Source: Apostichopus japonicus
Lineage: Eukaryota; Echinodermata; Holothuroidea; Aspidochirotida; Stichopodidae
Direction: 5' to 3'
Length of the DNA stretch: 64,000 bases
NCBI RefSeq assembly: GCF_037975245.1
Contig: NC_092576.1
Location: 15,439,611-15,503,610, forward strand
Shown: positions 1-64,000 of the stretch, piece by piece
How the letters are laid out: the number at the start of each line of letters is the position of its first letter
Numbering within the stretch: the stretch's first letter is position 1
Program-made: the position numbers and the translations under genes
The notes under the pieces: generated by a model
Seen by the model: only the letters and a program-made list of their open reading frames with translations
What the model was told of the DNA's origin: nothing
Database searches by the model: none

Positions 1-330
1 TGTTCCATTCAACGAGGCGCAGCCGAGTTGAATGGAACAAATTACATCTTTCAACGAATGAAATATTTGCACTGTTGCACGAATGGAAACCATTTATTAT
101 TTGTTTTATACAACACCTTCAAAGTTGGATATAATTGGATGTAAAATGCACTCATGCAACAGATTGTTTTGAACAGACAGCTGGTTTCTCTGCTCTCTTA
201 CCATTGAAAAAAGTGCTATCAAAAAAGTATAACACATTGTTCTATTTCATAGAGTGCAATAGAGCGGATTTTGCATGCAATCGACGAGCAATTGACCAAT
301 CAAATGGCTGGAATATAATTAGGTGTTGTA
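1..330. mobile_element. Dispersed repeat copy 1 (hairpin-ended MITE-like)
   Basis: Bases 18-330 match 29346-29656 closely. At the left edge, 1-13 and 27-39 form a perfect 13-bp inverted repeat around a 13-base spacer. No coding capacity. The element probably continues left of the window. Confidence 0.6.
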
Positions 331-344
331 TAAGTTGTATACAG

Positions 345-590
345 GCGGAGTGTATAGCCTAGTGGTTAACGCCGGCGTCTCCCAGTCATGAGATCCCCGG
401 TTCGATTCCCCGCCGACAGCAATGTGTGTCGTCTGGCAAGGGTGTTGTTCAATAACAACTTCCTGACATGGACGTTAAATGGATGTGTGCCGAGAGATTG
501 GCTTCGGTCAGCTTGCGAGTCTACAAGCCTCCATGGCTTCTTTCGCGAGTTCCTGCTTGCGGGAAGATTACATATACATACATAATATAG
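345..590 (+). mobile_element. tRNA-derived SINE, family A, copy 1
   Basis: A Pol III A-box-like tagcctagtggttaacg and an exact B box ggttcgattcc form the tRNA-like head. A body of about 150 bp and a (catacata)-type tail follow. The body shares cttcggtcagctt and cgagttcctgcttgc with copies at 10996 and 49885. Confidence 0.8.
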
Positions 591-992
591 TATACTGTAT
601 ATATATATAGTATAGTGTACTATAGTATAGTGTATAAATGTTGATCAATTTATCTATGAAATCTGGTATTGTTGATGCAATTTGTATCTCTCGACATATA
701 AATACATATTGAATAGTCAGAAGCATTCATGTTGCAAAAGATGTTAACAGTCATGAGAAATCATGTTTATTTTCAAAACCCAAGAGTATTAGGTTTAGTC
801 CAAAAACAACCTACCATACTGTCACAATCGGGATATCTAACCTAGCCTACTTTATAAATCTTATAACATTGTTTCCCTGTTTTATCATGTGCTATACTGA
901 CTAATCTTGTTTTATAATGACTTAACCTTGTTTGTATCGTTTCATCAATTTTATTCAAGTTTCATATGAGCTCGTACTATTTCTTGTTGCAG
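591..992. other. Intron sequence, no gene seen
   Basis: AT-rich, with a TA/TATAG microsatellite at 585-640. It leads to the acceptor of the first CABIN1 exon in the window. Nothing else supportable. Confidence 0.6.
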
Positions 993-1136
993 CGAAGAAC
1001 AGAAACTGGAAGAAAAAAAGATACCCAGTGGCATGGAAACCGATACCATGGAAACGGATGATAGGTCCAACAGTCCGGTTCCTCTGCTGCCATCATCTAT
1101 CATGTTACTGGATACGGCTCATGAATATTTAGGAAG
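993..1136 (+). CDS. CABIN1: CABIN1 exon a (first in window)
   Basis: Acceptor ...gttgcag before 993 and donor gtgaat after 1136. The frame reads an acidic linker and then [10 protein letters not shown]; the last two bases start an Arg codon finished by the next exon. The acidic linker before this CABIN1 signature looks internal to the protein. Confidence 0.85.
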
Positions 1137-1201
1137 GTGAATATTCATTGTCTGACATCAACTTTCCATGTATTAATTGGTCATTCTGCCTTTATTTGTG
1201 A

Positions 1202-1233
<32 letters not shown>

Positions 1234-4200
1234 AATGAAAATCGTAATGAGTTGGAAAATCAAGAACAGTGAAAAAACTTTCAGCCTCCACCGGGATTCG
1301 AACCACGGGCCTTCCGCTATATATATATATATATATATATATATGTAATATTGTGGGTAATTTGGACAACATAGAACTGAAGTGTATGAATCGATGCTAA
1401 TTATGAAGACTATATGACCGAGGAGGGAGGAGGGAGAAGCGAGGAGGGAGGAGGGGGTGGGGCGGTTGTAAGGGACTAGGGTTGATTGCATTACAAAAAT
1501 GTACTATAAGTAACATCTTCATAGACTGAGGTCAAGTGGTGAGATTTTAATATGAGGAATATCTGGAAGTCAGGAGATGGAAGAGAGGAAAGACGAGGGA
1601 CCGGGGATGGGAGGGGAGGAAAGGCAAGGGGATGGAGGAAGGGTGACAGAATAAAAGGGAAGGAGAGAAATGAAGAGTTGATGGTTTCAAATATTATTAA
1701 GTAAGACTGACATAGTGGTAGAAGCCTCATTGGAAATGTTTATCGTTGAAAATATCTGCAGAGATGGAAATGCAGATAGCATCTTAGGGTTGAGTTTGGA
1801 AGAGAGAGTGGAAGTACGCTCATCTATGGACCAATGGTTTAATATTCTCATTTTTTTTTTTTTTTTGCAGGAAATCCTGGTGCTGTAACAGCTCTGGGGC
1901 TTTGCTTAAACTCACCGCGGACATTCTCTCTGGCGAGCTCGAGAAAATACCCGAAGAGACTCATCCCTTCTCGGAGGATATCCAGCAGTCTCTGGAACAA
2001 TGCTTCTATTGTCTCTACGGACACCCTCACAAAAGGACGAAAGCAAAACATCTACAGGACCATGGTGTGGAGGAGGTAAGGGATAGGTTCATGGAGGGGA
2101 ATGGGGTAGGGGGTGGGATAGTAATGTTCAGTACAAGGACAGGTGTAAAGATGTGGTGGTGAGATGGTCTGTTATGTCAGGCAAGGTCAGAGAGGGAAAA
2201 TGGGGGTATAGTGTGGTGACAGGTCAGGGCAGGTGAGTGTCAATAGGGTGGAGGAGTGAGGTATGGAATGCAAGGTATGGGGAGAAGTGAGGTAAAATGA
2301 GGTAAAAATAATCTGTAATTCAAAAAGGGGTGGGATGGGGAGTGGATTAAGGCCTGTCGTTGATGCCCATTCCAGGGTCTCTACTGCTTCAGTAGCAAAG
2401 TTATTTGCCCTGGCTGAAGCTAAGCATTTACGAGATGTTCAATGTGCCGATAGTATTGCTACAGCTAGGTAAATAATATAAGAATTATGCAGGGAAAAGG
2501 CTTCCAATGGGCTTCATTTGTGCTCAGGAAGATGGTGAATTAACATATATTGTACATGGAGATGTACTGTGAGTAAATGTGAAATGTTTGATGACAAAAG
2601 TAACCAAAGGTTTATTCCCCCCCTGAAGTTAATACGATTGGTAAGATTTGAAATTACTTACTCTAAAAAGTTGACAATTATTAGAGGGTGCTGTTTGCTT
2701 CCTTCTTGCATCTTTATAAGCTACATTGTTTCAAAGCAGATTGGATCCCATGAATTAGCCATGATCCCATCATGTGGTTGAATATCTCTCCAGTATTGTT
2801 CTCTTTAAACTCTACTGTCAAAACAACAACAATGCTTTGTTCACATGTTGTTTTGCTTTCTTCCTACCTCCCTCCCTCCTGCCCTTCAGGTCCCCCTGAC
2901 ATGGTCGTACGGCAAGTGTATGTTCGCGTACTTCAAGCCCAAGATGTTACCCGAGTTTGACGGTTACAAGACCAGCTCGATGTCCGGCGACCTGGAGAAT
3001 CTCTTCCTCCGGATCACGAAAGTGATTCCATCGGGAGAGAGACCGGAAGATAGCGTGGAAAAGATCCACGCATACATCGATGGCAGCTCAGATGACGTAC
3101 CGACACTCTCAGCCGGTGTCTCACCAAACAGGTCAGCATTTTCAAACTAGCCTCTTGTCTTTTTGGTCCCAGGAGACCCCTACGGTGTTGCTGTCCAAAG
3201 AGCGTCTAAGAATTATGGGTACAGAACGCAGGTTTCTCTGTTTTTAACATTTGGAAGCGTCGTAGTTTTGACTTTCATGATAAAATCATATCGTATCGCA
3301 AGATCTTAGGCAGAAGCCGGAGATGCAGAAACTATCCTGCGTAGTGTACTTAAGTTTCCTTCCGTAATGCCTTTCTCATGAATGTCAGTGGTATTTAAAT
3401 TTAGGGTGGGGCTACGCAGGAATACATAAACGAAACCGGACAGATAGAAATTTGAAACACGTTGCAAAGTAATGCTGTGCTAACTTTACCATAATCTGAG
3501 CCACCAAACTTTTTGAAAAGTTGGTCATTGTGAATCAAAAATATTTCCCTTGTTCTCAGCTTGTTGTTATCTTTAGAGACCATTTCCATTGAAAATAGTA
3601 TTTTTAATAATGAAAAAGTGATGGAAAAAAAATGCTCAAAATATCTTTATATATAAATAAGATATTACTTTAGAAGTTTCCAAAAATATTCATTCATCAC
3701 TTTATTAATTGTTCTTGACTCTCACTCTTGACTCTTGAGAAAATGCACTTTTATTTTTAAATCAATCTTGCAGCCCTGTGGTGACTGAAATATTTTACTT
3801 ACTTGCTGATTATTACTTCAAGAACAAGGAATTTGGGTAAGTCAATGTTTATTTTTCGATAAAATCACAAATCAGTAGCTCTGTTCTCTACCAACAGAGC
3901 TATCCTGGCATAAGTGGTGATCCCTATTCAGCCATCTCTTTGCTGGGGGTGGGGCTGGGGCTGGGGGTGGGGAATTAGTCAGCAGCCACAGTACCTTGGA
4001 TATCCTTGCATATCACGTAACCAAAAATCTGTAATCCAGAGGTCGCTGGTTTCAATCCCTCCTGGCCAAGACTTTCTCCGCTCTCTCTCAGGTCTTCCCT
4101 TCTTATGTGACAAAATGTCAGAAAGTAATGAAAATGAGTGATGGGATTTTATAGCCACGAATATTAACAATCTCTACGTATTAAAAATTATTGAACCGTT

Positions 4201-7200
4201 GTGGATTTAAGAGGAAAAAAGAAAGCTGGAAGTAATTTAAAAATATTGATATAGACTCTTCTGTATCATATTCTGTCCTTTTTGCAGGAAAGCTAACAGG
4301 TTTTACATCAACGATATCTGCTTCTGTCCGAACCGGTTGGACAGTTGGGCAGGTTTGGCTCTGGCAAAGAGCGGTAGGCTGGAGCTCAAGCTTAATTCCG
4401 TAAGTTTTAACCCGATTTTATCGCTTTGATTTAAGTAAAACTGTTGGGATATGTCTAAACATCACCAACTACTGAGAGTGAAAACAGATAGAATCATGAG
4501 CGATGATAGCCACCAACTCCATCAATATTTCTACAGAGCGGTTATTCCCAGAAGTGGAAGGATGCGGCTACCACGGTCTCATACGAATCAACATTCTTTC
4601 TCATTCATTCCACAATGCATCAAACTTTATAATGAAAACTTTCAACGTTAGATCTCGTCTGGCTGTTTCTTCTGTTCCGACTGTACTCTCTTGCCTATTG
4701 TCCTGAGCTTTGTATATTGCGTTACTGCATGTTTTATGATGTCTGATGTTTTCATATTCTTACAATTGTTTGATACTGTACGTTTTAGGTTTTCATATAT
4801 TAATGTTTGTATCTCATATCCTGTTTTAAAATGTCTTATGTTTTCATATTCTTACAAATGTTTGATACTGTATGCTTTAGGTTTTCATATATTAATGTTT
4901 GTATCTCATAGCCTGTTTTATACGAGCATGCAATTACCCTTGTGGTTTAATAAAGTATATCTAATCTAATTTTAAAACATAAAGTTATTTATCTGCTGGT
5001 TGTGCATCTTGGATGACCAAATGCCCCCAAAATTATGGGTTTTTAGATTTTGGAGTAAAACCTGAGTGAATCTGATCAGGAAATGAAAACTTATGTGCAC
5101 TAGAGTTGTAATTTTAGTATTTAGAAAAGAGGACCAGTTATTTTTAAAAGATTTTAAAATATTTTGTGCAGCTTTTCCTTTTAATTTTGTTTTACTTGTG
5201 TTTCCTTTTTCTTTTTGTTCTCAAAACAGTGCGATGCCAAAGCTGAGGGCGGTGTCTATAAGCAAGGTATGGGCTCTCTGAGATGCTTTCACAGAGCGCT
5301 GGAAATTGACCAATCAAATCGTTCTCTGTGGATCGAGTACGGCTCATTTGCATATATCTTACAGTCTCATGCATCCCGGCAATTGAAACAAGTAAGTGTT
5401 GTTGCACCGGTTCATTAAAAACATGGCAAAATAAAAAGATAAAACTATCACAAATATTATAGTTTGAATCTTTGAAATTTGACTTAATCTTAACTTTTTG
5501 ATTTCAACCTCTGAATGTTGACTTTCGTCCCTTGTTGTTTCCTCTTTGAATCTGCAAAATCAGCAGAAAATTGAGAAATTGCTACACCCATATTTTTGTA
5601 CTTTACTTGACATTGCTGTTTTAATTAATTTTTTTTATATATTATTTATTATTAGTTCTATGTCCTTTGTTTATATTTAATTGTTTATCTAAACTGTGTT
5701 ATACAGGAAGTGACATACTTGACATGCATACAAAGGTTTTTTTGGTTCCTTGCTTTAGCAAAAGGAACCTATGTAGTCAGGTTGGCGTGTGTGCGTGTGT
5801 GTGTGTCTGTGTGTGCATCTGTGACACTTGCTTGGGTACGCTCTATCTCAATAAGGGAAAGTTGGATTGAGGCCAAACTTGGACTATAGATCCGCCATAT
5901 GGAGAAGGTGTGCCCTATTGTTTTTGGTGCCCACAAAGGTCACCAAAGGTCAGTTATGGTCCAAAAAACGAAAATATTAGAACTGCAATAACTCCCAGTG
6001 CCAATGTGTGACAAGGTTGATATTTTGGGACAAGTTGTGGACTGGTTAGGGGAACATTTTGAAATTTAACGGTCACGTAATCCGAGGTCACCAAAGGTCA
6101 ATTAATGTTAAAAAACTAGTATTTTTGTGATAACTTGAGAACAAAATGTCTGTTAGGGTTGGGAGTTGCTTCATTGTAATCCAATTGTCGACCCGCATCT
6201 GAGTGACCCTTGACCTCAATTTGACCTCTGGTGACCTTTACATGTTTTTGTGGATTTTTGAAGTTTTGATGCTATTTTCAGATGTCAAAGGTACCTTCTG
6301 ATCATAAATGTCAATCGGTTGACCCCGTGTGACCTTTATGTGCGAAGTTATATGGGGTCAAAGTTTTTCGGTCGGAGTTAGGATGGTTGTACAGACTTGT
6401 CGTTTTGTTTTTGGAATCAGGAGATTAAACTACATCTGAAACCAAGGTCAAAAGGTCAAAGGGTCACATCAGAAAAAATGTGCTTATTTTGGGAGGAAAC
6501 GAGCAAAGAAGAAAATGTTTGGTTTTGATGCTAGAATTGGATACCAAAGGTACCTTCCAATCAAAAATGTCAATAGGTTGACACCTGTGTGACCTTTGTG
6601 TGCGAAGTTATACGAGGTCAAAGTTAATTTTCAGACATTTAATGCAATAACTCCCAGTTCCAAGGTGTGACACGGTTGATATTTTTGGACAAGTTGCAAA
6701 TGGTATAGGGAAATATTTTTTAACTTAACTGTCATGTGATCCGATGTCACCAAAGGTCAATGAATGTTAAAAAACTAGTATGTTGGGAGGAGAAAATGGG
6801 CAAAGAAAAAAATGTTTGAATTTGTATAGTTTGATGCTCTATTTAGGTCTCACCAATCAAAAATATCAATAAGTTGACCCAAGGTGACCTTTGCATGTTA
6901 AGAAATATGAGGTCAAAGTTAATTTTCAGACATTTAATGCAATAACTCCCAGTTTCAAGGTGTGACACGGTTGATATTTTTGGAGTAGTTGCAAATGGTA
7001 TAGGGAAATATTTTCAACCATAACGGTCATGTGATCCAAGGTCACCAAAGGTCAATTAATGATAAAAAACTAGTCTTTTTGAGATAACTTGAGAACAAAT
7101 TGTCTGTTAGTGTTGGGAGTTGCTTCAATGTAATCCAATTGTCGACCCGCATCTGAGTGACCCTTGACCTCAATTTGACCTCTGGTGACCTTTTCGTGTT

Positions 7201-10200
7201 TCGTGGACTCTTACAGTTTCGATGCTATATTCAGATGTTAAAGGTAACTTCTGATCATAAATGTCAATGGCTTGACCCCCCGTGTGACCTTCGTGTGCGA
7301 AGTTATATGAGGTCAAAGTTAATTTTCAGACATTTAGTGCAATAACTCCCAGTTCCAAGGTGTGAAACGGTTGATATTTTTGGAGTAGTTGCCAGTGGTA
7401 TAGGGGAATATTTTCAAATTTAACGGTCATGTGATCCAAGGTCACCAAAGGTCAATGAATGATAAAAAACTAGTATTTTTACGATAACTTGAGAAGGAAT
7501 TGTCAGTTAGGGTTGGGAGTTGCTTCAATGTAATCCAAATGTCGACCCGCATCTGGGTGACCCTTGACCTCAATTTGACCTCTGGTGACCTTTCCGTGTT
7601 TTGTGGATTTTTACAGTTTGGATGCTATTTTCAGATGTCAAAGGTACCTTCTGATCATAAATGTCAATGGGTTGACCCCCGTGTGACCTTCGTGTGCGAA
7701 GTTATACGAGGTCAAAGTTAATTTTCAGACATTTAATGCAATAACTCCCAGTTCCAAGGTGTGACACTGTTGATATTTTCGGAGTAGTTGCAAATGGTAT
7801 AGGGGAATATTTTCAACCATAACGGTCATGTGATCCAAGGTCACCAAAGGTCAATGAATGATAAAAAACTAGTATTTTTGCGATACTTGAGAACAAATTG
7901 TCCGTTAGGGTTGGGAGTTGCTTCAATGTAATCCAATTGTCGACCCGCATCTGGGTGACCCTTGACCTCAATTTGACCTCTGGTGACCTTTTCGTGTTTT
8001 GTGGATTTTTACAGTTTCGATGCTATTTTCAGATGTTAAAGGTACCTTCTGATCATAAATGTCAATAAGGTTGACCCCCGGATGAGCTTTGTGTGTGAAG
8101 TTATACGAGGTCAAAGTTAATTTTCAGACATTTAATGCAATAACCCCCAGTGCCAAGGTGTGACAAGGTTGATTTTTTTGGACAAGTTGCGAATGGTATA
8201 GGGGAATATTTTCAAACTTAACGGTCATGTGATTCAAGGTCACCAAAGGTCAGCTGATGTTAAAAAACTAGTATTTTGGGGGAGAAAATGGGTAAAGAAA
8301 GAATGTTTGAATTTTTACAGTTTTGATGCTCTATTTAGGTCTCACAGATCAAAAATGTCAATTGGTTGACCTACCGGTGACATTTGTGTGTAAAGTTATG
8401 TATACAAGTTCAAAGCTAATTTTTAGACATTTAATGCAATTAAATCCCAATGCCAAGGTGTGACACGGTTGATATTTTGGGACAAGTTGTGAATGGGTGG
8501 TGGAACATTTTCAAACTTAAAGGTCATGTCATCTGAGGTCACCAATGTTATCATATCTGTTGACCCGCTTGTAGGTGACCTTATATTTCTTACATTTTTG
8601 ATGCCATATTTAGATCTCAAAAGTGCCTTTTGATCAAAAATCCGATCACATTTTGTGATCACAAAAGTGTTGGCTATACTGTTGGTTACTTTATGGGTAC
8701 ATGTAGGACCACAATTACTTGGACTATTTGAGCCCAATCTTGCTTGCTAATATTATGTGTATTGTCATATACCCCAAGCAAGGAACCACAGTGCCCTTGG
8801 GCTCTTGTTTCTTTTTCTCTTGAACACTTCCTTTTGCAATTTATTAACATATTGTTTGAAATGTACTTTGTACCATATGTGATATGTTGTGAAATTACAC
8901 AAATGAATGAAATCAAGTGAAATTTTGACTTTGAATCTCAAACTTTTGGACTTTTGGACCTTAAATTCCGAACTTTTGACCCAAAATACTGGCTTTCACA
9001 CCTGTAAATTTTGGACTAAAACCTAGATATAATCCAATTTGAATAGAAGAACGAAATAAGCATGAAATCATTAAAAAAAAATCATAAACTAAATCAGCAT
9101 AACCATAGTTGATACCGATATTCTTATTACGAGAAACCGTATTCCTTTGCACACAGCAAGAACAGATTCAGCTCTCAGATGAATCCGTGGAGGGACTGAA
9201 GATCAAACAGGCAGAGATGTTGACTCTCGCTGAGGAGTGTTTCAGGAAAGTTAACCAGATGGGAGGAGATGAGGAGGGAGAGGAATGGTTGATTCACTAC
9301 ATGCTGGGGAAGATATCAGAGAAACGAGGGGAGATGAACGTGGCCCTGCGGCATTATTTAGAGGTACAGATAGCAGGCATGAGCTTTTTCAGCTAATTCG
9401 CGGAATATCTGTGATTTCTTTTCTACCTCCGAGATTTACAGCTCGCAATTTCCGTGAATTTCTAACAACAGTGTTGTATCATTTGAACCGTAGTTTGCAT
9501 GTTTTTCATAACCTATGGATATCCAACCTGCAGGGGGACAAAAACTATTATCCTAACACATTGTAGCATATGCAAACTGGAGCCTATACTGCAATTTTTA
9601 CAAAGTTCCATGAATTTTTTTGAACCACAGGCTCATCCCTGAGATAGGGGCTGTGAAAAAGACGGACATCCAAGTTAAGATTTCTTAGATTTGAAAGCTG
9701 TAATCTCTTGCATTGTAACTCTTTATGTCGCAAATTGTTTTGATACCCATCGAATCAACTATTTTTGTTCAGGTTTGCCCTCTCTCTTTTTTTCTTGTTT
9801 TGGGTCGTTACGTTTGCTCGACAAATTTTTTTTCTTTTTTTTCAACGGTGATTATAAAAGTATTTATATTTATGTTTTTGCTTCATCAAGGCCATGGAAC
9901 ATCTTCACAGCGACGGAGCCAAATTTCCTAAGAAGATTTCGTACCATAATCCACCCGATCTAGCTTTGGAGTCTGTAGAGGTGAGGTTACCCCTTAGAGA
10001 TTCAAATAAACAAAAAAAGGAACTGAGAAGTTTGATTGGTTGTAAAAATCAATTTTAAATTTTGTTCAATATTTTTCATTTTCTTCCCCTTTCCCTCTAT
10101 AGAGTCAGTATTTTGGTCACAGTTTTTGACATTCCTAGTTAAAGAAAGTTTTTAAATTCAAATTGATCCAAAGTTGCTGTTTTCACTCAATGATTTTAAT

Positions 10201-13200
10201 TATCTCTCGATGATGTTTAATTCTTACAGACCACTTTTCTTTAGTTTTTAATGATGAGTTTTAGTTTTTTTATGAAAAATGTTTTTGATGATGATTTTTC
10301 GGATTTTCGTGGATGACATTTTGTTTTCACAAATGATTTAATCCTCACGAATGCACTTTTGCATCACGCAGAAGTTTTGGAAAAACCTCCAGACAAATCA
10401 GATTTGTACATTAAGGTACATATATATCCTCAAATTAATCTTAAAATGATGCCTTCTTTCCACTCGATGGATTGTTTAGTTTTCACTCATGATATTGAGA
10501 TTTACAAAATGTTTAGTGATGAATTTCATTTCTTCACCAATGGGGTTTTATCCTATCCCGACAGATGTATTTCCGAATCCATGCAGCAGTCCTGAAGTAC
10601 CTCAAGAAAAATCAGTCAGAGATAGAGAAAATCGATTTCCAGCCTTTCGAAGAAATTATCCACTTAGCCTCAATTCAGCCGTTTGTTAAAAGACTAGAAA
10701 ACAAGCTGTCCGAGATTAGCAGTGAGCAGTAAGTAGAGGTTTTGCCGCGGACAATTTGAACGTTTTTTCGATTTGAATTTCTTTTATAATTTGATTTAAG
10801 TCGTTTATTTGCCTTCAGATTTAAGTTCCCTGTACTACTATTTTCGGTTATTTGTCTTACACTCACCATCAACAACATTTGTGTACTAAATGTTTCACTG
10901 CTTGTCACCGTGTTTCTCAACATGTTTACGTTAATATTAGTTAATTATCACAATCTATTCTACTTCTTCAGCTATGAAAATCACATGCTATATCAGGAAG
11001 TGTTAGCTCAGTGGTTAACGCCGGTGCCTTTCAATCATAAGGTCCCGAGTTCGAGTCACTCCAAGATTAATGTATGTCGTCCAGTTACAGAGTTGGTGAC
11101 AATTGACAATTCATAATCATGGACGTTAAAATATGAATCTAAGAGACTGACTTCGGTCAGCTTCCGGCTTTGATAATCCAATGATGGCTTCTTGGCGAGT
11201 TCCTGCTTGCAGGAGGATCTAAAATACATACATTCATACACACATACATACACATATCTCACAGCTTTCCTGTATAGTTTGTTCATTATATTTCAATAAT
11301 ATAAAAATTTGAAAAATTAAAAATTTATATATATATATAAGTTAAACATTTTCAATGAATACTTATTTGTTTGTTTTTTCCATTTTCATCTCAAAGCTCA
11401 ACAGATGCAGAGCAAGATGGTGTGAAGCTAGCTCTGCCTCCCGTCCTCCACTCATCGAGGTCGAACAGCCCTCGGTACTTCACTGCCCCCCAGGACCACG
11501 ACTACGCCAGGAGGATGTACCGTAAATCGAGAGGCAGCAGCCAGGAGGAAATACCGACAGGTAAACCACGACATCACCCGTGGCACGATCCCACGGCACG
11601 CTACCAAGCCCTTGTTAAAATCCTGCCATCGGAAGTCGTAACTACTTCACGTTCTTCTTGTGATTATATTTGTACCCGAGACTACCTACTATCATGTTGA
11701 AGTACTGTTATAGTAGTAGAAGCGTTGTGGTATTACAGCCTAAGGTATTATGGAATATATGGCCATTTTACAAGTATAAGTCTATGCCAACTTGCATGGG
11801 GGTCTTTGTTTCATTTTCGCCAGTGTTCTGTCTCTATGAGGAGTTAAATGCACAGTAAACGAATGTAACCTATAAACGATGAAACGTTTCTAGAAATTCT
11901 CTCTCGTTCCTTCAGACACGGCATCAGAAGGCGACATCCAATCGGGCGAGGAGAGCGCCCCCGGTTCCGATTTAGACTCACAGCGTTCCGCCCCGGTGGA
12001 GAGACCTGCCTCCGTGATGCAGGACGCACCGGCGCCGTCTTCCGAAACGAAGGGCAAGACAGAGGCGGCAGAGAAAAAGCCGGAGACTGCAGCAGTTGCC
12101 GAGATCGAAAAGAAAGAAGAGCCTGTTCCCATGGATACCAAGGAGAAGGAGAAGGAGGCCAGTGTTGCTGGACCTCAGACAGAAGAGCTGAGTGCTGCAG
12201 AGAGATTCAAGAGGCTTGTGGAACAGAGTATTAGTGCCATGCATCTTTGTTTACAGAGGTTTCCCCAGCATTATAAATCACTGTATCGTATCGCTCATTG
12301 GCATCTCACCTCGGCAACCGAGAAGGTGAGTCTTCCACAGTGCTACTACCTCCTCTGTGTGATGTTCTCTCTTAAGTTATAATATTTGTTGGCATGAAAA
12401 CATCTGTAAAAGGGTGCTTTGCACCATGAACAGGCATGAGCTTTTTCCGCGAATTCGCGGAATCTCCGTGAATTCTTTTCTACCTCGGGCACAAAAACTA
12501 TTACCCTAACACACTGTAGCATACGCAAACTGGAGCCTATACCGCATTTTTTGCAAAGTTCCATGATTTTCTTTTACCCCAGGCTCACCCCTGCATGTAG
12601 CAATATTGTGTCAATATTATGTGTGTCAATATTTTGCCAGTCATTTGTCACTGCGTCAAAGTTAGAGGACGTGACAATTTTGATTGGGTCAGGATCTTCT
12701 CCAGTAGCGGACCTTAACAGAAATGGAGAAAGCTGGTCGAAAAGACAGATGGGATAGATAAATCATTGGACAATTAGACAAATGAATAGAGTGGAACAAG
12801 ACATGACATTGGACATTGAGAAGAGAGCATGCATGAGATGGAAGGCTTGCATGAGATAAACTTCTCCCAAATAAATTAGCTGTTTTGTTCGAATTTTTTG
12901 GTCTCTCCTCTGTTACGTATATATAAAGAAATCAAAGACTTGTGGTTATATTTGTATGCTTAATTACTTTTTCACCTTAAAAAACTGTCAGTTAGTTTAT
13001 ATCTTTTAAGGCCATATTTGGTGAGCTAATATTTGTCAAATATCCCACTTATTTTGGCATATATTTTCCGACATTATTCTACAGAACCTACAGTGGTGTC
13101 GTGACCTGTTGCTAGGGAGTGCCTTACCATGGCAACAGACATCTCACATGCCATCTCCTGCCTTGTTTGGGGAGCACAACAAAACCAAAAACATTTTCCA

Positions 13201-16200
13201 GGGTATTTGGAGGATACCAATAGCAGACATAGACAGGTAAATTCCACAGTAGTCAAATTATAAGGTGACATACCAAGGAAAGTTCTACTTTCATGTGTAC
13301 TCATGCTGTTACAGTCACACTTGTACTCTTGTACACTAGTATTTCTTAAATCTAGTATAGATGTAAGTGCAAGATTAAGTACTTGTACTTCCACCTAGAG
13401 AGGGAAATTCTACTTGTTCCGTTGATGTTGTACTCGTGCTGTTGTACTGGTAGTACAACCCAGTTAAGATTCAGTATTAAGATACCTCACTCTAACATTA
13501 AAGTGATAGTAAATACTGTTTATTTTATTGTTGCTTTAGTGAAGGGTTTAGTGATGTGGAGTTAGCGTTCCTTTTGGAGAGATATTTTAATAACAGTCAT
13601 TAATGTTTCTGTCTCATGTTCGTAGGTCAGGCAGCTTCTCCTGGCACATGTATCGGTCGGTGACATTACTCATCGAAGTCCTAGAGGAGCTGAAGGACGA
13701 GGCTATGCTGCTACAACTAGCAACAAAGTTAGCTAGGACACCAGAACAGGGAAAGTGAGTGCATTCAATATAACAAATGATTAAAAGTTCAAATGCAACC
13801 CCAACCCCTTCCTTCTGTATGTGTGTGGCCCAAAGAGCAGAAGGTAACACATAACCCACTCCTCAATTTTAAAAGCAAAGGTACCTTTATAGGTATTGCT
13901 TTAATAGTAACAAGTACCATTCTTTCAAGTGGGAAACAGGTCCATTGGCAGTTATTAGTAATAAATAGGACATGAAGACCAACAACAAAGTAACAAACGA
14001 AGGAGCATATTATTCATTTTTATTTTCTTACAAAAATTTTCAGGAAATTTTTACGAGATTCCGATCGACCACACTTGGCTACGAGGGCCTATCAGACTTG
14101 CCAGAAGTTGCTGGCAGAGGAAACTGGAAAGGTATCATCATTGACCGAGACAGAGTCATTCAATCTACTGATGAAAATATGGCAGACGCTGTCAGTGGGT
14201 CAGCAATTACACCATGCTGGTGACAGCAAAGTGGCCAGCAAATTGCTGACTGCTGTATACAAGAGTTACAAAGGAAAAGAGGTGAGGATTTAAGGTCCTT
14301 GATTATCAGAATTTCATGTCCATTTGTAATTGAATTATCTAACAGTCATTGATTTTGAGATTTTAGAATAAGTTTTAAAGCAGACATCAACCCCAAACCC
14401 TCAGTACTTTCAGGTACGCAGTCCGACTTATCTGTTTGTAAGATCTGCGGCATATTGTTATCAACTGGATAGGCTTTAATTGCCAGGTAATTGTACCCAG
14501 CGGGGTAGGAGCCCGGGGGGAGGGCACTGGGGGCAGGGCCCCCACTTTTTTTCCAAAATATCAAATATACTGGCAAATAAAATGTACCCCTTTGATGAAG
14601 AACTGTCTTTTGGATATCTTCAGCCTTTGTTAAGTTTATTATTATTCACGTGCACCATAATAGTATTGATAGCATACTAACACGTCATATATGTTTAAGG
14701 GATATGGCCGGTGTGTATCCATATATTGCATAACGAGTGGTGGTTGTGGAATGAGAGAGTGCCCCTCTGATGTTGTGCCTCCCCCCACTTTTTGGAAGCT
14801 TCCTTCCCCCTGACTGTACCTTCAAGTGTCAAAATATGAACTGTTCCTTTTTGTATTGGCCAGAGATGCAGAAGCTTTAAACTGCTTGTGTTGGTCGAAA
14901 CGAATTAGTATTATCCAGTTTTTCCCTAAGGATGGTGCCATCATGTAATGTTCAGAGTGTGTTTTTTAAGTATGTTCATGTTTGAGTTTGCACAAATGGC
15001 ATTTTGTTCCTCAACACAGATTGAAGATGAACCTTCAGTATATGATCAAGCGTCGAGATTCTGTCAGCACGTTGTAAATACATCCAAGTTACCTCAGGTA
15101 GGTGTACTTGCTTTGGAACTTTTTGTTTGTAGAAAGCAATAAAATGAGAGCAAGAATCTAGCTCAATGTGTGAATCTCAATAACTTTCCTCATATCAGAT
15201 TATTCTCATTGCAACTCACCCTTTGGTGATTTGTCCAAATAAAAAGAAGCAGCGATAGAGATTTGCCTTGCACACCAGCAGTGCCCAGTCAGGTGAAATT
15301 GTGGAGCACAAGAAAATAATGTCATACACAGCCATATCACTGTTGCTACCCCATCATATTAATATTGACACAGTGCCAAGGCTAAAGTTTGATCAAATTT
15401 GTGAAATGTTGAAGCTATCATAAAGACCAGATAATCTGGTAGTGCAGGTTTTTTTTCCCATTTTTATTCGAGTTCTTTATTCCTTACCCAATAATTTTCT
15501 GCAACCTTTCATGTTTCAGACACCAACACAAGGTGATTATCACAGGTTTGTAAGGCCAGGTCATCTTGGAAGTCCAGTCAAGGCACCCTCTTCCCCTGGG
15601 CCAGGCAAGTCTTTCGAGAAAATCAATCAACCTCCTACAAGTGATAAAGGACCTCCGCAGAGATCCCTTACAACTGCTAGTCAAGGACCTGCCTCGCAAG
15701 TCAAAAAGTCTCCAGAGGTTCCTCTAGGTAGTAGCTTTCTGATGAGTAGCATTCTTGCACCAGATTCTGAGAGAAAAAAATCCAACCAGGGAATGAGAAC
15801 CGTCCCTTATTTGGATGAGAAGGGAGTAATGGCAACAAAAGATGATAGTTATCCACACCCACAGCAAGATGACCAATCGAAACCAAAGAGTGCAGGCCAT
15901 GCCATCGCAAGAGAAGTCACTCCAGCTGCAACTGCGACGTTTGCAGCATCAGGTGGGGCAATCATGTCATCACAGACTGAAAAGTCACTCGGTGACGACA
16001 AAACCAGAGGAGATTCTCAGCCTGATAGACTGGAAAAGGAAGGAGACTTCAGTGGTGAATCTTCGTCAATTCTAGGTGATGCATCTCAGGAGGGTGTTGG
16101 TGATGCTCAACCACCATCAAAGACAGAAGTAAGCATTGGCCAAGTGAAATCAGTAAGCAATCCCGACAGGCCAATTGGGGAAAGCGATCCTGAAGAACCA

Positions 16201-17766
16201 AGGATTGGGATATTCGAGAGTCTGGCTTTACCAAAGAGAGACTTTCTTGAACCAACTAAGAGATTAGTTCCTTCTCTAGAAGGAAAGGATGAAGATGGAA
16301 AAGGTCCCAAGGCTAAGCCTGCTGGGGCTAGTTATCCACAAAGCGGCCAAGAAGAATCCAAGTTTAAATTGAAGGATGAGAGCAAGGTGGCTGTGGCTGT
16401 GGCTGAACAAAAGGAAAAGAAACAGTCATCTGGAGGCATTGTCAAGCATAGACCAGCCAAGATTCCTCACCATGTAGAAAATAAGAGTCAGCCCAGTGAA
16501 GCCAAACAGGGCCTCCCAGACCAGTCCCAAGTCGTTAAAGGAACTACTGGAGAGGGTGGACATCTAGGGAAGGCTTCCATCACAGACTCTGGCCTGGGAC
16601 TGGGCCAGTATCAGGATTCATCGTTAGGGTTTGGGCAAGATTCAACCTCTAAATTTGTCCCTGATCTAGGACAGCATCTGAGTTCTCTTTTGCAAAGGGT
16701 CAGGGCAGGTGTGAATGTGAGCAATAAGACTAAGTGGAGAAGATTATCCAGTAGTTCAGCACCCGGAGGAGAAAGTTCAAATAAAAGTAAAAGCGTATTG
16801 ACAGATGTTAAGGGAAAAGATGAAGATAGAGGGCATACTGTTGGAGATAATATACCTCCAAAGTCTTCCTCCATGGATATCCCGAAGCCTCAAGGGTCAC
16901 TGATTCAGAAAGAAGATCCAGGTTTCAAAGGAGCAGGTGTCGTTGCCGTTCCATTCGGTGAATCAGCGACGGATGTGAGGAAGGATAAATCCTCAGACAG
17001 GTGGGAACACTCGGGAGATGAGAAGAACCAATCACAGAAAAGCAAAATGTCCTTTTTTGAGAGAAAGGAAAGAGAGAATGACAAACGGAGGGAAAGTGGA
17101 AGTGTACATGAAACTGATGGCCAAGGAACTGGTTCCCTGAAGTTGCAGATGGCTACAGTCCAAGGAGGGTCTTGTGATACAAAGAGTATGGAAACAGGTG
17201 AATCATCCACACTGGGGAGAAAGTTGGATGAGCCAAGAAGGTTAGAGACAGGCGAGAAAAGGAAACTTTCATATCCTGAAATACTGGACTCTCTTAAACG
17301 TAAAAGATTTGATTTTTCTGGGATTAAGAAGAAGTTAGCAAGTAGGCAACATTTACGAACCAGTCAAGAGGCATTGACACAGGATCAAAGGAAGAAGGTA
17401 AAGGTTGAAGATAATAGAGCACCTGCAATTGAGTCTAAGCTAGGCCTGCCTTCCATATCAGTTTCCAGGCCAGAGAGAGATCCTTTGCTAGACTTGCCTA
17501 CCACATCAGTATCCAGGCCAGAGAGAGATCCTTTGCTAGAGTTGCCTACCACATCAGTATCCAGGCCAGAGAGAGATCCTTTGCTAGAGTTGCCTACAAC
17601 ATCAGTATCCAGGCCAGAGAGAGATCCTTTGATTGGGGAAAGGTCCGAAGAAGGCACAGGAAGTTCACCATCAGTTGATGCATCCTTGACCAGATTTTTG
17701 AAAGGAAATTTTCAATCAAAGCAAGGAGGAAATGAACTTGACAAGGGGGCAAATGATGCAGAATAG
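993..17766 (+). CDS. CABIN1: CABIN1 (calcineurin-binding protein 1), 3' part of gene, 16 exons
   Basis: In vertebrates this large nuclear TPR protein binds and inhibits calcineurin, represses MEF2, and acts in the HIRA/UBN1/CABIN1 histone H3.3 chaperone complex. Exons seen: 993-1136, 1871-2075, 2890-3131, 3774-3836, 4288-4399, 5230-5391, 9157-9363, 9891-9980, 10565-10728, 11397-11560, 11916-12325, 13085-13236, 13626-13754, 14044-14281, 15020-15097, 15520-17766. All junctions are GT-AG and the phases join into 1601 codons plus TAG. Family-typical stretches include [101 protein letters not shown] and [10 protein letters not shown], in the vertebrate order. The first exon begins inside a codon, so N-terminal exons lie upstream of the window. 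The C-terminal part is disordered and species-specific. Identity is recognised from memory of the vertebrate protein, not from a search. Confidence 0.93.
1205..1345 (-). mobile_element. SINE fragment between (TA)n microsatellites
   Basis: On the minus strand a B box ggttcgaatcccgg is followed by a non-tRNA body ending in a TA tail. The 5' head is cut by the second (TA)n run at 1318-1344. In CABIN1 intron a-b. Confidence 0.55.
1400..1870. other. Purine-rich intron stretch
   Basis: gaggagggagg-type low-complexity DNA at 1420-1680, then the poly-T acceptor tract of exon b. No coding signal. Confidence 0.5.
1871..2075 (+). CDS. CABIN1: CABIN1 exon b
   Basis: A poly-T tract and gcag acceptor precede it and a gtaagg donor follows. 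It reads [19 protein letters not shown]... then [10 protein letters not shown], and ends in phase 0. The start comes from the spliced phase (ag|g), not from the internal ATG-like open frame. Confidence 0.9.
2076..2889. other. CABIN1 intron, G-rich low complexity then unremarkable
   Basis: aggtgtgaggt-like degenerate G-rich repeats at 2080-2340, otherwise nothing recognisable up to the next acceptor. Confidence 0.5.
2890..3131 (+). CDS. CABIN1: CABIN1 exon c
   Basis: Pyrimidine-rich acceptor (cctgcccttcag) and gtcagc donor. Reads [20 protein letters not shown], then [10 protein letters not shown] and [11 protein letters not shown], matching the order in vertebrate CABIN1. Ends in phase 2. Confidence 0.9.
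3132..3773. other. CABIN1 intron, nothing recognised
   Basis: AT-rich, no repeat or ORF of note. Confidence 0.5.
3774..3836 (+). CDS. CABIN1: CABIN1 exon d
   Basis: A 63-nt exon reading [20 protein letters not shown], a helical TPR-type stretch of the family. Acceptor cttgcag, donor gtaagt, phase 2 in and 2 out. Confidence 0.88.
3943..3972 (+). other. G-quadruplex-forming tract
   Basis: Consecutive runs of 4-5 G separated by single T or CT, on the coding strand of the short intron between CABIN1 exons d and e. Confidence 0.7.
4020..4110 (+). mobile_element. SINE-like fragment (B-box remnant)
   Basis: gaggtcgctggtttcaatcc followed by ctcctggccaag resembles a tRNA T-arm and SINE body. Similar gaggtcactgg words occur at 29735 and 43600. 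Too decayed to assign. Confidence 0.3.
4288..4399 (+). CDS. CABIN1: CABIN1 exon e
   Basis: Acceptor tttttgcag, donor gtaagt. Reads [20 protein letters not shown] and then [17 protein letters not shown], a hallmark CABIN1 segment. Ends in phase 0. Confidence 0.9.
4451..4975 (+). mobile_element. LINE 3' end fragment in CABIN1 intron
   Basis: A short frame (4451-4651) reads [20 protein letters not shown] then [12 protein letters not shown], resembling the extreme C-terminus of non-LTR reverse transcriptase proteins (arginine/threonine-rich, ...R.NSF.P.AI.LWN). A 3' UTR with two copies of a ~93-bp unit (about 4740-4832 and 4833-4925) follows, ending near ttaataaagtat. No upstream RT domain, so 5'-truncated, as is usual for LINEs. 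Confidence 0.5.
5230..5391 (+). CDS. CABIN1: CABIN1 exon f
   Basis: 54 whole codons between tcaaaacag and gtaagt. Contains [20 protein letters not shown] and SHASRQLKQ, a TPR motif conserved in the family. Confidence 0.92.
5743..8788. mobile_element. Inverted-repeat-flanked element of ~400-bp tandem units in CABIN1 intron
   Basis: A perfect 13-bp inverted repeat (tggttccttgctt at 5743, complement at 8776-8788) encloses seven imperfect units. The phrase gcaataactcccagt recurs near 5986, 6640, 6935, 7337, 7737, 8137 and 8437; full spacing is about 400 bp and some copies are shortened. Units carry ggtcaccaaaggtca and tgacctcaatttgacct. No transposase frame. Probably a non-autonomous transposon with internal amplification. 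Confidence 0.6.
9157..9363 (+). CDS. CABIN1: CABIN1 exon g
   Basis: 69 whole codons after cacacag, donor gtacag. Contains [13 protein letters not shown] and [17 protein letters not shown]. The acceptor at 9157 was chosen because it keeps phase 0 with exon f. A mobile element begins only about 10 bases beyond the donor (9374). Confidence 0.9.
9374..9641. mobile_element. hAT-like MITE, family M1, longest copy
   Basis: Begins caggcatgagc and ends gctcatccctg, an imperfect terminal inverted repeat of the CAGGG type. It shares aattcgcggaat and ggagcctata with copies at 12431 and 42528. This copy has about 100 extra internal bases. Target duplication unclear (agatag on both sides). Confidence 0.6.
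9891..9980 (+). CDS. CABIN1: CABIN1 exon h
   Basis: 30 codons reading [20 protein letters not shown] and then [10 protein letters not shown], matching the family. Acceptor tcatcaag, donor gtgagg, phase 0 on both sides. Confidence 0.9.
9981..10564. other. CABIN1 intron, nothing recognised
   Basis: T-rich with repeated gatgattt-like words. A short open stretch at 10372-10415 has splice-like ends, but it is 44 nt and would break the frame. Confidence 0.5.
10565..10728 (+). CDS. CABIN1: CABIN1 exon i
   Basis: Acceptor cccgacag, donor gtaagt. [13 protein letters not shown] follows directly on ...LALESVE of exon h, as the contiguous family sequence predicts. Ends in phase 2. Confidence 0.87.
10996..11262 (+). 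mobile_element. tRNA-derived SINE, family A, copy 2
   Basis: A box ttagctcagtggttaacg and B box gagttcgagtc, then the same body as copy 1 (gacttcggtcagctt, gcgagttcctgcttgc) and a catacata tail. In CABIN1 intron i-j. Confidence 0.8.
11397..11560 (+). CDS. CABIN1: CABIN1 exon j
   Basis: Acceptor atctcaaag, donor gtaaac. A low-complexity linker with [20 protein letters not shown]; its DHDY matches a short conserved island in the vertebrate linker. Phase 2 in, phase 1 out. Confidence 0.8.
11916..12325 (+). CDS. CABIN1: CABIN1 exon k
   Basis: A 410-nt exon. An acidic/lysine-rich disordered linker is followed by a helical segment with [19 protein letters not shown] and [17 protein letters not shown], which is strongly CABIN1-like. 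Acceptor cttcag, donor gtgagt. Confidence 0.9.
12431..12593. mobile_element. hAT-like MITE, family M1, copy 2
   Basis: Starts caggcatgagc, ends ggctcacccctg, and carries the perfect 14-bp palindrome ccgcgaattcgcgg near its left end. In CABIN1 intron k-l. Confidence 0.6.
12594..13084. other. CABIN1 intron, nothing recognised
   Basis: AT-rich, with an aatggagaaagctgg/acagatg stretch; no coding or repeat signal. Confidence 0.5.
13085..13236 (+). CDS. CABIN1: CABIN1 exon l
   Basis: Reads [18 protein letters not shown] and [14 protein letters not shown], the most conserved block of the C-terminal half. Acceptor attctacag, donor gtaaat, ends in phase 2. Confidence 0.93.
13626..13754 (+). CDS. CABIN1: CABIN1 exon m
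   Basis: Completes Arg across the junction, then [19 protein letters not shown] and [11 protein letters not shown]. Acceptor gttcgtag, donor gtgagt. Confidence 0.92.
14044..14281 (+). CDS. CABIN1: CABIN1 exon n
   Basis: Acceptor attttcag, donor gtgagg. Reads [20 protein letters not shown], then [17 protein letters not shown]. An internal gtatca resembles a donor, but the frame and family match run through it. Confidence 0.9.
14282..15019. other. CABIN1 intron with G/C-rich insert
   Basis: 14499-14815 is bounded by G-rich and C-rich blocks (gagcccggggggagggcac at left, ctccccccacttttt at right). It looks like a small non-autonomous DNA element, but no clean terminal repeat or target duplication was found. 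Confidence 0.4.
15020..15097 (+). CDS. CABIN1: CABIN1 exon o
   Basis: 26 whole codons, [20 protein letters not shown], between caacacag and gtaggt. Matches the vertebrate segment just before the proline/serine-rich C-terminus. Confidence 0.85.
15520..17766 (+). CDS. CABIN1: CABIN1 last coding exon, disordered C-terminus
   Basis: A 2.2-kb open exon after gtttcag. It is rich in Lys, Ser, Asp, Glu and Pro and poorly conserved. It holds a basic cluster [15 protein letters not shown] (about 17300) that could be a nuclear signal, and four 48-nt in-frame repeats (17446-17637). The first repeat contains PSISVS, which fits a degenerate PxIxIT calcineurin docking motif. The vertebrate MEF2-binding tail was not recognised. 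Stop TAG at 17764-17766. Confidence 0.88.
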   Translation, partial: TPTQGDYHRFVRPGHLGSPVKAPSSPGPGKSFEKINQPPTSDKGPPQRSLTTASQGPASQVKKSPEVPLGSSFLMSSILAPDSERKKSNQGMRTVPYLDEKGVMATKDDSYPHPQQDDQSKPKSAGHAIAREVTPAATATFAASGGAIMSSQTEKSLGDDKTRGDSQPDRLEKEGDFSGESSSILGDASQEGVGDAQPPSKTEVSIGQVKSVSNPDRPIGESDPEEPRIGIFESLALPKRDFLEPTKRLVPSLEGKDEDGKGPKAKPAGASYPQSGQEESKFKLKDESKVAVAVAEQKEKKQSSGGIVKHRPAKIPHHVENKSQPSEAKQGLPDQSQVVKGTTGEGGHLGKASITDSGLGLGQYQDSSLGFGQDSTSKFVPDLGQHLSSLLQRVRAGVNVSNKTKWRRLSSSSAPGGESSNKSKSVLTDVKGKDEDRGHTVGDNIPPKSSSMDIPKPQGSLIQKEDPGFKGAGVVAVPFGESATDVRKDKSSDRWEHSGDEKNQSQKSKMSFFERKERENDKRRESGSVHETDGQGTGSLKLQMATVQGGSCDTKSMETGESSTLGRKLDEPRRLETGEKRKLSYPEILDSLKRKRFDFSGIKKKLASRQHLRTSQEALTQDQRKKVKVEDNRAPAIESKLGLPSISVSRPERDPLLDLPTTSVSRPERDPLLELPTTSVSRPERDPLLELPTTSVSRPERDPLIGERSEEGTGSSPSVDASLTRFLKGNFQSKQGGNELDKGANDAE
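17446..17637 (+). repeat. Four 48-bp coding tandem repeats in the CABIN1 last exon
   Basis: Units at 17446, 17494, 17542 and 17590, each 16 codons: [16 protein letters not shown]. The first unit reads PSISVS where the others read PTTSVS. The unit length is a multiple of three, so the frame is kept. Confidence 0.95.
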
Positions 17767-18480
17767 CCAAGAAAGGGAGGAAGTGTTTTAGATTCATAAT
17801 GCCCGTCAATTTAACCTAGTGTAAGGAAGCTTGACAGGGATATGAGAGGATGGGGTAGAGTGGAGGATGGTATACCAGATAGGTCAATGGAAGCAAATTA
17901 CCTTAGTTACAAAACTGGTTTATCGAAGCAAACAGCAGGGGACAGGGTGATATTGTAGTTGGAGAAGTTAATTTCTTGCAGAAAAACTCAGAGCTGAAAT
18001 TGAAAACGATTCAGCAGAAAAATATACCAAAGGGAGGAACTAGCCTTATTTGATGGAGGCCATAAATGGTACTGTTTTTTGTTTACTGCTTGGAAACATC
18101 ATAATTATATTTACCATTAAAAGTGGTGTATGATAAATTTAGAGGGGTGAATGAGAGGGACCGTGGCTGTAAAAGTCATCTGGTGATACTCTCCAATTTC
18201 TTAATAAAATAACTCATTTATACGTAGATTATGACAGCAATCCCCCACCCCCCCTCCAGTGTTGATTGATCACGTAGCAATGATGACAATGGTTTCATCC
18301 TTGTATTGAATATATTACATCACATGACATACAGATGTATGTGAGATAATGATGTCAAGTAACATCATTATGAAGGTTAAAGTGGTTAATGTGTATATAT
18401 TGAGTAATTAGTCACTAATGAAATCCACTCTATTAAACCATGTTCAGAAACGTAAAAGGTATGCAATGAAGTAATGTATG
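17767..18480 (+). other. CABIN1 3' UTR and poly(A) signal
   Basis: Non-coding after the stop. A canonical AATAAA lies at 18203-18208, giving a likely 3' UTR of about 450 bases. No other feature seen. Confidence 0.6.
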
Positions 18481-18499
18481 GATATTCTTATTCAATTGT

Positions 18500-19800
18500 C
18501 TTTGATAATAACATGGCAGTTATTTTTACAACGCTTAAGAGACCATGAATATGGGCAAAAAATATGGTTATATTTTTCGGGCAAGTCGTTACAGCCCCCC
18601 AAATCAAATTGGGCTCCTTCGCCTATGGGCCTGGGGGATGGGTTATCGTGGATTTTGCTCTCGCCCTTTGCAGGGGAAAAGTGAGGGGTGCACTGTTATG
18701 ATAATTGTATCAGTTTTGAGGTTAACAAGGAATACGTATGATTGATAAGGTTTAGAATGTTGGAAGAACTGTTACTTATTGACAAATTGCCTTGATGTGG
18801 TCAAATTGGAGAGTAGGCCAAATTACCTTCGAGAATTTGTTTTTCTCTGTATCAGCTCTTACAACGTTTCAGATTGATGGCAATGGAAAATCCCTGCGTG
18901 CAGTAACCCTATGTGAGGCTCACAGGGAAATACGCTTTTATCCTCCTCAATTTCATTAGTTGACTAAGTCTCTTCAAATCGAAAAGTTTAATGGAATTTA
19001 ATGATTTGAAATCATTTCTTATTTACAAAGTTAACTTGCAAAGTTAACTTTCGAAAAAAATACCTTGTACCAAAGGATTCAAAATTGCTAAAAAATACTC
19101 AGCATTTTCTTAGAATGCTGAATACTATCACCATGATGGTCATATGTTAAGGTAAAGAATTGTATCTATGTAAATATGTGCATACCAAGTTCAACACACT
19201 GTTCTTTGTATGAGGAATTTAAGTTCTGGCAACTTTGTAAATAAACAATGGATGGAAACATCTGGACAAAAAAAAAAAATTTCTCCTGTTCTGGTCAAAT
19301 ATTGATATAATATCTGTTTCATTTTAAAAGCAACGTGATTCAACGACAACTTATGTTGACCTGTTCTGATAGATTTCTGACTGTTATTCTGTTGTATCTG
19401 CTCAACCAACAGCCTCCAATTTTCCACATTTTTTTCCTTGTCAAAAGGAATGTAACATATATTGAGAGCAAAAGAAGTCTATTATTTTTTTCGTGGGAGG
19501 GGAAAGTTCATTTGAGGTCAGAATAGGTCAAAGTCTGAAATCCTTTCTAAAGATGGCATCTCATGAAGGGGGTTTGCACTGATGACTCACACCTTGCCTG
19601 CTGGTGCCTCATAGTCGGTAGACGAGGCTGATCGTTGCTAGTGAGGGGTCATAGGTCAGTATAGGTCAACTTATGAAAGCTTGTAAACATGATATCTCGA
19701 AAAAAGGGAAAGTGATTCCTAATTTGCATGTTGATATCCCATAGTAAGTATGGCGTCGTTTGCTGGGCTTAACTTGGAACGATTACGTATCAAATAATGA
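18500..19800. other. Intergenic, no gene seen
   Basis: AT-rich. Contains aggtca words around 19510-19670 (gaggtcagaataggtcaaag, cataggtcagtataggtca), similar in flavour to the intron-6 array. No frame or RNA gene supported. Confidence 0.5.
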
Positions 19801-19814
19801 GTTGAACACAAAGA

Positions 19815-20042
19815 TTGCGGGACGTTGGCTGTTCTCTTCTGGGAAATGTTTTTCAACGTAAAGCAAAGTGGTGCGAACACACTGGGCGGTATGAAGGTCT
19901 AACCTCGGCTGTACTGTATGGCTTACCGTACGGCTGCAAACGCAAACCAGGCCGTCCGCATAAGCGTTGGATCGACAACTTAACCAAATTGGGCCGGTCG
20001 TTTAGCAAACCAGCTGATTGCAGATGGCAGACGTCGGATTAA
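19815..20042 (+). pseudogene. LINE reverse-transcriptase C-terminal fragment
   Basis: A 75-codon frame with KRKPGRPHKRWIDNLTK. The GRP-x-KRW-x-D motif is typical of the region after the RT domain in many non-LTR retrotransposon proteins. No RT catalytic motif nearby, so a relic. Confidence 0.55.
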
Positions 20043-20644
20043 TATTATTAAGTGCTGTGTACCTCATAATGTGTATAATCTTCGAGGAGGTCGACGGGCC
20101 ATTTTGGCTTATGACTATTGATTGTAGTAAATAGATTAAGCGTGTGGGTTTGGGTGGAAATGGAAGGTCATTGGAGGTCAGCATTGGTTAAGGGGTAAAC
20201 AAGATATCCCATGCAGAAGTGATGAAGCCAGTACTTTTTTATGGGAGGAACAAGGTATTTTGAGTTCAGCATAGGCAGACCTACCAACTCTTCCGGATTA
20301 ACCGGGGCCAGGTTTCCCGATTCTCAATCCAGATTCATACTTCTTCCAACTTTGTGTGTGTTATATCTTCCGGGACAATTTGATTTTTTAAGAGTTTGAT
20401 TTGGACCGCGCTTTTTACAATTGTTGGGCAATTGGAGAAACTGATCACTTCGTTTTCGTGTATAAATATATATGATTAAAATTGCTGATGTCATTGCAGT
20501 ATTCTGCATCGCGACAATTAATACTACGTAGCCTCTATGATTGTAAAGGTGACGTGTAAATCCCCAAACCCCTACAGAAATAAAATCCCTTTTTATATAA
20601 TAATCAGCAGCAGTTATTTTTACGACGCTTAAGCGAGCTTATGG

Positions 20645-20852
20645 ATTACAACTTACACGTCGGGTGGCTTCCAATTCAACATATTTAACTCAAATTTGGA
20701 ATCTTTTCAATTTTAGAAAGTCATTTCAGATGGGAAAACCGTAGATTGCTCTTGGATGAAAAACCCACCTTACTATGACCCGGCAGGGAATCGAACCCCG
20801 AACCTCCCGATTGTTAAGCCTCATTACTTCACTCGGCCACAGCACCGGTCGC
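20645..20852 (-). mobile_element. tRNA-derived SINE, family B, minus copy
   Basis: On the minus strand: A box gtggccgagtga, a long variable-arm-like spacer, B box ggggttcgattccctg. The body contains gtgggtttttcatc and tgaattggaagccac. It pairs with the plus copy at 53859. Confidence 0.8.
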
Positions 20853-22000
20853 TTATTGCTGTTGTTGGAAATTCCACACTTCTCTATATTTTACCCTAAA
20901 TCTCCCGATTTCTTTGGATGGACCATTGCAAACGTCAAATTTGATCAAATCTAAGCTTTATTATGTACGCTTTCATTGGCGTAGCATGAAGCAACAGGGC
21001 CCGACGCAGCAATGGAAATGCCCCCACGCACAAGAGGAAGTCAACATTCAACCAAGTCCAACCAACCATGGTTTGAACTTGGGTGAATACCGTACTGTTT
21101 TATATATTTGGCACCACTAGACGGCGACCGGGCTAGGATATGGCGCTCTCTTGACTTTGAATTCTCCTTTCCTGTTGACCTTTGGCCGGCGGCGACCGTT
21201 TTCAGTGGATTGGGAGTTATTCTTGTCACTTTTTGCCCGCCCCTCCGTGGGGCTCGGGCCCGGGACCGCGCGACGGCCTAGTAACGCCCAGACACGTACA
21301 TAGAGAGAGTTGCGGCATAGAAGGTTAAAATCAGGTGATTGAAAGTGACATTTTTTATCTGGTTACAAGTTCTTTACCGATGCTTGGCTGTACAGAGTAA
21401 AAACACTATATAGTAGGGTACCGATTCCCCTTTGGAATTACAAGAAGGCCGAGTTTCTTGTTTGTTATATAATGTCCAGTATTTTTTTGCCCTTGAGAAA
21501 GATAGAATCTTAATCATGTTCTGTACCAAGATTTCACAGTTACTTATGATTATTAAAGTTTGGAAATGTAGAGCATGTTTAACAGTTTTGTTTGGACTTG
21601 GTTTCTTGTGCATACCCCCTCCACAACAATCAATATCTCTTCAACCCACACACACCCTCCCACCTCACCCTTCCCTTCGACACCATTCCCCACCCCTCCT
21701 TACACCTCACCACCCTACCCCGATCCCTACCTGATAATAGGCAGCTGCAATTTCTGACCATCATAGCCACTCAATAGTTTATGACATAATTGATTGATAC
21801 AGTGTCTAACTGAAATTTTCCACTGCTCCACGAGACATGCATTAGGGTAGTGATATAAAACACCAACAATGGTAACCCTAGGGCAGTAACAATGTTCCCT
21901 ATTCCACCAACTAAAACTTATATTCATATATTTGCCAAAAATTAGGACATCCCCTCCCTTCCTCATATCTGCCAGTAATAAACTTTAAACTTATAATATA
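20853..22000. other. Intergenic, no gene seen
   Basis: Includes a GC-rich block at 21230-21290, a C-rich pyrimidine block at 21605-21730 and AT-rich remainder. Nothing assignable. Confidence 0.5.
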
Positions 22001-24343
22001 TAAATATAAACTTTTAGATATATTTTTGGAATTGTGAATCACAAGTGGGAGACCAGAGTTCGAAACACACCTCCATTGTTACAATGCTCAATAATTTTGA
22101 TCGGGGAGGAGAGGAGGGGCGGGAGGAGGGTGGGGGCTGTAAGACACCCGCCACAGGGGCCTGCACAGGATTTAAATAATTCCCACCGACAGGGTAATGA
22201 CTAAAATTTTGGGGTAGGGCCAGAAGCGAAGAGAAGGGAGGGGAAATTCACTATGCTGATTCCTCTGCAGGGGGAATTGAGGTCCTCCCCCAGAAAAACA
22301 ATGGGGCCAAATGGTGCATTCCGTGGAACATTTAGACCATAACTTATGTCTACATAAGCTGAAGGTTTCGTTACTAGATACTTTGTGCTTGGTTGAATAA
22401 AGATAGAAAGACGGGGAGGGGGTGGGGGAGGGGAGGCCACTCGTAATAGTGGTTCAATTCTTCCCCGGTTGAATGCAAACATTCTGCGACGGAACAAGTT
22501 TCCACACACTGACGATCGGAGGCGGGGAGAGGGGCAGTGTCACCCGGAGGCGATTTTTTCCCCCCCAAACAGGTGCAAATCTGTTTGGGCAAAAAAAATC
22601 GCAACCCGGAGCCCCTTCGCGCACACCACTGGCCAACCACGAACGGTCTCTGACCCACACAGTGACAACTTTTCTCTCATTCGAATAACTCTGGAAACCA
22701 TCATAACGGTATCATGCTAGTTCTAAGTTTAGATAGTCTATACTGATGATATACCAGCGTAGAAACTTGAGAGAACTATACCACATGTATCAAATACACG
22801 AACATATCTCGTCGTGTTCTAAAAATAATCTTGGGACTTCCCCAACTGAAGGTATATCTAAGCTATAAATAGGCGCGTGTGTGTACGCGCCACGTAGAAT
22901 TAGCACTATATCGACCGATGTTGTCAGATATTGCGGAATAACTGAATATATCAGTACACATATATTTTCGTTGTTACTGTTTGCGATATTTTGCAGAGGA
23001 TCATCAAGGACTAACAAGGGATAGTGTTTGACCATAATTTTGGTCTTATCCTTTATCATACAGAATAGATGTGTTTGTATATAAAGGTGTGTTAAGGAAG
23101 GAAAGCCATATTACTTTCTTCGGTTCACGGTACTTTATTCGTTAATGAATGAAGCCGCGCTGTGCTTCGGACATATTATTTAGACACTGATGTGGAACGG
23201 TTACCCACGGTGAATGCATTCTAACACTGCTATCACCTGCATGTATAATGAAGCTCTTATGGGTCTATATATACCAGTAACACATCCAATCCCTTCTGGT
23301 ATAGTAGGCCTAGAAGCCTATAGTCTTGCACGGATGCTCGAGAAAGAAAAGGGGGTAAGTTTATCTAACTGACTGGACACCAACTTAGGTTTTATTTAAC
23401 TTAAGCTGCGACCCATTTTTCTTTGCTTTGCCGGTGTATTTTGCGTTGGACTAGTTTAATCCTAATATTTATGAAGCCATGTACGTAGGCATAAATTTAA
23501 TGATACCGCCATCAATCAATGATAATATATATTTAAGATGTTTCTATGTACTGTAGGCCTACCGGTTATAATCAATACCACTGGCTTATGCGTTTCTTAT
23601 TGGCGGAAGTTTAAAGGGTGTGAAGACTCACGCAAAGAGAAACGTCTAATGCCGGTAATCTGACCTAGTTTCGAATGAGGTGTAACAGAAGTGTTAGACA
23701 CCACCATCGATCCCAGAAAATACATGTCACACAAAGCTTGTTACCGTCGGTAATTAGACACTAGTGTACAGTCAATACACATTGCTACTGTCAATACCCA
23801 CAACACAGTGTGCATAGCAGCGATGGACATCTCAGGTCCAGATAAAAGATAACAATGTATCACGTTTCATTACTGTCTGCATTTTGTAGCGACAAGAAGA
23901 AAACTTCACTTGCAAGCAACGGATAGTTAACTTTGTCAGAAGGCGGCACGCGGTTTAGGGCGAATCTTCAATGTCTTTAATATGAGAAACTCATTGTAGG
24001 CCTACCTTTGATTTGCTGTTCGATAACGACATAATTGCGCCAGTGATCGATGTGCACGCAATGTCAAAGGTTTCGGGATGGACTGAATATCTTCTGCCGC
24101 CTCTCACTATACGCATACATAGGCCTATTACGATTAGGAGAAGCATGAACTGTACAAAACTCTTTCGAATAGAATTTCCGCACCATATCAGAGTTCCAAC
24201 CCAGAGATTTAAGATAGAAACGCTTCCATTTCACAAGCCTTCGATTCACAGTTGTAGGCCTACCCTAGGACAACATCTACAGTTCAGACATGTTGGGTTA
24301 ACTACTGTATTTTTCTCTCTTTCTTTCTTTACATCCTGCAGTT
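22001..24343. other. Upstream region of the TRIM gene, no other gene seen
   Basis: 22100-22650 is G-rich/C-rich low complexity. 23300-24262 holds five copies of the palindrome taggccta. The segment ending at 24343 has a long pyrimidine tract and ctgcag acceptor, consistent with a 5'-UTR intron of the TRIM gene. No first exon could be fixed. Confidence 0.45.
24315..24343 (+). promoter_or_regulatory. Probable 5'-UTR splice acceptor of the TRIM gene
   Basis: A long T/C tract ends in ctgcag 39 bases before the chosen ATG. This arrangement suggests a 5'-UTR intron upstream of a single coding exon. Confidence 0.55.
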
Positions 24344-24382
24344 ACTGTGTTTTTCTTGTCTGGTAGTGAACTCCAATTCAAA

Positions 24383-25525
24383 ATGGCAAGCTCGTCTGCC
24401 TGGACAGCCATCAACGAAGACTACTTCGAATGTCCTATTTGCTTAGACACTTTCAGTGAACCGAAAGTACTACCGTGTCTTCATCGGTTCTGTTACGACT
24501 GTTTGGATGGAGTTATGAAAGGTAGTAAGAGGACTTTTAACTGCCCTATGTGTAAGCATGTCTGTCAAATACCACGCGACGGTGTCGATGGTTTTAAAAC
24601 TGATTTTCACTTGGTGGGAATGCAGTCGTTTATTCAACAGCAGATACCATGTGAAGATTCTTCAATGTGTGAACTATTGGACCAGTTCCACGAGAAAATA
24701 CAAGCCCAATGTCATGAGCACGTTGAGAGTCTATCTGAAACTTGCTGTAGAACGTGTGGTAACATACCTGTCTGCAAGACATGTGTTACAACTGGTATTC
24801 ACACGGACCATGAACTGATTGATATCATTGAAATACTGTGTCTACAGAGAGAGAAACTACGATACAAGCTTAGTGTATTAGAAAAGCGTCCAGCGGATAT
24901 ATGCAAGTTGCGTACAAAGATTGAAGGTGTCTTGGAAGAAGAACGAAAACACAGTACTGTTAATATAAAGAAGAACTTGCAAAGACGGCATGAAGCAGAT
25001 ATCAGCGAGATTGAGAATAGGAAGTCTATAAATTTAAAGGAAAGAATAAAAAAGGATGAAGATGTCGATGCTATGGAGGCAAATGAAATCAGGAAATTGG
25101 AAGCTGAAGAGAAGAGAGAAATACAACTTATAAAATTGAAGTATGTTAAATTAAGAAAGGAAAAACTAACTCCCTTTGAAGAAGAAAGAAAAGAAATCAG
25201 ATTAATTTACAGCCAAAAAGAAGCACTCTTGATGAACATTATCCATAAGCTGGAAGAGGAACTACAGAGAAAGCAAGACGCCATCGATTTACGAGCAGTC
25301 GAAAATGGCGAAGAGCTTAACCGAGTCTCGAACCATCTTTTCGGTTACATCAATAAACTTGAAGACATGATGGAAACCGGGAATAGTTTGTTCGGATCAA
25401 ATAATGCTTGGGAAGAAGCAAGATCTCTCCGAGATAAGGATAGCAGCTGTGACAAACTTCTCAGAGACATAGAGGAGAAAATATCTGAGGCAGAGGCACT
25501 GTGTAAATTTGTAATCAAGGATTAA
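24383..25525 (+). CDS. TRIM-type RING/B-box/coiled-coil protein, single coding exon
   Basis: TRIM proteins are mostly cytoplasmic E3 ubiquitin ligases, many in innate immunity. 380 codons. RING C3HC4 complete: C17, C20, C32, H34, C37, C40, C54, C57. B-box 2 follows: C110, H113, C122, C125, C131, C134, H140, H143. From about residue 150 to 375 the chain is Lys/Glu-rich and helical, a coiled coil. No NHL, SPRY or filamin domain follows before the stop, so it is a short TRIM. Start at 24383 (aaaATGg) rather than the in-frame 24347 codon: 24344 directly follows a strong acceptor (tttctttacatcctgcag), so 24344-24382 reads as 5' UTR. AATAAA at 25600. Orthology to a named TRIM is not claimed. Confidence 0.9.
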   Translation: MASSSAWTAINEDYFECPICLDTFSEPKVLPCLHRFCYDCLDGVMKGSKRTFNCPMCKHVCQIPRDGVDGFKTDFHLVGMQSFIQQQIPCEDSSMCELLDQFHEKIQAQCHEHVESLSETCCRTCGNIPVCKTCVTTGIHTDHELIDIIEILCLQREKLRYKLSVLEKRPADICKLRTKIEGVLEEERKHSTVNIKKNLQRRHEADISEIENRKSINLKERIKKDEDVDAMEANEIRKLEAEEKREIQLIKLKYVKLRKEKLTPFEEERKEIRLIYSQKEALLMNIIHKLEEELQRKQDAIDLRAVENGEELNRVSNHLFGYINKLEDMMETGNSLFGSNNAWEEARSLRDKDSSCDKLLRDIEEKISEAEALCKFVIKD

Positions 25526-25599
25526 GATTTTGTTTTCGGAAACTAATGACTGTGACGTGTTATCACATATCAACAGAATCAATTTGCTTAAAGAAGGAG

Positions 25600-25605
25600 A
25601 ATAAA
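25600..25605 (+). promoter_or_regulatory. Poly(A) signal of the TRIM gene
   Basis: AATAAA 75 bases after the stop codon. Confidence 0.6.
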
Positions 25606-26426
25606 ATCCAATGAGAAAAGCATGTTGATAGTTAAAACAAGAAAAAAAATTAGTGTCTTTATGCTTAATGACTGGTGATGGAATTGAAACATCCAACACT
25701 TTGCGACTGAAATCTCACTTTATTATATATCATGTAAAAACAAAAATTCTTTGACTTTGTATTATAATGAAGTTTGGAAAAGCGTTTCACTATGTCATCA
25801 GGGTAACATCATAAATTGTTTATCAAAGGGGACGAGGGGTGGAGAGGGGTGTGTCTTTATGGCCCGTTGTATGAAACTAAACATGAAACTGTTGATTCTT
25901 TATATTCAACTTTTATTTGAACCACCTCTTTACAGGGCTTTACCAAAGACATTTTTCTTTATGTGCTCATAGGGTCTATTAAGAGCTACACTCGGAACAG
26001 AGAAGCAACCATCATAGTAATGATATATATAGTGTTATCGATGAAAACTCTTCAAATAGACTTTTCCCCCATATTAACGTTCACGGCGCACAGTTTCTAT
26101 ACGGCACTTTTCAAATTCAGTCACTCATATCATGTAACCCTCAGACGAAGCGAGGGTGATATTTCTATAGGGGACAATGTATAGTGCTGCAGCGAGGGGT
26201 GTGGGGGGGGGGGTAGGGGAGTGTCGGTTGGGTGGGGGAGGGCATTAAGGAGGAAGTCTAAGCACCAGTTAGCGAAAGGGGGAGTCTGGAGGGGGGGGGG
26301 GCTGCATCATTTTCAGATTCATGTTCTTTCTTAGTAATTGTCCAGCTCAATTATATGTTGAAAAGAGTAACCGACTATAATATTTCTGTCCAATATATAT
26401 TTCCCTCTTGTATTTGTTAAGCAACA
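25606..26426. other. Intergenic, no gene seen
   Basis: AT-rich, then G-rich runs at 26190-26301. Nothing assignable. Confidence 0.5.
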
Positions 26427-26518
26427 TTTGGAATGGGGTGAGTGGGACTGGTGATGGGAGATGATCATTTACAAGTGTTTTTACGTTATATAAATATCCC
26501 TCATTCAAAGTGTTTTGA
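26427..26518 (+). repeat. 92-bp dispersed repeat, copy 1
   Basis: Closely matches 31612-31709: gactggtgatgggagatgat, catttacaagtgtttttacg, attcaaagtgttttga. No terminal structure seen, so the type is unknown. Confidence 0.75.
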
Positions 26519-26879
26519 AACAAATCATGCAAGACCCAACATACCCTTTATTTGAACACTACATTTACAACCGCTCTGGACTGCGTTTATGCCCACCACG
26601 TAGCCTACATTTAGGGCCCGCTACAGATACTCATTTGTGCCTAACTCTAAGATAAGTTTCTCATTTGTAGGACTTGCTGTATATTTGTTGTATTACTGCA
26701 TATGTATCACAGTCTATTGATACTTATACTATTACTTTTCTTTTTTTCTTTCTGTTTTCGTTTACTACCTGTGTAAGCCGAATTTCCGATTGTGGACAAT
26801 AAATTCATATTCAATTCAATATGCCGCTCCCTTATCAACACAATAATTGATTGGAATAGTCAGAGGAACAGCGATAAGG

Positions 26880-27236
26880 CAACAACTGGGGGGGGGGGGG
26901 GGCTGAAGACTGATGGCCGGCCTGGGGGATTGGTCTAAGGAGAGGGGTGTCCCCCTCCCGTTTGGAATTGTTTTGCATTTCCAGGTGGCCGCAGATGCAA
27001 TTTGGTGCAATACTAGCACATTTCAACACCCACTCCATTTTGTAAATAATTTTACATTTTCACCTGGCCTTAGATGCAATTTGGAGCTCCAAATGAGATT
27101 TTTTTCTCATTTGGAAATGAAAAAGGGTTTTCTGACTTGCTAAGCGGGGGAGGGGCGGAATGATACTTCCGCCCCCACATTTTTCACTGGGGGGGGGGGG
27201 GGCTGGCGCCTCCAGTCCCCGCGGTTCCTACGCCCT
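26880..27236. mobile_element. Possible non-autonomous DNA element with poly-G ends
   Basis: Bounded by G runs (26889, 27188) and ending ccccgcggttcctacgccc. Two internal copies of agatgcaatttgg (26992, 27072). Terminal repeats could not be matched. A related ggtctaagaggag word lies near 63720. Confidence 0.35.
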
Positions 27237-28012
27237 TGAGGCAACATATTAAACCATTGAGATGGCTGTATGAAAGTAATCCTATATTGATGTAAATAGA
27301 AGACTGTCCATCGAGCTCCGATCTCTTCAAATAAATACATTTATTTGAGGGAATCGACCGTGAGCTGGGTGGGCTACGCGATAACAAAAATGATTAAAAA
27401 CAAATTTCCAGCATTGACCTGGAATGGCACGCAACAAATAGGCCTACATTCACAATTTGCCATTTTCAAATTTATTAGTATGTGTGCTTATTATGTCACT
27501 TCCCAACGATGTTTATTTCCAAAAACAATATCGACATATGTAAATTACTTTTAGCTCACCATACCACAAATAACATCATTTACAACTATTGACCGGATTG
27601 AGGCTGGTTAGGCTCAACAATGATACTGATAGTAGGCATAGAGAGCGTTACATCGGTCTGGCATTTAACAAAAACGCTTATAGAGATATCCGTAACATGC
27701 CTATAATACGCAATATAGAATTGGCGTACGTTATCTATCTGGTTCCGTCTTTCCATATTTAGAAACTCGCTTTACTACACAGGTGTGGAGCGATTTCAAA
27801 ACCCAAACAAACTGCCATGAATTCATTGCATCATATGGTAATTCCCCTATTGCCTCACGCACAAATCAAAGTCCAAATGCATAAAGAAGATGGCGCTATT
27901 CTGTAATCACTTTCAGAGCCGTATATATATATCTACGGCTCTGATCACTGTATAAGTATGTTTACCGTTTATTTATTCAATTTTCCGTATCATGATTATG
28001 CATATATTCGTA
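27237..28012. other. Intergenic, no gene seen; short perfect hairpin
   Basis: 27914-27923 (cagagccgta) and 27934-27943 are a perfect 10-bp inverted repeat around a TA-rich loop. Otherwise unremarkable. Confidence 0.6.
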
Positions 28013-28020
28013 GCTAAGAG

Positions 28021-28878
28021 CAGGGTTCGCAGGTTTCTTCCGGGGGTGGAAAAAAACCGCGGAATAAACCGCGGTTTTTTCCACTCGGAAGAAATAGGTT
28101 TCTTCCAGTTTCTTCCGGACAAAATGGAAGAAACTCATTTTTGGGGGAAAAACTGTCGATAAAGTTTCATAACAACCTGCAATGATTTCTAACTATGTAA
28201 TAAATGGACAAGAGGCACTATAGTGTCATCTAGGTAGTCTATATCTAGGTTTGGAGCACATGACCTGCTTCCAACATATACTGTACACAATATAGTACTA
28301 GGCTACTAGCATCGGACAATTCAGCTGTGTTTAATTGTGGATGTTTGTTCTTTTTGCTGTTGGGATGACAAGTCCTCCTATTAACTACAAGTTGTAATTT
28401 ACGGAGTTGCAGAAATTAAATTGTTGCCTAAATCTAACAGATATTTTCTTGGTGTTCATTGTAATAAATCCTCAGTGCATGGGCCAATCCAGGTTAATCA
28501 TTCATACAGTACAGTATGGCCAGTTATGCAATTCTGGTTGATGGGGGGATCGCGAGATGATAAGTAGTCCTTCAATATTGTTATTTATAAGCAAACATCT
28601 TTTGGTGTAGAAAAACAACCCAAAATTATAATCAAAACATAAAAAATATCATATTTTGATGGTTTCAATGGTATGCATTTCCGTCAGATGGTGGTAAGCT
28701 ACTTGTCTCTTTATCATGTATGTGGGCTGTGCTGCCTATGCCAATTTTCACAGTTTCTTCCGGTTTCTTCCAGTTTCTTCCGGAAGAAACTGGAAGAAAC
28801 CTGGAAGAAACAGGTTTCTTCCAGTTTCTTCCACGTCCCCGGAAGAAATAGGTTTCTTCCGGAAGAAACCGAACCCTG
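28021..28878. mobile_element. Complete hAT-like non-autonomous transposon (858 bp)
   Basis: The 8-bp sequence gctaagag is duplicated exactly on both sides (28013-28020 and 28879-28886). The ends read cagggttcg... and ...cgaaccctg, a CAGGG-type inverted repeat. Subterminal clusters of ggtttcttcc/ggaagaaacc in both orientations (28032-28130 and 28750-28870) look like transposase binding sites. An inner palindrome aaccgcggaataaaccgcggtt lies at about 28056. No transposase frame, so it would depend on a partner element. Confidence 0.88.
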
Positions 28879-29316
28879 GCTAAGAGAATCCCATAGGGTT
28901 CGTCACACGTAAAGAAACATCTGCATTATACCTGTTGGTAAATAATCTTTCCCGGATCTTTGAAGACTTAATCGTCCCAAGTTTCGCATCCGTTTGTTCT
29001 TCTATTAAAACTCCTCACATATGCGTAGCGATATGCGATCCATTGAAACAGGGCCCAAATACAGGTGGCCCAAGTATTGGCCATTTCTGACTTAATTGAG
29101 ATGAAAGCTCAACTCTGGCAGACAATTAAGAAATGAAGATTAGGGTGAAGATGTTACTCTTGACCCGGAGTCGATGCCAGGTCTGGGAGCCTCCCGGATG
29201 AATTAAGTCACGCGAAGCTTTTTTTCGTGTGGGTGTGTTTGCGTCGGGTCAAATTTGCGTGCATTCATTAATTCTGTGTCGTTATCCTTACATGCAGTGT
29301 TAGTGAGTGTTATTAT

Positions 29317-29346
29317 GGTTATGAGTGCAATAGTGCACTCATAACC
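29317..29346. repeat. Perfect 13-bp hairpin at repeat boundary
   Basis: ggttatgagtgca (29317-29329) and its complement (29334-29346) with a 4-base loop, directly abutting the dispersed repeat that starts at 29346. Confidence 0.8.
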
Positions 29347-29656
29347 GCAGCCGAGTTGAATGGAACAAATTACATCTTTCAACGAATGAAATATTTGCAC
29401 TATTGAACAAATGGAAACCATTCATTATTTTTTTATACAACACCTTCAAATTTGGATATAATTGAATGTAAAATGCACTCATGCAACAGATTGTTTTGAA
29501 CAGACAGGTTTGTCTGCTCTCTTACCATTGAAAAAAAGTGCTATCAAAAAAAGTAAAACACATGGTTCTATTTCATAGAGTGCAATAGAGCGGATTTTGC
29601 ACGCAATCGACGAGCAATTGACCAATCAAATGGCCGGAATATAATTAGGTGCTGTA
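29346..29656. mobile_element. Dispersed repeat copy 2 (hairpin-ended MITE-like)
   Basis: Close match to 18-330: cgcagccgagttgaatgg at the left and aatataattaggtg at the right. Ends about 350 bases before the HSDL1 start codon. Confidence 0.75.
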
Positions 29657-30000
29657 TCCCTACACACTCTTCTGTGGGACTGGACAGCCCTAAATTGTTC
29701 GATCGTAGGCCGACTTGTATAAGCCTGGGGTCACTGGTTGGAATTGTCTAGCCAAAAATTCATTTTCTCTTTTCACGCTTTAAAATGATAATAATTTTTA
29801 TCGGAATATGACACGAAGGACACTACTAAATGCATTGGTACTTATAGCAGTTTGGAGCGAATAAAGAAACCATTTAACCACAGACAAGCGTAACTATTGC
29901 ACGGGACATTGTTACAGAAATACCGAATTTACATCGTTGAACTTTTATTGCGAATTGAATGCTGTGTTGAATTGACAACTATCTCCTGTTAGGACTCAAA
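29657..30000. promoter_or_regulatory. HSDL1 5' flank
   Basis: Non-coding upstream sequence of the ATG at 30001. A SINE-like gaggtcactgg remnant lies near 29730. No TATA box could be supported. Confidence 0.35.
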
Positions 30001-30208
30001 ATGGCAGCCGCCGTGGACAGCTTCAATCTTATTTTCAATCAAATTTCGAGGTCTTTTCACATTTATCAGGAAGGACTCGCCTTGCTGGGAGCTTACCTTG
30101 TCGTAAAGAGAACGATTGCACTCGTTAGTGCCGCTGAAGAAGGATTCAGGGTGCATTTGTTCCCACGGAGAAGGCGAAATTTGGTTCAGGAATACGGACA
30201 ATGGGCAG
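30001..30208 (+). CDS. HSDL1: HSDL1 exon 1
   Basis: ATG to ...LVQEYGQWA; donor gttaat, phase 1. N-terminal hydrophobic segment [11 protein letters not shown], then a basic patch PRRRR. The preceding bases contain no in-frame upstream ATG that fits the family. Confidence 0.92.
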
Positions 30209-33200
30209 GTTAATAACGTTTACCCTAACTTGTCTAAGCCCTTGCGTACGCTATTGTAATGAAGGCCTAGGCCTAAGCCCAGGGGCCATCATTCACAGAA
30301 AGTTACAGTGGGCCTAGACCTAACTAAGGCTATGTTTAGATCAGTAGACAGACACGCAGGCCTATTCAAACGTTAAATTTCACTTTTTTTTTCAGGTTGG
30401 TTGTATCAGGAACAGAATATCAGGTCTACAGTAGGCCTAGCTGTATTCCTCAGCTATAGTCGTAGCTGTTCTTAACTCTTTTTCTCTCTTCATAATCATA
30501 CTCATAGATTAATTAGGCTTAGCTTGGTCAACCATTCGGTTCCTGGCATTTACTTAGCCATGCCTATGCCTACAAACCTTGGCTAAATTAACTTTCATAG
30601 ACCATGTAATGGCATCAAGCAAATATTGTTAACTAATAGCCTAGTGCTAGGCCTATTCATTGAATTATATTTGATGTTAAATATTTGTTGTAATTTGGAG
30701 ACCTATGTAATGTTAGGCTGCATTCTGATTTTTTTCAAAGTAATGTAGGTCCTAGACCTAATTGTTGAAAAATATGTTGAATTTCCACCTGGCCACAGAA
30801 ATATTTCACCTGGAACTTTTGTGAATGGTGAAACATTACTGTGAGTTTTTCAGTCTCAGAAGTCGTATCGGCCTAGCCACTGTCCCTGATCCTAGTCAAA
30901 ATATTAGCTCCCATCAGGCAGAGGCGACGTTAAGAAGCTTCGCTGAGTTATGTTTGTGTTGGTATGTAGTTGCCTGAACTGCTACAGTAAGTCACTCTAC
31001 GATATCCCGAAATTTGATTTATAATTGGAGTCATGGCTGTGTAGTAATGTGGTTGTCCATTGGAAAATATTCAAGGTTACAGACTTAATGTTTAGCTGTC
31101 TAATAATAATGTCCTTTACATGCAGAATAAATTATATTATTAATTTAATTTCACTGCTACCGAAGTAATTATCTAATATACAGTACATTGCAATCTGAAT
31201 GCATTTCACTGTAGGCCCTGTCTCATTAAGTTTGTTGTTATTTTATTCAAGTGTACAGTGCATTCAATACAGTTCACATCATGGAATGCACTTTAAAAAT
31301 CACCACTTTGAACATTACATTCAGTGGTACAAGTTTATACGCTCCTCAACATGCACAGTGTGAAGTTGTAATCATAATCAGTAAACCGAAAGCAATTGAA
31401 ATGCATTGAGGGGAAAAGCATAATTTTACAAGACAAGAAATTCTTTCATCAACAGTTGTCACTGGTTCCACGGATGGTATCGGCAAAGCGTACGCTCTGG
31501 AGTTGGCCAGTTACGGACTTAACATTATACTCATCAGCAGGTCAACAGAAAAGTTGGGGAAAGTAGCCAAAGAAATTGGTAAGTCTAGTAATAAATGTGT
31601 TCAGTTTTTCCTTTGGAATGGGGTTGGGGGGGGGGGACTGGTGATGGGAGATGATCATTTACAAGTGTTTTTACGTAATATAAAAATCCCCTTATTCAAA
31701 GTGTTTTGATGTACAACATAATTTTGTACTTAGCCAATGGTACAAGAATTGATGTGAAGATGCTTGAGCAATCTAGGAAAGTTGCTCAGCGGGTAATCAG
31801 TGCTCACTTACCTTCGAACTGAACACAAGCCTATTATGGAAAATCATTGATAGTCCAGACAGTTTCTATGTGCTTAAAACTAGATTCTGATACTGCGAGT
31901 TTTTGTCGTTTTTAAGATGTGATCATGTTCAGTCAGGAAATCAAACTTGTAGCATTCCCCCAACTGGTTGTCCACAGTGTGTCGGAGATCCACAAGGTAC
32001 AATTGTTTAGCGTCAACAGAGTTTTTACCATTGTTAAGTTATATCAGCCTCAGTCCAGTCAGGAAAGCCGATTTGTAGCATTCTCCCGACTGGCAGTTGA
32101 CATTATATTCTGATCCACTACCAAGTCTGCCAGTTTCAGCAGACATTCTAACTAACCAATCACACGGCAAATAGTTGTGCATGTGACCTAAATTTGGTGG
32201 TTCAACTGTTGTTCAGTGTATGGGGTCCGGTTGTTCTTCAAGACAATTGATAACCGTGTCACCGCAGTCAATTGGTGTCGCAACCGATTCCTGGGCGGCA
32301 AACAGCCGTCATAGAGTCTCGGTCTCGTGTGTAGATTCTGTCTGTGCGAAGTCTCTCTGCGGTGGGGACACCATTACAAAACTTAAGATGACTCACTGCT
32401 ATATTTTAATACTGCCATATTTGCAGTGTTCTATTTTTTGGCACCTACTACAGTACCACACTACTTTGGAATGATATCTCACCTTTCTGGAGATATTTAT
32501 TTAAACGATGCCACTTCTGGCTACTACAGCGACATGTTCATTGTGTTGTACTGTGCTGCTTAGTAGACCATGTGTGTGTTGGTTCTGAGGAAGTATATGT
32601 AACCTTCTCGCTTCTCAGCCTTTTGGCTAAGATCATGTGAAGTATCTTTTCCCTTTTGAGGGGAAACCTGATACACACCTGACGATGATCACACAGTCAC
32701 AGTCTTGATGTAAGGGGACTGGGGTTGAGAGCGGATCAGTCAATCGGTTGTTTGGTTTTTAGTACCCAGGTTCTTTCATGGGTGACTTTTCTTAAGAAAT
32801 AAATATATGGCACCGCACTGGCAGGTCTACACTATAGTTGAGGTGCATTTTGCATGTGATGTAATATTAATATATATTTTTGATATAAATAGTGTTGCAT
32901 AAAGATGTAATGACAGTAGATAGACTATATCACGCTATGAACTTTGACCTGCTTCCTATAAAGCTGTACCTGTTGCTTACATTTGCAGAATCTTCCCATG
33001 GAGTGCAGACCCTAATAATAAAGGCAGATTTCGGCCTCGGCCAAGAGATCTACCCATCCATCGCCGACAAACTTGTAGGCAAAGAAGTCGGCATCCTCGG
33101 TAAGCGGTGACATCCACCATAATTCACCATCGATTGTAAACTCCTACAGTCTGTTTTCACATTGCAGCAGTACAGTACAGTAGGTTTGACTCTGGGACAA

Positions 33201-36200
33201 CAAACTTGTTCTAAGAAGAAAGAAATTATATAGTTTGACATGAAAGGTTTCCAAAGAGAAGAGTAGATCAGTACTTTTAATTTAGGGACCAAAAAAAAAA
33301 GAAAGAAATTATGTATCTAGATCTTTAACAAAAGGTATCTGGCAACAATATTTATTTGTAAAAATAATAATAATAACAATACATTAAATTTAGGTACCCC
33401 CCAAAACACGGTATCTGGCAACATTATTTATTCATTATATGTAATATTAATAATAATACATTGTAGATTGGCAACAAGACTAAAGAAATTATATAGTTTG
33501 ACATGGACAGGTTTCCAAAGAGAACAGTAGATCATTACATTAAATTTAGGGACCAAAAAACAAAGCAAATTATGTATGGATCTGAAACAAAAAGTATCTG
33601 GCAACATAATGTATTCGTAATATGTAATAATAATACATTGTAGATTGGCAACAAGACTAAAGAAATGATGTAGTTAGACATGAAAAGGTTTCCAAAGAGA
33701 ACAGTAGATCATTGCTTTAAATTTAGGGACCAAAAAACAAAAAACAAATTATGTAAAGAACTTTAACAAAAAGTATCTGGCAACATTGTTTATTCATAAT
33801 ATGTAATAATAATAATAATAATAATACATTGTAGATTGGCAACATTACACAGCAACAGAGCCACGAGTCGACAGAATCGACATTCGAGAATCATGATCGA
33901 TCCATATTTATAATATGTAATAATAATAATAATTCATTGTAGATTGGCAACATTACACAACAACAGAGCCTCAAGTCTACAGAATTGACATTGGAGAAAC
34001 ATGATCGATCCATATTCATAATATTTAATAATAATAATACATTGTAGATTGGCAACATTACACAACAACAGAGCCACGAGTCGACAGAACCGACATTGGA
34101 GAAACATGATCGATCCATATTCATAATATGTAATAATAATACTAATACATTGTAGATTGGCAACATTGCACAACAACAGAGCCTCAAGTCGACAGAATCG
34201 ACATTGGAGAAACATGATCGATCCATATTCATAATATTTAATAATAATAATAATAATACATTGTAGATTGGCAACATTGCACAACAACAGAGCCATGAGT
34301 CTACAGAATCCACATTGGAGAAACATGATAGATCCATATTCATAATATTTAATAATAATAATAATAATACATTGTAGATTGGCAACATTACACAACAACA
34401 GAGCCACGAGTCGACAGAATCGACATTAGAGAAACATGATCGATCCATATTCATAATATGTAATAATAATAATAATAATACATTGTAGATTGGCAACATT
34501 ACACAACAACAGAGCCACGAGTCGACAGAATCGACATTGGAGAAACATGATCGATCCATATTCATAATATTTAATAATAATAATAATACATTGTAGATTG
34601 GCAACATTGCACAACAACAGAGCCTCAAGTCTACAGAATCGACATTGGAGAAACATGATAGATCCATATTCATAATATTTAATAATAATAATAATAACAC
34701 ATTGTAGATTGGCAACATTGCATAACAACAGAGTCATGAGTCTACAGAATCAACATTGGAGAAACATGATCGATCCATATTCATAATATTTAATAACAAT
34801 AATAACACATTGTAGATTGGCAACATTGCACAACAACAGAGCCACGAGTCTACAGAATCAACATTGGAGAAACATGATAGATCCATATTCATAATATTTA
34901 ATAATAACAATAATAACACATTGTAGATTGGCAACATAACACAACAACAGAGCCACGAGTCTACAGAATCGACATTGGAGAAACATGATCGATCCATATT
35001 CATAATATTTAATAATAATAATAATACATTGTAGATTGGCAACATTGCACAACAACAGAGCCATGAGTTGACAGAATCGACATTGGAGAAACATGATCGA
35101 TCCATTTAATAATAATAATAATTCATTGTAGATTGGCAACATTACACAACAACAGAGCCACGAGTCTACAGAATCGACATTGGAGAAACATGATCGATCC
35201 ATTTTCATAATATTTAATAATAATAATAATACATTGTAGATTGGCAACATTACACAACAACAGAGCCACGAGTTTACAGAATCGACATTGGAGAAACATG
35301 ATCGATCCATATTCATAATATTTAATAACAATAATAATACATTGTAGATTGGCAACATTGCACAACAACGGAGCCACGAGTCTACAGAATCGACATTGGA
35401 GAAACATGATTGATCCATATTCATAATATTTAATAATAATAATAATAATACATTGTAGATTGGCAACATTGCACAACGACAGAGCCATGAGTTGACAGAA
35501 TCGACATTGGAGAAACATGATCTGTTTCATATGTTTTATTGTCGTCCTGATCTGGACATAATGTACATTTGTCGAACTAGGCGGTTATTCATTACCTGCC
35601 ACGCTATAGGCAGCAAATGCCCGTTTGGTTACATTGGAAGTCATCATTTGCAGTATGTGGATGGTTTGATAAAAAATGTTGCCAATTTACAATGGTTCCA
35701 ATACAAAGTACTTCTTTATAATTAGAGTTTAATATTTGACAGGCGTATGAACGGAAACCGTTGTGGATAAAAATAATCCACATCGGAGAGAAAAAAAGCA
35801 TCAATGCACTGATAAGCGATGATACTAATTCCTCAGAACTTTGCTGATGAATTTTTGAAGAAATCTTGTGAAATGTGACTTGTAGCAAAGTAAAATGCCC
35901 GTACATGTAAAGTAAGAAAGGGCTTGTATGGTAAGACTAGATTCTAACTTTGTAATCTCATTTTGATTTTAAAGAACTTTTTACATTTAAATATATTCAA
36001 AAGTATTACCTGTAGGTTGATGAAAAATGTTGCTTTTGCAGAATCTTAGAGATCTGAGAAGTGGCTTAATTTGAAATTATATAAAACAGAACCATTAGCT
36101 AACTGTACTTCTCGTTCTGTTTTGAAACAGTGATCAGAAGATCTTACTTGAGAAACCTTTGGACGTTGTCTCAGCCATGTAAAGACTTAATTGTAGCTTC

Positions 36201-39200
36201 CAAAATGAAAGAAGGAAAAGAAAACAGAAATTGTTTCAATGTTAGGAACCTTTTTTTTTTATCCGTTTTCTCGTTTGCTTTAATATTTTTACCATGAAAT
36301 CTTTTTCTCCTGCTCAGTAAACAATGTCGGTGCCATGGACTATCCCCAGCTCTTTCAAGAGGTCCCTATGGAACGACTCTGGCAACTTATTAACATCAAC
36401 ATCGGGGCCGCGACTCTGGTGAGTTTGTAACCTATAATGAGCATGCAAATCATGATATCAAATGATTTGATAATTTGTTAGAATATATAAAATTTAACTA
36501 TGGAGTTGGCCTTCAAGTCATATTGAATGTCATGTGTCTTTCCAATTTTTTTTATCAGGGTCCATTCCAAAATCCTAGCTTTTGGGAAAGGAAGTGGATC
36601 GTTGATTAAAACAAAGTGCAGTGTATCTCAATTTTCACCATGGTTATATGAATTAGGCCTTTAAGTAATTTTGTCCGCCTTCAAGTTATTTTGAATGTCA
36701 AATGTCTTTCCAATTTTCTTGGTTCACGGTCCATTCCAGACTCCAATTTGACTCAATTTGCACCATTGTTATATGAATTATTTTCTCCATCCTGTCCTCG
36801 ACTGAACTCGTAATGCGTCGGAAACATGTTATAGGACGACTGATGGTGTATTAAAAATTCTCTTGTTTCCCGTCTTGACATTTACGTGTTGTATTCTGAG
36901 AAATTCACTTAGAGTAAGAGGTCTGTGTATACTGTGTTAGTCTCAGTAGTCCAGCCACTTCAATTCATGCGCCTCAGATGTTTAAGAGGTCATTTCTCTA
37001 AAATATTTAAAGTGGTTCAGAATTGCAACATGCACTGATAGCAATGTTCTTTTTTTTTTTGTATTATGGTCTACAATGTATCAAAATATAATTTGTACTA
37101 CAAGTCATCCTTTTATAATGAATAAGTAGAAAGAGATACCGAACTTGAAAATTCCAGTTAAATGGAAATTTTTTTAAATTTTTTTTGCTTTGAATTTTGC
37201 TCAGAATTTTTGAATATTTTTTTTCTTCATCAGATGAGTCACTTGGTGCTTCCCAAGATGGTTGAGAGGAAGAGAGGGGCCATCATCAATATATCTGCCT
37301 CTGCATCTATTTATCCTAACCCACAGCTTGCCGTCTATGCCGCCTGTAAGGTAAAGTACAGACTCATAAAAGATTAATAATAATAATATTTAATATTTGC
37401 TTTTTATATAGCGCTTTATACCAGCGATAGGTCTCAAAGCGCTTTACAGTTGTTATATTACCCCTGGTCAATGATAACCTGTCCCAGAGACAATCCCTCC
37501 AGTCGGCAGCAGTTATATACTGCGCCCAATGGTAAGTTACCTCACAGGTACCCATTTAAACCCCTGGGTGGAGAGAGGCAAGTGAGATTAAAGCATCTTG
37601 CCCAAGGACACAATGTAACGAACTAGGCAGGAATCGAACCAGCTATCCTTGGATCACGAGTCTGACGCTTTAGCCAATTGGCCACCACGCCCTCATTAAT
37701 GCTGAATTTCTTTTCTTAATGTCATATATGTCTTATCGCTACACATATATATAAAGTTGATTATGAAACAGGACCGAACAAGTCATTTTTATCTCAATAC
37801 ATTACATGTATAGAGATATTGTAACAGTAAGTGGGACTCTCTCTTCTCTTAAAAATTTTTCAGCGTCTTCAAACAAAGTTCTTTTTCTCTGGAATTTCCA
37901 GAGCAAGAATATATCATATAGACCAACAAAAGTTACTATTTTTTATTCCAGAATTGTATCTCATTCTGTGACTTTTTCACCGATTTATGTCCAAATCGGG
38001 CCAATTTGGACTGAAAACACACTTTGGCAGACCTGTTTTGCACACGCTCCAAAACTTATGTTTTATGAAAGAGAATAGAATAGAACTGTCTTTCAACAGT
38101 GGTATCGTCTAAGATAGGGTCCTATGTATTATATATTTTATTAACATTTTAAACTTTCATTTGTTGTTTACAGGTAGGTATTAATAAGAATTTTACTACC
38201 TGTATATGACATTTTATGGCTTTTATTTGCTTTATTTGATGGTTAAATGATTTTTCTTTCTTAAAACAACACTGAGCTGCCGCCCCTACTTTTAGTAAAA
38301 AGGTCCGTTTTTGATGATTAAGCCCCGCCCCCAAGTCTGCTTTGTAGCAGATTGGCTATGACTCATAACAGCTACATGTTAGATATACGAAAATGGCTAC
38401 CCTCGCGACCAATTTTCTGTAGTGTAGTTAGGTACGCGAGGTGTTAGTGTATTGCATGCTAATTACATTCTGTACTGCTGAATTCTACGTAGTGCATTTA
38501 ATTTATATTAGGCCTTCGTTTTTGTAACATCCATTTAAGGATAGTACTGGTGTTCAGGTAGCTTTTCAGAGCAAGGGCCATGATAAGTTTGTTTGATTGC
38601 CCTTCATGTATTTTGTATAATTACGTATATACATTATTGTATTTCTGAAGGCTACTTACTGTAGGCCTAGTGCATTTAAAAAAATATATATCTAGGCCTA
38701 GGCCTATTAGGCTTTCAGTGATAGCCACATTAGCATTGTACTGGTGTTCAGACAGCTTTTCCTAGGAAGGACCAGGGTAAGTTTGTTTGATGGGTACGTA
38801 TAAAAGAGGAGCCGGCCATAGCATCACAACTTTTATAAGACTATAAAAATTGTATAAGGTTATGTTTTATTTATAAGGATATAAGATGTATAAGGTAATA
38901 AGAAGTATGTTTAGCTTTCTTTTGAACCTGTAATGTTTGACATCAAATGTACAAAGAATTAAAATAAAATAACAAAATGGAGAGGAACTGAGGTGGCTAT
39001 TAGGGGAAGAGGAGGCCACCCATCACTTGCATATAAAAACTTGTAATCTTCTTTTACATTATTTTTTCCAAGTCATAAATCCATGAAATCTTCATGTCCG
39101 AAAAATTGAGATGGAAAAACGTGGGTTGTTTTGATATCTAGAAGTGGACACAGTTTTGATGGTAGTCACCACTACAGTAACATACAGTAGGTCAATAGGC

Positions 39201-41861
39201 CTAGCTCGCAAGGCAGGCATCAAGAATATGGTCGAGTTGTTCGCCTCTTCTAATTTGGCTGTTGTCATTGACGTCAAACTATATGACCAAAAAGTCCAAC
39301 AGAGACTGACCCAAGATGAAGGATACCACATAAAAAACAAGTTCTTAAATATTCTATGACATTACTAAACCTTGCAACGTCGTTCTTTCGACTAACAGGC
39401 AATGAGCGCTAAAGGCAAGACTAGCAGGATAAAGTGTAACCTGCAGAGACTATTCGTGGCAAAGTAGCAAAAATGCAAGTTATATGTTTGTTGTACCATG
39501 ATTGATATTGATAATTGTAGAGACAGAGCAAAGATTTGAAATTAGGAATCAAAATTAAAACTTCCAGTATTGAGATACTGCATCATTGATGCTCTTGTTC
39601 TCTTTGTTCTGTTCCGATTTCGAACAGACTTACTTGGATTATTTCTCGAGGGCTCTGCAATACGAATGCCGGAATAAGGGCATCTTTGTACAGAGCCTCA
39701 TGCCATCCTACGTAGCGACCAAGATGACAAGTATCGACGTTGGGGGAGGAGGCGGTGGCAAGAAGATGAGTCTGTTGATGCCCTCGGCATGTGAGTATGT
39801 CAGACACGCAGTCTCGACATTAGGTGTCACAGCCAGGACGACGGGTTATTGGCCACATGCAATACAGGTGAGTTTGGTCGAAATCCTCACTGTATTAACG
39901 GACTCTGTTATAATAGCATATGTGTATACTTACAGAGTATACTTACAGAACAACAGGTTATTGGCCACATGCAATACAGGTGAGTTTGGTCGAGATCCTC
40001 ACTGTATTAACAGACTCTGTTATAATAGCATATGTGTATACTTACATAGCATACTTTGAGTATACTTACAGAGTGTACTTACAGAGTATACTTACAGGAC
40101 AACGGGTTATTGGCCACATGCAATACATGTGAGTTTGGTTGAAATCCTCACTGTATTAACGGACTCCGTTATAATTGTAATACAATTTACAAAGTATGGT
40201 GACAAGTTTGATCGCAGTGGTGACTCCAGCTGGGATTTGCATATGTGTACATACTTACAGAGTTTACTTAGAGTATGCTGCAGAGTATACTTACAGTATG
40301 CTTACAGAGTATACTGTTAGTATGCTTACAGAGTATACTTACAGAGTATACTTACAGAGTGTATTTACAGAGTATACTACAGAGTATACTTAAAGAGTAT
40401 ACTGTAAGTACACTAACAGTATACTCACAGAGTATACAGTATGCTTACAGAGTGTAATGTAAGTATACTTATAGCATACTTACAGAGCATTCTGTAAGTA
40501 TGGTTACATAGTATATTAACAATTTACTTAATGAGTATACTGCTTGTATACTAACAGTATACACAAAGAGTATACTTGGAGAGTGTACTTACAGTATGCT
40601 TACAGTATGCTTACAGAGTATACTGTAAGTATACTTACAGAGTATACTGTTAGCATACAAACAGTATCCTCACAGAGTCTATTTACAGAAACATGTCAGC
40701 CAGTCTGGATTTTCTGTCCTTGTTATTGAAAATTTGGATGCACAATATGGAAATACAATTTATATCTGTATAACCCTTTTTCTTTCGTGCTCTGGTTCTT
40801 CTAAAATAATAATGCCTGTTTAAGATTTAACCAAACATCCAGTAGTATTCCATCTTACTTTATATCCTCATACATGTGAATGTTTGTGTAAGTCAGAGAT
40901 CCAAAACAATCTGTTTAGCAAAAGATAAGTTATGATGAAATATAGAACATAACTTGATGTGAAGCTCAAATTTAAGATTGATTATTTGGAGTTGAAAGTA
41001 TTGATCATATTGGAAAGTATTGATTTGGTGCATAAAATAATCATTTTTTTACTAAAAAAAAAAAAGATAAAGAAAAAAAAGCAGGAAATGTTTTGCAAAG
41101 TTGGCATATCTGTTTAATTTTTAAAGAGAACTTTTATGGTCGTAATTATGATTGCAGTTGTAATTACAATAATTATTATCGCAAGAATGATAATAACTTG
41201 GTAGTTATGAATTTAATTTTCAACTGTTGACGACAAGTACGTTGGGATTTGTGTCAAGAAAGTATGGATAGACTTAAAGGTAGTCAGTATTGGCCCCAAA
41301 TTATAGCACACTATAAATTGCAAGAAGTTTTCAAAAAGTATTTTCCTGGAGGTCTTTACTCTCCAAATTGTTCTCAGACATTTTAAGGAACACACAAGAT
41401 GACTGAATGTACCAGTGAGGAAAAATTTCCTCAAAGTTTGTAACAAACACAGTTTAAGATTTTTGACCAGAGGTGACCATATTTGAATATCTAGCATATT
41501 TGGGGCCAATACAGCATACCTTTAATCATAGTGTATATATGGTTGTAATGATGATATACATTGATGATTGCAATGATGATACATTGATGATTGCAATCAT
41601 GATAACATGGTCTGATTACGATATGATTACAGCTACGGTTACGCTGTTATATATGTTGGATTCTTATGTGGCCATCTCATGTATCGTTGTCTTTTTCGGT
41701 AGATGTGGATTTTCCAGAAAATACCTGAAAAGTATTGGTTATGGGGACAGAGTACCTTGAACACCGCCCTGAGACGACAAGCTTCAGCCCGCAAGAGGCA
41801 CAAATCCGGTTCCAGAAAGCCCTCTTCTGTTAATCCACCTTTCGTAAGCCCAACATCCTGA
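30001..41861 (+). CDS. HSDL1: HSDL1-type short-chain dehydrogenase, 7 exons, complete
   Basis: Hydroxysteroid dehydrogenase-like protein 1 is an SDR-family protein related to HSD17B12/HSD17B3; the vertebrate form is described as inactive and mitochondrial. Exons: 30001-30208, 31456-31578, 32989-33099, 36318-36418, 37234-37350, 39628-39867, 41703-41861; GT-AG throughout, 1059 nt, 352 residues plus TGA. The start MAAAVDSF matches vertebrate HSDL1. Seen: NAD(P)-binding TGSTDGIG (72-79), NNVG (149-152), Ser in INISASAS (200-206), YAACK (Y216, K220), then [20 protein letters not shown] and [11 protein letters not shown], specific to HSDL1 rather than HSD17B12. Odd: Tyr216 is present where the human protein is known to have Phe, a Gly run sits in exon 6, and the C-terminal tail is basic and longer than in human (about 330 aa). 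Confidence 0.93.
30209..31455. other. HSDL1 intron 1, no gene
   Basis: AT-rich with several taggccta palindromes at 30268-30655. Nothing else recognised. Confidence 0.6.
31456..31578 (+). CDS. HSDL1: HSDL1 exon 2, cofactor-binding motif
   Basis: [20 protein letters not shown], then [12 protein letters not shown]. Acceptor tcaacag, donor gtaagt, phase 1 in and out. Confidence 0.93.
31612..31709 (+). repeat. 92-bp dispersed repeat, copy 2
   Basis: Same unit as 26427-26518 with an expanded G run. It lies just after the exon 2 donor of HSDL1. Confidence 0.75.
31710..32606. other. HSDL1 intron 2, nothing else recognised
   Basis: Contains a diverged local duplication around gtcaggaaatcaaacttgta and gtcaggaaagccgatttgta (about 31933 and 32056). 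No coding signal. Confidence 0.5.
32607..32792 (+). ncRNA. U2-headed snRNA-like sequence, copy 1
   Basis: The first ~35 bases (cgcttctcagccttttggct, aagatcatgtg) match the 5' stem-loop region of U2 snRNA; the rest does not. The body is shared with 57586-57769. A T-rich Sm-like stretch (ggtttttag) precedes a terminal hairpin (acccagg/catgggt) and tttt. The branch-site-pairing word gtagta is changed to gaagta here. In HSDL1 intron 2, same strand. Either a small RNA gene or a SINE with a U2-derived head. Confidence 0.5.
32989..33099 (+). CDS. HSDL1: HSDL1 exon 3
   Basis: Reads [20 protein letters not shown], then KEVGIL. Acceptor catttgcag, donor gtaagc, phase 1 in and out. Confidence 0.9.
33180..33835. 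repeat. ~180-bp tandem repeat leading into satellite
   Basis: Three diverged copies of a unit with gacatg-aaggtttccaaagag, tttagggaccaaaaaa and agtatctggcaacat (near 33237, 33500, 33678). Its end is the start of the ~108-bp satellite unit. Confidence 0.75.
33836..35521. repeat. ~108-bp satellite array, about 16 copies, in HSDL1 intron 3
   Basis: Each unit holds cattgtagattggcaacatt, acaacaacagagcc, cgacattggagaaacatgat and a variable (AAT)n run. Copies begin near 33830, 33938, 34042, 34148, 34258, 34369, 34480, 34588, 34700, 34808, 34918, 35024, 35125, 35232, 35339 and 35449. Copy length changes mainly by whole AAT triplets, which keeps long minus-strand frames open without meaning. Confidence 0.95.
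35522..36317. other. HSDL1 intron 3, 3' part
   Basis: AT-rich, no repeat or gene recognised. Confidence 0.5.
36318..36418 (+). CDS. HSDL1: HSDL1 exon 4, NNVG motif
   Basis: [17 protein letters not shown] and [14 protein letters not shown]. Acceptor ctgctcag, donor gtgagt, ends in phase 0. Confidence 0.92.
36419..37233. other. HSDL1 intron 4
   Basis: Contains a short direct repeat (ccttcaagtcatattgaatg near 36509 and ccttcaagttattttgaatg near 36679, each followed by tttccaatttt...ggtccattcca). Nothing else. Confidence 0.55.
37234..37350 (+). CDS. HSDL1: HSDL1 exon 5, catalytic Ser and Tyr-Lys
   Basis: [20 protein letters not shown], then [19 protein letters not shown]. Catalytic Tyr codon TAT at 37336-37338. 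Acceptor ttcatcag, donor gtaaag, phase 0 both sides. Confidence 0.93.
37372..37692 (-). mobile_element. tRNA-derived SINE, family D, in HSDL1 intron 5
   Basis: Read on the minus strand: tRNA-like head with B box ggttcgattcc, central block ttgtgtccttgggcaag, 3' part aaagcgctttgagacc, then agcgctatataaaaagc and an (ATT)n tail. The central block is shared with the SINE at 45976. This 3' end style is widespread in marine invertebrate SINEs. Confidence 0.85.
37693..39627. other. HSDL1 intron 5, 3' part
   Basis: Contains a diverged local duplication around tactggtgttcagg (38545 and 38742) and four taggccta words (38662-39203). A 71-codon frame at 39144 shows no family resemblance and is not called. 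Confidence 0.5.
39628..39867 (+). CDS. HSDL1: HSDL1 exon 6
   Basis: 80 codons: [24 protein letters not shown], a GGGGGG run, [16 protein letters not shown]. Acceptor gaacag, donor gtgagt. The last bases and the donor recur twice in the following intron. Confidence 0.92.
39841..40140 (+). repeat. Partial tandem duplications of HSDL1 exon 6 end plus splice donor
   Basis: ggttattggccacatgcaat begins near 39844 (true exon), 39956 and 40104. Each is followed by a gtgagtttggt donor and the same downstream intron sequence (atcctcactgtattaac). The third copy reads acat|gtgag instead of acag|gtgag. Confidence 0.92.
39925..40690. repeat. Short-unit minisatellite agagtatacttac in HSDL1 intron 6
   Basis: Dozens of imperfect 12-16-bp units built from cttacag, agtatac and gtaagtatac. 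The palindrome gtaagtatacttac appears in several units. It surrounds the exon 6 end duplications. Confidence 0.9.
40691..41277. other. HSDL1 intron 6, middle part
   Basis: AT-rich, nothing recognised. Confidence 0.5.
41278..41521. mobile_element. TTAA-flanked MITE (244 bp) in HSDL1 intron 6
   Basis: TTAA lies on both sides (41274-41277 and 41522-41525). Terminal inverted repeats of about 24 bp: left aggtagtcagtattggcccc, right complement aggtatgctgtattggcccc, then aaat. No coding capacity. The TTAA target suggests mobilisation by a piggyBac-type transposase; that is inference. Confidence 0.85.
41703..41861 (+). CDS. HSDL1: HSDL1 exon 7 and stop
   Basis: [20 protein letters not shown], then [19 protein letters not shown] and TGA at 41859-41861. 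Acceptor ttcggtag. The Trp-rich/leucine part fits the HSDL1 C-terminus; the basic tail is extra. Confidence 0.88.
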   Translation: MWIFQKIPEKYWLWGQSTLNTALRRQASARKRHKSGSRKPSSVNPPFVSPTS

Positions 41862-42527
41862 GGAACTTTCAGCAGGTTGATATCAGAGGTCTATTTTTTT
41901 TGGGTCAATTTTGAGGGGGTTTTTGGATTTGAGGTGTGTGGCTGTTATTATTTTTCTTTCTTGAAAGTGGGCTCGTCAGGAGATGGCTGGTAACATCAAG
42001 AGTTCTACATCTATTTGATTTTGTTATAGATAAATACAAAAGGCAGGGAATTATGTCATTCTTTCCGTAACCTTTTGCTACGTGGAACAAAGATTTGTAT
42101 GTGTGTGTGAAAATTGTGATTAAACTAACTTCAAAAGGTGTCATTTGTACTTCGAATATATTTATGTTTTTTGTACGACATAAGAAGAAAGATTTAAAGG
42201 GGGAGAGTCTAAGAGTTTTGAAGTTCTTAGATTTATATATACATATGGGAGAACAGTAAAGTAGCATTTGTGTGTGTGTGTGGAAGTGACATAGAGAGCA
42301 GTGAGGTAAACAGTATATGTTTATGGAGGGGGGGGGGGGGCGTTGGGCGGTTGGAGACACTCTCGTCGAGATATCTATGCTCCTTTGTCTTTGACACTGG
42401 CCTTGTAATGTGCTGGCTGGGAGGGATATGATTACTGAAAACGGAGATATAAATCTAGGTAGGTGAGGGGCGAGGGGAGGGAGGAGATGATGGGGGGGGT
42501 GGGGGAGGTAGATTCAATTTAATTAAC
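41862..42527. other. Probable HSDL1 3' UTR and flank
   Basis: No clear AATAAA close to the stop; an ATTAAA lies near 43008. Contains gt-rich and poly-G stretches (42326). No gene seen. Confidence 0.4.
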
Positions 42528-42688
42528 CAGGCAAGAGCTTTTTCCGCGAATTCGCGGAATATCCGTGATTTCTTTTCTACCTCGGGGACAAAAACTATTA
42601 TCCTAACACACTGTAGCATACGCAAACGGGAGCCTATACCGCAATTTTTGCAAATTTCCGTGATTTGTTTTGATCATCCCAGATTAAC
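42528..42688. mobile_element. hAT-like MITE, family M1, copy 3
   Basis: Starts caggcaagagctttttccg, carries ccgcgaattcgcgg, and runs to about catcccag, with the right terminus eroded. Same unit as 12431-12593. Confidence 0.6.
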
Positions 42689-43829
42689 TTCCTTGATACA
42701 TTTAGTCGATATAAGCCAGGGATGAGGGTTGGAGAAAGAGATGTTTTCCATCTCATAAATATGTACTTCATGCTCTCAATTACGAAATGATTACACACAC
42801 AGTGTGACTTTAGTACTGAGGTATAGGTGGGCAGGTTGTGAGGAGGTGATGAGAAAATTAAATGGAAATGTGTTAAAAAGTGGGAGGGATAATGGCGTGG
42901 TGGTGGAGGGGTGGGGTGTGGGGAGGATGTTTGTGGTGGGGGAAAGATGGGGTTCAATGTCAGGAACATATCTGGTGCTTTGTCATACAGTGGTGAATTT
43001 TTGTATCATTAAACTTAACAGATAGATGGATCAGGTGTAATGGATATACATAGTTATAGTTAATTTGTGTGTGTGTGTGCGTTTGTTTTGTATTCTGACT
43101 GAGGACATCAACAAAAGAATTCCAGGTCCTCGGATGTGATTTCTAAAGAATCACCACGCCCTCGCAAGAATTCTATTGTTAAGGGATATTTATTAAGGTT
43201 CGGGTACATGGATTTGAACAATGGTAAAAACAATGGGGTCCTCGGTCTGAATGTAGGGTGTATGAGTGGGTGTATGGGTGTGTATGTGTGTGGGTGAGGT
43301 GACAGAGGGGAAGGAGGGGTGGTGGTGGTGGTGAGAGGAATTCCAAGAAAGTTACAAATAGTGATCCGTCTTCCTCAGTAAATCAGCTGAAATATTACTA
43401 CCATCATTCTGTTTACGGAACTTGCGCTATTTTTGTGTTAATTGTTTTCTTTTTTAACGTCACTTGATTAATTTGCGGCAATCAACAACCATTATCTTTT
43501 GTACTAATCGTTTATATATATATTTTTTGTTATCTGTAATTAATGGGATACAGAGGTCGGCAATTGATTCTAGAAGATTTTTAAAAAAGTCCAGAGGTCA
43601 CTGGCATGAATCCAAGTTCTAGGGATAAATTTCTCTGCTCCAATTCCTAGTCTACAAAAAGGAAAATTTCAAAGTCCGTTTTCCATGATTCATTTACTTA
43701 TATAGAATCTTTGTTTTTGTCTGTAAGATTTGCCCAAAAAGGCACAAACTAGTCACAAAATAGCAAAGAGTGATTCACTATTCTACAGTATATCAAATTC
43801 TGATCTACTGAATACTCTGAAGATATCAA
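42689..43829. other. Intergenic, no gene seen
   Basis: G/T-rich low complexity at 42820-42950, 43060-43090 and 43250-43345. Nothing coding. Confidence 0.5.
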
Positions 43830-44500
43830 CATTCATTTATTTTCCAAAATGAGTTGTTTCATTCTACATTGTGATATCTTAATTAGGTATGTTTATTTAA
43901 CATACTTTAAATGACATCAATGTTCATCTATGTTCATAATGAATCGTTTTAAATCAATGTTGTGATACCTTAATTAGGTATGTTATTTAACATACTTTAA
44001 GGATTTCAACGTTCATTAATCGTTCATAATAAATCGTTTTATTTCTACATTGTGATATCTTAATTAGGTATGTTTATTTAACATACTATAAAATGACATC
44101 AATGTTCATTTTTCGTTCATAATGAATCTTAATAAATCAAGGCTTTGATACCTTAATTAGGTATGTTAATTTAACATACTTTAAAGACATCAACGTTCAT
44201 TTATCGTATATAATGAATCGTTTCATTTTTATGTTGTGAAACCTAAATTAGGTATGTTTATTATATATACTTTATTGACATCAATGTTCATTTATGTTCA
44301 CAATGAATTGCTATAAATCAATGTTGTCATACCTTAATTAGGTATGTTTATTTAACATATACTTTAAAGACATCAATGTTCATTAATCGTTCATAAAGAA
44401 TGGTTCCATTTCTATGTTGTGATACCATAATTTGGTATGTTAATTGAACACACTTTAAATACATAAACGTTATCATTCATAATGAATCGTTATGATATCA
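43830..44500. repeat. ~90-bp satellite, about seven copies
   Basis: Units contain taccttaattaggtatgtt, atttaacatactttaa, gacatcaatgttcat and cataatgaatcgtt. Starts near 43881, 43970, 44060, 44153, 44245, 44333 and 44425. Alternate units differ in a paired way (tctacattgtgatat versus aaatcaatgttgtgata), suggesting a two-unit higher order of about 180 bp. Confidence 0.9.
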
Positions 44501-45430
44501 GTTCTACATTTAATGAACCAGCCTGGCCAGTTTGATTTTCAAATAATACAGTAAATATTGTTTTATATGTTGATTGAACATAAATTAGGTATGTTCAGTT
44601 AGCTCATATAGATTTACTCAGGGAGTTGTTATGGAACCACTCCCTGATTTACTTATTACTCACATCTGTGTTGGTTCCCCATTTATGACACATTTTCAAT
44701 TCCCAATGCACATAGCTTTTTATATTACCAAATCCCAGTTTTTGAAAATAAGAAAATATAAGTTTTTCCCTGATTTTCCCCCTTTTTGTTAAATTGTGTG
44801 TTAAATCAGCGATTGCACAGGCTTGAGTGTGATTGACTAAAGGGTTTGCATGAGAATTGAAGGTGAAACGTTTATTACTCAATAATTTGCTAAATATATA
44901 GATATCACATAAGTAACTTGGAGTATTGCACTTATTAGTGCAATCACACATGATCTTAGTATTTAATGGCCAGGAGAATATATGTACTATACTGCGGGTT
45001 GAAACTCATCTAGCTGACAAGACCATCAGCATGTTTGGTAAGAAATGTTAGATGTTTGTGTGTGTGTGACTCAATGAAGCATGGAACAAAATGAATCTAT
45101 CCAGAGGAAAGTTCTTATTTTGACTGATGAAGAAAGGAATACCCTTCTAAAGCATTCCGGTGAAAATATTGAAATCCAATTCCTCCATGGCGTCCCCGAG
45201 AGATATTTGATCAATGAAATTAGTCTTAGTTTGTATTTTAAGTTGAACTTGAAGCAAACAGGTCTCAGTTGACACACTGACAGCCAAAAACTGTTTTTGC
45301 TTTACGTTCGCTTTATGTTACTTTATGTAACTTATGTTCGCTTTGCTTTGCTTTACGTTATTATTTAGACCTTGGGATTTGATATGCTTCCCACTTTACG
45401 AAAGAGCCTGAGTGGGATGTGTAGTTAAAA
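44501..45430. other. Intergenic, no gene seen
   Basis: AT-rich. Short frames on both strands near 45071-45277 lack any family signature. Confidence 0.5.
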
Positions 45431-45812
45431 ATGTAGCATTAACGTTGTTAACAATGTATCAACAACGCTGTTAACAATGTATCAATAACGTTGTTAAGAA
45501 TGTATCAAAAACGTTGTTAAACATTGTAGCAATAACGTTGTTAACATTGTTGCAATAACATTGTTAACAATGTATCAATTACGTTGTTAACAATGTATCA
45601 ATAACGTTGTTAACATTGAAGGCCAGCAATAACATTGTCAACAATGTATCAATAACGTTGTTCACATTGTAGCAATAACGTTAACAATGTAGCAATAACG
45701 TTGTTCACAATGTTGCAATAACGTTGTTAATTTATCAATACCGTTGTTAACAATGTTGCAATAACGTTGATAATGTATCAATAACGTTGTTAACAATGTA
45801 GCAATAACGTGA
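45431..45812. repeat. ~23-bp satellite (caataacgttgttaacaatgt)
   Basis: About 16-17 imperfect units of a near-palindromic sequence centred on acgttgttaacaatgt, some deleted to about 15 bp. Each unit can form a small hairpin. Confidence 0.92.
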
Positions 45813-45975
45813 GTGTATTCAAACGGAGCTGCATATCAATTTTCAAGCAGAATTTGTTTGATATTCTTGTGTTGTTTGATATTCTTGCTTTGTTTTATAA
45901 GTTTGGAAGAAAAACATATTAGAAAACATCACACCTGTTTGCTTCAACTTCATTTCTAGTGCAAACCATGTCAAG

Positions 45976-46349
45976 AGATCGTTGTGGTGAAGTGGTTAAG
46001 ACAGTGGATTTGTGATCTAAGGTTTGCAGGTTCGAGTCCTGGCCAGATCATTACGTTGTGTCCTCGGGCAAGGCACTTTATCTCCATTGCCTCTCTTCAC
46101 ACAGGTGTATAAATGGGGAATTGCGAGGTGACTTGAAAATATAGTTTTGTGCGTCGGTTTGTGGCTGCACCCTATGGGAAGTCTCCCGGGGACACGTGGC
46201 TGTGGTGTACTGTTGTGGCCAAGGAGAGATTGATTGAACTGTGCACACTTTGGTGTGTGGGTGTGACAAGTTACCAATGATCAGGAAGTAAGGTATATTA
46301 AGTCGCGTGAGGCCGCCTTGGCCTGAAACAAGATTGTAAACCTTCAATC
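45976..46349 (+). mobile_element. tRNA-derived SINE, family C
   Basis: A box gtggtgaagtggttaag, exact B box ggttcgagtcc, central block ttgtgtcctcgggcaaggca, ctttatctccattgcctctc, and a long 3' body. The tail word cctgaaacaagattgtaaac is repeated just beyond (46370). The minus-strand frames here are artefacts. Confidence 0.85.
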
Positions 46350-48095
46350 TTCAGATTTCTTCTTCATCTGAAACAAGATTGTAAACCTTCAAACGTTTAA
46401 CCCTAACTTCAAATGTCTGTATCTCGTAATCGGTAAAAAGGTTAATTGAATGCAAATTGCCTTCATTTCTTCTGTCAAATCTAGATTTTCCTGAGGGCCA
46501 TTCTTTCCATTGTTGAAGAAAGCAATAAGTCAGATGACTCTGTGAATAAAACCTGAGTATTAAGAATACTTTGAGCTATCATGTAGGAATGTCTGAATAA
46601 AACTGACATGCGCCGTAAATGAAAAAGGTGTACCGTAGGTGTGTTAAATGCTTACTTCATTAATTAAATATTGTCATAATGATAAAGATTTTTGCAGGCC
46701 GACGCTATTAATTACCATGAACTTTGTCAATAAAGTTGATTGTGTACGAAGTTTAGAAAATGTAAAATGATCAGTTTTATGGGTACAAACTGAAAAGAGA
46801 GAAGAAAAAGATATTTTTCTTGTCCCAAAATACTTTCATACTAACCAAAATTATATCAATTTATACGATTGATCAGATTGATCTTGTGTGTGTGTGTGTG
46901 CTTTTGTTTTGGTATATTCTGTAAATTGGACGTATATAACAAGGAAAAATGATGTATTTTTGAATTTTATGGTAACCTGATGTGGAAAAACTGATTGGAA
47001 ATGTCATGGACGAAAAAAAAAAATCCATTTTCAAAATAAATAATGTTGGACGACAAAAAGAAGAAATCTTGTTGTTTTCTTATTCTTCCTTCGGGTTAGA
47101 GAGGGGGTGGGAGGGATGACGTGTTTTCTCCCCACCATAATGAAAAGGAGGGGCGGCGGTGAAGGGGAGAGTAGCTACGACCTTGAAAGGGATGCTATTG
47201 CTTCCTATAACTTATGCTTTATAAAGATTTTAGCTGCTGATAGAGTCGACCATGTCAGAGTGTTGACAAAATGTATGGCACCATATTAAAGCTATAAAAC
47301 ATCCAAACTCCGTCCTCGTCACCGTCCCTTCCTCATTACCAGTCTTTCAGTCTTTCAAAATGCAACAATAGTAAACAACGTTGGCTGATACGGTCATAGA
47401 TCAAACTTTGATATTTATAAAGATGATTCAAATATTTTTAATTAAAGTAAATACACACTTCTGTATATGTGTGAAACACATCCATGCGGGGGGGGGGGGG
47501 GGGGGGATGGGGATATACACGCAAATTTATACCGCAGTTTCAGAGGATCAATAAACACAGAAAGTCACTGCGGACTAAACAAAGTCTTTTAGTTGACGAA
47601 TTCCCGATCCCGTGTTTCCCATATCTACTTCCATAAACTCAAAACCCTACGATATCTGTTTCGGGTTTCGAATTACTGTGCTATTTCCAGCAATTCACAT
47701 TCCTAAAAAAGATTAGTCACATGTAGTTAACGTGTTTGGCTTAATAAGTGTTGTCCCTTCCTCATTCAAAAGGGTCTTGAAATGGAAATAGGTATTGTTT
47801 GTTGAAATTTCAGGGTTAATCCCAGTTCATGATCGTCTGCATCGAATATAGTTGTAAAGGGAGACAGCTTACAGCAAGAAATCTCTTACAAGCATAATCT
47901 TAAGCAACCTTTTGTGAATAAGAAGATTTCACGGAATCCGTTTTTCTTTACTGCTTGCTTCGAAGTCATCGATAGTATCGGGGCATAAGCCTATTGTAAA
48001 TTAACGTCTTGAAAGGAAACGACATTCTTACTGCTTGCTGCAATGTAAACAAAGACATTGACCAACAATACCAACTTAAGCTCGGAGAAAGTTAA
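46350..48095. other. Intergenic, no gene seen
   Basis: AT-rich. A poly-G run of about 17 lies at 47489-47506. Nothing coding or structural beyond that. Confidence 0.5.
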
Positions 48096-48097
48096 CT

Positions 48098-48180
48098 CGT
48101 CTAATGGCTCAGTTGGTAGAGCAGTGGACTGGTAACCCTGATGAACTGAGTTCGATTCCATCAATGATTGGGGTTGGTTA
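48098..48180 (+). mobile_element. tRNA-like sequence (SINE head or tRNA pseudogene)
   Basis: A box ggctcagttggtagagcag and B box gagttcgattcc at tRNA-like spacing. No paired acceptor stem could be built, so not a working tRNA. Confidence 0.5.
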
Positions 48181-48257
48181 AACACGTTTAAAATTTCTTT
48201 TTCTATTTCTTTAGTCGACCCTGAAGTCTTGATATATTAGTTCAACCATTAAAATTA

Positions 48258-48640
48258 CTAGCTGATGTGATGGCCGATGTGGTTAAGAGGGTGACGAAAG
48301 ACTCATTCCTCGTCGGTCGTGTAAATCGTGGCTAGGGTTCAAGACAGGCCTCTGGCGATAATACCATTGGCTGTAGGTATGGTGCTTTTTGTGGCCTAGG
48401 ATCCCGTGCCATGTCTCCCTTGTTGTCGCAAAAGAACCCGGGGGGATGCGCAGAGGGTCGGTCAAACCGACCAGAAGCGTACTAGGTGGCGTGCGTGAAT
48501 CCTTGCCTTTGGCCAGAGGTGGTGACATCTCTGCGACCGGCATGCTTGCAGCCACCGTCCACTGAATACGTGGCCTGATGAGGCGCTATTCTCCTGAAAG
48601 TGAATATACGGATGCCTTTAAGAGCCATATATTTATTTTA
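48258..48640 (+). mobile_element. tRNA-derived SINE-like element, family E
   Basis: A box gatggccgatgtggttaag and B box gggttcaagac at tRNA-like spacing, then a GC-rich body to about gcctttaagagccatat. Single copy in the window, so the boundaries are approximate. Confidence 0.5.
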
Positions 48641-49884
48641 TATTAAAAAACACCCCGTTTCAAACTATCGCCATCGAATACCTCAAAAGCCGTTTTTTCT
48701 TGTCACTCTGAAGGTGGAAGGGATTTGATTGTAATTGGTTATTTGTGGTAGGCCACATTCAAATAGTCATGCAGTTCACTAGGGTTTGCAGGAACTTAAT
48801 TAAACTTATTGTTTGACATAAATGTGTTTGCAAGATTTACACAACCTACACTAAAACAAGCATTATATTCGTTGCAATGCCAGAGACATACAAGCCAGTA
48901 AAACCATGAGATCAACTTTAAATATACATAAAATTCAATATATATAACTTTTGCAAGAAAACCAAAGTGTACCAGTGTCAATATGGTCCCATTATAAGCA
49001 ACAGTGTTGTAGCAAAATTATCATACCGGAAAGTAGGTAGTTCAGGAAACTGAGTGATACTTAAGAACTTTTCTTGAGATTCACAAAAAAAGTATACCCA
49101 TATGTGATTTCATAATTTCAGGAACAAAATTAACTTTGATATGCCGTGGACCGTTATAAGTCACTACTCGCGGTCTAGCTAGGGTTGTATAGCACATTAC
49201 TTATTTTTTGTTTGTTCTTTGGAATGACCTTTTAAACAGTTGAGGTTCACTAGTTAAAGTGACTGGACCTTTTAGTTTACTACATAGCCCAACAGACTAA
49301 TTCCTCAGTTGCACTACAAAAGTCAATGGGAAAAATTAAGATCATATGGTCTCAAATGACATGTTTATAATTTATTACAAATTTGCATATATGAATATTA
49401 ACGAACATATTCTGGTTGACCTCAAAAACAACGGATCAACATTAACTATAAGAACTGCAGTGAGGAGCCGACGTCACCATCAAGTTAGCCTAAACGAATA
49501 TTCCAGAAATTAAGTATATTTAACGATACATATCTTGAAAAATACTGGAATAGCTACAGAAACATTATTGGACTCAAACTTGTCTGTATTGTATGTATAA
49601 TAACATATCAAGACTAAAATTCTGCCTTATTCATTATTTAATTAATTAAAGTGAGTTATCAAGTTACATCAAAATCTATCTGTCGATCATTCTCCCATGA
49701 TTGCATACCGGGGATACTTGAAAAAAAAACTCACCCACGAAAGAACATGGGCACGAAAACCAAACTACCGAACGTTTGATCCGCTCTCAAACCCAGTCCC
49801 CTTGCATCGAGACTGTGACTGTGTGATCATCGTTAGGTGTGTATCACCATTCCCCTCGAAAGGGAACAGATACTACACATGATC
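48641..49884. other. Intergenic, no gene seen
   Basis: AT-rich, nothing recognised. Confidence 0.5.
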
Positions 49885-50020
49885 TTGTATGTATGTATGT
49901 ATGTATGTATGTATATGTGATCTTCCCGCAAGCAGGAACTCGCGAAAGAAGCCATGGAGGCTTATAGACTCGCAAGCTGACCGAAGCCAATCTCTCGGCA
50001 CACATCCATTTAACGTCCAT
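49885..50020 (-). mobile_element. SINE family A, copy 3, 5'-truncated, minus strand
   Basis: Reading the minus strand: atggacgttaaatggatgtg, cttcggtcagcttgcgagtc, cgagttcctgcttgcgggaa, then a catacata tail. The tRNA head is missing, as expected of a 5' truncation. Confidence 0.85.
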
Positions 50021-51770
50021 ATCTTCGGGGTATCTTTAACTCTTCGGTTTATCTGTTCGTTGTACACGTCTCAGGATAAAACTAGTTTGATCTCGGAAGA
50101 ATGTTATCCGATTCCTTGTTCTTTGTTCTATTTGTTTTACAAGTCAATTGACTACATCCTGATGAAGAATAAATGAAGAAAACCGCCATTACTCTAATAC
50201 CAAGTAGTCCTCGTTATGTCCAACACATAACACACTAATGGACTTTATCGATACTCATTGAAGAACCACATCTTCCTTATTCGAAACAAGTTTATAACAA
50301 TAGAGATAGATTAATGCCATACAAGTGGTAAATTTGCTTTCATATTACTGAAACCTATACGACAAGATGTTTATGCTATTTGAGCAGTCCAGAATTCTCA
50401 GTGAACGTTTAGCGTTTTAATCGGCGTCCGGTAACACGTATTGATGACTATATAACGACGAAAGACATTAAGCGCACGGACATTAATATCCTCTTACTTG
50501 ATATACGTATGTGAGGCTCATTTGAATCCATTATTACCATTTGCTGTAATATAAACTTTGGCAGCCCTAAATCTATAAACATTAACACTTAGATTGTGTT
50601 TCTATGTTGTTTAGTTACATAAATAAGACATTTTGTTGTCAGAGTCCATTTCAAACTCACATTTAGTCAGCCTAGTGTTGCAATGGCAACGGTCTTGATT
50701 GAGCTCGAACGTGACCTTAAATGGACCTGATCTTGAGCTCAATCAACCAGAAAGTCTGAAATATATATGCCAAAGACACATTGATGGAGTTTTCATGTTG
50801 TTTAGTTACAATGATATGAATTATCTTAAATTCCCTCACATTGTTTTGAAGCATTGTCCGTACGGTCCTGATTGGGCATAATAAAAACCTTAACTGACTC
50901 AGATCTTGATTGCAATCAACCAGGCACTATTCATTTGATGTGACTAAGCACTACAAGATTGTTACAGCTGAGGGTCCTAGCTAACCGAAAAACAACGTGG
51001 GTGAAAATCCCTTAAGGGAAGGGGTGGGGGTCCATTGTTCTTTGTTTTCCGTAACTGTAATTTTTCTCAGTTTACTTGAACGTTTTACCTATTGTTAGTA
51101 GTTAAATTGGAAACTTGCATGTCGAAAATTTCAAATTTTCTTCTTAAATGTCGCATTGCTTTCAAGTCGTTACCGCTTGCTATGATTGCACTCCTAATTT
51201 GAAATAAGGCTGCTTTCAGTATTTTAGTCGTCCCAATATTTCAATATTTGACAGAGTCTTGTATATCCTTAACCATTACTATGGTGCTGAAAGATTCTTA
51301 TTACAGGAATATTTTAAGGTGAAATTTTAATTTTAATATGGGGGGTAGACTTTATCATGACATAAAAGTCTTGTGTTTATTCTATTGAGTTGTTACACTA
51401 TAGACCTAAGTAGTTAGTTTAACTGACTAATAGGACACTTGTTTAACGGTGTTCGGCATATCAAAATTCCTTTAACAGGGAGTTGTTCAGGGCCCTTATA
51501 TAAGTACCAATTATTCATCAAGTGCATGGACATATAGCATGGGTCTGGGGGTGATTGAGGGAATGAATGGGGAGGAGGGGGGGGGCGTTAGTCCCACACC
51601 CAACTCCTCGAAGCGGAAGACGAAAAATTACTATAGACCACATTAATAACAACAAGTGCGGTAATTAATTCATAACATGACATTCTTTTCCAAAGAAATA
51701 TTGCATGTGCCATCTAAACCCATTGATAATGATTGTCTCCTGTGATTTTCCACCTAATTAATAATTTCTG
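50021..51770. other. Intergenic, no gene seen
   Basis: AT-rich. gattgagctc/gagctcaatc words form a small inverted pair near 50697-50743. Nothing coding. Confidence 0.5.
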
Positions 51771-52884
51771 ATGTTAGGGTTTATTTTGTTATTCTGCATT
51801 CGTTTCCTTGATATATTCAATGTTAGCTGTAACTACCGGAATATTCAAAAATTTGCGATTAAAGAAGATACCATCACATCTTCCCGTTGCGTTGTAGTAA
51901 CAGAGAACGTAGGAACCACGAACGCAAAAGTCGACATGATGCTGACCCTATGAAATGTGACGAAAACATCATTCAAGAAAATTGATATGGATTCTGGAGT
52001 ATTCCTTTTTGCTCCTGATTTCATATTTTACGAGCACTATGTTATCATTGTTGGTCAAACTATACAAATCAGTGTTATTGCATCTGGGTGGATACTTGTT
52101 GTAGCTTTGGTTTTCAAACCTAATCCAGATATTTCCGTTTTTGTTGTCCTTTCTGTGGAATCTACATTCATATGAATTACAAGATTCATGATATTTTGGG
52201 ACGTAAATTTGGATCCATTTTCTATTATCTACTTGATAATTTCGTTCGGCTTTAGCGTAAATTGTTCCTTTCATATTGCCTACGGTTTCAATGTACTACA
52301 TAATGAAACTTCTCTTAACCGTCTGGGATTGAGCTTTGGGGTTTTTGGTTATCCAATTGTTCAAAGTGCCATATCATCAGTATTAGGTACTTTTACTGTT
52401 TTCGCCTGGCTACCTTTACCAATCATTTGGGAAAGTTATCATATTAGCGATGACATTTGGTCTCCTTCATGGACTCGTATTTTTTCCACCTCTCCTTCTT
52501 CTTTTGAATAAAATAAGTAAAGATGGAAATTCTAACCCCGAAGATTACCCACCTATACCAGGTGCAAAAAGCAATTTTCTTTGTAGTTTCCTGTATGAAG
52601 ATAAATCAACCGAATGTGAACATGACAGTAGAAGTGAGGCAGACTCCCCCTCGGTAATCTTCACTGCAAACAATTTTCGCCCTTCAAACGACAGTTCTCA
52701 ACATGATGACGACCGTGAACTTGGAAGCGACAGTGCAGAATTATCCTTTTCGGAAGAGCTTGTTCCCGGCATTAAATTTTACGATGGAATATCCTCCATT
52801 TTCTTTCGGGAAGACTCCGGTCCACACATAGAGTGCTTTCAACCAATCATTGACGACAATGACATAGCAACCTTCTATGTCTGA
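51771..52884 (+). pseudogene. Patched-domain (PTCHD-like) pseudogene, C-terminal half
   Basis: Patched-domain proteins are RND-type transporters with a sterol-sensing domain. In one frame: SRCVVVTENV then TTNAKVDMML, FAPDFIFYEHYVIIVGQTIQ, FWDVNLDPFSIIYLIISFGF, SVNCSFHIAYGF, LGLSFGVFGYPIVQSAISSV. After a one-base frame change near 52415-52430 the match resumes with SFGKVIILAMTFGLLHGLVF and FPPLLLLLNK, then an acidic cytoplasmic tail to the TGA at 52882. Two in-frame TGA codons (51951-51953, 52173-52175) sit where relatives have Arg and Gly, one base from CGA and GGA. No N-terminal half or introns seen. Recent decay or assembly error are both possible. Confidence 0.82.
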
Positions 52885-53858
52885 CCACATTCAATTCTGA
52901 TTTGTTATGATTTATTGTATGATTGTACATAACAAGTGAATTTTATTCAAGACATGGAAAGTTGCCGGTCTAGGGACTATAAACAAATTGTTTGAAATTA
53001 ACATTGAATTATGGATTTTTTCTTTATTTTGTAAATTATCTCTTACTTTTAAACCTGAAGTCTGTAAGTGCTTTTTGAAATTTTACAAACATGTTCTGCT
53101 CAAAATGGAAACCGATTCAACTGACAGTCGATTTTTGTTTTATTTGGAAGTATACTTGCTCAGCAGCTCTTAAGTTGTCAGGTTCTGTCACTCGGGTGTG
53201 CAGGACCTTACGTTTTCATTCGTACTGCAAACTAAGTGGATCAATAGGAGAAAACTGATTACAGAATGCAATTTCTTTCCAGTCTTCACTGCACATCACA
53301 TTCGTTTGGCGCTTATTGTATTGTTACTTCTTGTTTTATAATCAAATGATCAACAAATTTCTTACTTTTTTTTTGTACCTTGGGAATAATTTTCTTGACG
53401 GAAAAGAAAAGAAAGTCCTGACAAATGATACTGACTGATATCATATTGTCATAATTTAGAATCCAGTTGTTAAAATTTGAGAAGTGAGTAATAACATTGA
53501 ACAACCATAATGTCAAATCATAGTTTGGGGTTTGGTGATGTTTTATGAAACTCCACGCATCACCATTAGTACAAAGAATCATGCCAATATATACATATAG
53601 CAAATTCAATTATAAACTGAAAGCGGCATTTATAAAGTGTCCTTTATAGCGTTCATTGATTTATGAATAGTGAAAATGTGTCAAATTGAATGACATGACC
53701 CTATGCATTTGGTCGCATGACTTCCGGTTCTTAACCAATGGAGTCGTCCTTCGACTGACGACTGTTCGTTTGCTATTACGTAAAACGATTAAGAGGAAAA
53801 TATTGTATCGCCTTCGTAAGCAACATACTATATAGTTCCTACGTTACATGTTAATAGT
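52885..53858. other. Intergenic, no gene seen
   Basis: AT-rich, nothing recognised. Confidence 0.5.
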
Positions 53859-54085
53859 AACGGTGATGTGGCCGAGTGGATAAAGGCGGTGGCATTTGAA
53901 GCAACGAGGCTTAGTAATTGGGAGGTTCCGCGTCCGGCCGTGTCATAGTAAAGTGGGTTTTTCATCATAGAGCAATCTACGCTTTTACCATCTGAAATGA
54001 CTTTCTAAATCGAAAAGATTCCAACTTTGAGTTAAAATGTTGAATTGGAAGCCACTAGATGTGTAAGTTGTAATCATCATCATCA
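53859..54085 (+). mobile_element. tRNA-derived SINE, family B, plus copy
   Basis: Exact A box tggccgagtgg, a long variable region, a degenerate B box, and a body with gtgggtttttcatcatagag, tctgaaatgactttcta and tgttgaattggaagccact. The tail is (catcat)n. Same family as 20645-20852. Confidence 0.85.
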
Positions 54086-54690
54086 TAATCATCATTATTA
54101 TTAATAATCAACTCTGTTTCAACGTAGTAATAGTTGGTGAAAATAATATCCATCGTGAAATGAAAACAGAGAGCAAATCTTGCTCATTGGTTCTGTAACT
54201 TTTAACGCATTTTGGACAACAACTTTTGACTACCACTGTCTCTGATTTTATTACTAGATGGAGAAAATCTATGAATATGAAACATAATTACAATCCCATT
54301 GTGATTATTTTATTATTACTATTATGATAATTATTAATATTATGGGATTTAGTCTTCATATTGAAAAAAATGTTGATGAAAACGTGCAATGTTAATATAT
54401 GCCGATTAAAATTTAACTCGGTATAAGACGCATGCATGATTGCTTTCGTTTATTTATTTTATATTTTAAAGACCAACGGCACTAAAAAGGGATGGGTAAT
54501 GGCATGTGAAAGGGATAAAAACAAAACATGACAATGATGATAAGATTATTACAGCTCATATGATTTGTTCAATATAAATATTACAAAGTTTGACTATACT
54601 GTTGTGATTGCATGTGATTCACACGTACCGCTTCCGTCTCAATACAATACAATCACGAAGTAACTGATTTGTATCTCGTTCTGTCCGATC
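54086..54690. other. Intergenic, no gene seen
   Basis: Very AT-rich with ATT microsatellite; nothing assignable. Confidence 0.5.
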
Positions 54691-55231
54691 GAAGATGGCG
54701 TATGATTACTAGACATATTATTATCATTCTTTATTAATATTCATGTTAACTGCATCACATTACTGAAACAAATTACAACCTTAAACATGTTTCAGTATCG
54801 AATCTTTTTTTATATTTAAATGTATCGGTTGCATTGATTCATTGGATTGTACGAAGTAAAATAGTTTTCTTTAAGTTGGATATATAAATAAATAGCGGGT
54901 AGCAGACGCACAATATTTCCTGTGTCGGTTGCTATGGACAGTCGTCCGCTAAATAGTTAGAAGGAAGATGCCTTATGGTTACTAGGCATATGATCATTCT
55001 TTATTTATATTCATGTTAACTGCATCAAAATTAATTTAATAAATTACAACCATAAACATGTTTCAGACTCGAGTCCTTTGTTTCATTTGAATGTAACGGT
55101 CGCTTCCATTCATTGGATTGTAAGAAGTAATTCATTTAGTTGGATATATAGACCAATTAGATGGCAGACTCACACTATTTACTATGCCAGTTGCTATGGA
55201 CAGCCGTCCGCTAAGTAGTTACATTTGGCTA
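54691..55231. repeat. 273-bp direct tandem duplication
   Basis: Copies at about 54691-54963 and 54964-55231. Shared words: tattcatgttaactgcatca, aaacatgtttcag, cattggattgta, gttgctatggacag, cgtccgctaa. Diverged by substitutions and short indels. No coding frame. Confidence 0.85.
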
Positions 55232-55433
55232 TAGACAGCACTTGCATGGATTCCGCGATATTTCTAGAACGGCTTGGGTAATGGCGGACGTACGACGCTC
55301 ATTGGTTGCACATGCTGAGTCGATGCGCTGACATTGTGTATTCCGAGTCCGCCAACACATCTATCTATAACTTTACAACTCCATCGATATTTTCCACTTC
55401 TGCTCAAACGAAGAGAGATCTGAAGTATACTCA

Positions 55434-58400
55434 TCATGATTGCTCGGTGGAAGTTAGACACACGCGTGAAGCATCCCCGCCAGGTTTGTGACCTGCGCGG
55501 AAAAAAAACAAAATGTGTGAGAAAGTGAGAGATCACAACGTTACGTCAATCGGCAGCGGTCATAGACAAACAAGAAAACTGCTAAACATTATTTGTCACC
55601 GGTGGCGCACGCAAGGGGCGGGCCCCACCATTATCACCAGTCTGGGGAAAAACCTTCACTTTGGGAATTTTCAAGAGTAGCCTACTTATTCGTATAATAT
55701 TGTGTTTAGACCTAACTATATAGAACTATACTTATTTATATTCTAAATATGCCTCATAATGCACAATTTGACCTCTAAACTTTGATTTCCTGTTGTCCTG
55801 TTGGGAGGATCCCACACGCCTCTACCTGGCAGTCGCATTCAACCCCCAACCCCCCACCCGACCTCTACATATGTCTCATTCTTAATATCTTAATCTATCT
55901 GCCAGTCCATTAATGTTCATGTCCCTATACCAAAAACGAATGAGAGGGAATTTTGATTTTATTCTTCAGACAAGAACATGAGAATGTTGTTTGCCTTTTC
56001 TGATGGTGGTAAAACCTCCGTTCTAAATTAATCGTAAAAATATAGCTATGTCTATGTAGACAATATAACACTGCCCTCTCATTTATCATACCGAAACGTA
56101 TAATGAAACATTTTACTGCAACAAAAGTCTAACCCGAGTTTAATAACAAACAATAAATCACAACTTCAACAAAGACGATGGTAAAGCAACAAACCAATAA
56201 CATACCATCATAAGCATAATAAACCTCATATACATAAATGAGTTTGTGATTACCGTGTTTATCATTGGTTAGATCATCGCATATTTGTACATATTGGGCT
56301 GACTTTATAAGTTTCTCTAGGGCAGGATTCCACCAATCAGATAACCGCGAATCCTTTCGATGCATGACCGCTGGACCTTCTGTTGCACATACCCTTGATG
56401 ACGTCAATGGTTGGAGGTGGGACAAGAGGATGGGATGACTGCTACAAAATGCAAGATCAATCTATATAAAAAAGAAGAAAAAGACAACATGAAGGGATAT
56501 TCAAGCTGGTAATGCTTATCAATGCTACGCGAAGTCATCATGTGATTTTTTTCCACCATTCTGAAGAAAATTTACGTTTGTACATTAAAGACCGTCTGCA
56601 GACACTTAATTTGTTTTTATACTAAATTATAGGCCGTTCAAAGCACTGCTACCAGGTTTTTATTTTATATTTCTACGTTGTATTTCTGTTGTTTTGAGAA
56701 ATGACCATTTCAACAGCAATGGCTCATCAATCAAAGTTGCTAAATTAATCCTCTGATCAAAATCCTCTTTTACTCAGCTGTAAGATCATTTTGTTTGAGT
56801 TTCAGTTCGAAGAGAATTAAAACAACAACAACAAAAACAATCGAATAATATTTCAAATTAGACTGAGAAGACAACGTCATTTTCCTATTAGTCTGAAAGG
56901 AAAGAAATGATCTTTTAAAGATACTTTTCAATTTAAGGGAATGTCTTAAAACCAGACTACCGATATGAACTCTTCTCGCACCCGAAGCTTCAACCTTATT
57001 TTTGTTGTAAGACTACGACGCGTCAACTCTGAATCTTCACCTTGTCCTTGTCAAGAGTCTGGCTTTCTGTGCTCACATTTTATGGTTTACAATACCCGGC
57101 TAAAACTCAATTTCTCTGATCTCAGATTACCGGCTCCCTGTAGTGTTCACTGCTTATGAGCGCCCACCTGTTGCCTGGGTAGTTCACTAGATGGGTGAGT
57201 ATAGATGTTTACGTGTTCGCTTGCAGTACATGATTGCTTACTGTTTTTCTGTGTATATTGCTCTGAGATTGCATGGCTGCTCATTGGTTGAATGAAGTGT
57301 TACTGAGCCAAATGATTGCATACTGGTTGCATGTGTTCCCTCTGATGCACTGAGTGTTAAATGGGTTGCATTAGATCCATTGTGTATATATGTTTGTATG
57401 GCGTTTCACTATACTACACAAGTGTTCATCGGTTTACAAATCTTCTTTCAGCTGTTGTACGAGTGTTGACTTGTTGCATATATGTCCGTTGCTGTCATCA
57501 GTGTTCACTGGTTGAATGAGCCGTCACTGGTTTACATGTAGATCTCACCTTAGTTAGCATCATGTGTAGCATTATGTTCTTCTTGATCGCTTCTCGGACT
57601 TTTGGCTAAGATCATGTGTAGTATCTGTTTCCTTTCGAGGGGAATGGTGATGCACACTTGACGATGATCACACAGTTACAGTCCCGATGCAAGGGGACTG
57701 GGGTTGAGAGCGGATCAGTCGTTCGGTAGTTTGGTTTTAGTGCCCAGGTTCTTTCCTGGGCGACTTTTTCTTAAAAAGTATCTCACCTGATGCATCAAGT
57801 TTTACTGGTTGTGCCTAAGTTACTATCTGGGTTGCGTGCAGCGTTAAGATATTGAAAGTGTATTCAATTGTATATAGTATAGCTTGCGTGTTGATCGCTG
57901 GTTGTATGAACGATCAGTGGTTGCTTGATGAATAACTAAATGAGGCTTCACCCCCTGGCATGAGTTCAGCGCGTAGGTGTGTTCTCTGGTTGCATGAGTG
58001 TTCATTGAATGAGTGTTCGCTAATGCTTGAGTATTCACTGGTAGATGAGTGTTAATTTGTACGAGTGTTCACTTGTGCTTGGGTGTTCATTGATGCATGA
58101 GTGTTCACTGTGTTGCAAGATTGCTACCTGGAGTTATGAGCGTTCACTGGTGCATAAAGATCAATTTTCACACAATTAACACGATTTGTACACCAATGAC
58201 GTGAACGTTCACCGGATTACAAGAGTGTTCACATGGTTGCTCAAGTGTGAATAACATTTAAGCTGAACAACGTTTACGTATTTTGTATTCACGATAAGCC
58301 TGCACGTAACGTATACATCTGATGAACAGTTATGATTATTGATTGAAGGCTGTTTCAATAACATAACTATAAAAAATGATTTCATATTAATTAAATCCAA

Positions 58401-60574
58401 TTAATTAGCTTACCTCGTGCTTCATCATGGCTTGTACTAATTCTTGCATTGAAGGGTAATGTGAAAAGTTAGATAGTTCTGTATCAAACCCCTGTGTAGA
58501 CGGAAAAGAAGGGTATAGTGAAAAGAAAGAATATTTGTCTATGAAAATAATATAACCCTAACAGCCAAAAATTCCGATCTATTTGCAGACGCCCTAACCT
58601 ACTCGGACCGACTGGTCTATAGCATTATATATTGTCAATACGTTCCTCGACCGTTATCATAGCATGCTTACCCTGCCTGGTGACGCCTTTGTTGTAATGA
58701 AGAAATAAACTTTAATTCTATCCAAACCACAACAATTTGTAAAATTGTCCTATAAAGTCAAATCTCAAAGTGCTGTGTACATAATATACATCATACATTT
58801 AAATGCGACAGAATATGCTGCAACAAAAGATGGTGCAACCTGTGGGGTGGGGTTAGAATTTGGGGGAGCGGAAGTGCACCCTATACCGTTCCTTTATCAT
58901 TCAGGTAAGAATCCAACAGATCGTGTCCAATCAAAAAGCAGCTTTTACGTATACAAGCCATCACGTGACATCCATATAATTCACACTATTAACCAAGTCA
59001 CCAAACTATACTCACCACGATGTTTGTTTGCTCTAGAAGACAAAACTCGTCGCTATGCCAACCGTCAACGAAACCGATCTTTTGATTTTTCACGTTAATT
59101 GGTAATTTTCTTGCTACCGTGTCATTCTTCCTGGCCCATAGCATTTCGGCCGGGCCTTTAAAATACGATTTAGAAAACGAAAATGTCCTGTTTCTCTCTT
59201 TTGTCGGAATCATACCTACCAGAAAGGAATATGAGAAGAAAGAAAAAAGATAAAAAAGTAAAGAGAAATCGAAGTTTGAGGCTTGATCGAGAATCACGTA
59301 AAGCGAGCCGCTGCGGAATTACAGAGATTTCTGACATTGTGATTCATATGTAGCAAAAGAAAGATATATATGCCCAAGTTTTAAACTTTGTAGTTTATGA
59401 CTAATGAAAAACATTGACTGGGACATTTTGGATATTGGAAAATGCCTTTTTCTATTTTCTCTTTCCAAGTTTTAAACTTGATAGCTCTTGTTTTGGTAAT
59501 AGTCACGTAAATTTATTACGGAGCCCACACATATATATGAGAGACTGAACAGAAAATAAGTGCCTACAATATCAACACGCGGAGGTATTCAGAAACATAG
59601 TTCGGACACCATGGGGTACAATAATAATGTCATCGGGCCACCATTTTGTACTACTCTAAACTACACTATGAAAGTACGAAATACAAACTATACCTTATTT
59701 CATGCTATCATTTCCCTATAGGCCCCCTTAATTCGAGACTGAAATCAAAGTGAGCCTTATAGCCCACATTCAGTAGCGTAACCATCTGGGGTGGGGAAGC
59801 CCCATTCCACCCCCACTACTTGTCCCTCAAATGACATTGGTGGGTAAATTATTGCTAACAAATTACAAGGTCAGTTAAATTTAAAGCTCAGTTAACCAGT
59901 TCGCGGTTGACATTAATCAGTTATTTGCGTGTGAAGTTTAATATTATCCTATCATTGTGCTTTCTATCATCGCTACGAGCCTCCCCCGCGTCCTCCCCTC
60001 CCCTCCCACCCCATCTCCTCCCTTCGCTACACACGCTACTGAACGAGATAATCTGCTGCCATCCGTATTATATCTTGTGTATGTTTATAACGTTATACCA
60101 TCGTTATATCGACCGTTGTAGCGAATGGCAACTCAGGAAATACACTGTTCAATTTGGGTAAAGAAACATTCATAACAGTACCGTTACTATTGTTACAAGT
60201 TTTGGGAATAGGTTATAATGTAAAAGTACCAAAAATTACCGAACTGGTCGCGCGCGACACTTGCCCCTCCTCCACCCCACTCAAACTCTTTGCCCATCAG
60301 CCCCTCAGATGAAAATGTCCGGTTACGCCACTACCCACAATTCAATCGTTGTAGAACACCACCGTTCGTAGTGGCGGTTCTTTTGGCGTTCCATAATTTA
60401 GAACCCGCTTACAGACGGCAAGAAGTTTTCTCGAAACAGCATGGGATACATACCAGCACAACCGTCGTACCATCCGTTAAAGAGACCTGCTCCACCGCGC
60501 GAAGCTTTACCAGTGCTCGAGTCCCAACAGTTAATTTCTTCATCCCATACGATGGCGCAGTCTTTATTCGCAAG
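55434..60574 (-). CDS. Possible minus-strand spliced gene, unknown family (3' exons)
   Basis: Five minus-strand segments with splice-like ends join in frame: 60454-60574 (donor gtatgt), 59016-59155 (acceptor ttttaaag, donor gtgagt), 58414-58491 (acceptor ccgtctacacag after a strong pyrimidine tract, donor gtaagc), 56393-56441 (acceptor ttttgtag, donor gtatgt), 55434-55492 (acceptor ttccgcgcag, ends TGA). Phases run 0-1, 1-0, 0-0, 0-1, 1-stop, giving 148 residues including IVWDEEINCWDSS, VDGWHSDEFCLLEQ and HYPSMQELVQAMMKHE. No domain recognised. The segment at 58414 is the best supported, with one open frame only. Frames of the last two were chosen partly to fit. Upstream exons would lie beyond 60574. 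Confidence 0.3.
57170..58230. repeat. Degenerate gagtgttcactggttgcat repeat region
   Basis: The words gtgttcact, ttgcatgag and tggttgca recur many times at irregular 20-60-bp spacing. The U2-headed copy 2 interrupts it. Confidence 0.6.
57586..57769 (+). ncRNA. U2-headed snRNA-like sequence, copy 2
   Basis: Starts atcgcttctcgg and continues cttttggctaagatcatgtg, tagtatctg, close to the 5' end of U2 snRNA with the branch-pairing gtagta intact. After about 45 bases it departs from U2. The body pairs as agtccc/gggact and ends with a perfect gcccagg/cctgggc hairpin and ttttt. The two copies (this and 32607) keep these helices through paired or G-U substitutions. The normal U2 stem II, Sm site and 3' stems are absent. 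Confidence 0.55.
59771..60333. mobile_element. Non-autonomous DNA element (~563 bp)
   Basis: Terminal inverted repeats cagtagcgtaacc and (complement) tagtggcgtaacc match at 11 of 13 bases. Possible 8-bp target copies cccacatt / cccacaat. Contents are C-rich, G-rich and AT-rich without a transposase. Probably hAT-like. Confidence 0.6.
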
Positions 60575-61386
60575 CTGGCAAACTTCATGAGAGCACAAAC
60601 AAAGAAGAGGCAACATATATATATTTTTTTTGTTATACTATGATGCCTTCTCTAAAAGATATACTTCGAATAGTTTTTACCTTTTAAGATCCAGAAGTAA
60701 ATACAATACATACATGAATAGCTCGGTTAACAGAACTAATGTAAACATAATATGATATTTTGGGTTTTACTAACAGAAACTGATAACGTGGTTCGCTTAA
60801 ACTAAATACAGTTCACAAACTGGACACATAAACAAAGCTGTCATATTCCTTACGCATAGTTTCACGAAATCAGCGATGATTTTAGAAACTTCTAACAATA
60901 ATGATTCACAGACGACACAATGCTGATTTCAGACAGTGACACCGCGTAAGGCCAAAAGTTCCTTGAAATTATGTGTAGTGCAGCGGTCAACTATAATTGT
61001 ATTGTGCAAGTGCGCCAACACTTTTCTCTGCCACCGGATTGAAGTAAGCTGTGTATTATGTAGATAGAAGCTGTCAATTTCTATCGAGATCATTCATCAT
61101 TGTTAAATTATCATCCACGCGGAAGCTTTATATATTATGCGACAACAAGTTTTCTAAACTTACGGGACATACTATTTTATCAATATTTCGCGTAGCAAAG
61201 GCCTAATTAGTGTTACAAACTTTCTCCGCCAGCAAGCGTGGTTGATGGAAAGGTTAGTTAGGCTACATGGGAAATAACAACGCATGGCTGTAAAACTAAG
61301 TGGCAGTTACAACAGGTTTTATATTCGCAGTCAGTTCAGAATATACGAGCCTACGGTCGAGTCGCCTTATGTATGATATGTTACAT
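60575..61386. other. Intergenic, no gene seen
   Basis: AT-rich, no repeat or gene recognised. Confidence 0.5.
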
Positions 61387-61394
61387 ATAATGGT

Positions 61395-62191
61395 CATGGG
61401 CGTCAACAGGTGGGGGACGGGGGGGGGGCATGCCCCCCACTTTCAAAAGTGGAGGGGATATCATATCATTTGTCCCCCCCCCCAATTTTCAGAGCAGTTA
61501 TTAAAAAAATCACATGCATATGCGCGATTTTCTATCACAATTGCTGAGCTGATTCAAGTAGAATCTAACTTAAGAATCATTATCAATAAATTGCACTGGA
61601 AATTAGAACAGTGCTTGGCCCTTTATCCCCCTTCCTCCGATATTCACCCTCCCCGCTTCGTCCGAGACCTCTGATAAAAGTTTGTGCGATGTTTGAACGA
61701 TGTTTTAGAGTGTTTTGTGGAAGCACCCCTTCTCGCCAGAAATGGAATTCCCCTTGCCCTACACTGTGAATCAGAGAAAAAGGACGTATTTCAACTTGAA
61801 AACAAGTCGAAGACCCCACCAGGAAGGTAATATCATATATTTTAGGCCCTACAGACAGTATTCTGCCTGTATGCAGGGTATTATATGATACCAAACTACC
61901 GAAAATATTTCGTTTGAGATGGACGCTGTGTAATTCGTTTCCCTTGGTGTCAGAACGGCATCTTTCTACCAGTACTTTCTGTCGAAATTTAGTTTTGTGA
62001 GACAAAATTTCTCCTCACAGATCTGGTTCTGATGTAACTAAAAACGACTCAGGAAGGCCGTCTCCTGCGATCTAGGGGGTCTTATGTACCCAAAATTTTC
62101 TGGTACGCTACGCGCCAACCAATGGTGGCGCTCCGCTTAGATAGTATAGTGTCCCCCCCCCCCCACTTTCTGAAACCTGCTGACGCCCATG
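61395..62191. mobile_element. Complete hAT-like non-autonomous transposon (797 bp)
   Basis: Exact 8-bp duplication ataatggt at 61387-61394 and 62192-62199. Terminal inverted repeat catgggcgtcaacaggt versus catgggcgtcagcaggt, 16 of 17. Long G and C runs lie just inside both ends. No transposase frame. Confidence 0.88.
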
Positions 62192-62199
62192 ATAATGGT

Positions 62200-64000
62200 C
62201 AACGCTTATCCTAACCAACCTTTCCAATAACAACCTTTCCAACAATATTAAGGCTTTTGCTACGCGAAATATTAATAAAATAGCTTTTCCCATAGGTTTA
62301 TAACCAAAATGCCATTGCACGTTAATTCCCACCGTCCACTATGCTTCACCATAGAAATATCTTTCTTCCATTATAGGACGTAATATTACAACGCTGCTTT
62401 GAATAGAATGACTTTATGCACAAACTTAATTTGCATATGCCGTAGACAAATTAAAACCACTTCTATCCGTCCTGCTTGTATGCCTAGGCCATTGAGTTTT
62501 GAGAAATTACCCTTTAAATCAGTCATTGGTCAACTGACTGGACCTTATATTATAATATACAGACCATTGGATCAACTTTCTCAGGTACAATAAAAACGTC
62601 AATGGTAAAACACATATCATTGTTATGACCTTTAATAAGATGTTCATAATGTGTTACAAAAATGACACAGAATTTTTATATTTTTTTAAGGAAGAAATAT
62701 AGAAAAGAAAAGAAAACAATGGATTAACTAACATTAACATTGGTAGATGACGTCATCATCAACTCAGCCTTAAAGGAGCATTCCAAAGATTTAGCATATT
62801 TAAAGATGAATATCTTATCATATCTTATCATTATTATCACTAAAATGATTTTTGCTTTCTTTTCTAAAAGTCTGCCTTCAATCATCTTTCTAAGCAGAAT
62901 ATTTTGCAAATGTCCTTCATTATGATCCATTGCTAGGCTATGTGTTCAGTAAGGAGGAGGATTTGAACGGGGGTGGGGTGGGGGTGGGGAAGGGGAGGAA
63001 TGGGACAAGGGTTTGGAGAAGAAGGAGAGTAGGTTGAAGAGATGGTGGATATCTAAATAGGTATTTTACACCGAAGCCCTCGCGTAATATTTAGGTCCTT
63101 CGTTTACCTATACCTTTTTAACGTTCCAATACCGGAACTGCAGAGGAACTGTTTTTTTTTTCTTCAAAAATATCAATACAGAATAACTGCTTGCTGGGGA
63201 AACGTACTGAAAAGTTAATACCTCTCCAGGGACTTTTTTTTATTTTTTCATTTTTTTTTTTACGAATTCCCTCTTAAGACACCTGGCGTTGAAAATTACT
63301 AGCGTGTCACTTCCAACCGGGAAATGTCTTCCAGTTCGTTTTGTGAAGTTATCTTAATAAAAAAAAAAAAAAAAAAAATCAGAATTGAAAGTGGCATCTT
63401 TCATGACCTTTTAGGCTGTAGGAATGTAATGAATCTGTTATACATAGCTTCAGGGTGGAAAGCATTCAAAACGAAGTTTTTCTTTTCAAAATCTTTTCTC
63501 GCTGATCGAAAGGTTCAAGCCGCAGAAAACCAACGAGTCGTATTTCATTGTAGCTTAATGATTTGGTTAGCTTACAAGTACGGTGAGTTCAATGGCAAAC
63601 GTTTTTAAGAATAGTCTTATACCATCAATAATGTGAATGATTGGTTTGTAAAGAAAATAAGAAATAAACTAAGCAGGGGCGGGTTTTGATGCCTTAAAGT
63701 GGGGGTGGGGTAGGAGAATGGGTCTAAGAGGAGTGGTGTCGCACCAAAACTCCAAACCCCCCCCCAAAAAAAATCTTATAACGAATCTGTCACTTCCGAT
63801 ATATTGCCACCCCCCCCCCCCCCCCCTTCGTGATCTTTATTTCTAAGTAATTTCACTCTTTCTCTTTTGTTCAAAATTATACTGATAACATAACATTCTC
63901 TCATTGTTACTTACTTAATTCTAACTACATGTCTCAGTGCTATGTACATATCACATAGAAGTGTGCCTGCATATGCCATCGATACCTAAAATAAAGAAGG
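62200..64000. other. Intergenic, no gene seen
   Basis: AT-rich with G-rich (62970-63010, 63700) and poly-C (63809-63826) runs. A 94-codon frame at 63324 starts in a poly-A tract and has no family resemblance. Confidence 0.5.

What the first reader, a model, noticed from the sequence alone, without database searches (positions are those of the whole stretch)
32607..57769. U2-headed chimeric small RNA or SINE, two copies with structure-preserving changes
Two sequences 25 kb apart (32607-32792, 57586-57769) begin like the 5' stem-loop of U2 snRNA and then share an unrelated body. Copy 2 has a perfect agtccc/gggact stem; copy 1 has agtctt/gggact, where two C-to-T changes become G-U pairs. The terminal hairpin changes its outer pair from A-U (copy 1) to G-C (copy 2). 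Such changes suggest selection on an RNA fold. SINEs with snRNA-derived heads (SINEU type) are known; the alternative is a new snRNA-like gene family.
Basis: partly seen in the sequence, partly recalled or inferred. Interest (0 to 1): 0.75.

Follow-up and report, generated by a model that had tools for sequence, protein, structure and literature searches.

The report
U2-headed SINE nesting in U2 genes
The two sequences are copies of a mobile element present in about two thousand copies or more in what is very likely a sea cucumber genome; its U2 'head' most likely comes from the splicing-RNA (U2) genes into which the element itself inserts, which would explain how a retrotransposon can borrow a promoter it does not carry.

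Summary
Both units begin with U2 sequence (family consensus: 45/45 nt identical to host U2 nt 1-45) and share a ~150-nt body; a third copy lies at 49715-49886 (-). It is a SINE: 1,999 genome-wide matches to a 25-nt body core (reversed control 0), target duplications, constant 3' end, 5' truncations. Copies decay neutrally: stems mutate as fast as loops and pairing is not preserved, so the 'structure-preserving' argument fails. New here: the same body sits inside promoter-bearing U2 genes of the host's U2 array, ending at U2 nt 38|39, the site that several LINE families occupy in the same array (the one read in full is APE-type, Keno-like). A U2-promoter transcript of such a gene would begin with the SINE's head. 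One dispersed locus has U2 nt 39-50 between two bodies, as expected of RNA from a U2-resident tandem. Dispersed targets resemble the U2 site weakly (A|TYT). Most likely: a U2-gene-nesting SINE, transcribed from U2 promoters, mobilised by Keno-like LINEs, with leaky dispersal. Not shown: transcription, direction of traffic, or which LINE disperses it (the U2 LINE tail searched for was found only around the U2 array). New variant of snRNA-headed SINEs.

The parts
32608..32651 (+). copy 1, U2-derived head (U2 nt 2-45)
   Evidence: alignment to family consensus and host U2
32652..32801 (+). copy 1, SINE body and tail (ends ...CTTAAGAAATA)
   Evidence: whole copy 90.7% to the consensus typed from 45 copies
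57586..57630 (+). copy 2, U2-derived head (U2 nt 1-45)
57631..57780 (+). copy 2, SINE body and tail (ends ...CTTAAAAAGTA)
   Evidence: whole copy 95.4% to the consensus typed from 45 copies
   Evidence: 93.6% to consensus

Best explanation
The units are copies of a ~195-nt SINE. Its home is the U2 snRNA gene: it inserts between U2 nt 38 and 39, the site used by the LINEs found in the same array. A U2 gene carrying the insert keeps its promoter and U2 nt 1-45 (nt 39-45 being the start of the target duplication), so a transcript from the U2 promoter is U2(1-45)+body+...AAAAAGTA: exactly the dispersed SINE. A U2-targeting, APE-type (Keno-like) LINE reverse-transcribes this RNA by target-primed reverse transcription. 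At a U2 target the head would pair with identical upstream DNA and leave no second head; at other A|TYT-like sites the head is inserted with the body, giving the dispersed copies, which lack a promoter and then decay neutrally. Shown from sequence: SINE hallmarks, head identity, U2-resident copies at the LINE site with promoter, weak target preference, neutral decay. Inferred: Pol II transcription from the U2 promoter, LINE identity, direction of traffic, head-assisted 5' joining.
For: Copy number and dispersal: 1,999 core matches (1,064 +, 935 -; control 0) and 1,324 head-junction matches (control 0). TSDs: score >=7 in 37 of 65 full-length copies against 9 of 319 shuffled flank pairs; with the tail anchored, 26 of 76 against 0 of 377. 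Constant 3' end, variable 5' ends. U2-resident bodies: 8 genome matches to the SINE-tail/U2-nt-39 junction, 6 in the C16 U2 array, none for the reversed control; 5 promoter-bearing U2 genes read directly, with exact U2 prefix 1-40, 1-42, 1-45, 1-45, 1-53, then body, then U2 from nt 39. LINEs at the same site: LINE A (APE endonuclease, RVT_1, zf-RVT; ORF1 zinc knuckle) with U2 1-50 | element | U2 39-; a related LINE (about 44% aa identity) and a more distant one (about 25%) also end at U2 nt 39 in, respectively, 3 and 5 of 14 further stretches read. L137 on C5 holds U2 nt 39-50 between two bodies. Dispersed targets: A before the TSD 23 of 26, T first 48 of 76 (p=2e-9), TC 16 of 76 (p=5e-7). Dispersed L042 is 99.3% identical to three C16-resident units.
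Against: No RNA data. The LINE tail GAATAAACTTGAAAGAAAAGTATC was found 15 times, all on C16 between 30.885 and 31.163 Mb (up to 2 mismatches, so tails with an indel are missed), so the U2 LINEs with this tail do not disperse like the SINE, and another LINE could be responsible. The body has no detectable homology to the LINE sequences tested, and none of 19 other reverse-transcriptase loci read resembles it (19 chosen from 150 scored of 6,993 candidates). The four C16-resident copies that keep the 5' part have a short 5' loop (e.g. CCCTTAGGG), whereas 43 of 84 dispersed copies have exactly CCCTTTCGAGGGG and only L042 has the short form among those the loop pattern recognised (63 of 84); their diagnostic signature is not among the 25 commonest of the 85 dispersed copies. 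So they are not direct parents of most; only the diverged U2 locus on C20 (L136) carries the dispersed-type loop. No clear target preference beyond A|TYT. 28 of 65 or 50 of 76 copies lack a clear TSD, both full-length window copies among them. The direction, U2-resident source to dispersed copy, is inferred.
Confidence: 0.77

Rival explanations
1. Template-switch origin: a LINE reverse transcriptase jumped from the body RNA onto U2 RNA once, making a U2-headed SINE that spreads on its own; the U2-resident copies are merely some of its landings.
For: snRNA heads added to SINEs are reported for crocodilians (Kojima 2015, content recalled; title seen in the reference lists). The dispersed copies sampled mostly differ from the C16 U2-resident units in loop and diagnostic sites.
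Against: The head ends at nt 45, within a target stretch starting at nt 39 that is duplicated by insertions actually seen in U2 genes, and L137 carries U2 nt 39-50 between bodies; a random template switch predicts neither. No internal promoter is apparent.
Confidence: 0.15
2. Classical Pol III SINE: the U2 head supplies an A-box-like internal promoter and the U2 insertions are incidental.
For: TGGCTAAGATC in the head matches a degenerate A box (consensus recalled) at 10 of 11 positions; but the reverse strand, where no promoter is expected, has an 11 of 11 match.
Against: Best B-box match is 7 of 11, and several other places score as high; no tRNA in 8 copies tested with ARAGORN; TTTT/TTTTT lies 11 nt before the element's end and would be expected to stop Pol III before the conserved CTTAAAAAGTA (sequence; inference).
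Confidence: 0.06
3. A functional snRNA-like gene family under selection on its fold.
For: The full-length consensus folds stably (z -3.6 and -4.2, host U2 -4.0).
Against: Neutral substitution pattern in stems; the body alone is weaker (z -1.2 and -1.9) and a single copy, L109, gives z=-1.9; dispersed copies have TSDs, truncations and unrelated 5' flanks.
Confidence: 0.02

Closest known systems
SINEU of crocodilians (Kojima 2015, Genome Biol Evol; paper not held, content recalled)
   Same: SINE with a U1- or U2-derived head; as recalled, mobilised by a target-preferring Tx1-clade LINE (Tx1-Mar).
   Different: As recalled, SINEU prefers a Mariner element, not the U2 gene, and has other bodies; here U2 genes that carry the body at the LINE site are seen directly, which suggests how the head was obtained. 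Body sequences were not compared (no SINEU sequence available).
Keno, U2-specific APE-type LINE (passages of PMC4640811)
   Same: Same U2 3' junction (U2 resumes at nt 39) and an APE-like endonuclease in LINE A here.
   Different: Keno is autonomous; the SINE is about 195 nt, has no homology to LINE A beyond the last AAAAGTA, and shares its site. Clade membership of the LINE was not tested by a tree.
Utopia, U2-specific LINE with restriction-like endonuclease (passages of PMC4640811)
   Same: Same U2 site; some families show weak specificity with U2-like targets elsewhere.
   Different: Different endonuclease class from LINE A (APE).
R2 SIDEs in 28S genes (PMC3414825; search listing and start of abstract only)
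   Same: Non-autonomous parasites nesting in a multicopy RNA gene and using its transcript.
   Different: SIDEs are internally deleted R2s; R2 has a 5' ribozyme that frees it from the host RNA. Here no LINE homology is detectable and the host RNA stays on as the head.

Membership tests
SINE (retroposed short element) | high copy number, dispersed on both strands | tested here: met
   1,999 core matches, control 0; 1,324 head matches, control 0
SINE (retroposed short element) | target-site duplications | tested here: met
   37 of 65 vs 9 of 319; 26 of 76 vs 0 of 377
SINE (retroposed short element) | constant 3' tail with 5' truncation | tested here: met
   of 37 core-selected loci (40 less 3 flank duplicates), 33 reach nt >=185, 15 start at nt <=6 and 22 later
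SINE (retroposed short element) | internal Pol III promoter | tested here: not met
   A-box-like 10/11, B box at best 7/11, no tRNA in 8 copies; consensus scans only, no transcription data
SINE (retroposed short element) | 3' end shared with a partner LINE | tested here: inconclusive
   only AAAAGTA shared with LINE A; negated-tail patterns found 17 places (control 0) and 7 (control 7); none of 19 other RT loci resembles it
SINEU (snRNA-headed SINE) | head derived from U1 or U2 | tested here: met
   45 of 45 nt identical to host U2; Rfam E=1e-7
SINEU (snRNA-headed SINE) | common descent with the crocodilian families | not tested
U2-site-specific element (Keno/Utopia site) | U2 sequence resumes at nt 39 after the element | tested here: met
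   6 of 6 junctions in the C16 array
U2-site-specific element (Keno/Utopia site) | most copies in U2 genes | tested here: not met
   6 C16-array junctions against 1,999 core matches genome-wide
Keno (Tx1-group LINE), for LINE A | APE endonuclease and U2 target | tested here: met
   PF03372, RVT_1, zf-RVT; U2 junctions
Keno (Tx1-group LINE), for LINE A | position in the Tx1/Keno clade of an RT tree | not tested
snRNA gene | snRNA promoter in front of the copy | tested here: not met
   dispersed copies read have unrelated 5' flanks; met only by U2-resident copies

The most novel reading that the evidence does not exclude
A SINE can obtain both promoter and head from its landing site: the tandem U2 array acts as a nursery in which body-bearing U2 genes are transcribed as U2, trans-mobilised by U2-specific LINEs, re-inserted precisely into U2 genes with the help of the U2 head, and, when targeting leaks, scattered as thousands of U2-headed, promoterless SINEs. 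snRNA-headed SINEs in general would then be fossils of snRNA-gene-nesting elements rather than of template switching.
Probability: 0.5. Interest if true: 0.75.

Novelty: new variant of a known kind. Interest (0 to 1): 0.6.

Why it matters
SINEs need a promoter in their RNA, yet U1 and U2 genes have external promoters (general knowledge), so how snRNA heads could sustain a SINE is a puzzle. Here a candidate missing link is visible in one genome: promoter-bearing U2 genes with the SINE body at the site used by U2 LINEs. It gives a testable route for birth and upkeep of snRNA-headed SINEs. It may also bear on annotation: the assembly paper that matches this genome lists only 159,644 bp of SINEs (0.02%), less than about 2,000 copies of this one family would be expected to fill (estimate), and U2-like heads can score close to the Rfam U2 cut-off.

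Tried and rejected
Selection on the fold: tested on 84 copies and rejected. An inverted-repeat origin of the body from the U2 head: head-body pairing is not clearly better than chance (56 and 68 of 1,000 shuffles as good). tRNA origin of the T-arm-like 3' hairpin: no support. Partner LINE by shared tail: two patterns with positions negated against the SINE gave 17 places (control 0), which look like diverged or rearranged SINE copies but were not fetched, and 7 places (control 7); 19 other RT loci, chosen from the 150 scored, showed nothing. The eight copies 2.7-4.1 kb apart on C5 turned out to be one insertion (into another SINE copy) in a tandem segmental duplication, not a gene array. Master copies behind the C15-type U2 promoter: 4 U2 genes found, none with the body. 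Kojima 2015 is not in the library. Searches for a published description of such an element listed none that I recognised; only passages of PMC7245038, PMC4640811, PMC8010984, PMC5753468, PMC10344927 and PMC5638244 were read; the other listed papers were not opened.

Limits: one search scored 40 of 2,016 candidates. The 84-copy alignment mixes copies ranked by likeness to copy 1, copies chosen for a perfect body core (which fixes part of one stem arm) and copies chosen for a perfect head; of 98 copies passing the length filter 13 flank duplicates were dropped, and one further fragment (L013:252-415) was left out. The 65 copies still contain a few flank duplicates; the 76 are what remained of 120 hits after dropping flank duplicates, unrecognised tails and short flanks. 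Pattern lists show only the first places; the counts are whole.
Full report
What is there. Copy 1 (32608-32801 +) and copy 2 (57586-57780 +) are real and 88% identical; a third, 5'-truncated copy lies at 49715-49886 on the minus strand. The consensus of 45 copies is U2 nt 1-45, then a body of about 150 nt ending GACTTTT(T)CTTAAAAAGTA. The host's own U2 genes form an array with a 645-bp repeat on the same chromosome as the window (C16, around 31.0-31.17 Mb), plus at least 4 genes on C15. The consensus head is identical to this host U2 over 45 of 45 nt, including T at nt 30; Rfam U2 recognises the head at E=1e-7.

Which genome. Cytochrome oxidase 1 on the 16,099-bp contig reads open over 517 aa under several mitochondrial codes; table 9 (echinoderm) gives what I recognise as a normal COX1 (my reading, no alignment made), and the gene order, read by eye from the open frames with nad1 and nad2 on the same strand as cox1, fits sea urchins or sea cucumbers (class assignment from memory). 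Size (671,581,487 bp, 35 contigs, C16 46.04 Mb, C23 18.20 Mb) fits the published Apostichopus japonicus assembly (671.6 Mb, 23 chromosomes of 18.21-46.02 Mb, 34 scaffolds; passages of PMC10344927). The name is an inference.

It is a SINE. A 25-nt body core has 1,999 matches at up to 2 mismatches (1,064 forward, 935 reverse; reversed control 0) and a 29-nt head-junction pattern 1,324 (control 0). Target duplications: score >=7 in 37 of 65 full-length copies, 9 of 319 when flanks are paired at random; with the 3' end anchored at the tail, 26 of 76 against 0 of 377, 7-20 bp long. Of 40 loci chosen for a perfect core, 3 were dropped as flank duplicates (two of the remainder, L078 and L079, look alike too); of the 37, 33 reach the tail, 15 start at nt 1-6 and 22 later, and the median identity to the younger consensus is 93.3%. 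Several loci carry two or more units in tandem.

No selection on the fold of copies. In 84 copies, private substitutions hit stem positions at 94 of 2,602 cells and unpaired positions at 268 of 8,424; 22 of 94 stem substitutions keep a pair against 26.4 expected. In two cells both sides changed and still form a standard pair. The full-length consensus folds stably (z -3.6 and -4.2; host U2 -4.0; body alone -1.2 and -1.9), one real copy less so (z -1.9).

Where the head comes from. Dispersed copies read here have unrelated 5' flanks, often ending in a TSD. But a 56-nt pattern of U2 promoter end + U2 1-45 + CCC finds 69 places, all on C16: 63 at two mismatches read as normal U2 at this point, and six differ. 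Reading them shows SINE body in four (31021932, 31059492, 31132509, 31133952) and LINE-related sequence in two (31145425, 46% aa identity to ORF1 of LINE A; 31097100, 28% to its ORF2); one of the 63 (31134735) also carries SINE body, after U2 nt 53. The converse pattern, SINE tail joined to U2 nt 39, finds 8 places: 6 in the C16 array, one at a diverged U2 locus on C20 (L136), one in a dispersed tandem on C5 (L137). In all six array junctions U2 resumes at nt 39; in five of them the U2 3' part is identical to the array U2 for all 155 nt, in the sixth (behind a LINE 3' end) for 53 nt. A further internal junction lies between two tandem units. Target duplications at the U2 site are TCTGTTC (39-45) where the prefix is 1-45 (one copy with a substitution at nt 43), TCTGTTCTTTTCAGC (39-53) in the truncated copy, and only TC in one tandem copy.

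The site is that of LINEs in the same array. LINE A (L138) has U2 1-50, an ORF1 with a zinc knuckle, a 1,162-aa ORF2 with APE endonuclease, RVT_1 and zf-RVT, and ends ...GAAAGAAAAGTA|U2 nt 39. Of 14 further stretches read in and near the array, one shows the same tail before a U2 remainder, three end ...GAAAGAAAGTA|U2 nt 39 with ORF2 about 44-46% identical to LINE A, five end ...ACATTAAAAGAAA|U2 nt 39 (four of the five with a 24-25% match to ORF2 of LINE A), one has the tail followed by only U2 nt 39-50, two have intact U2 and two no U2. PMC4640811 (passages) states that Utopia and Keno share their 3' flank, that U2 downstream of Utopia in Phytophthora starts at nt 39, and that Keno has an APE-like endonuclease. 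LINE A is thus Keno-like; I did not build a tree.

Dispersed copies bear the mark. After the tail GTA, the first base is T in 48 of 76 (background 0.30), TC in 16 of 76 (background 0.048), and in 23 of 26 copies with a clear TSD the target base before it is A; U2 has GTA|TCTG. Beyond the third base I see no likeness. L137 is the strongest single locus: head+body, then head+body, then U2 nt 39-50 joined to a third body, with TTAATAA-like flanks. That U2 stretch is expected of RNA from a U2 gene with bodies in tandem; one U2 gene with two bodies is seen at 31021932.

Mechanism and its weak points. I propose: U2 promoter transcript, LINE-mediated target-primed reverse transcription, precise re-insertion in U2, leaky dispersal. 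Against it: the tail GAATAAACTTGAAAGAAAAGTATC occurs 15 times, all on C16 at 30.885-31.163 Mb, so these LINEs are local while the SINE is everywhere; the four C16-resident units with a 5' part carry a short 5' loop, found in one (L042) of the 63 dispersed copies whose loop could be read, and a diagnostic signature (ATCCTAT in 5 of the 11 units, which include L136 and L137) not among the 25 commonest of 85 dispersed copies, so they are not parents of most dispersed copies, although L042, which lies about 1.2 kb from a U2 gene on C15, is 99.3% identical to three of them; the body shows no homology to LINE sequence; and there is no RNA evidence. The diverged C20 U2 locus with the dispersed-type loop shows that such a unit too has sat in a U2 gene.

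Novelty. snRNA-headed SINEs (SINEU) are known from crocodilians (title in reference lists; content recalled). I found no description of this family or of a SINE nesting at the Keno/Utopia site in the searches made, which cover only open-licence papers. I rate it a new variant of a known kind.

Noticed in passing
G000 C16:31021140-31028100 (L129, L138), C16:31145425 (L132), L139-L149: The U2 array houses at least three LINEs with different 3' tails (GAAAGAAAAGTA, GAAAGAAAGTA, ACATTAAAAGAAA) that all end at U2 nt 39.
   Followed up: partly
L043 (C16:31013707-31016899), index 2142 of the reverse complement: A promoter-bearing U2 gene is interrupted after about nt 31; the locus holds sequence 45% identical to ORF1 of LINE A, so a LINE may have a 5' junction there that differs from nt 45-53.
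   Followed up: partly
C16:31041967-31042731 and 31047280-31048044 (-): A different LINE with a 961-aa open frame lies between U2 genes of the array; frames of the same length and score also lie on C7 and C17.
   Followed up: no
C5:11042000-11066300 (L090-L096): Tandem segmental duplication of 2.7-4.1 kb units, each with the same SINE-in-SINE insertion (eight units read in part).
   Followed up: yes
C29:14745-31219: Fragments of COX1 in a rearranged order on a small contig, perhaps a nuclear or assembly copy of mitochondrial DNA.
   Followed up: no
window 24302-25525 (+): A 407-aa open frame with a RING finger (PF00097, E=4e-11).
   Followed up: no
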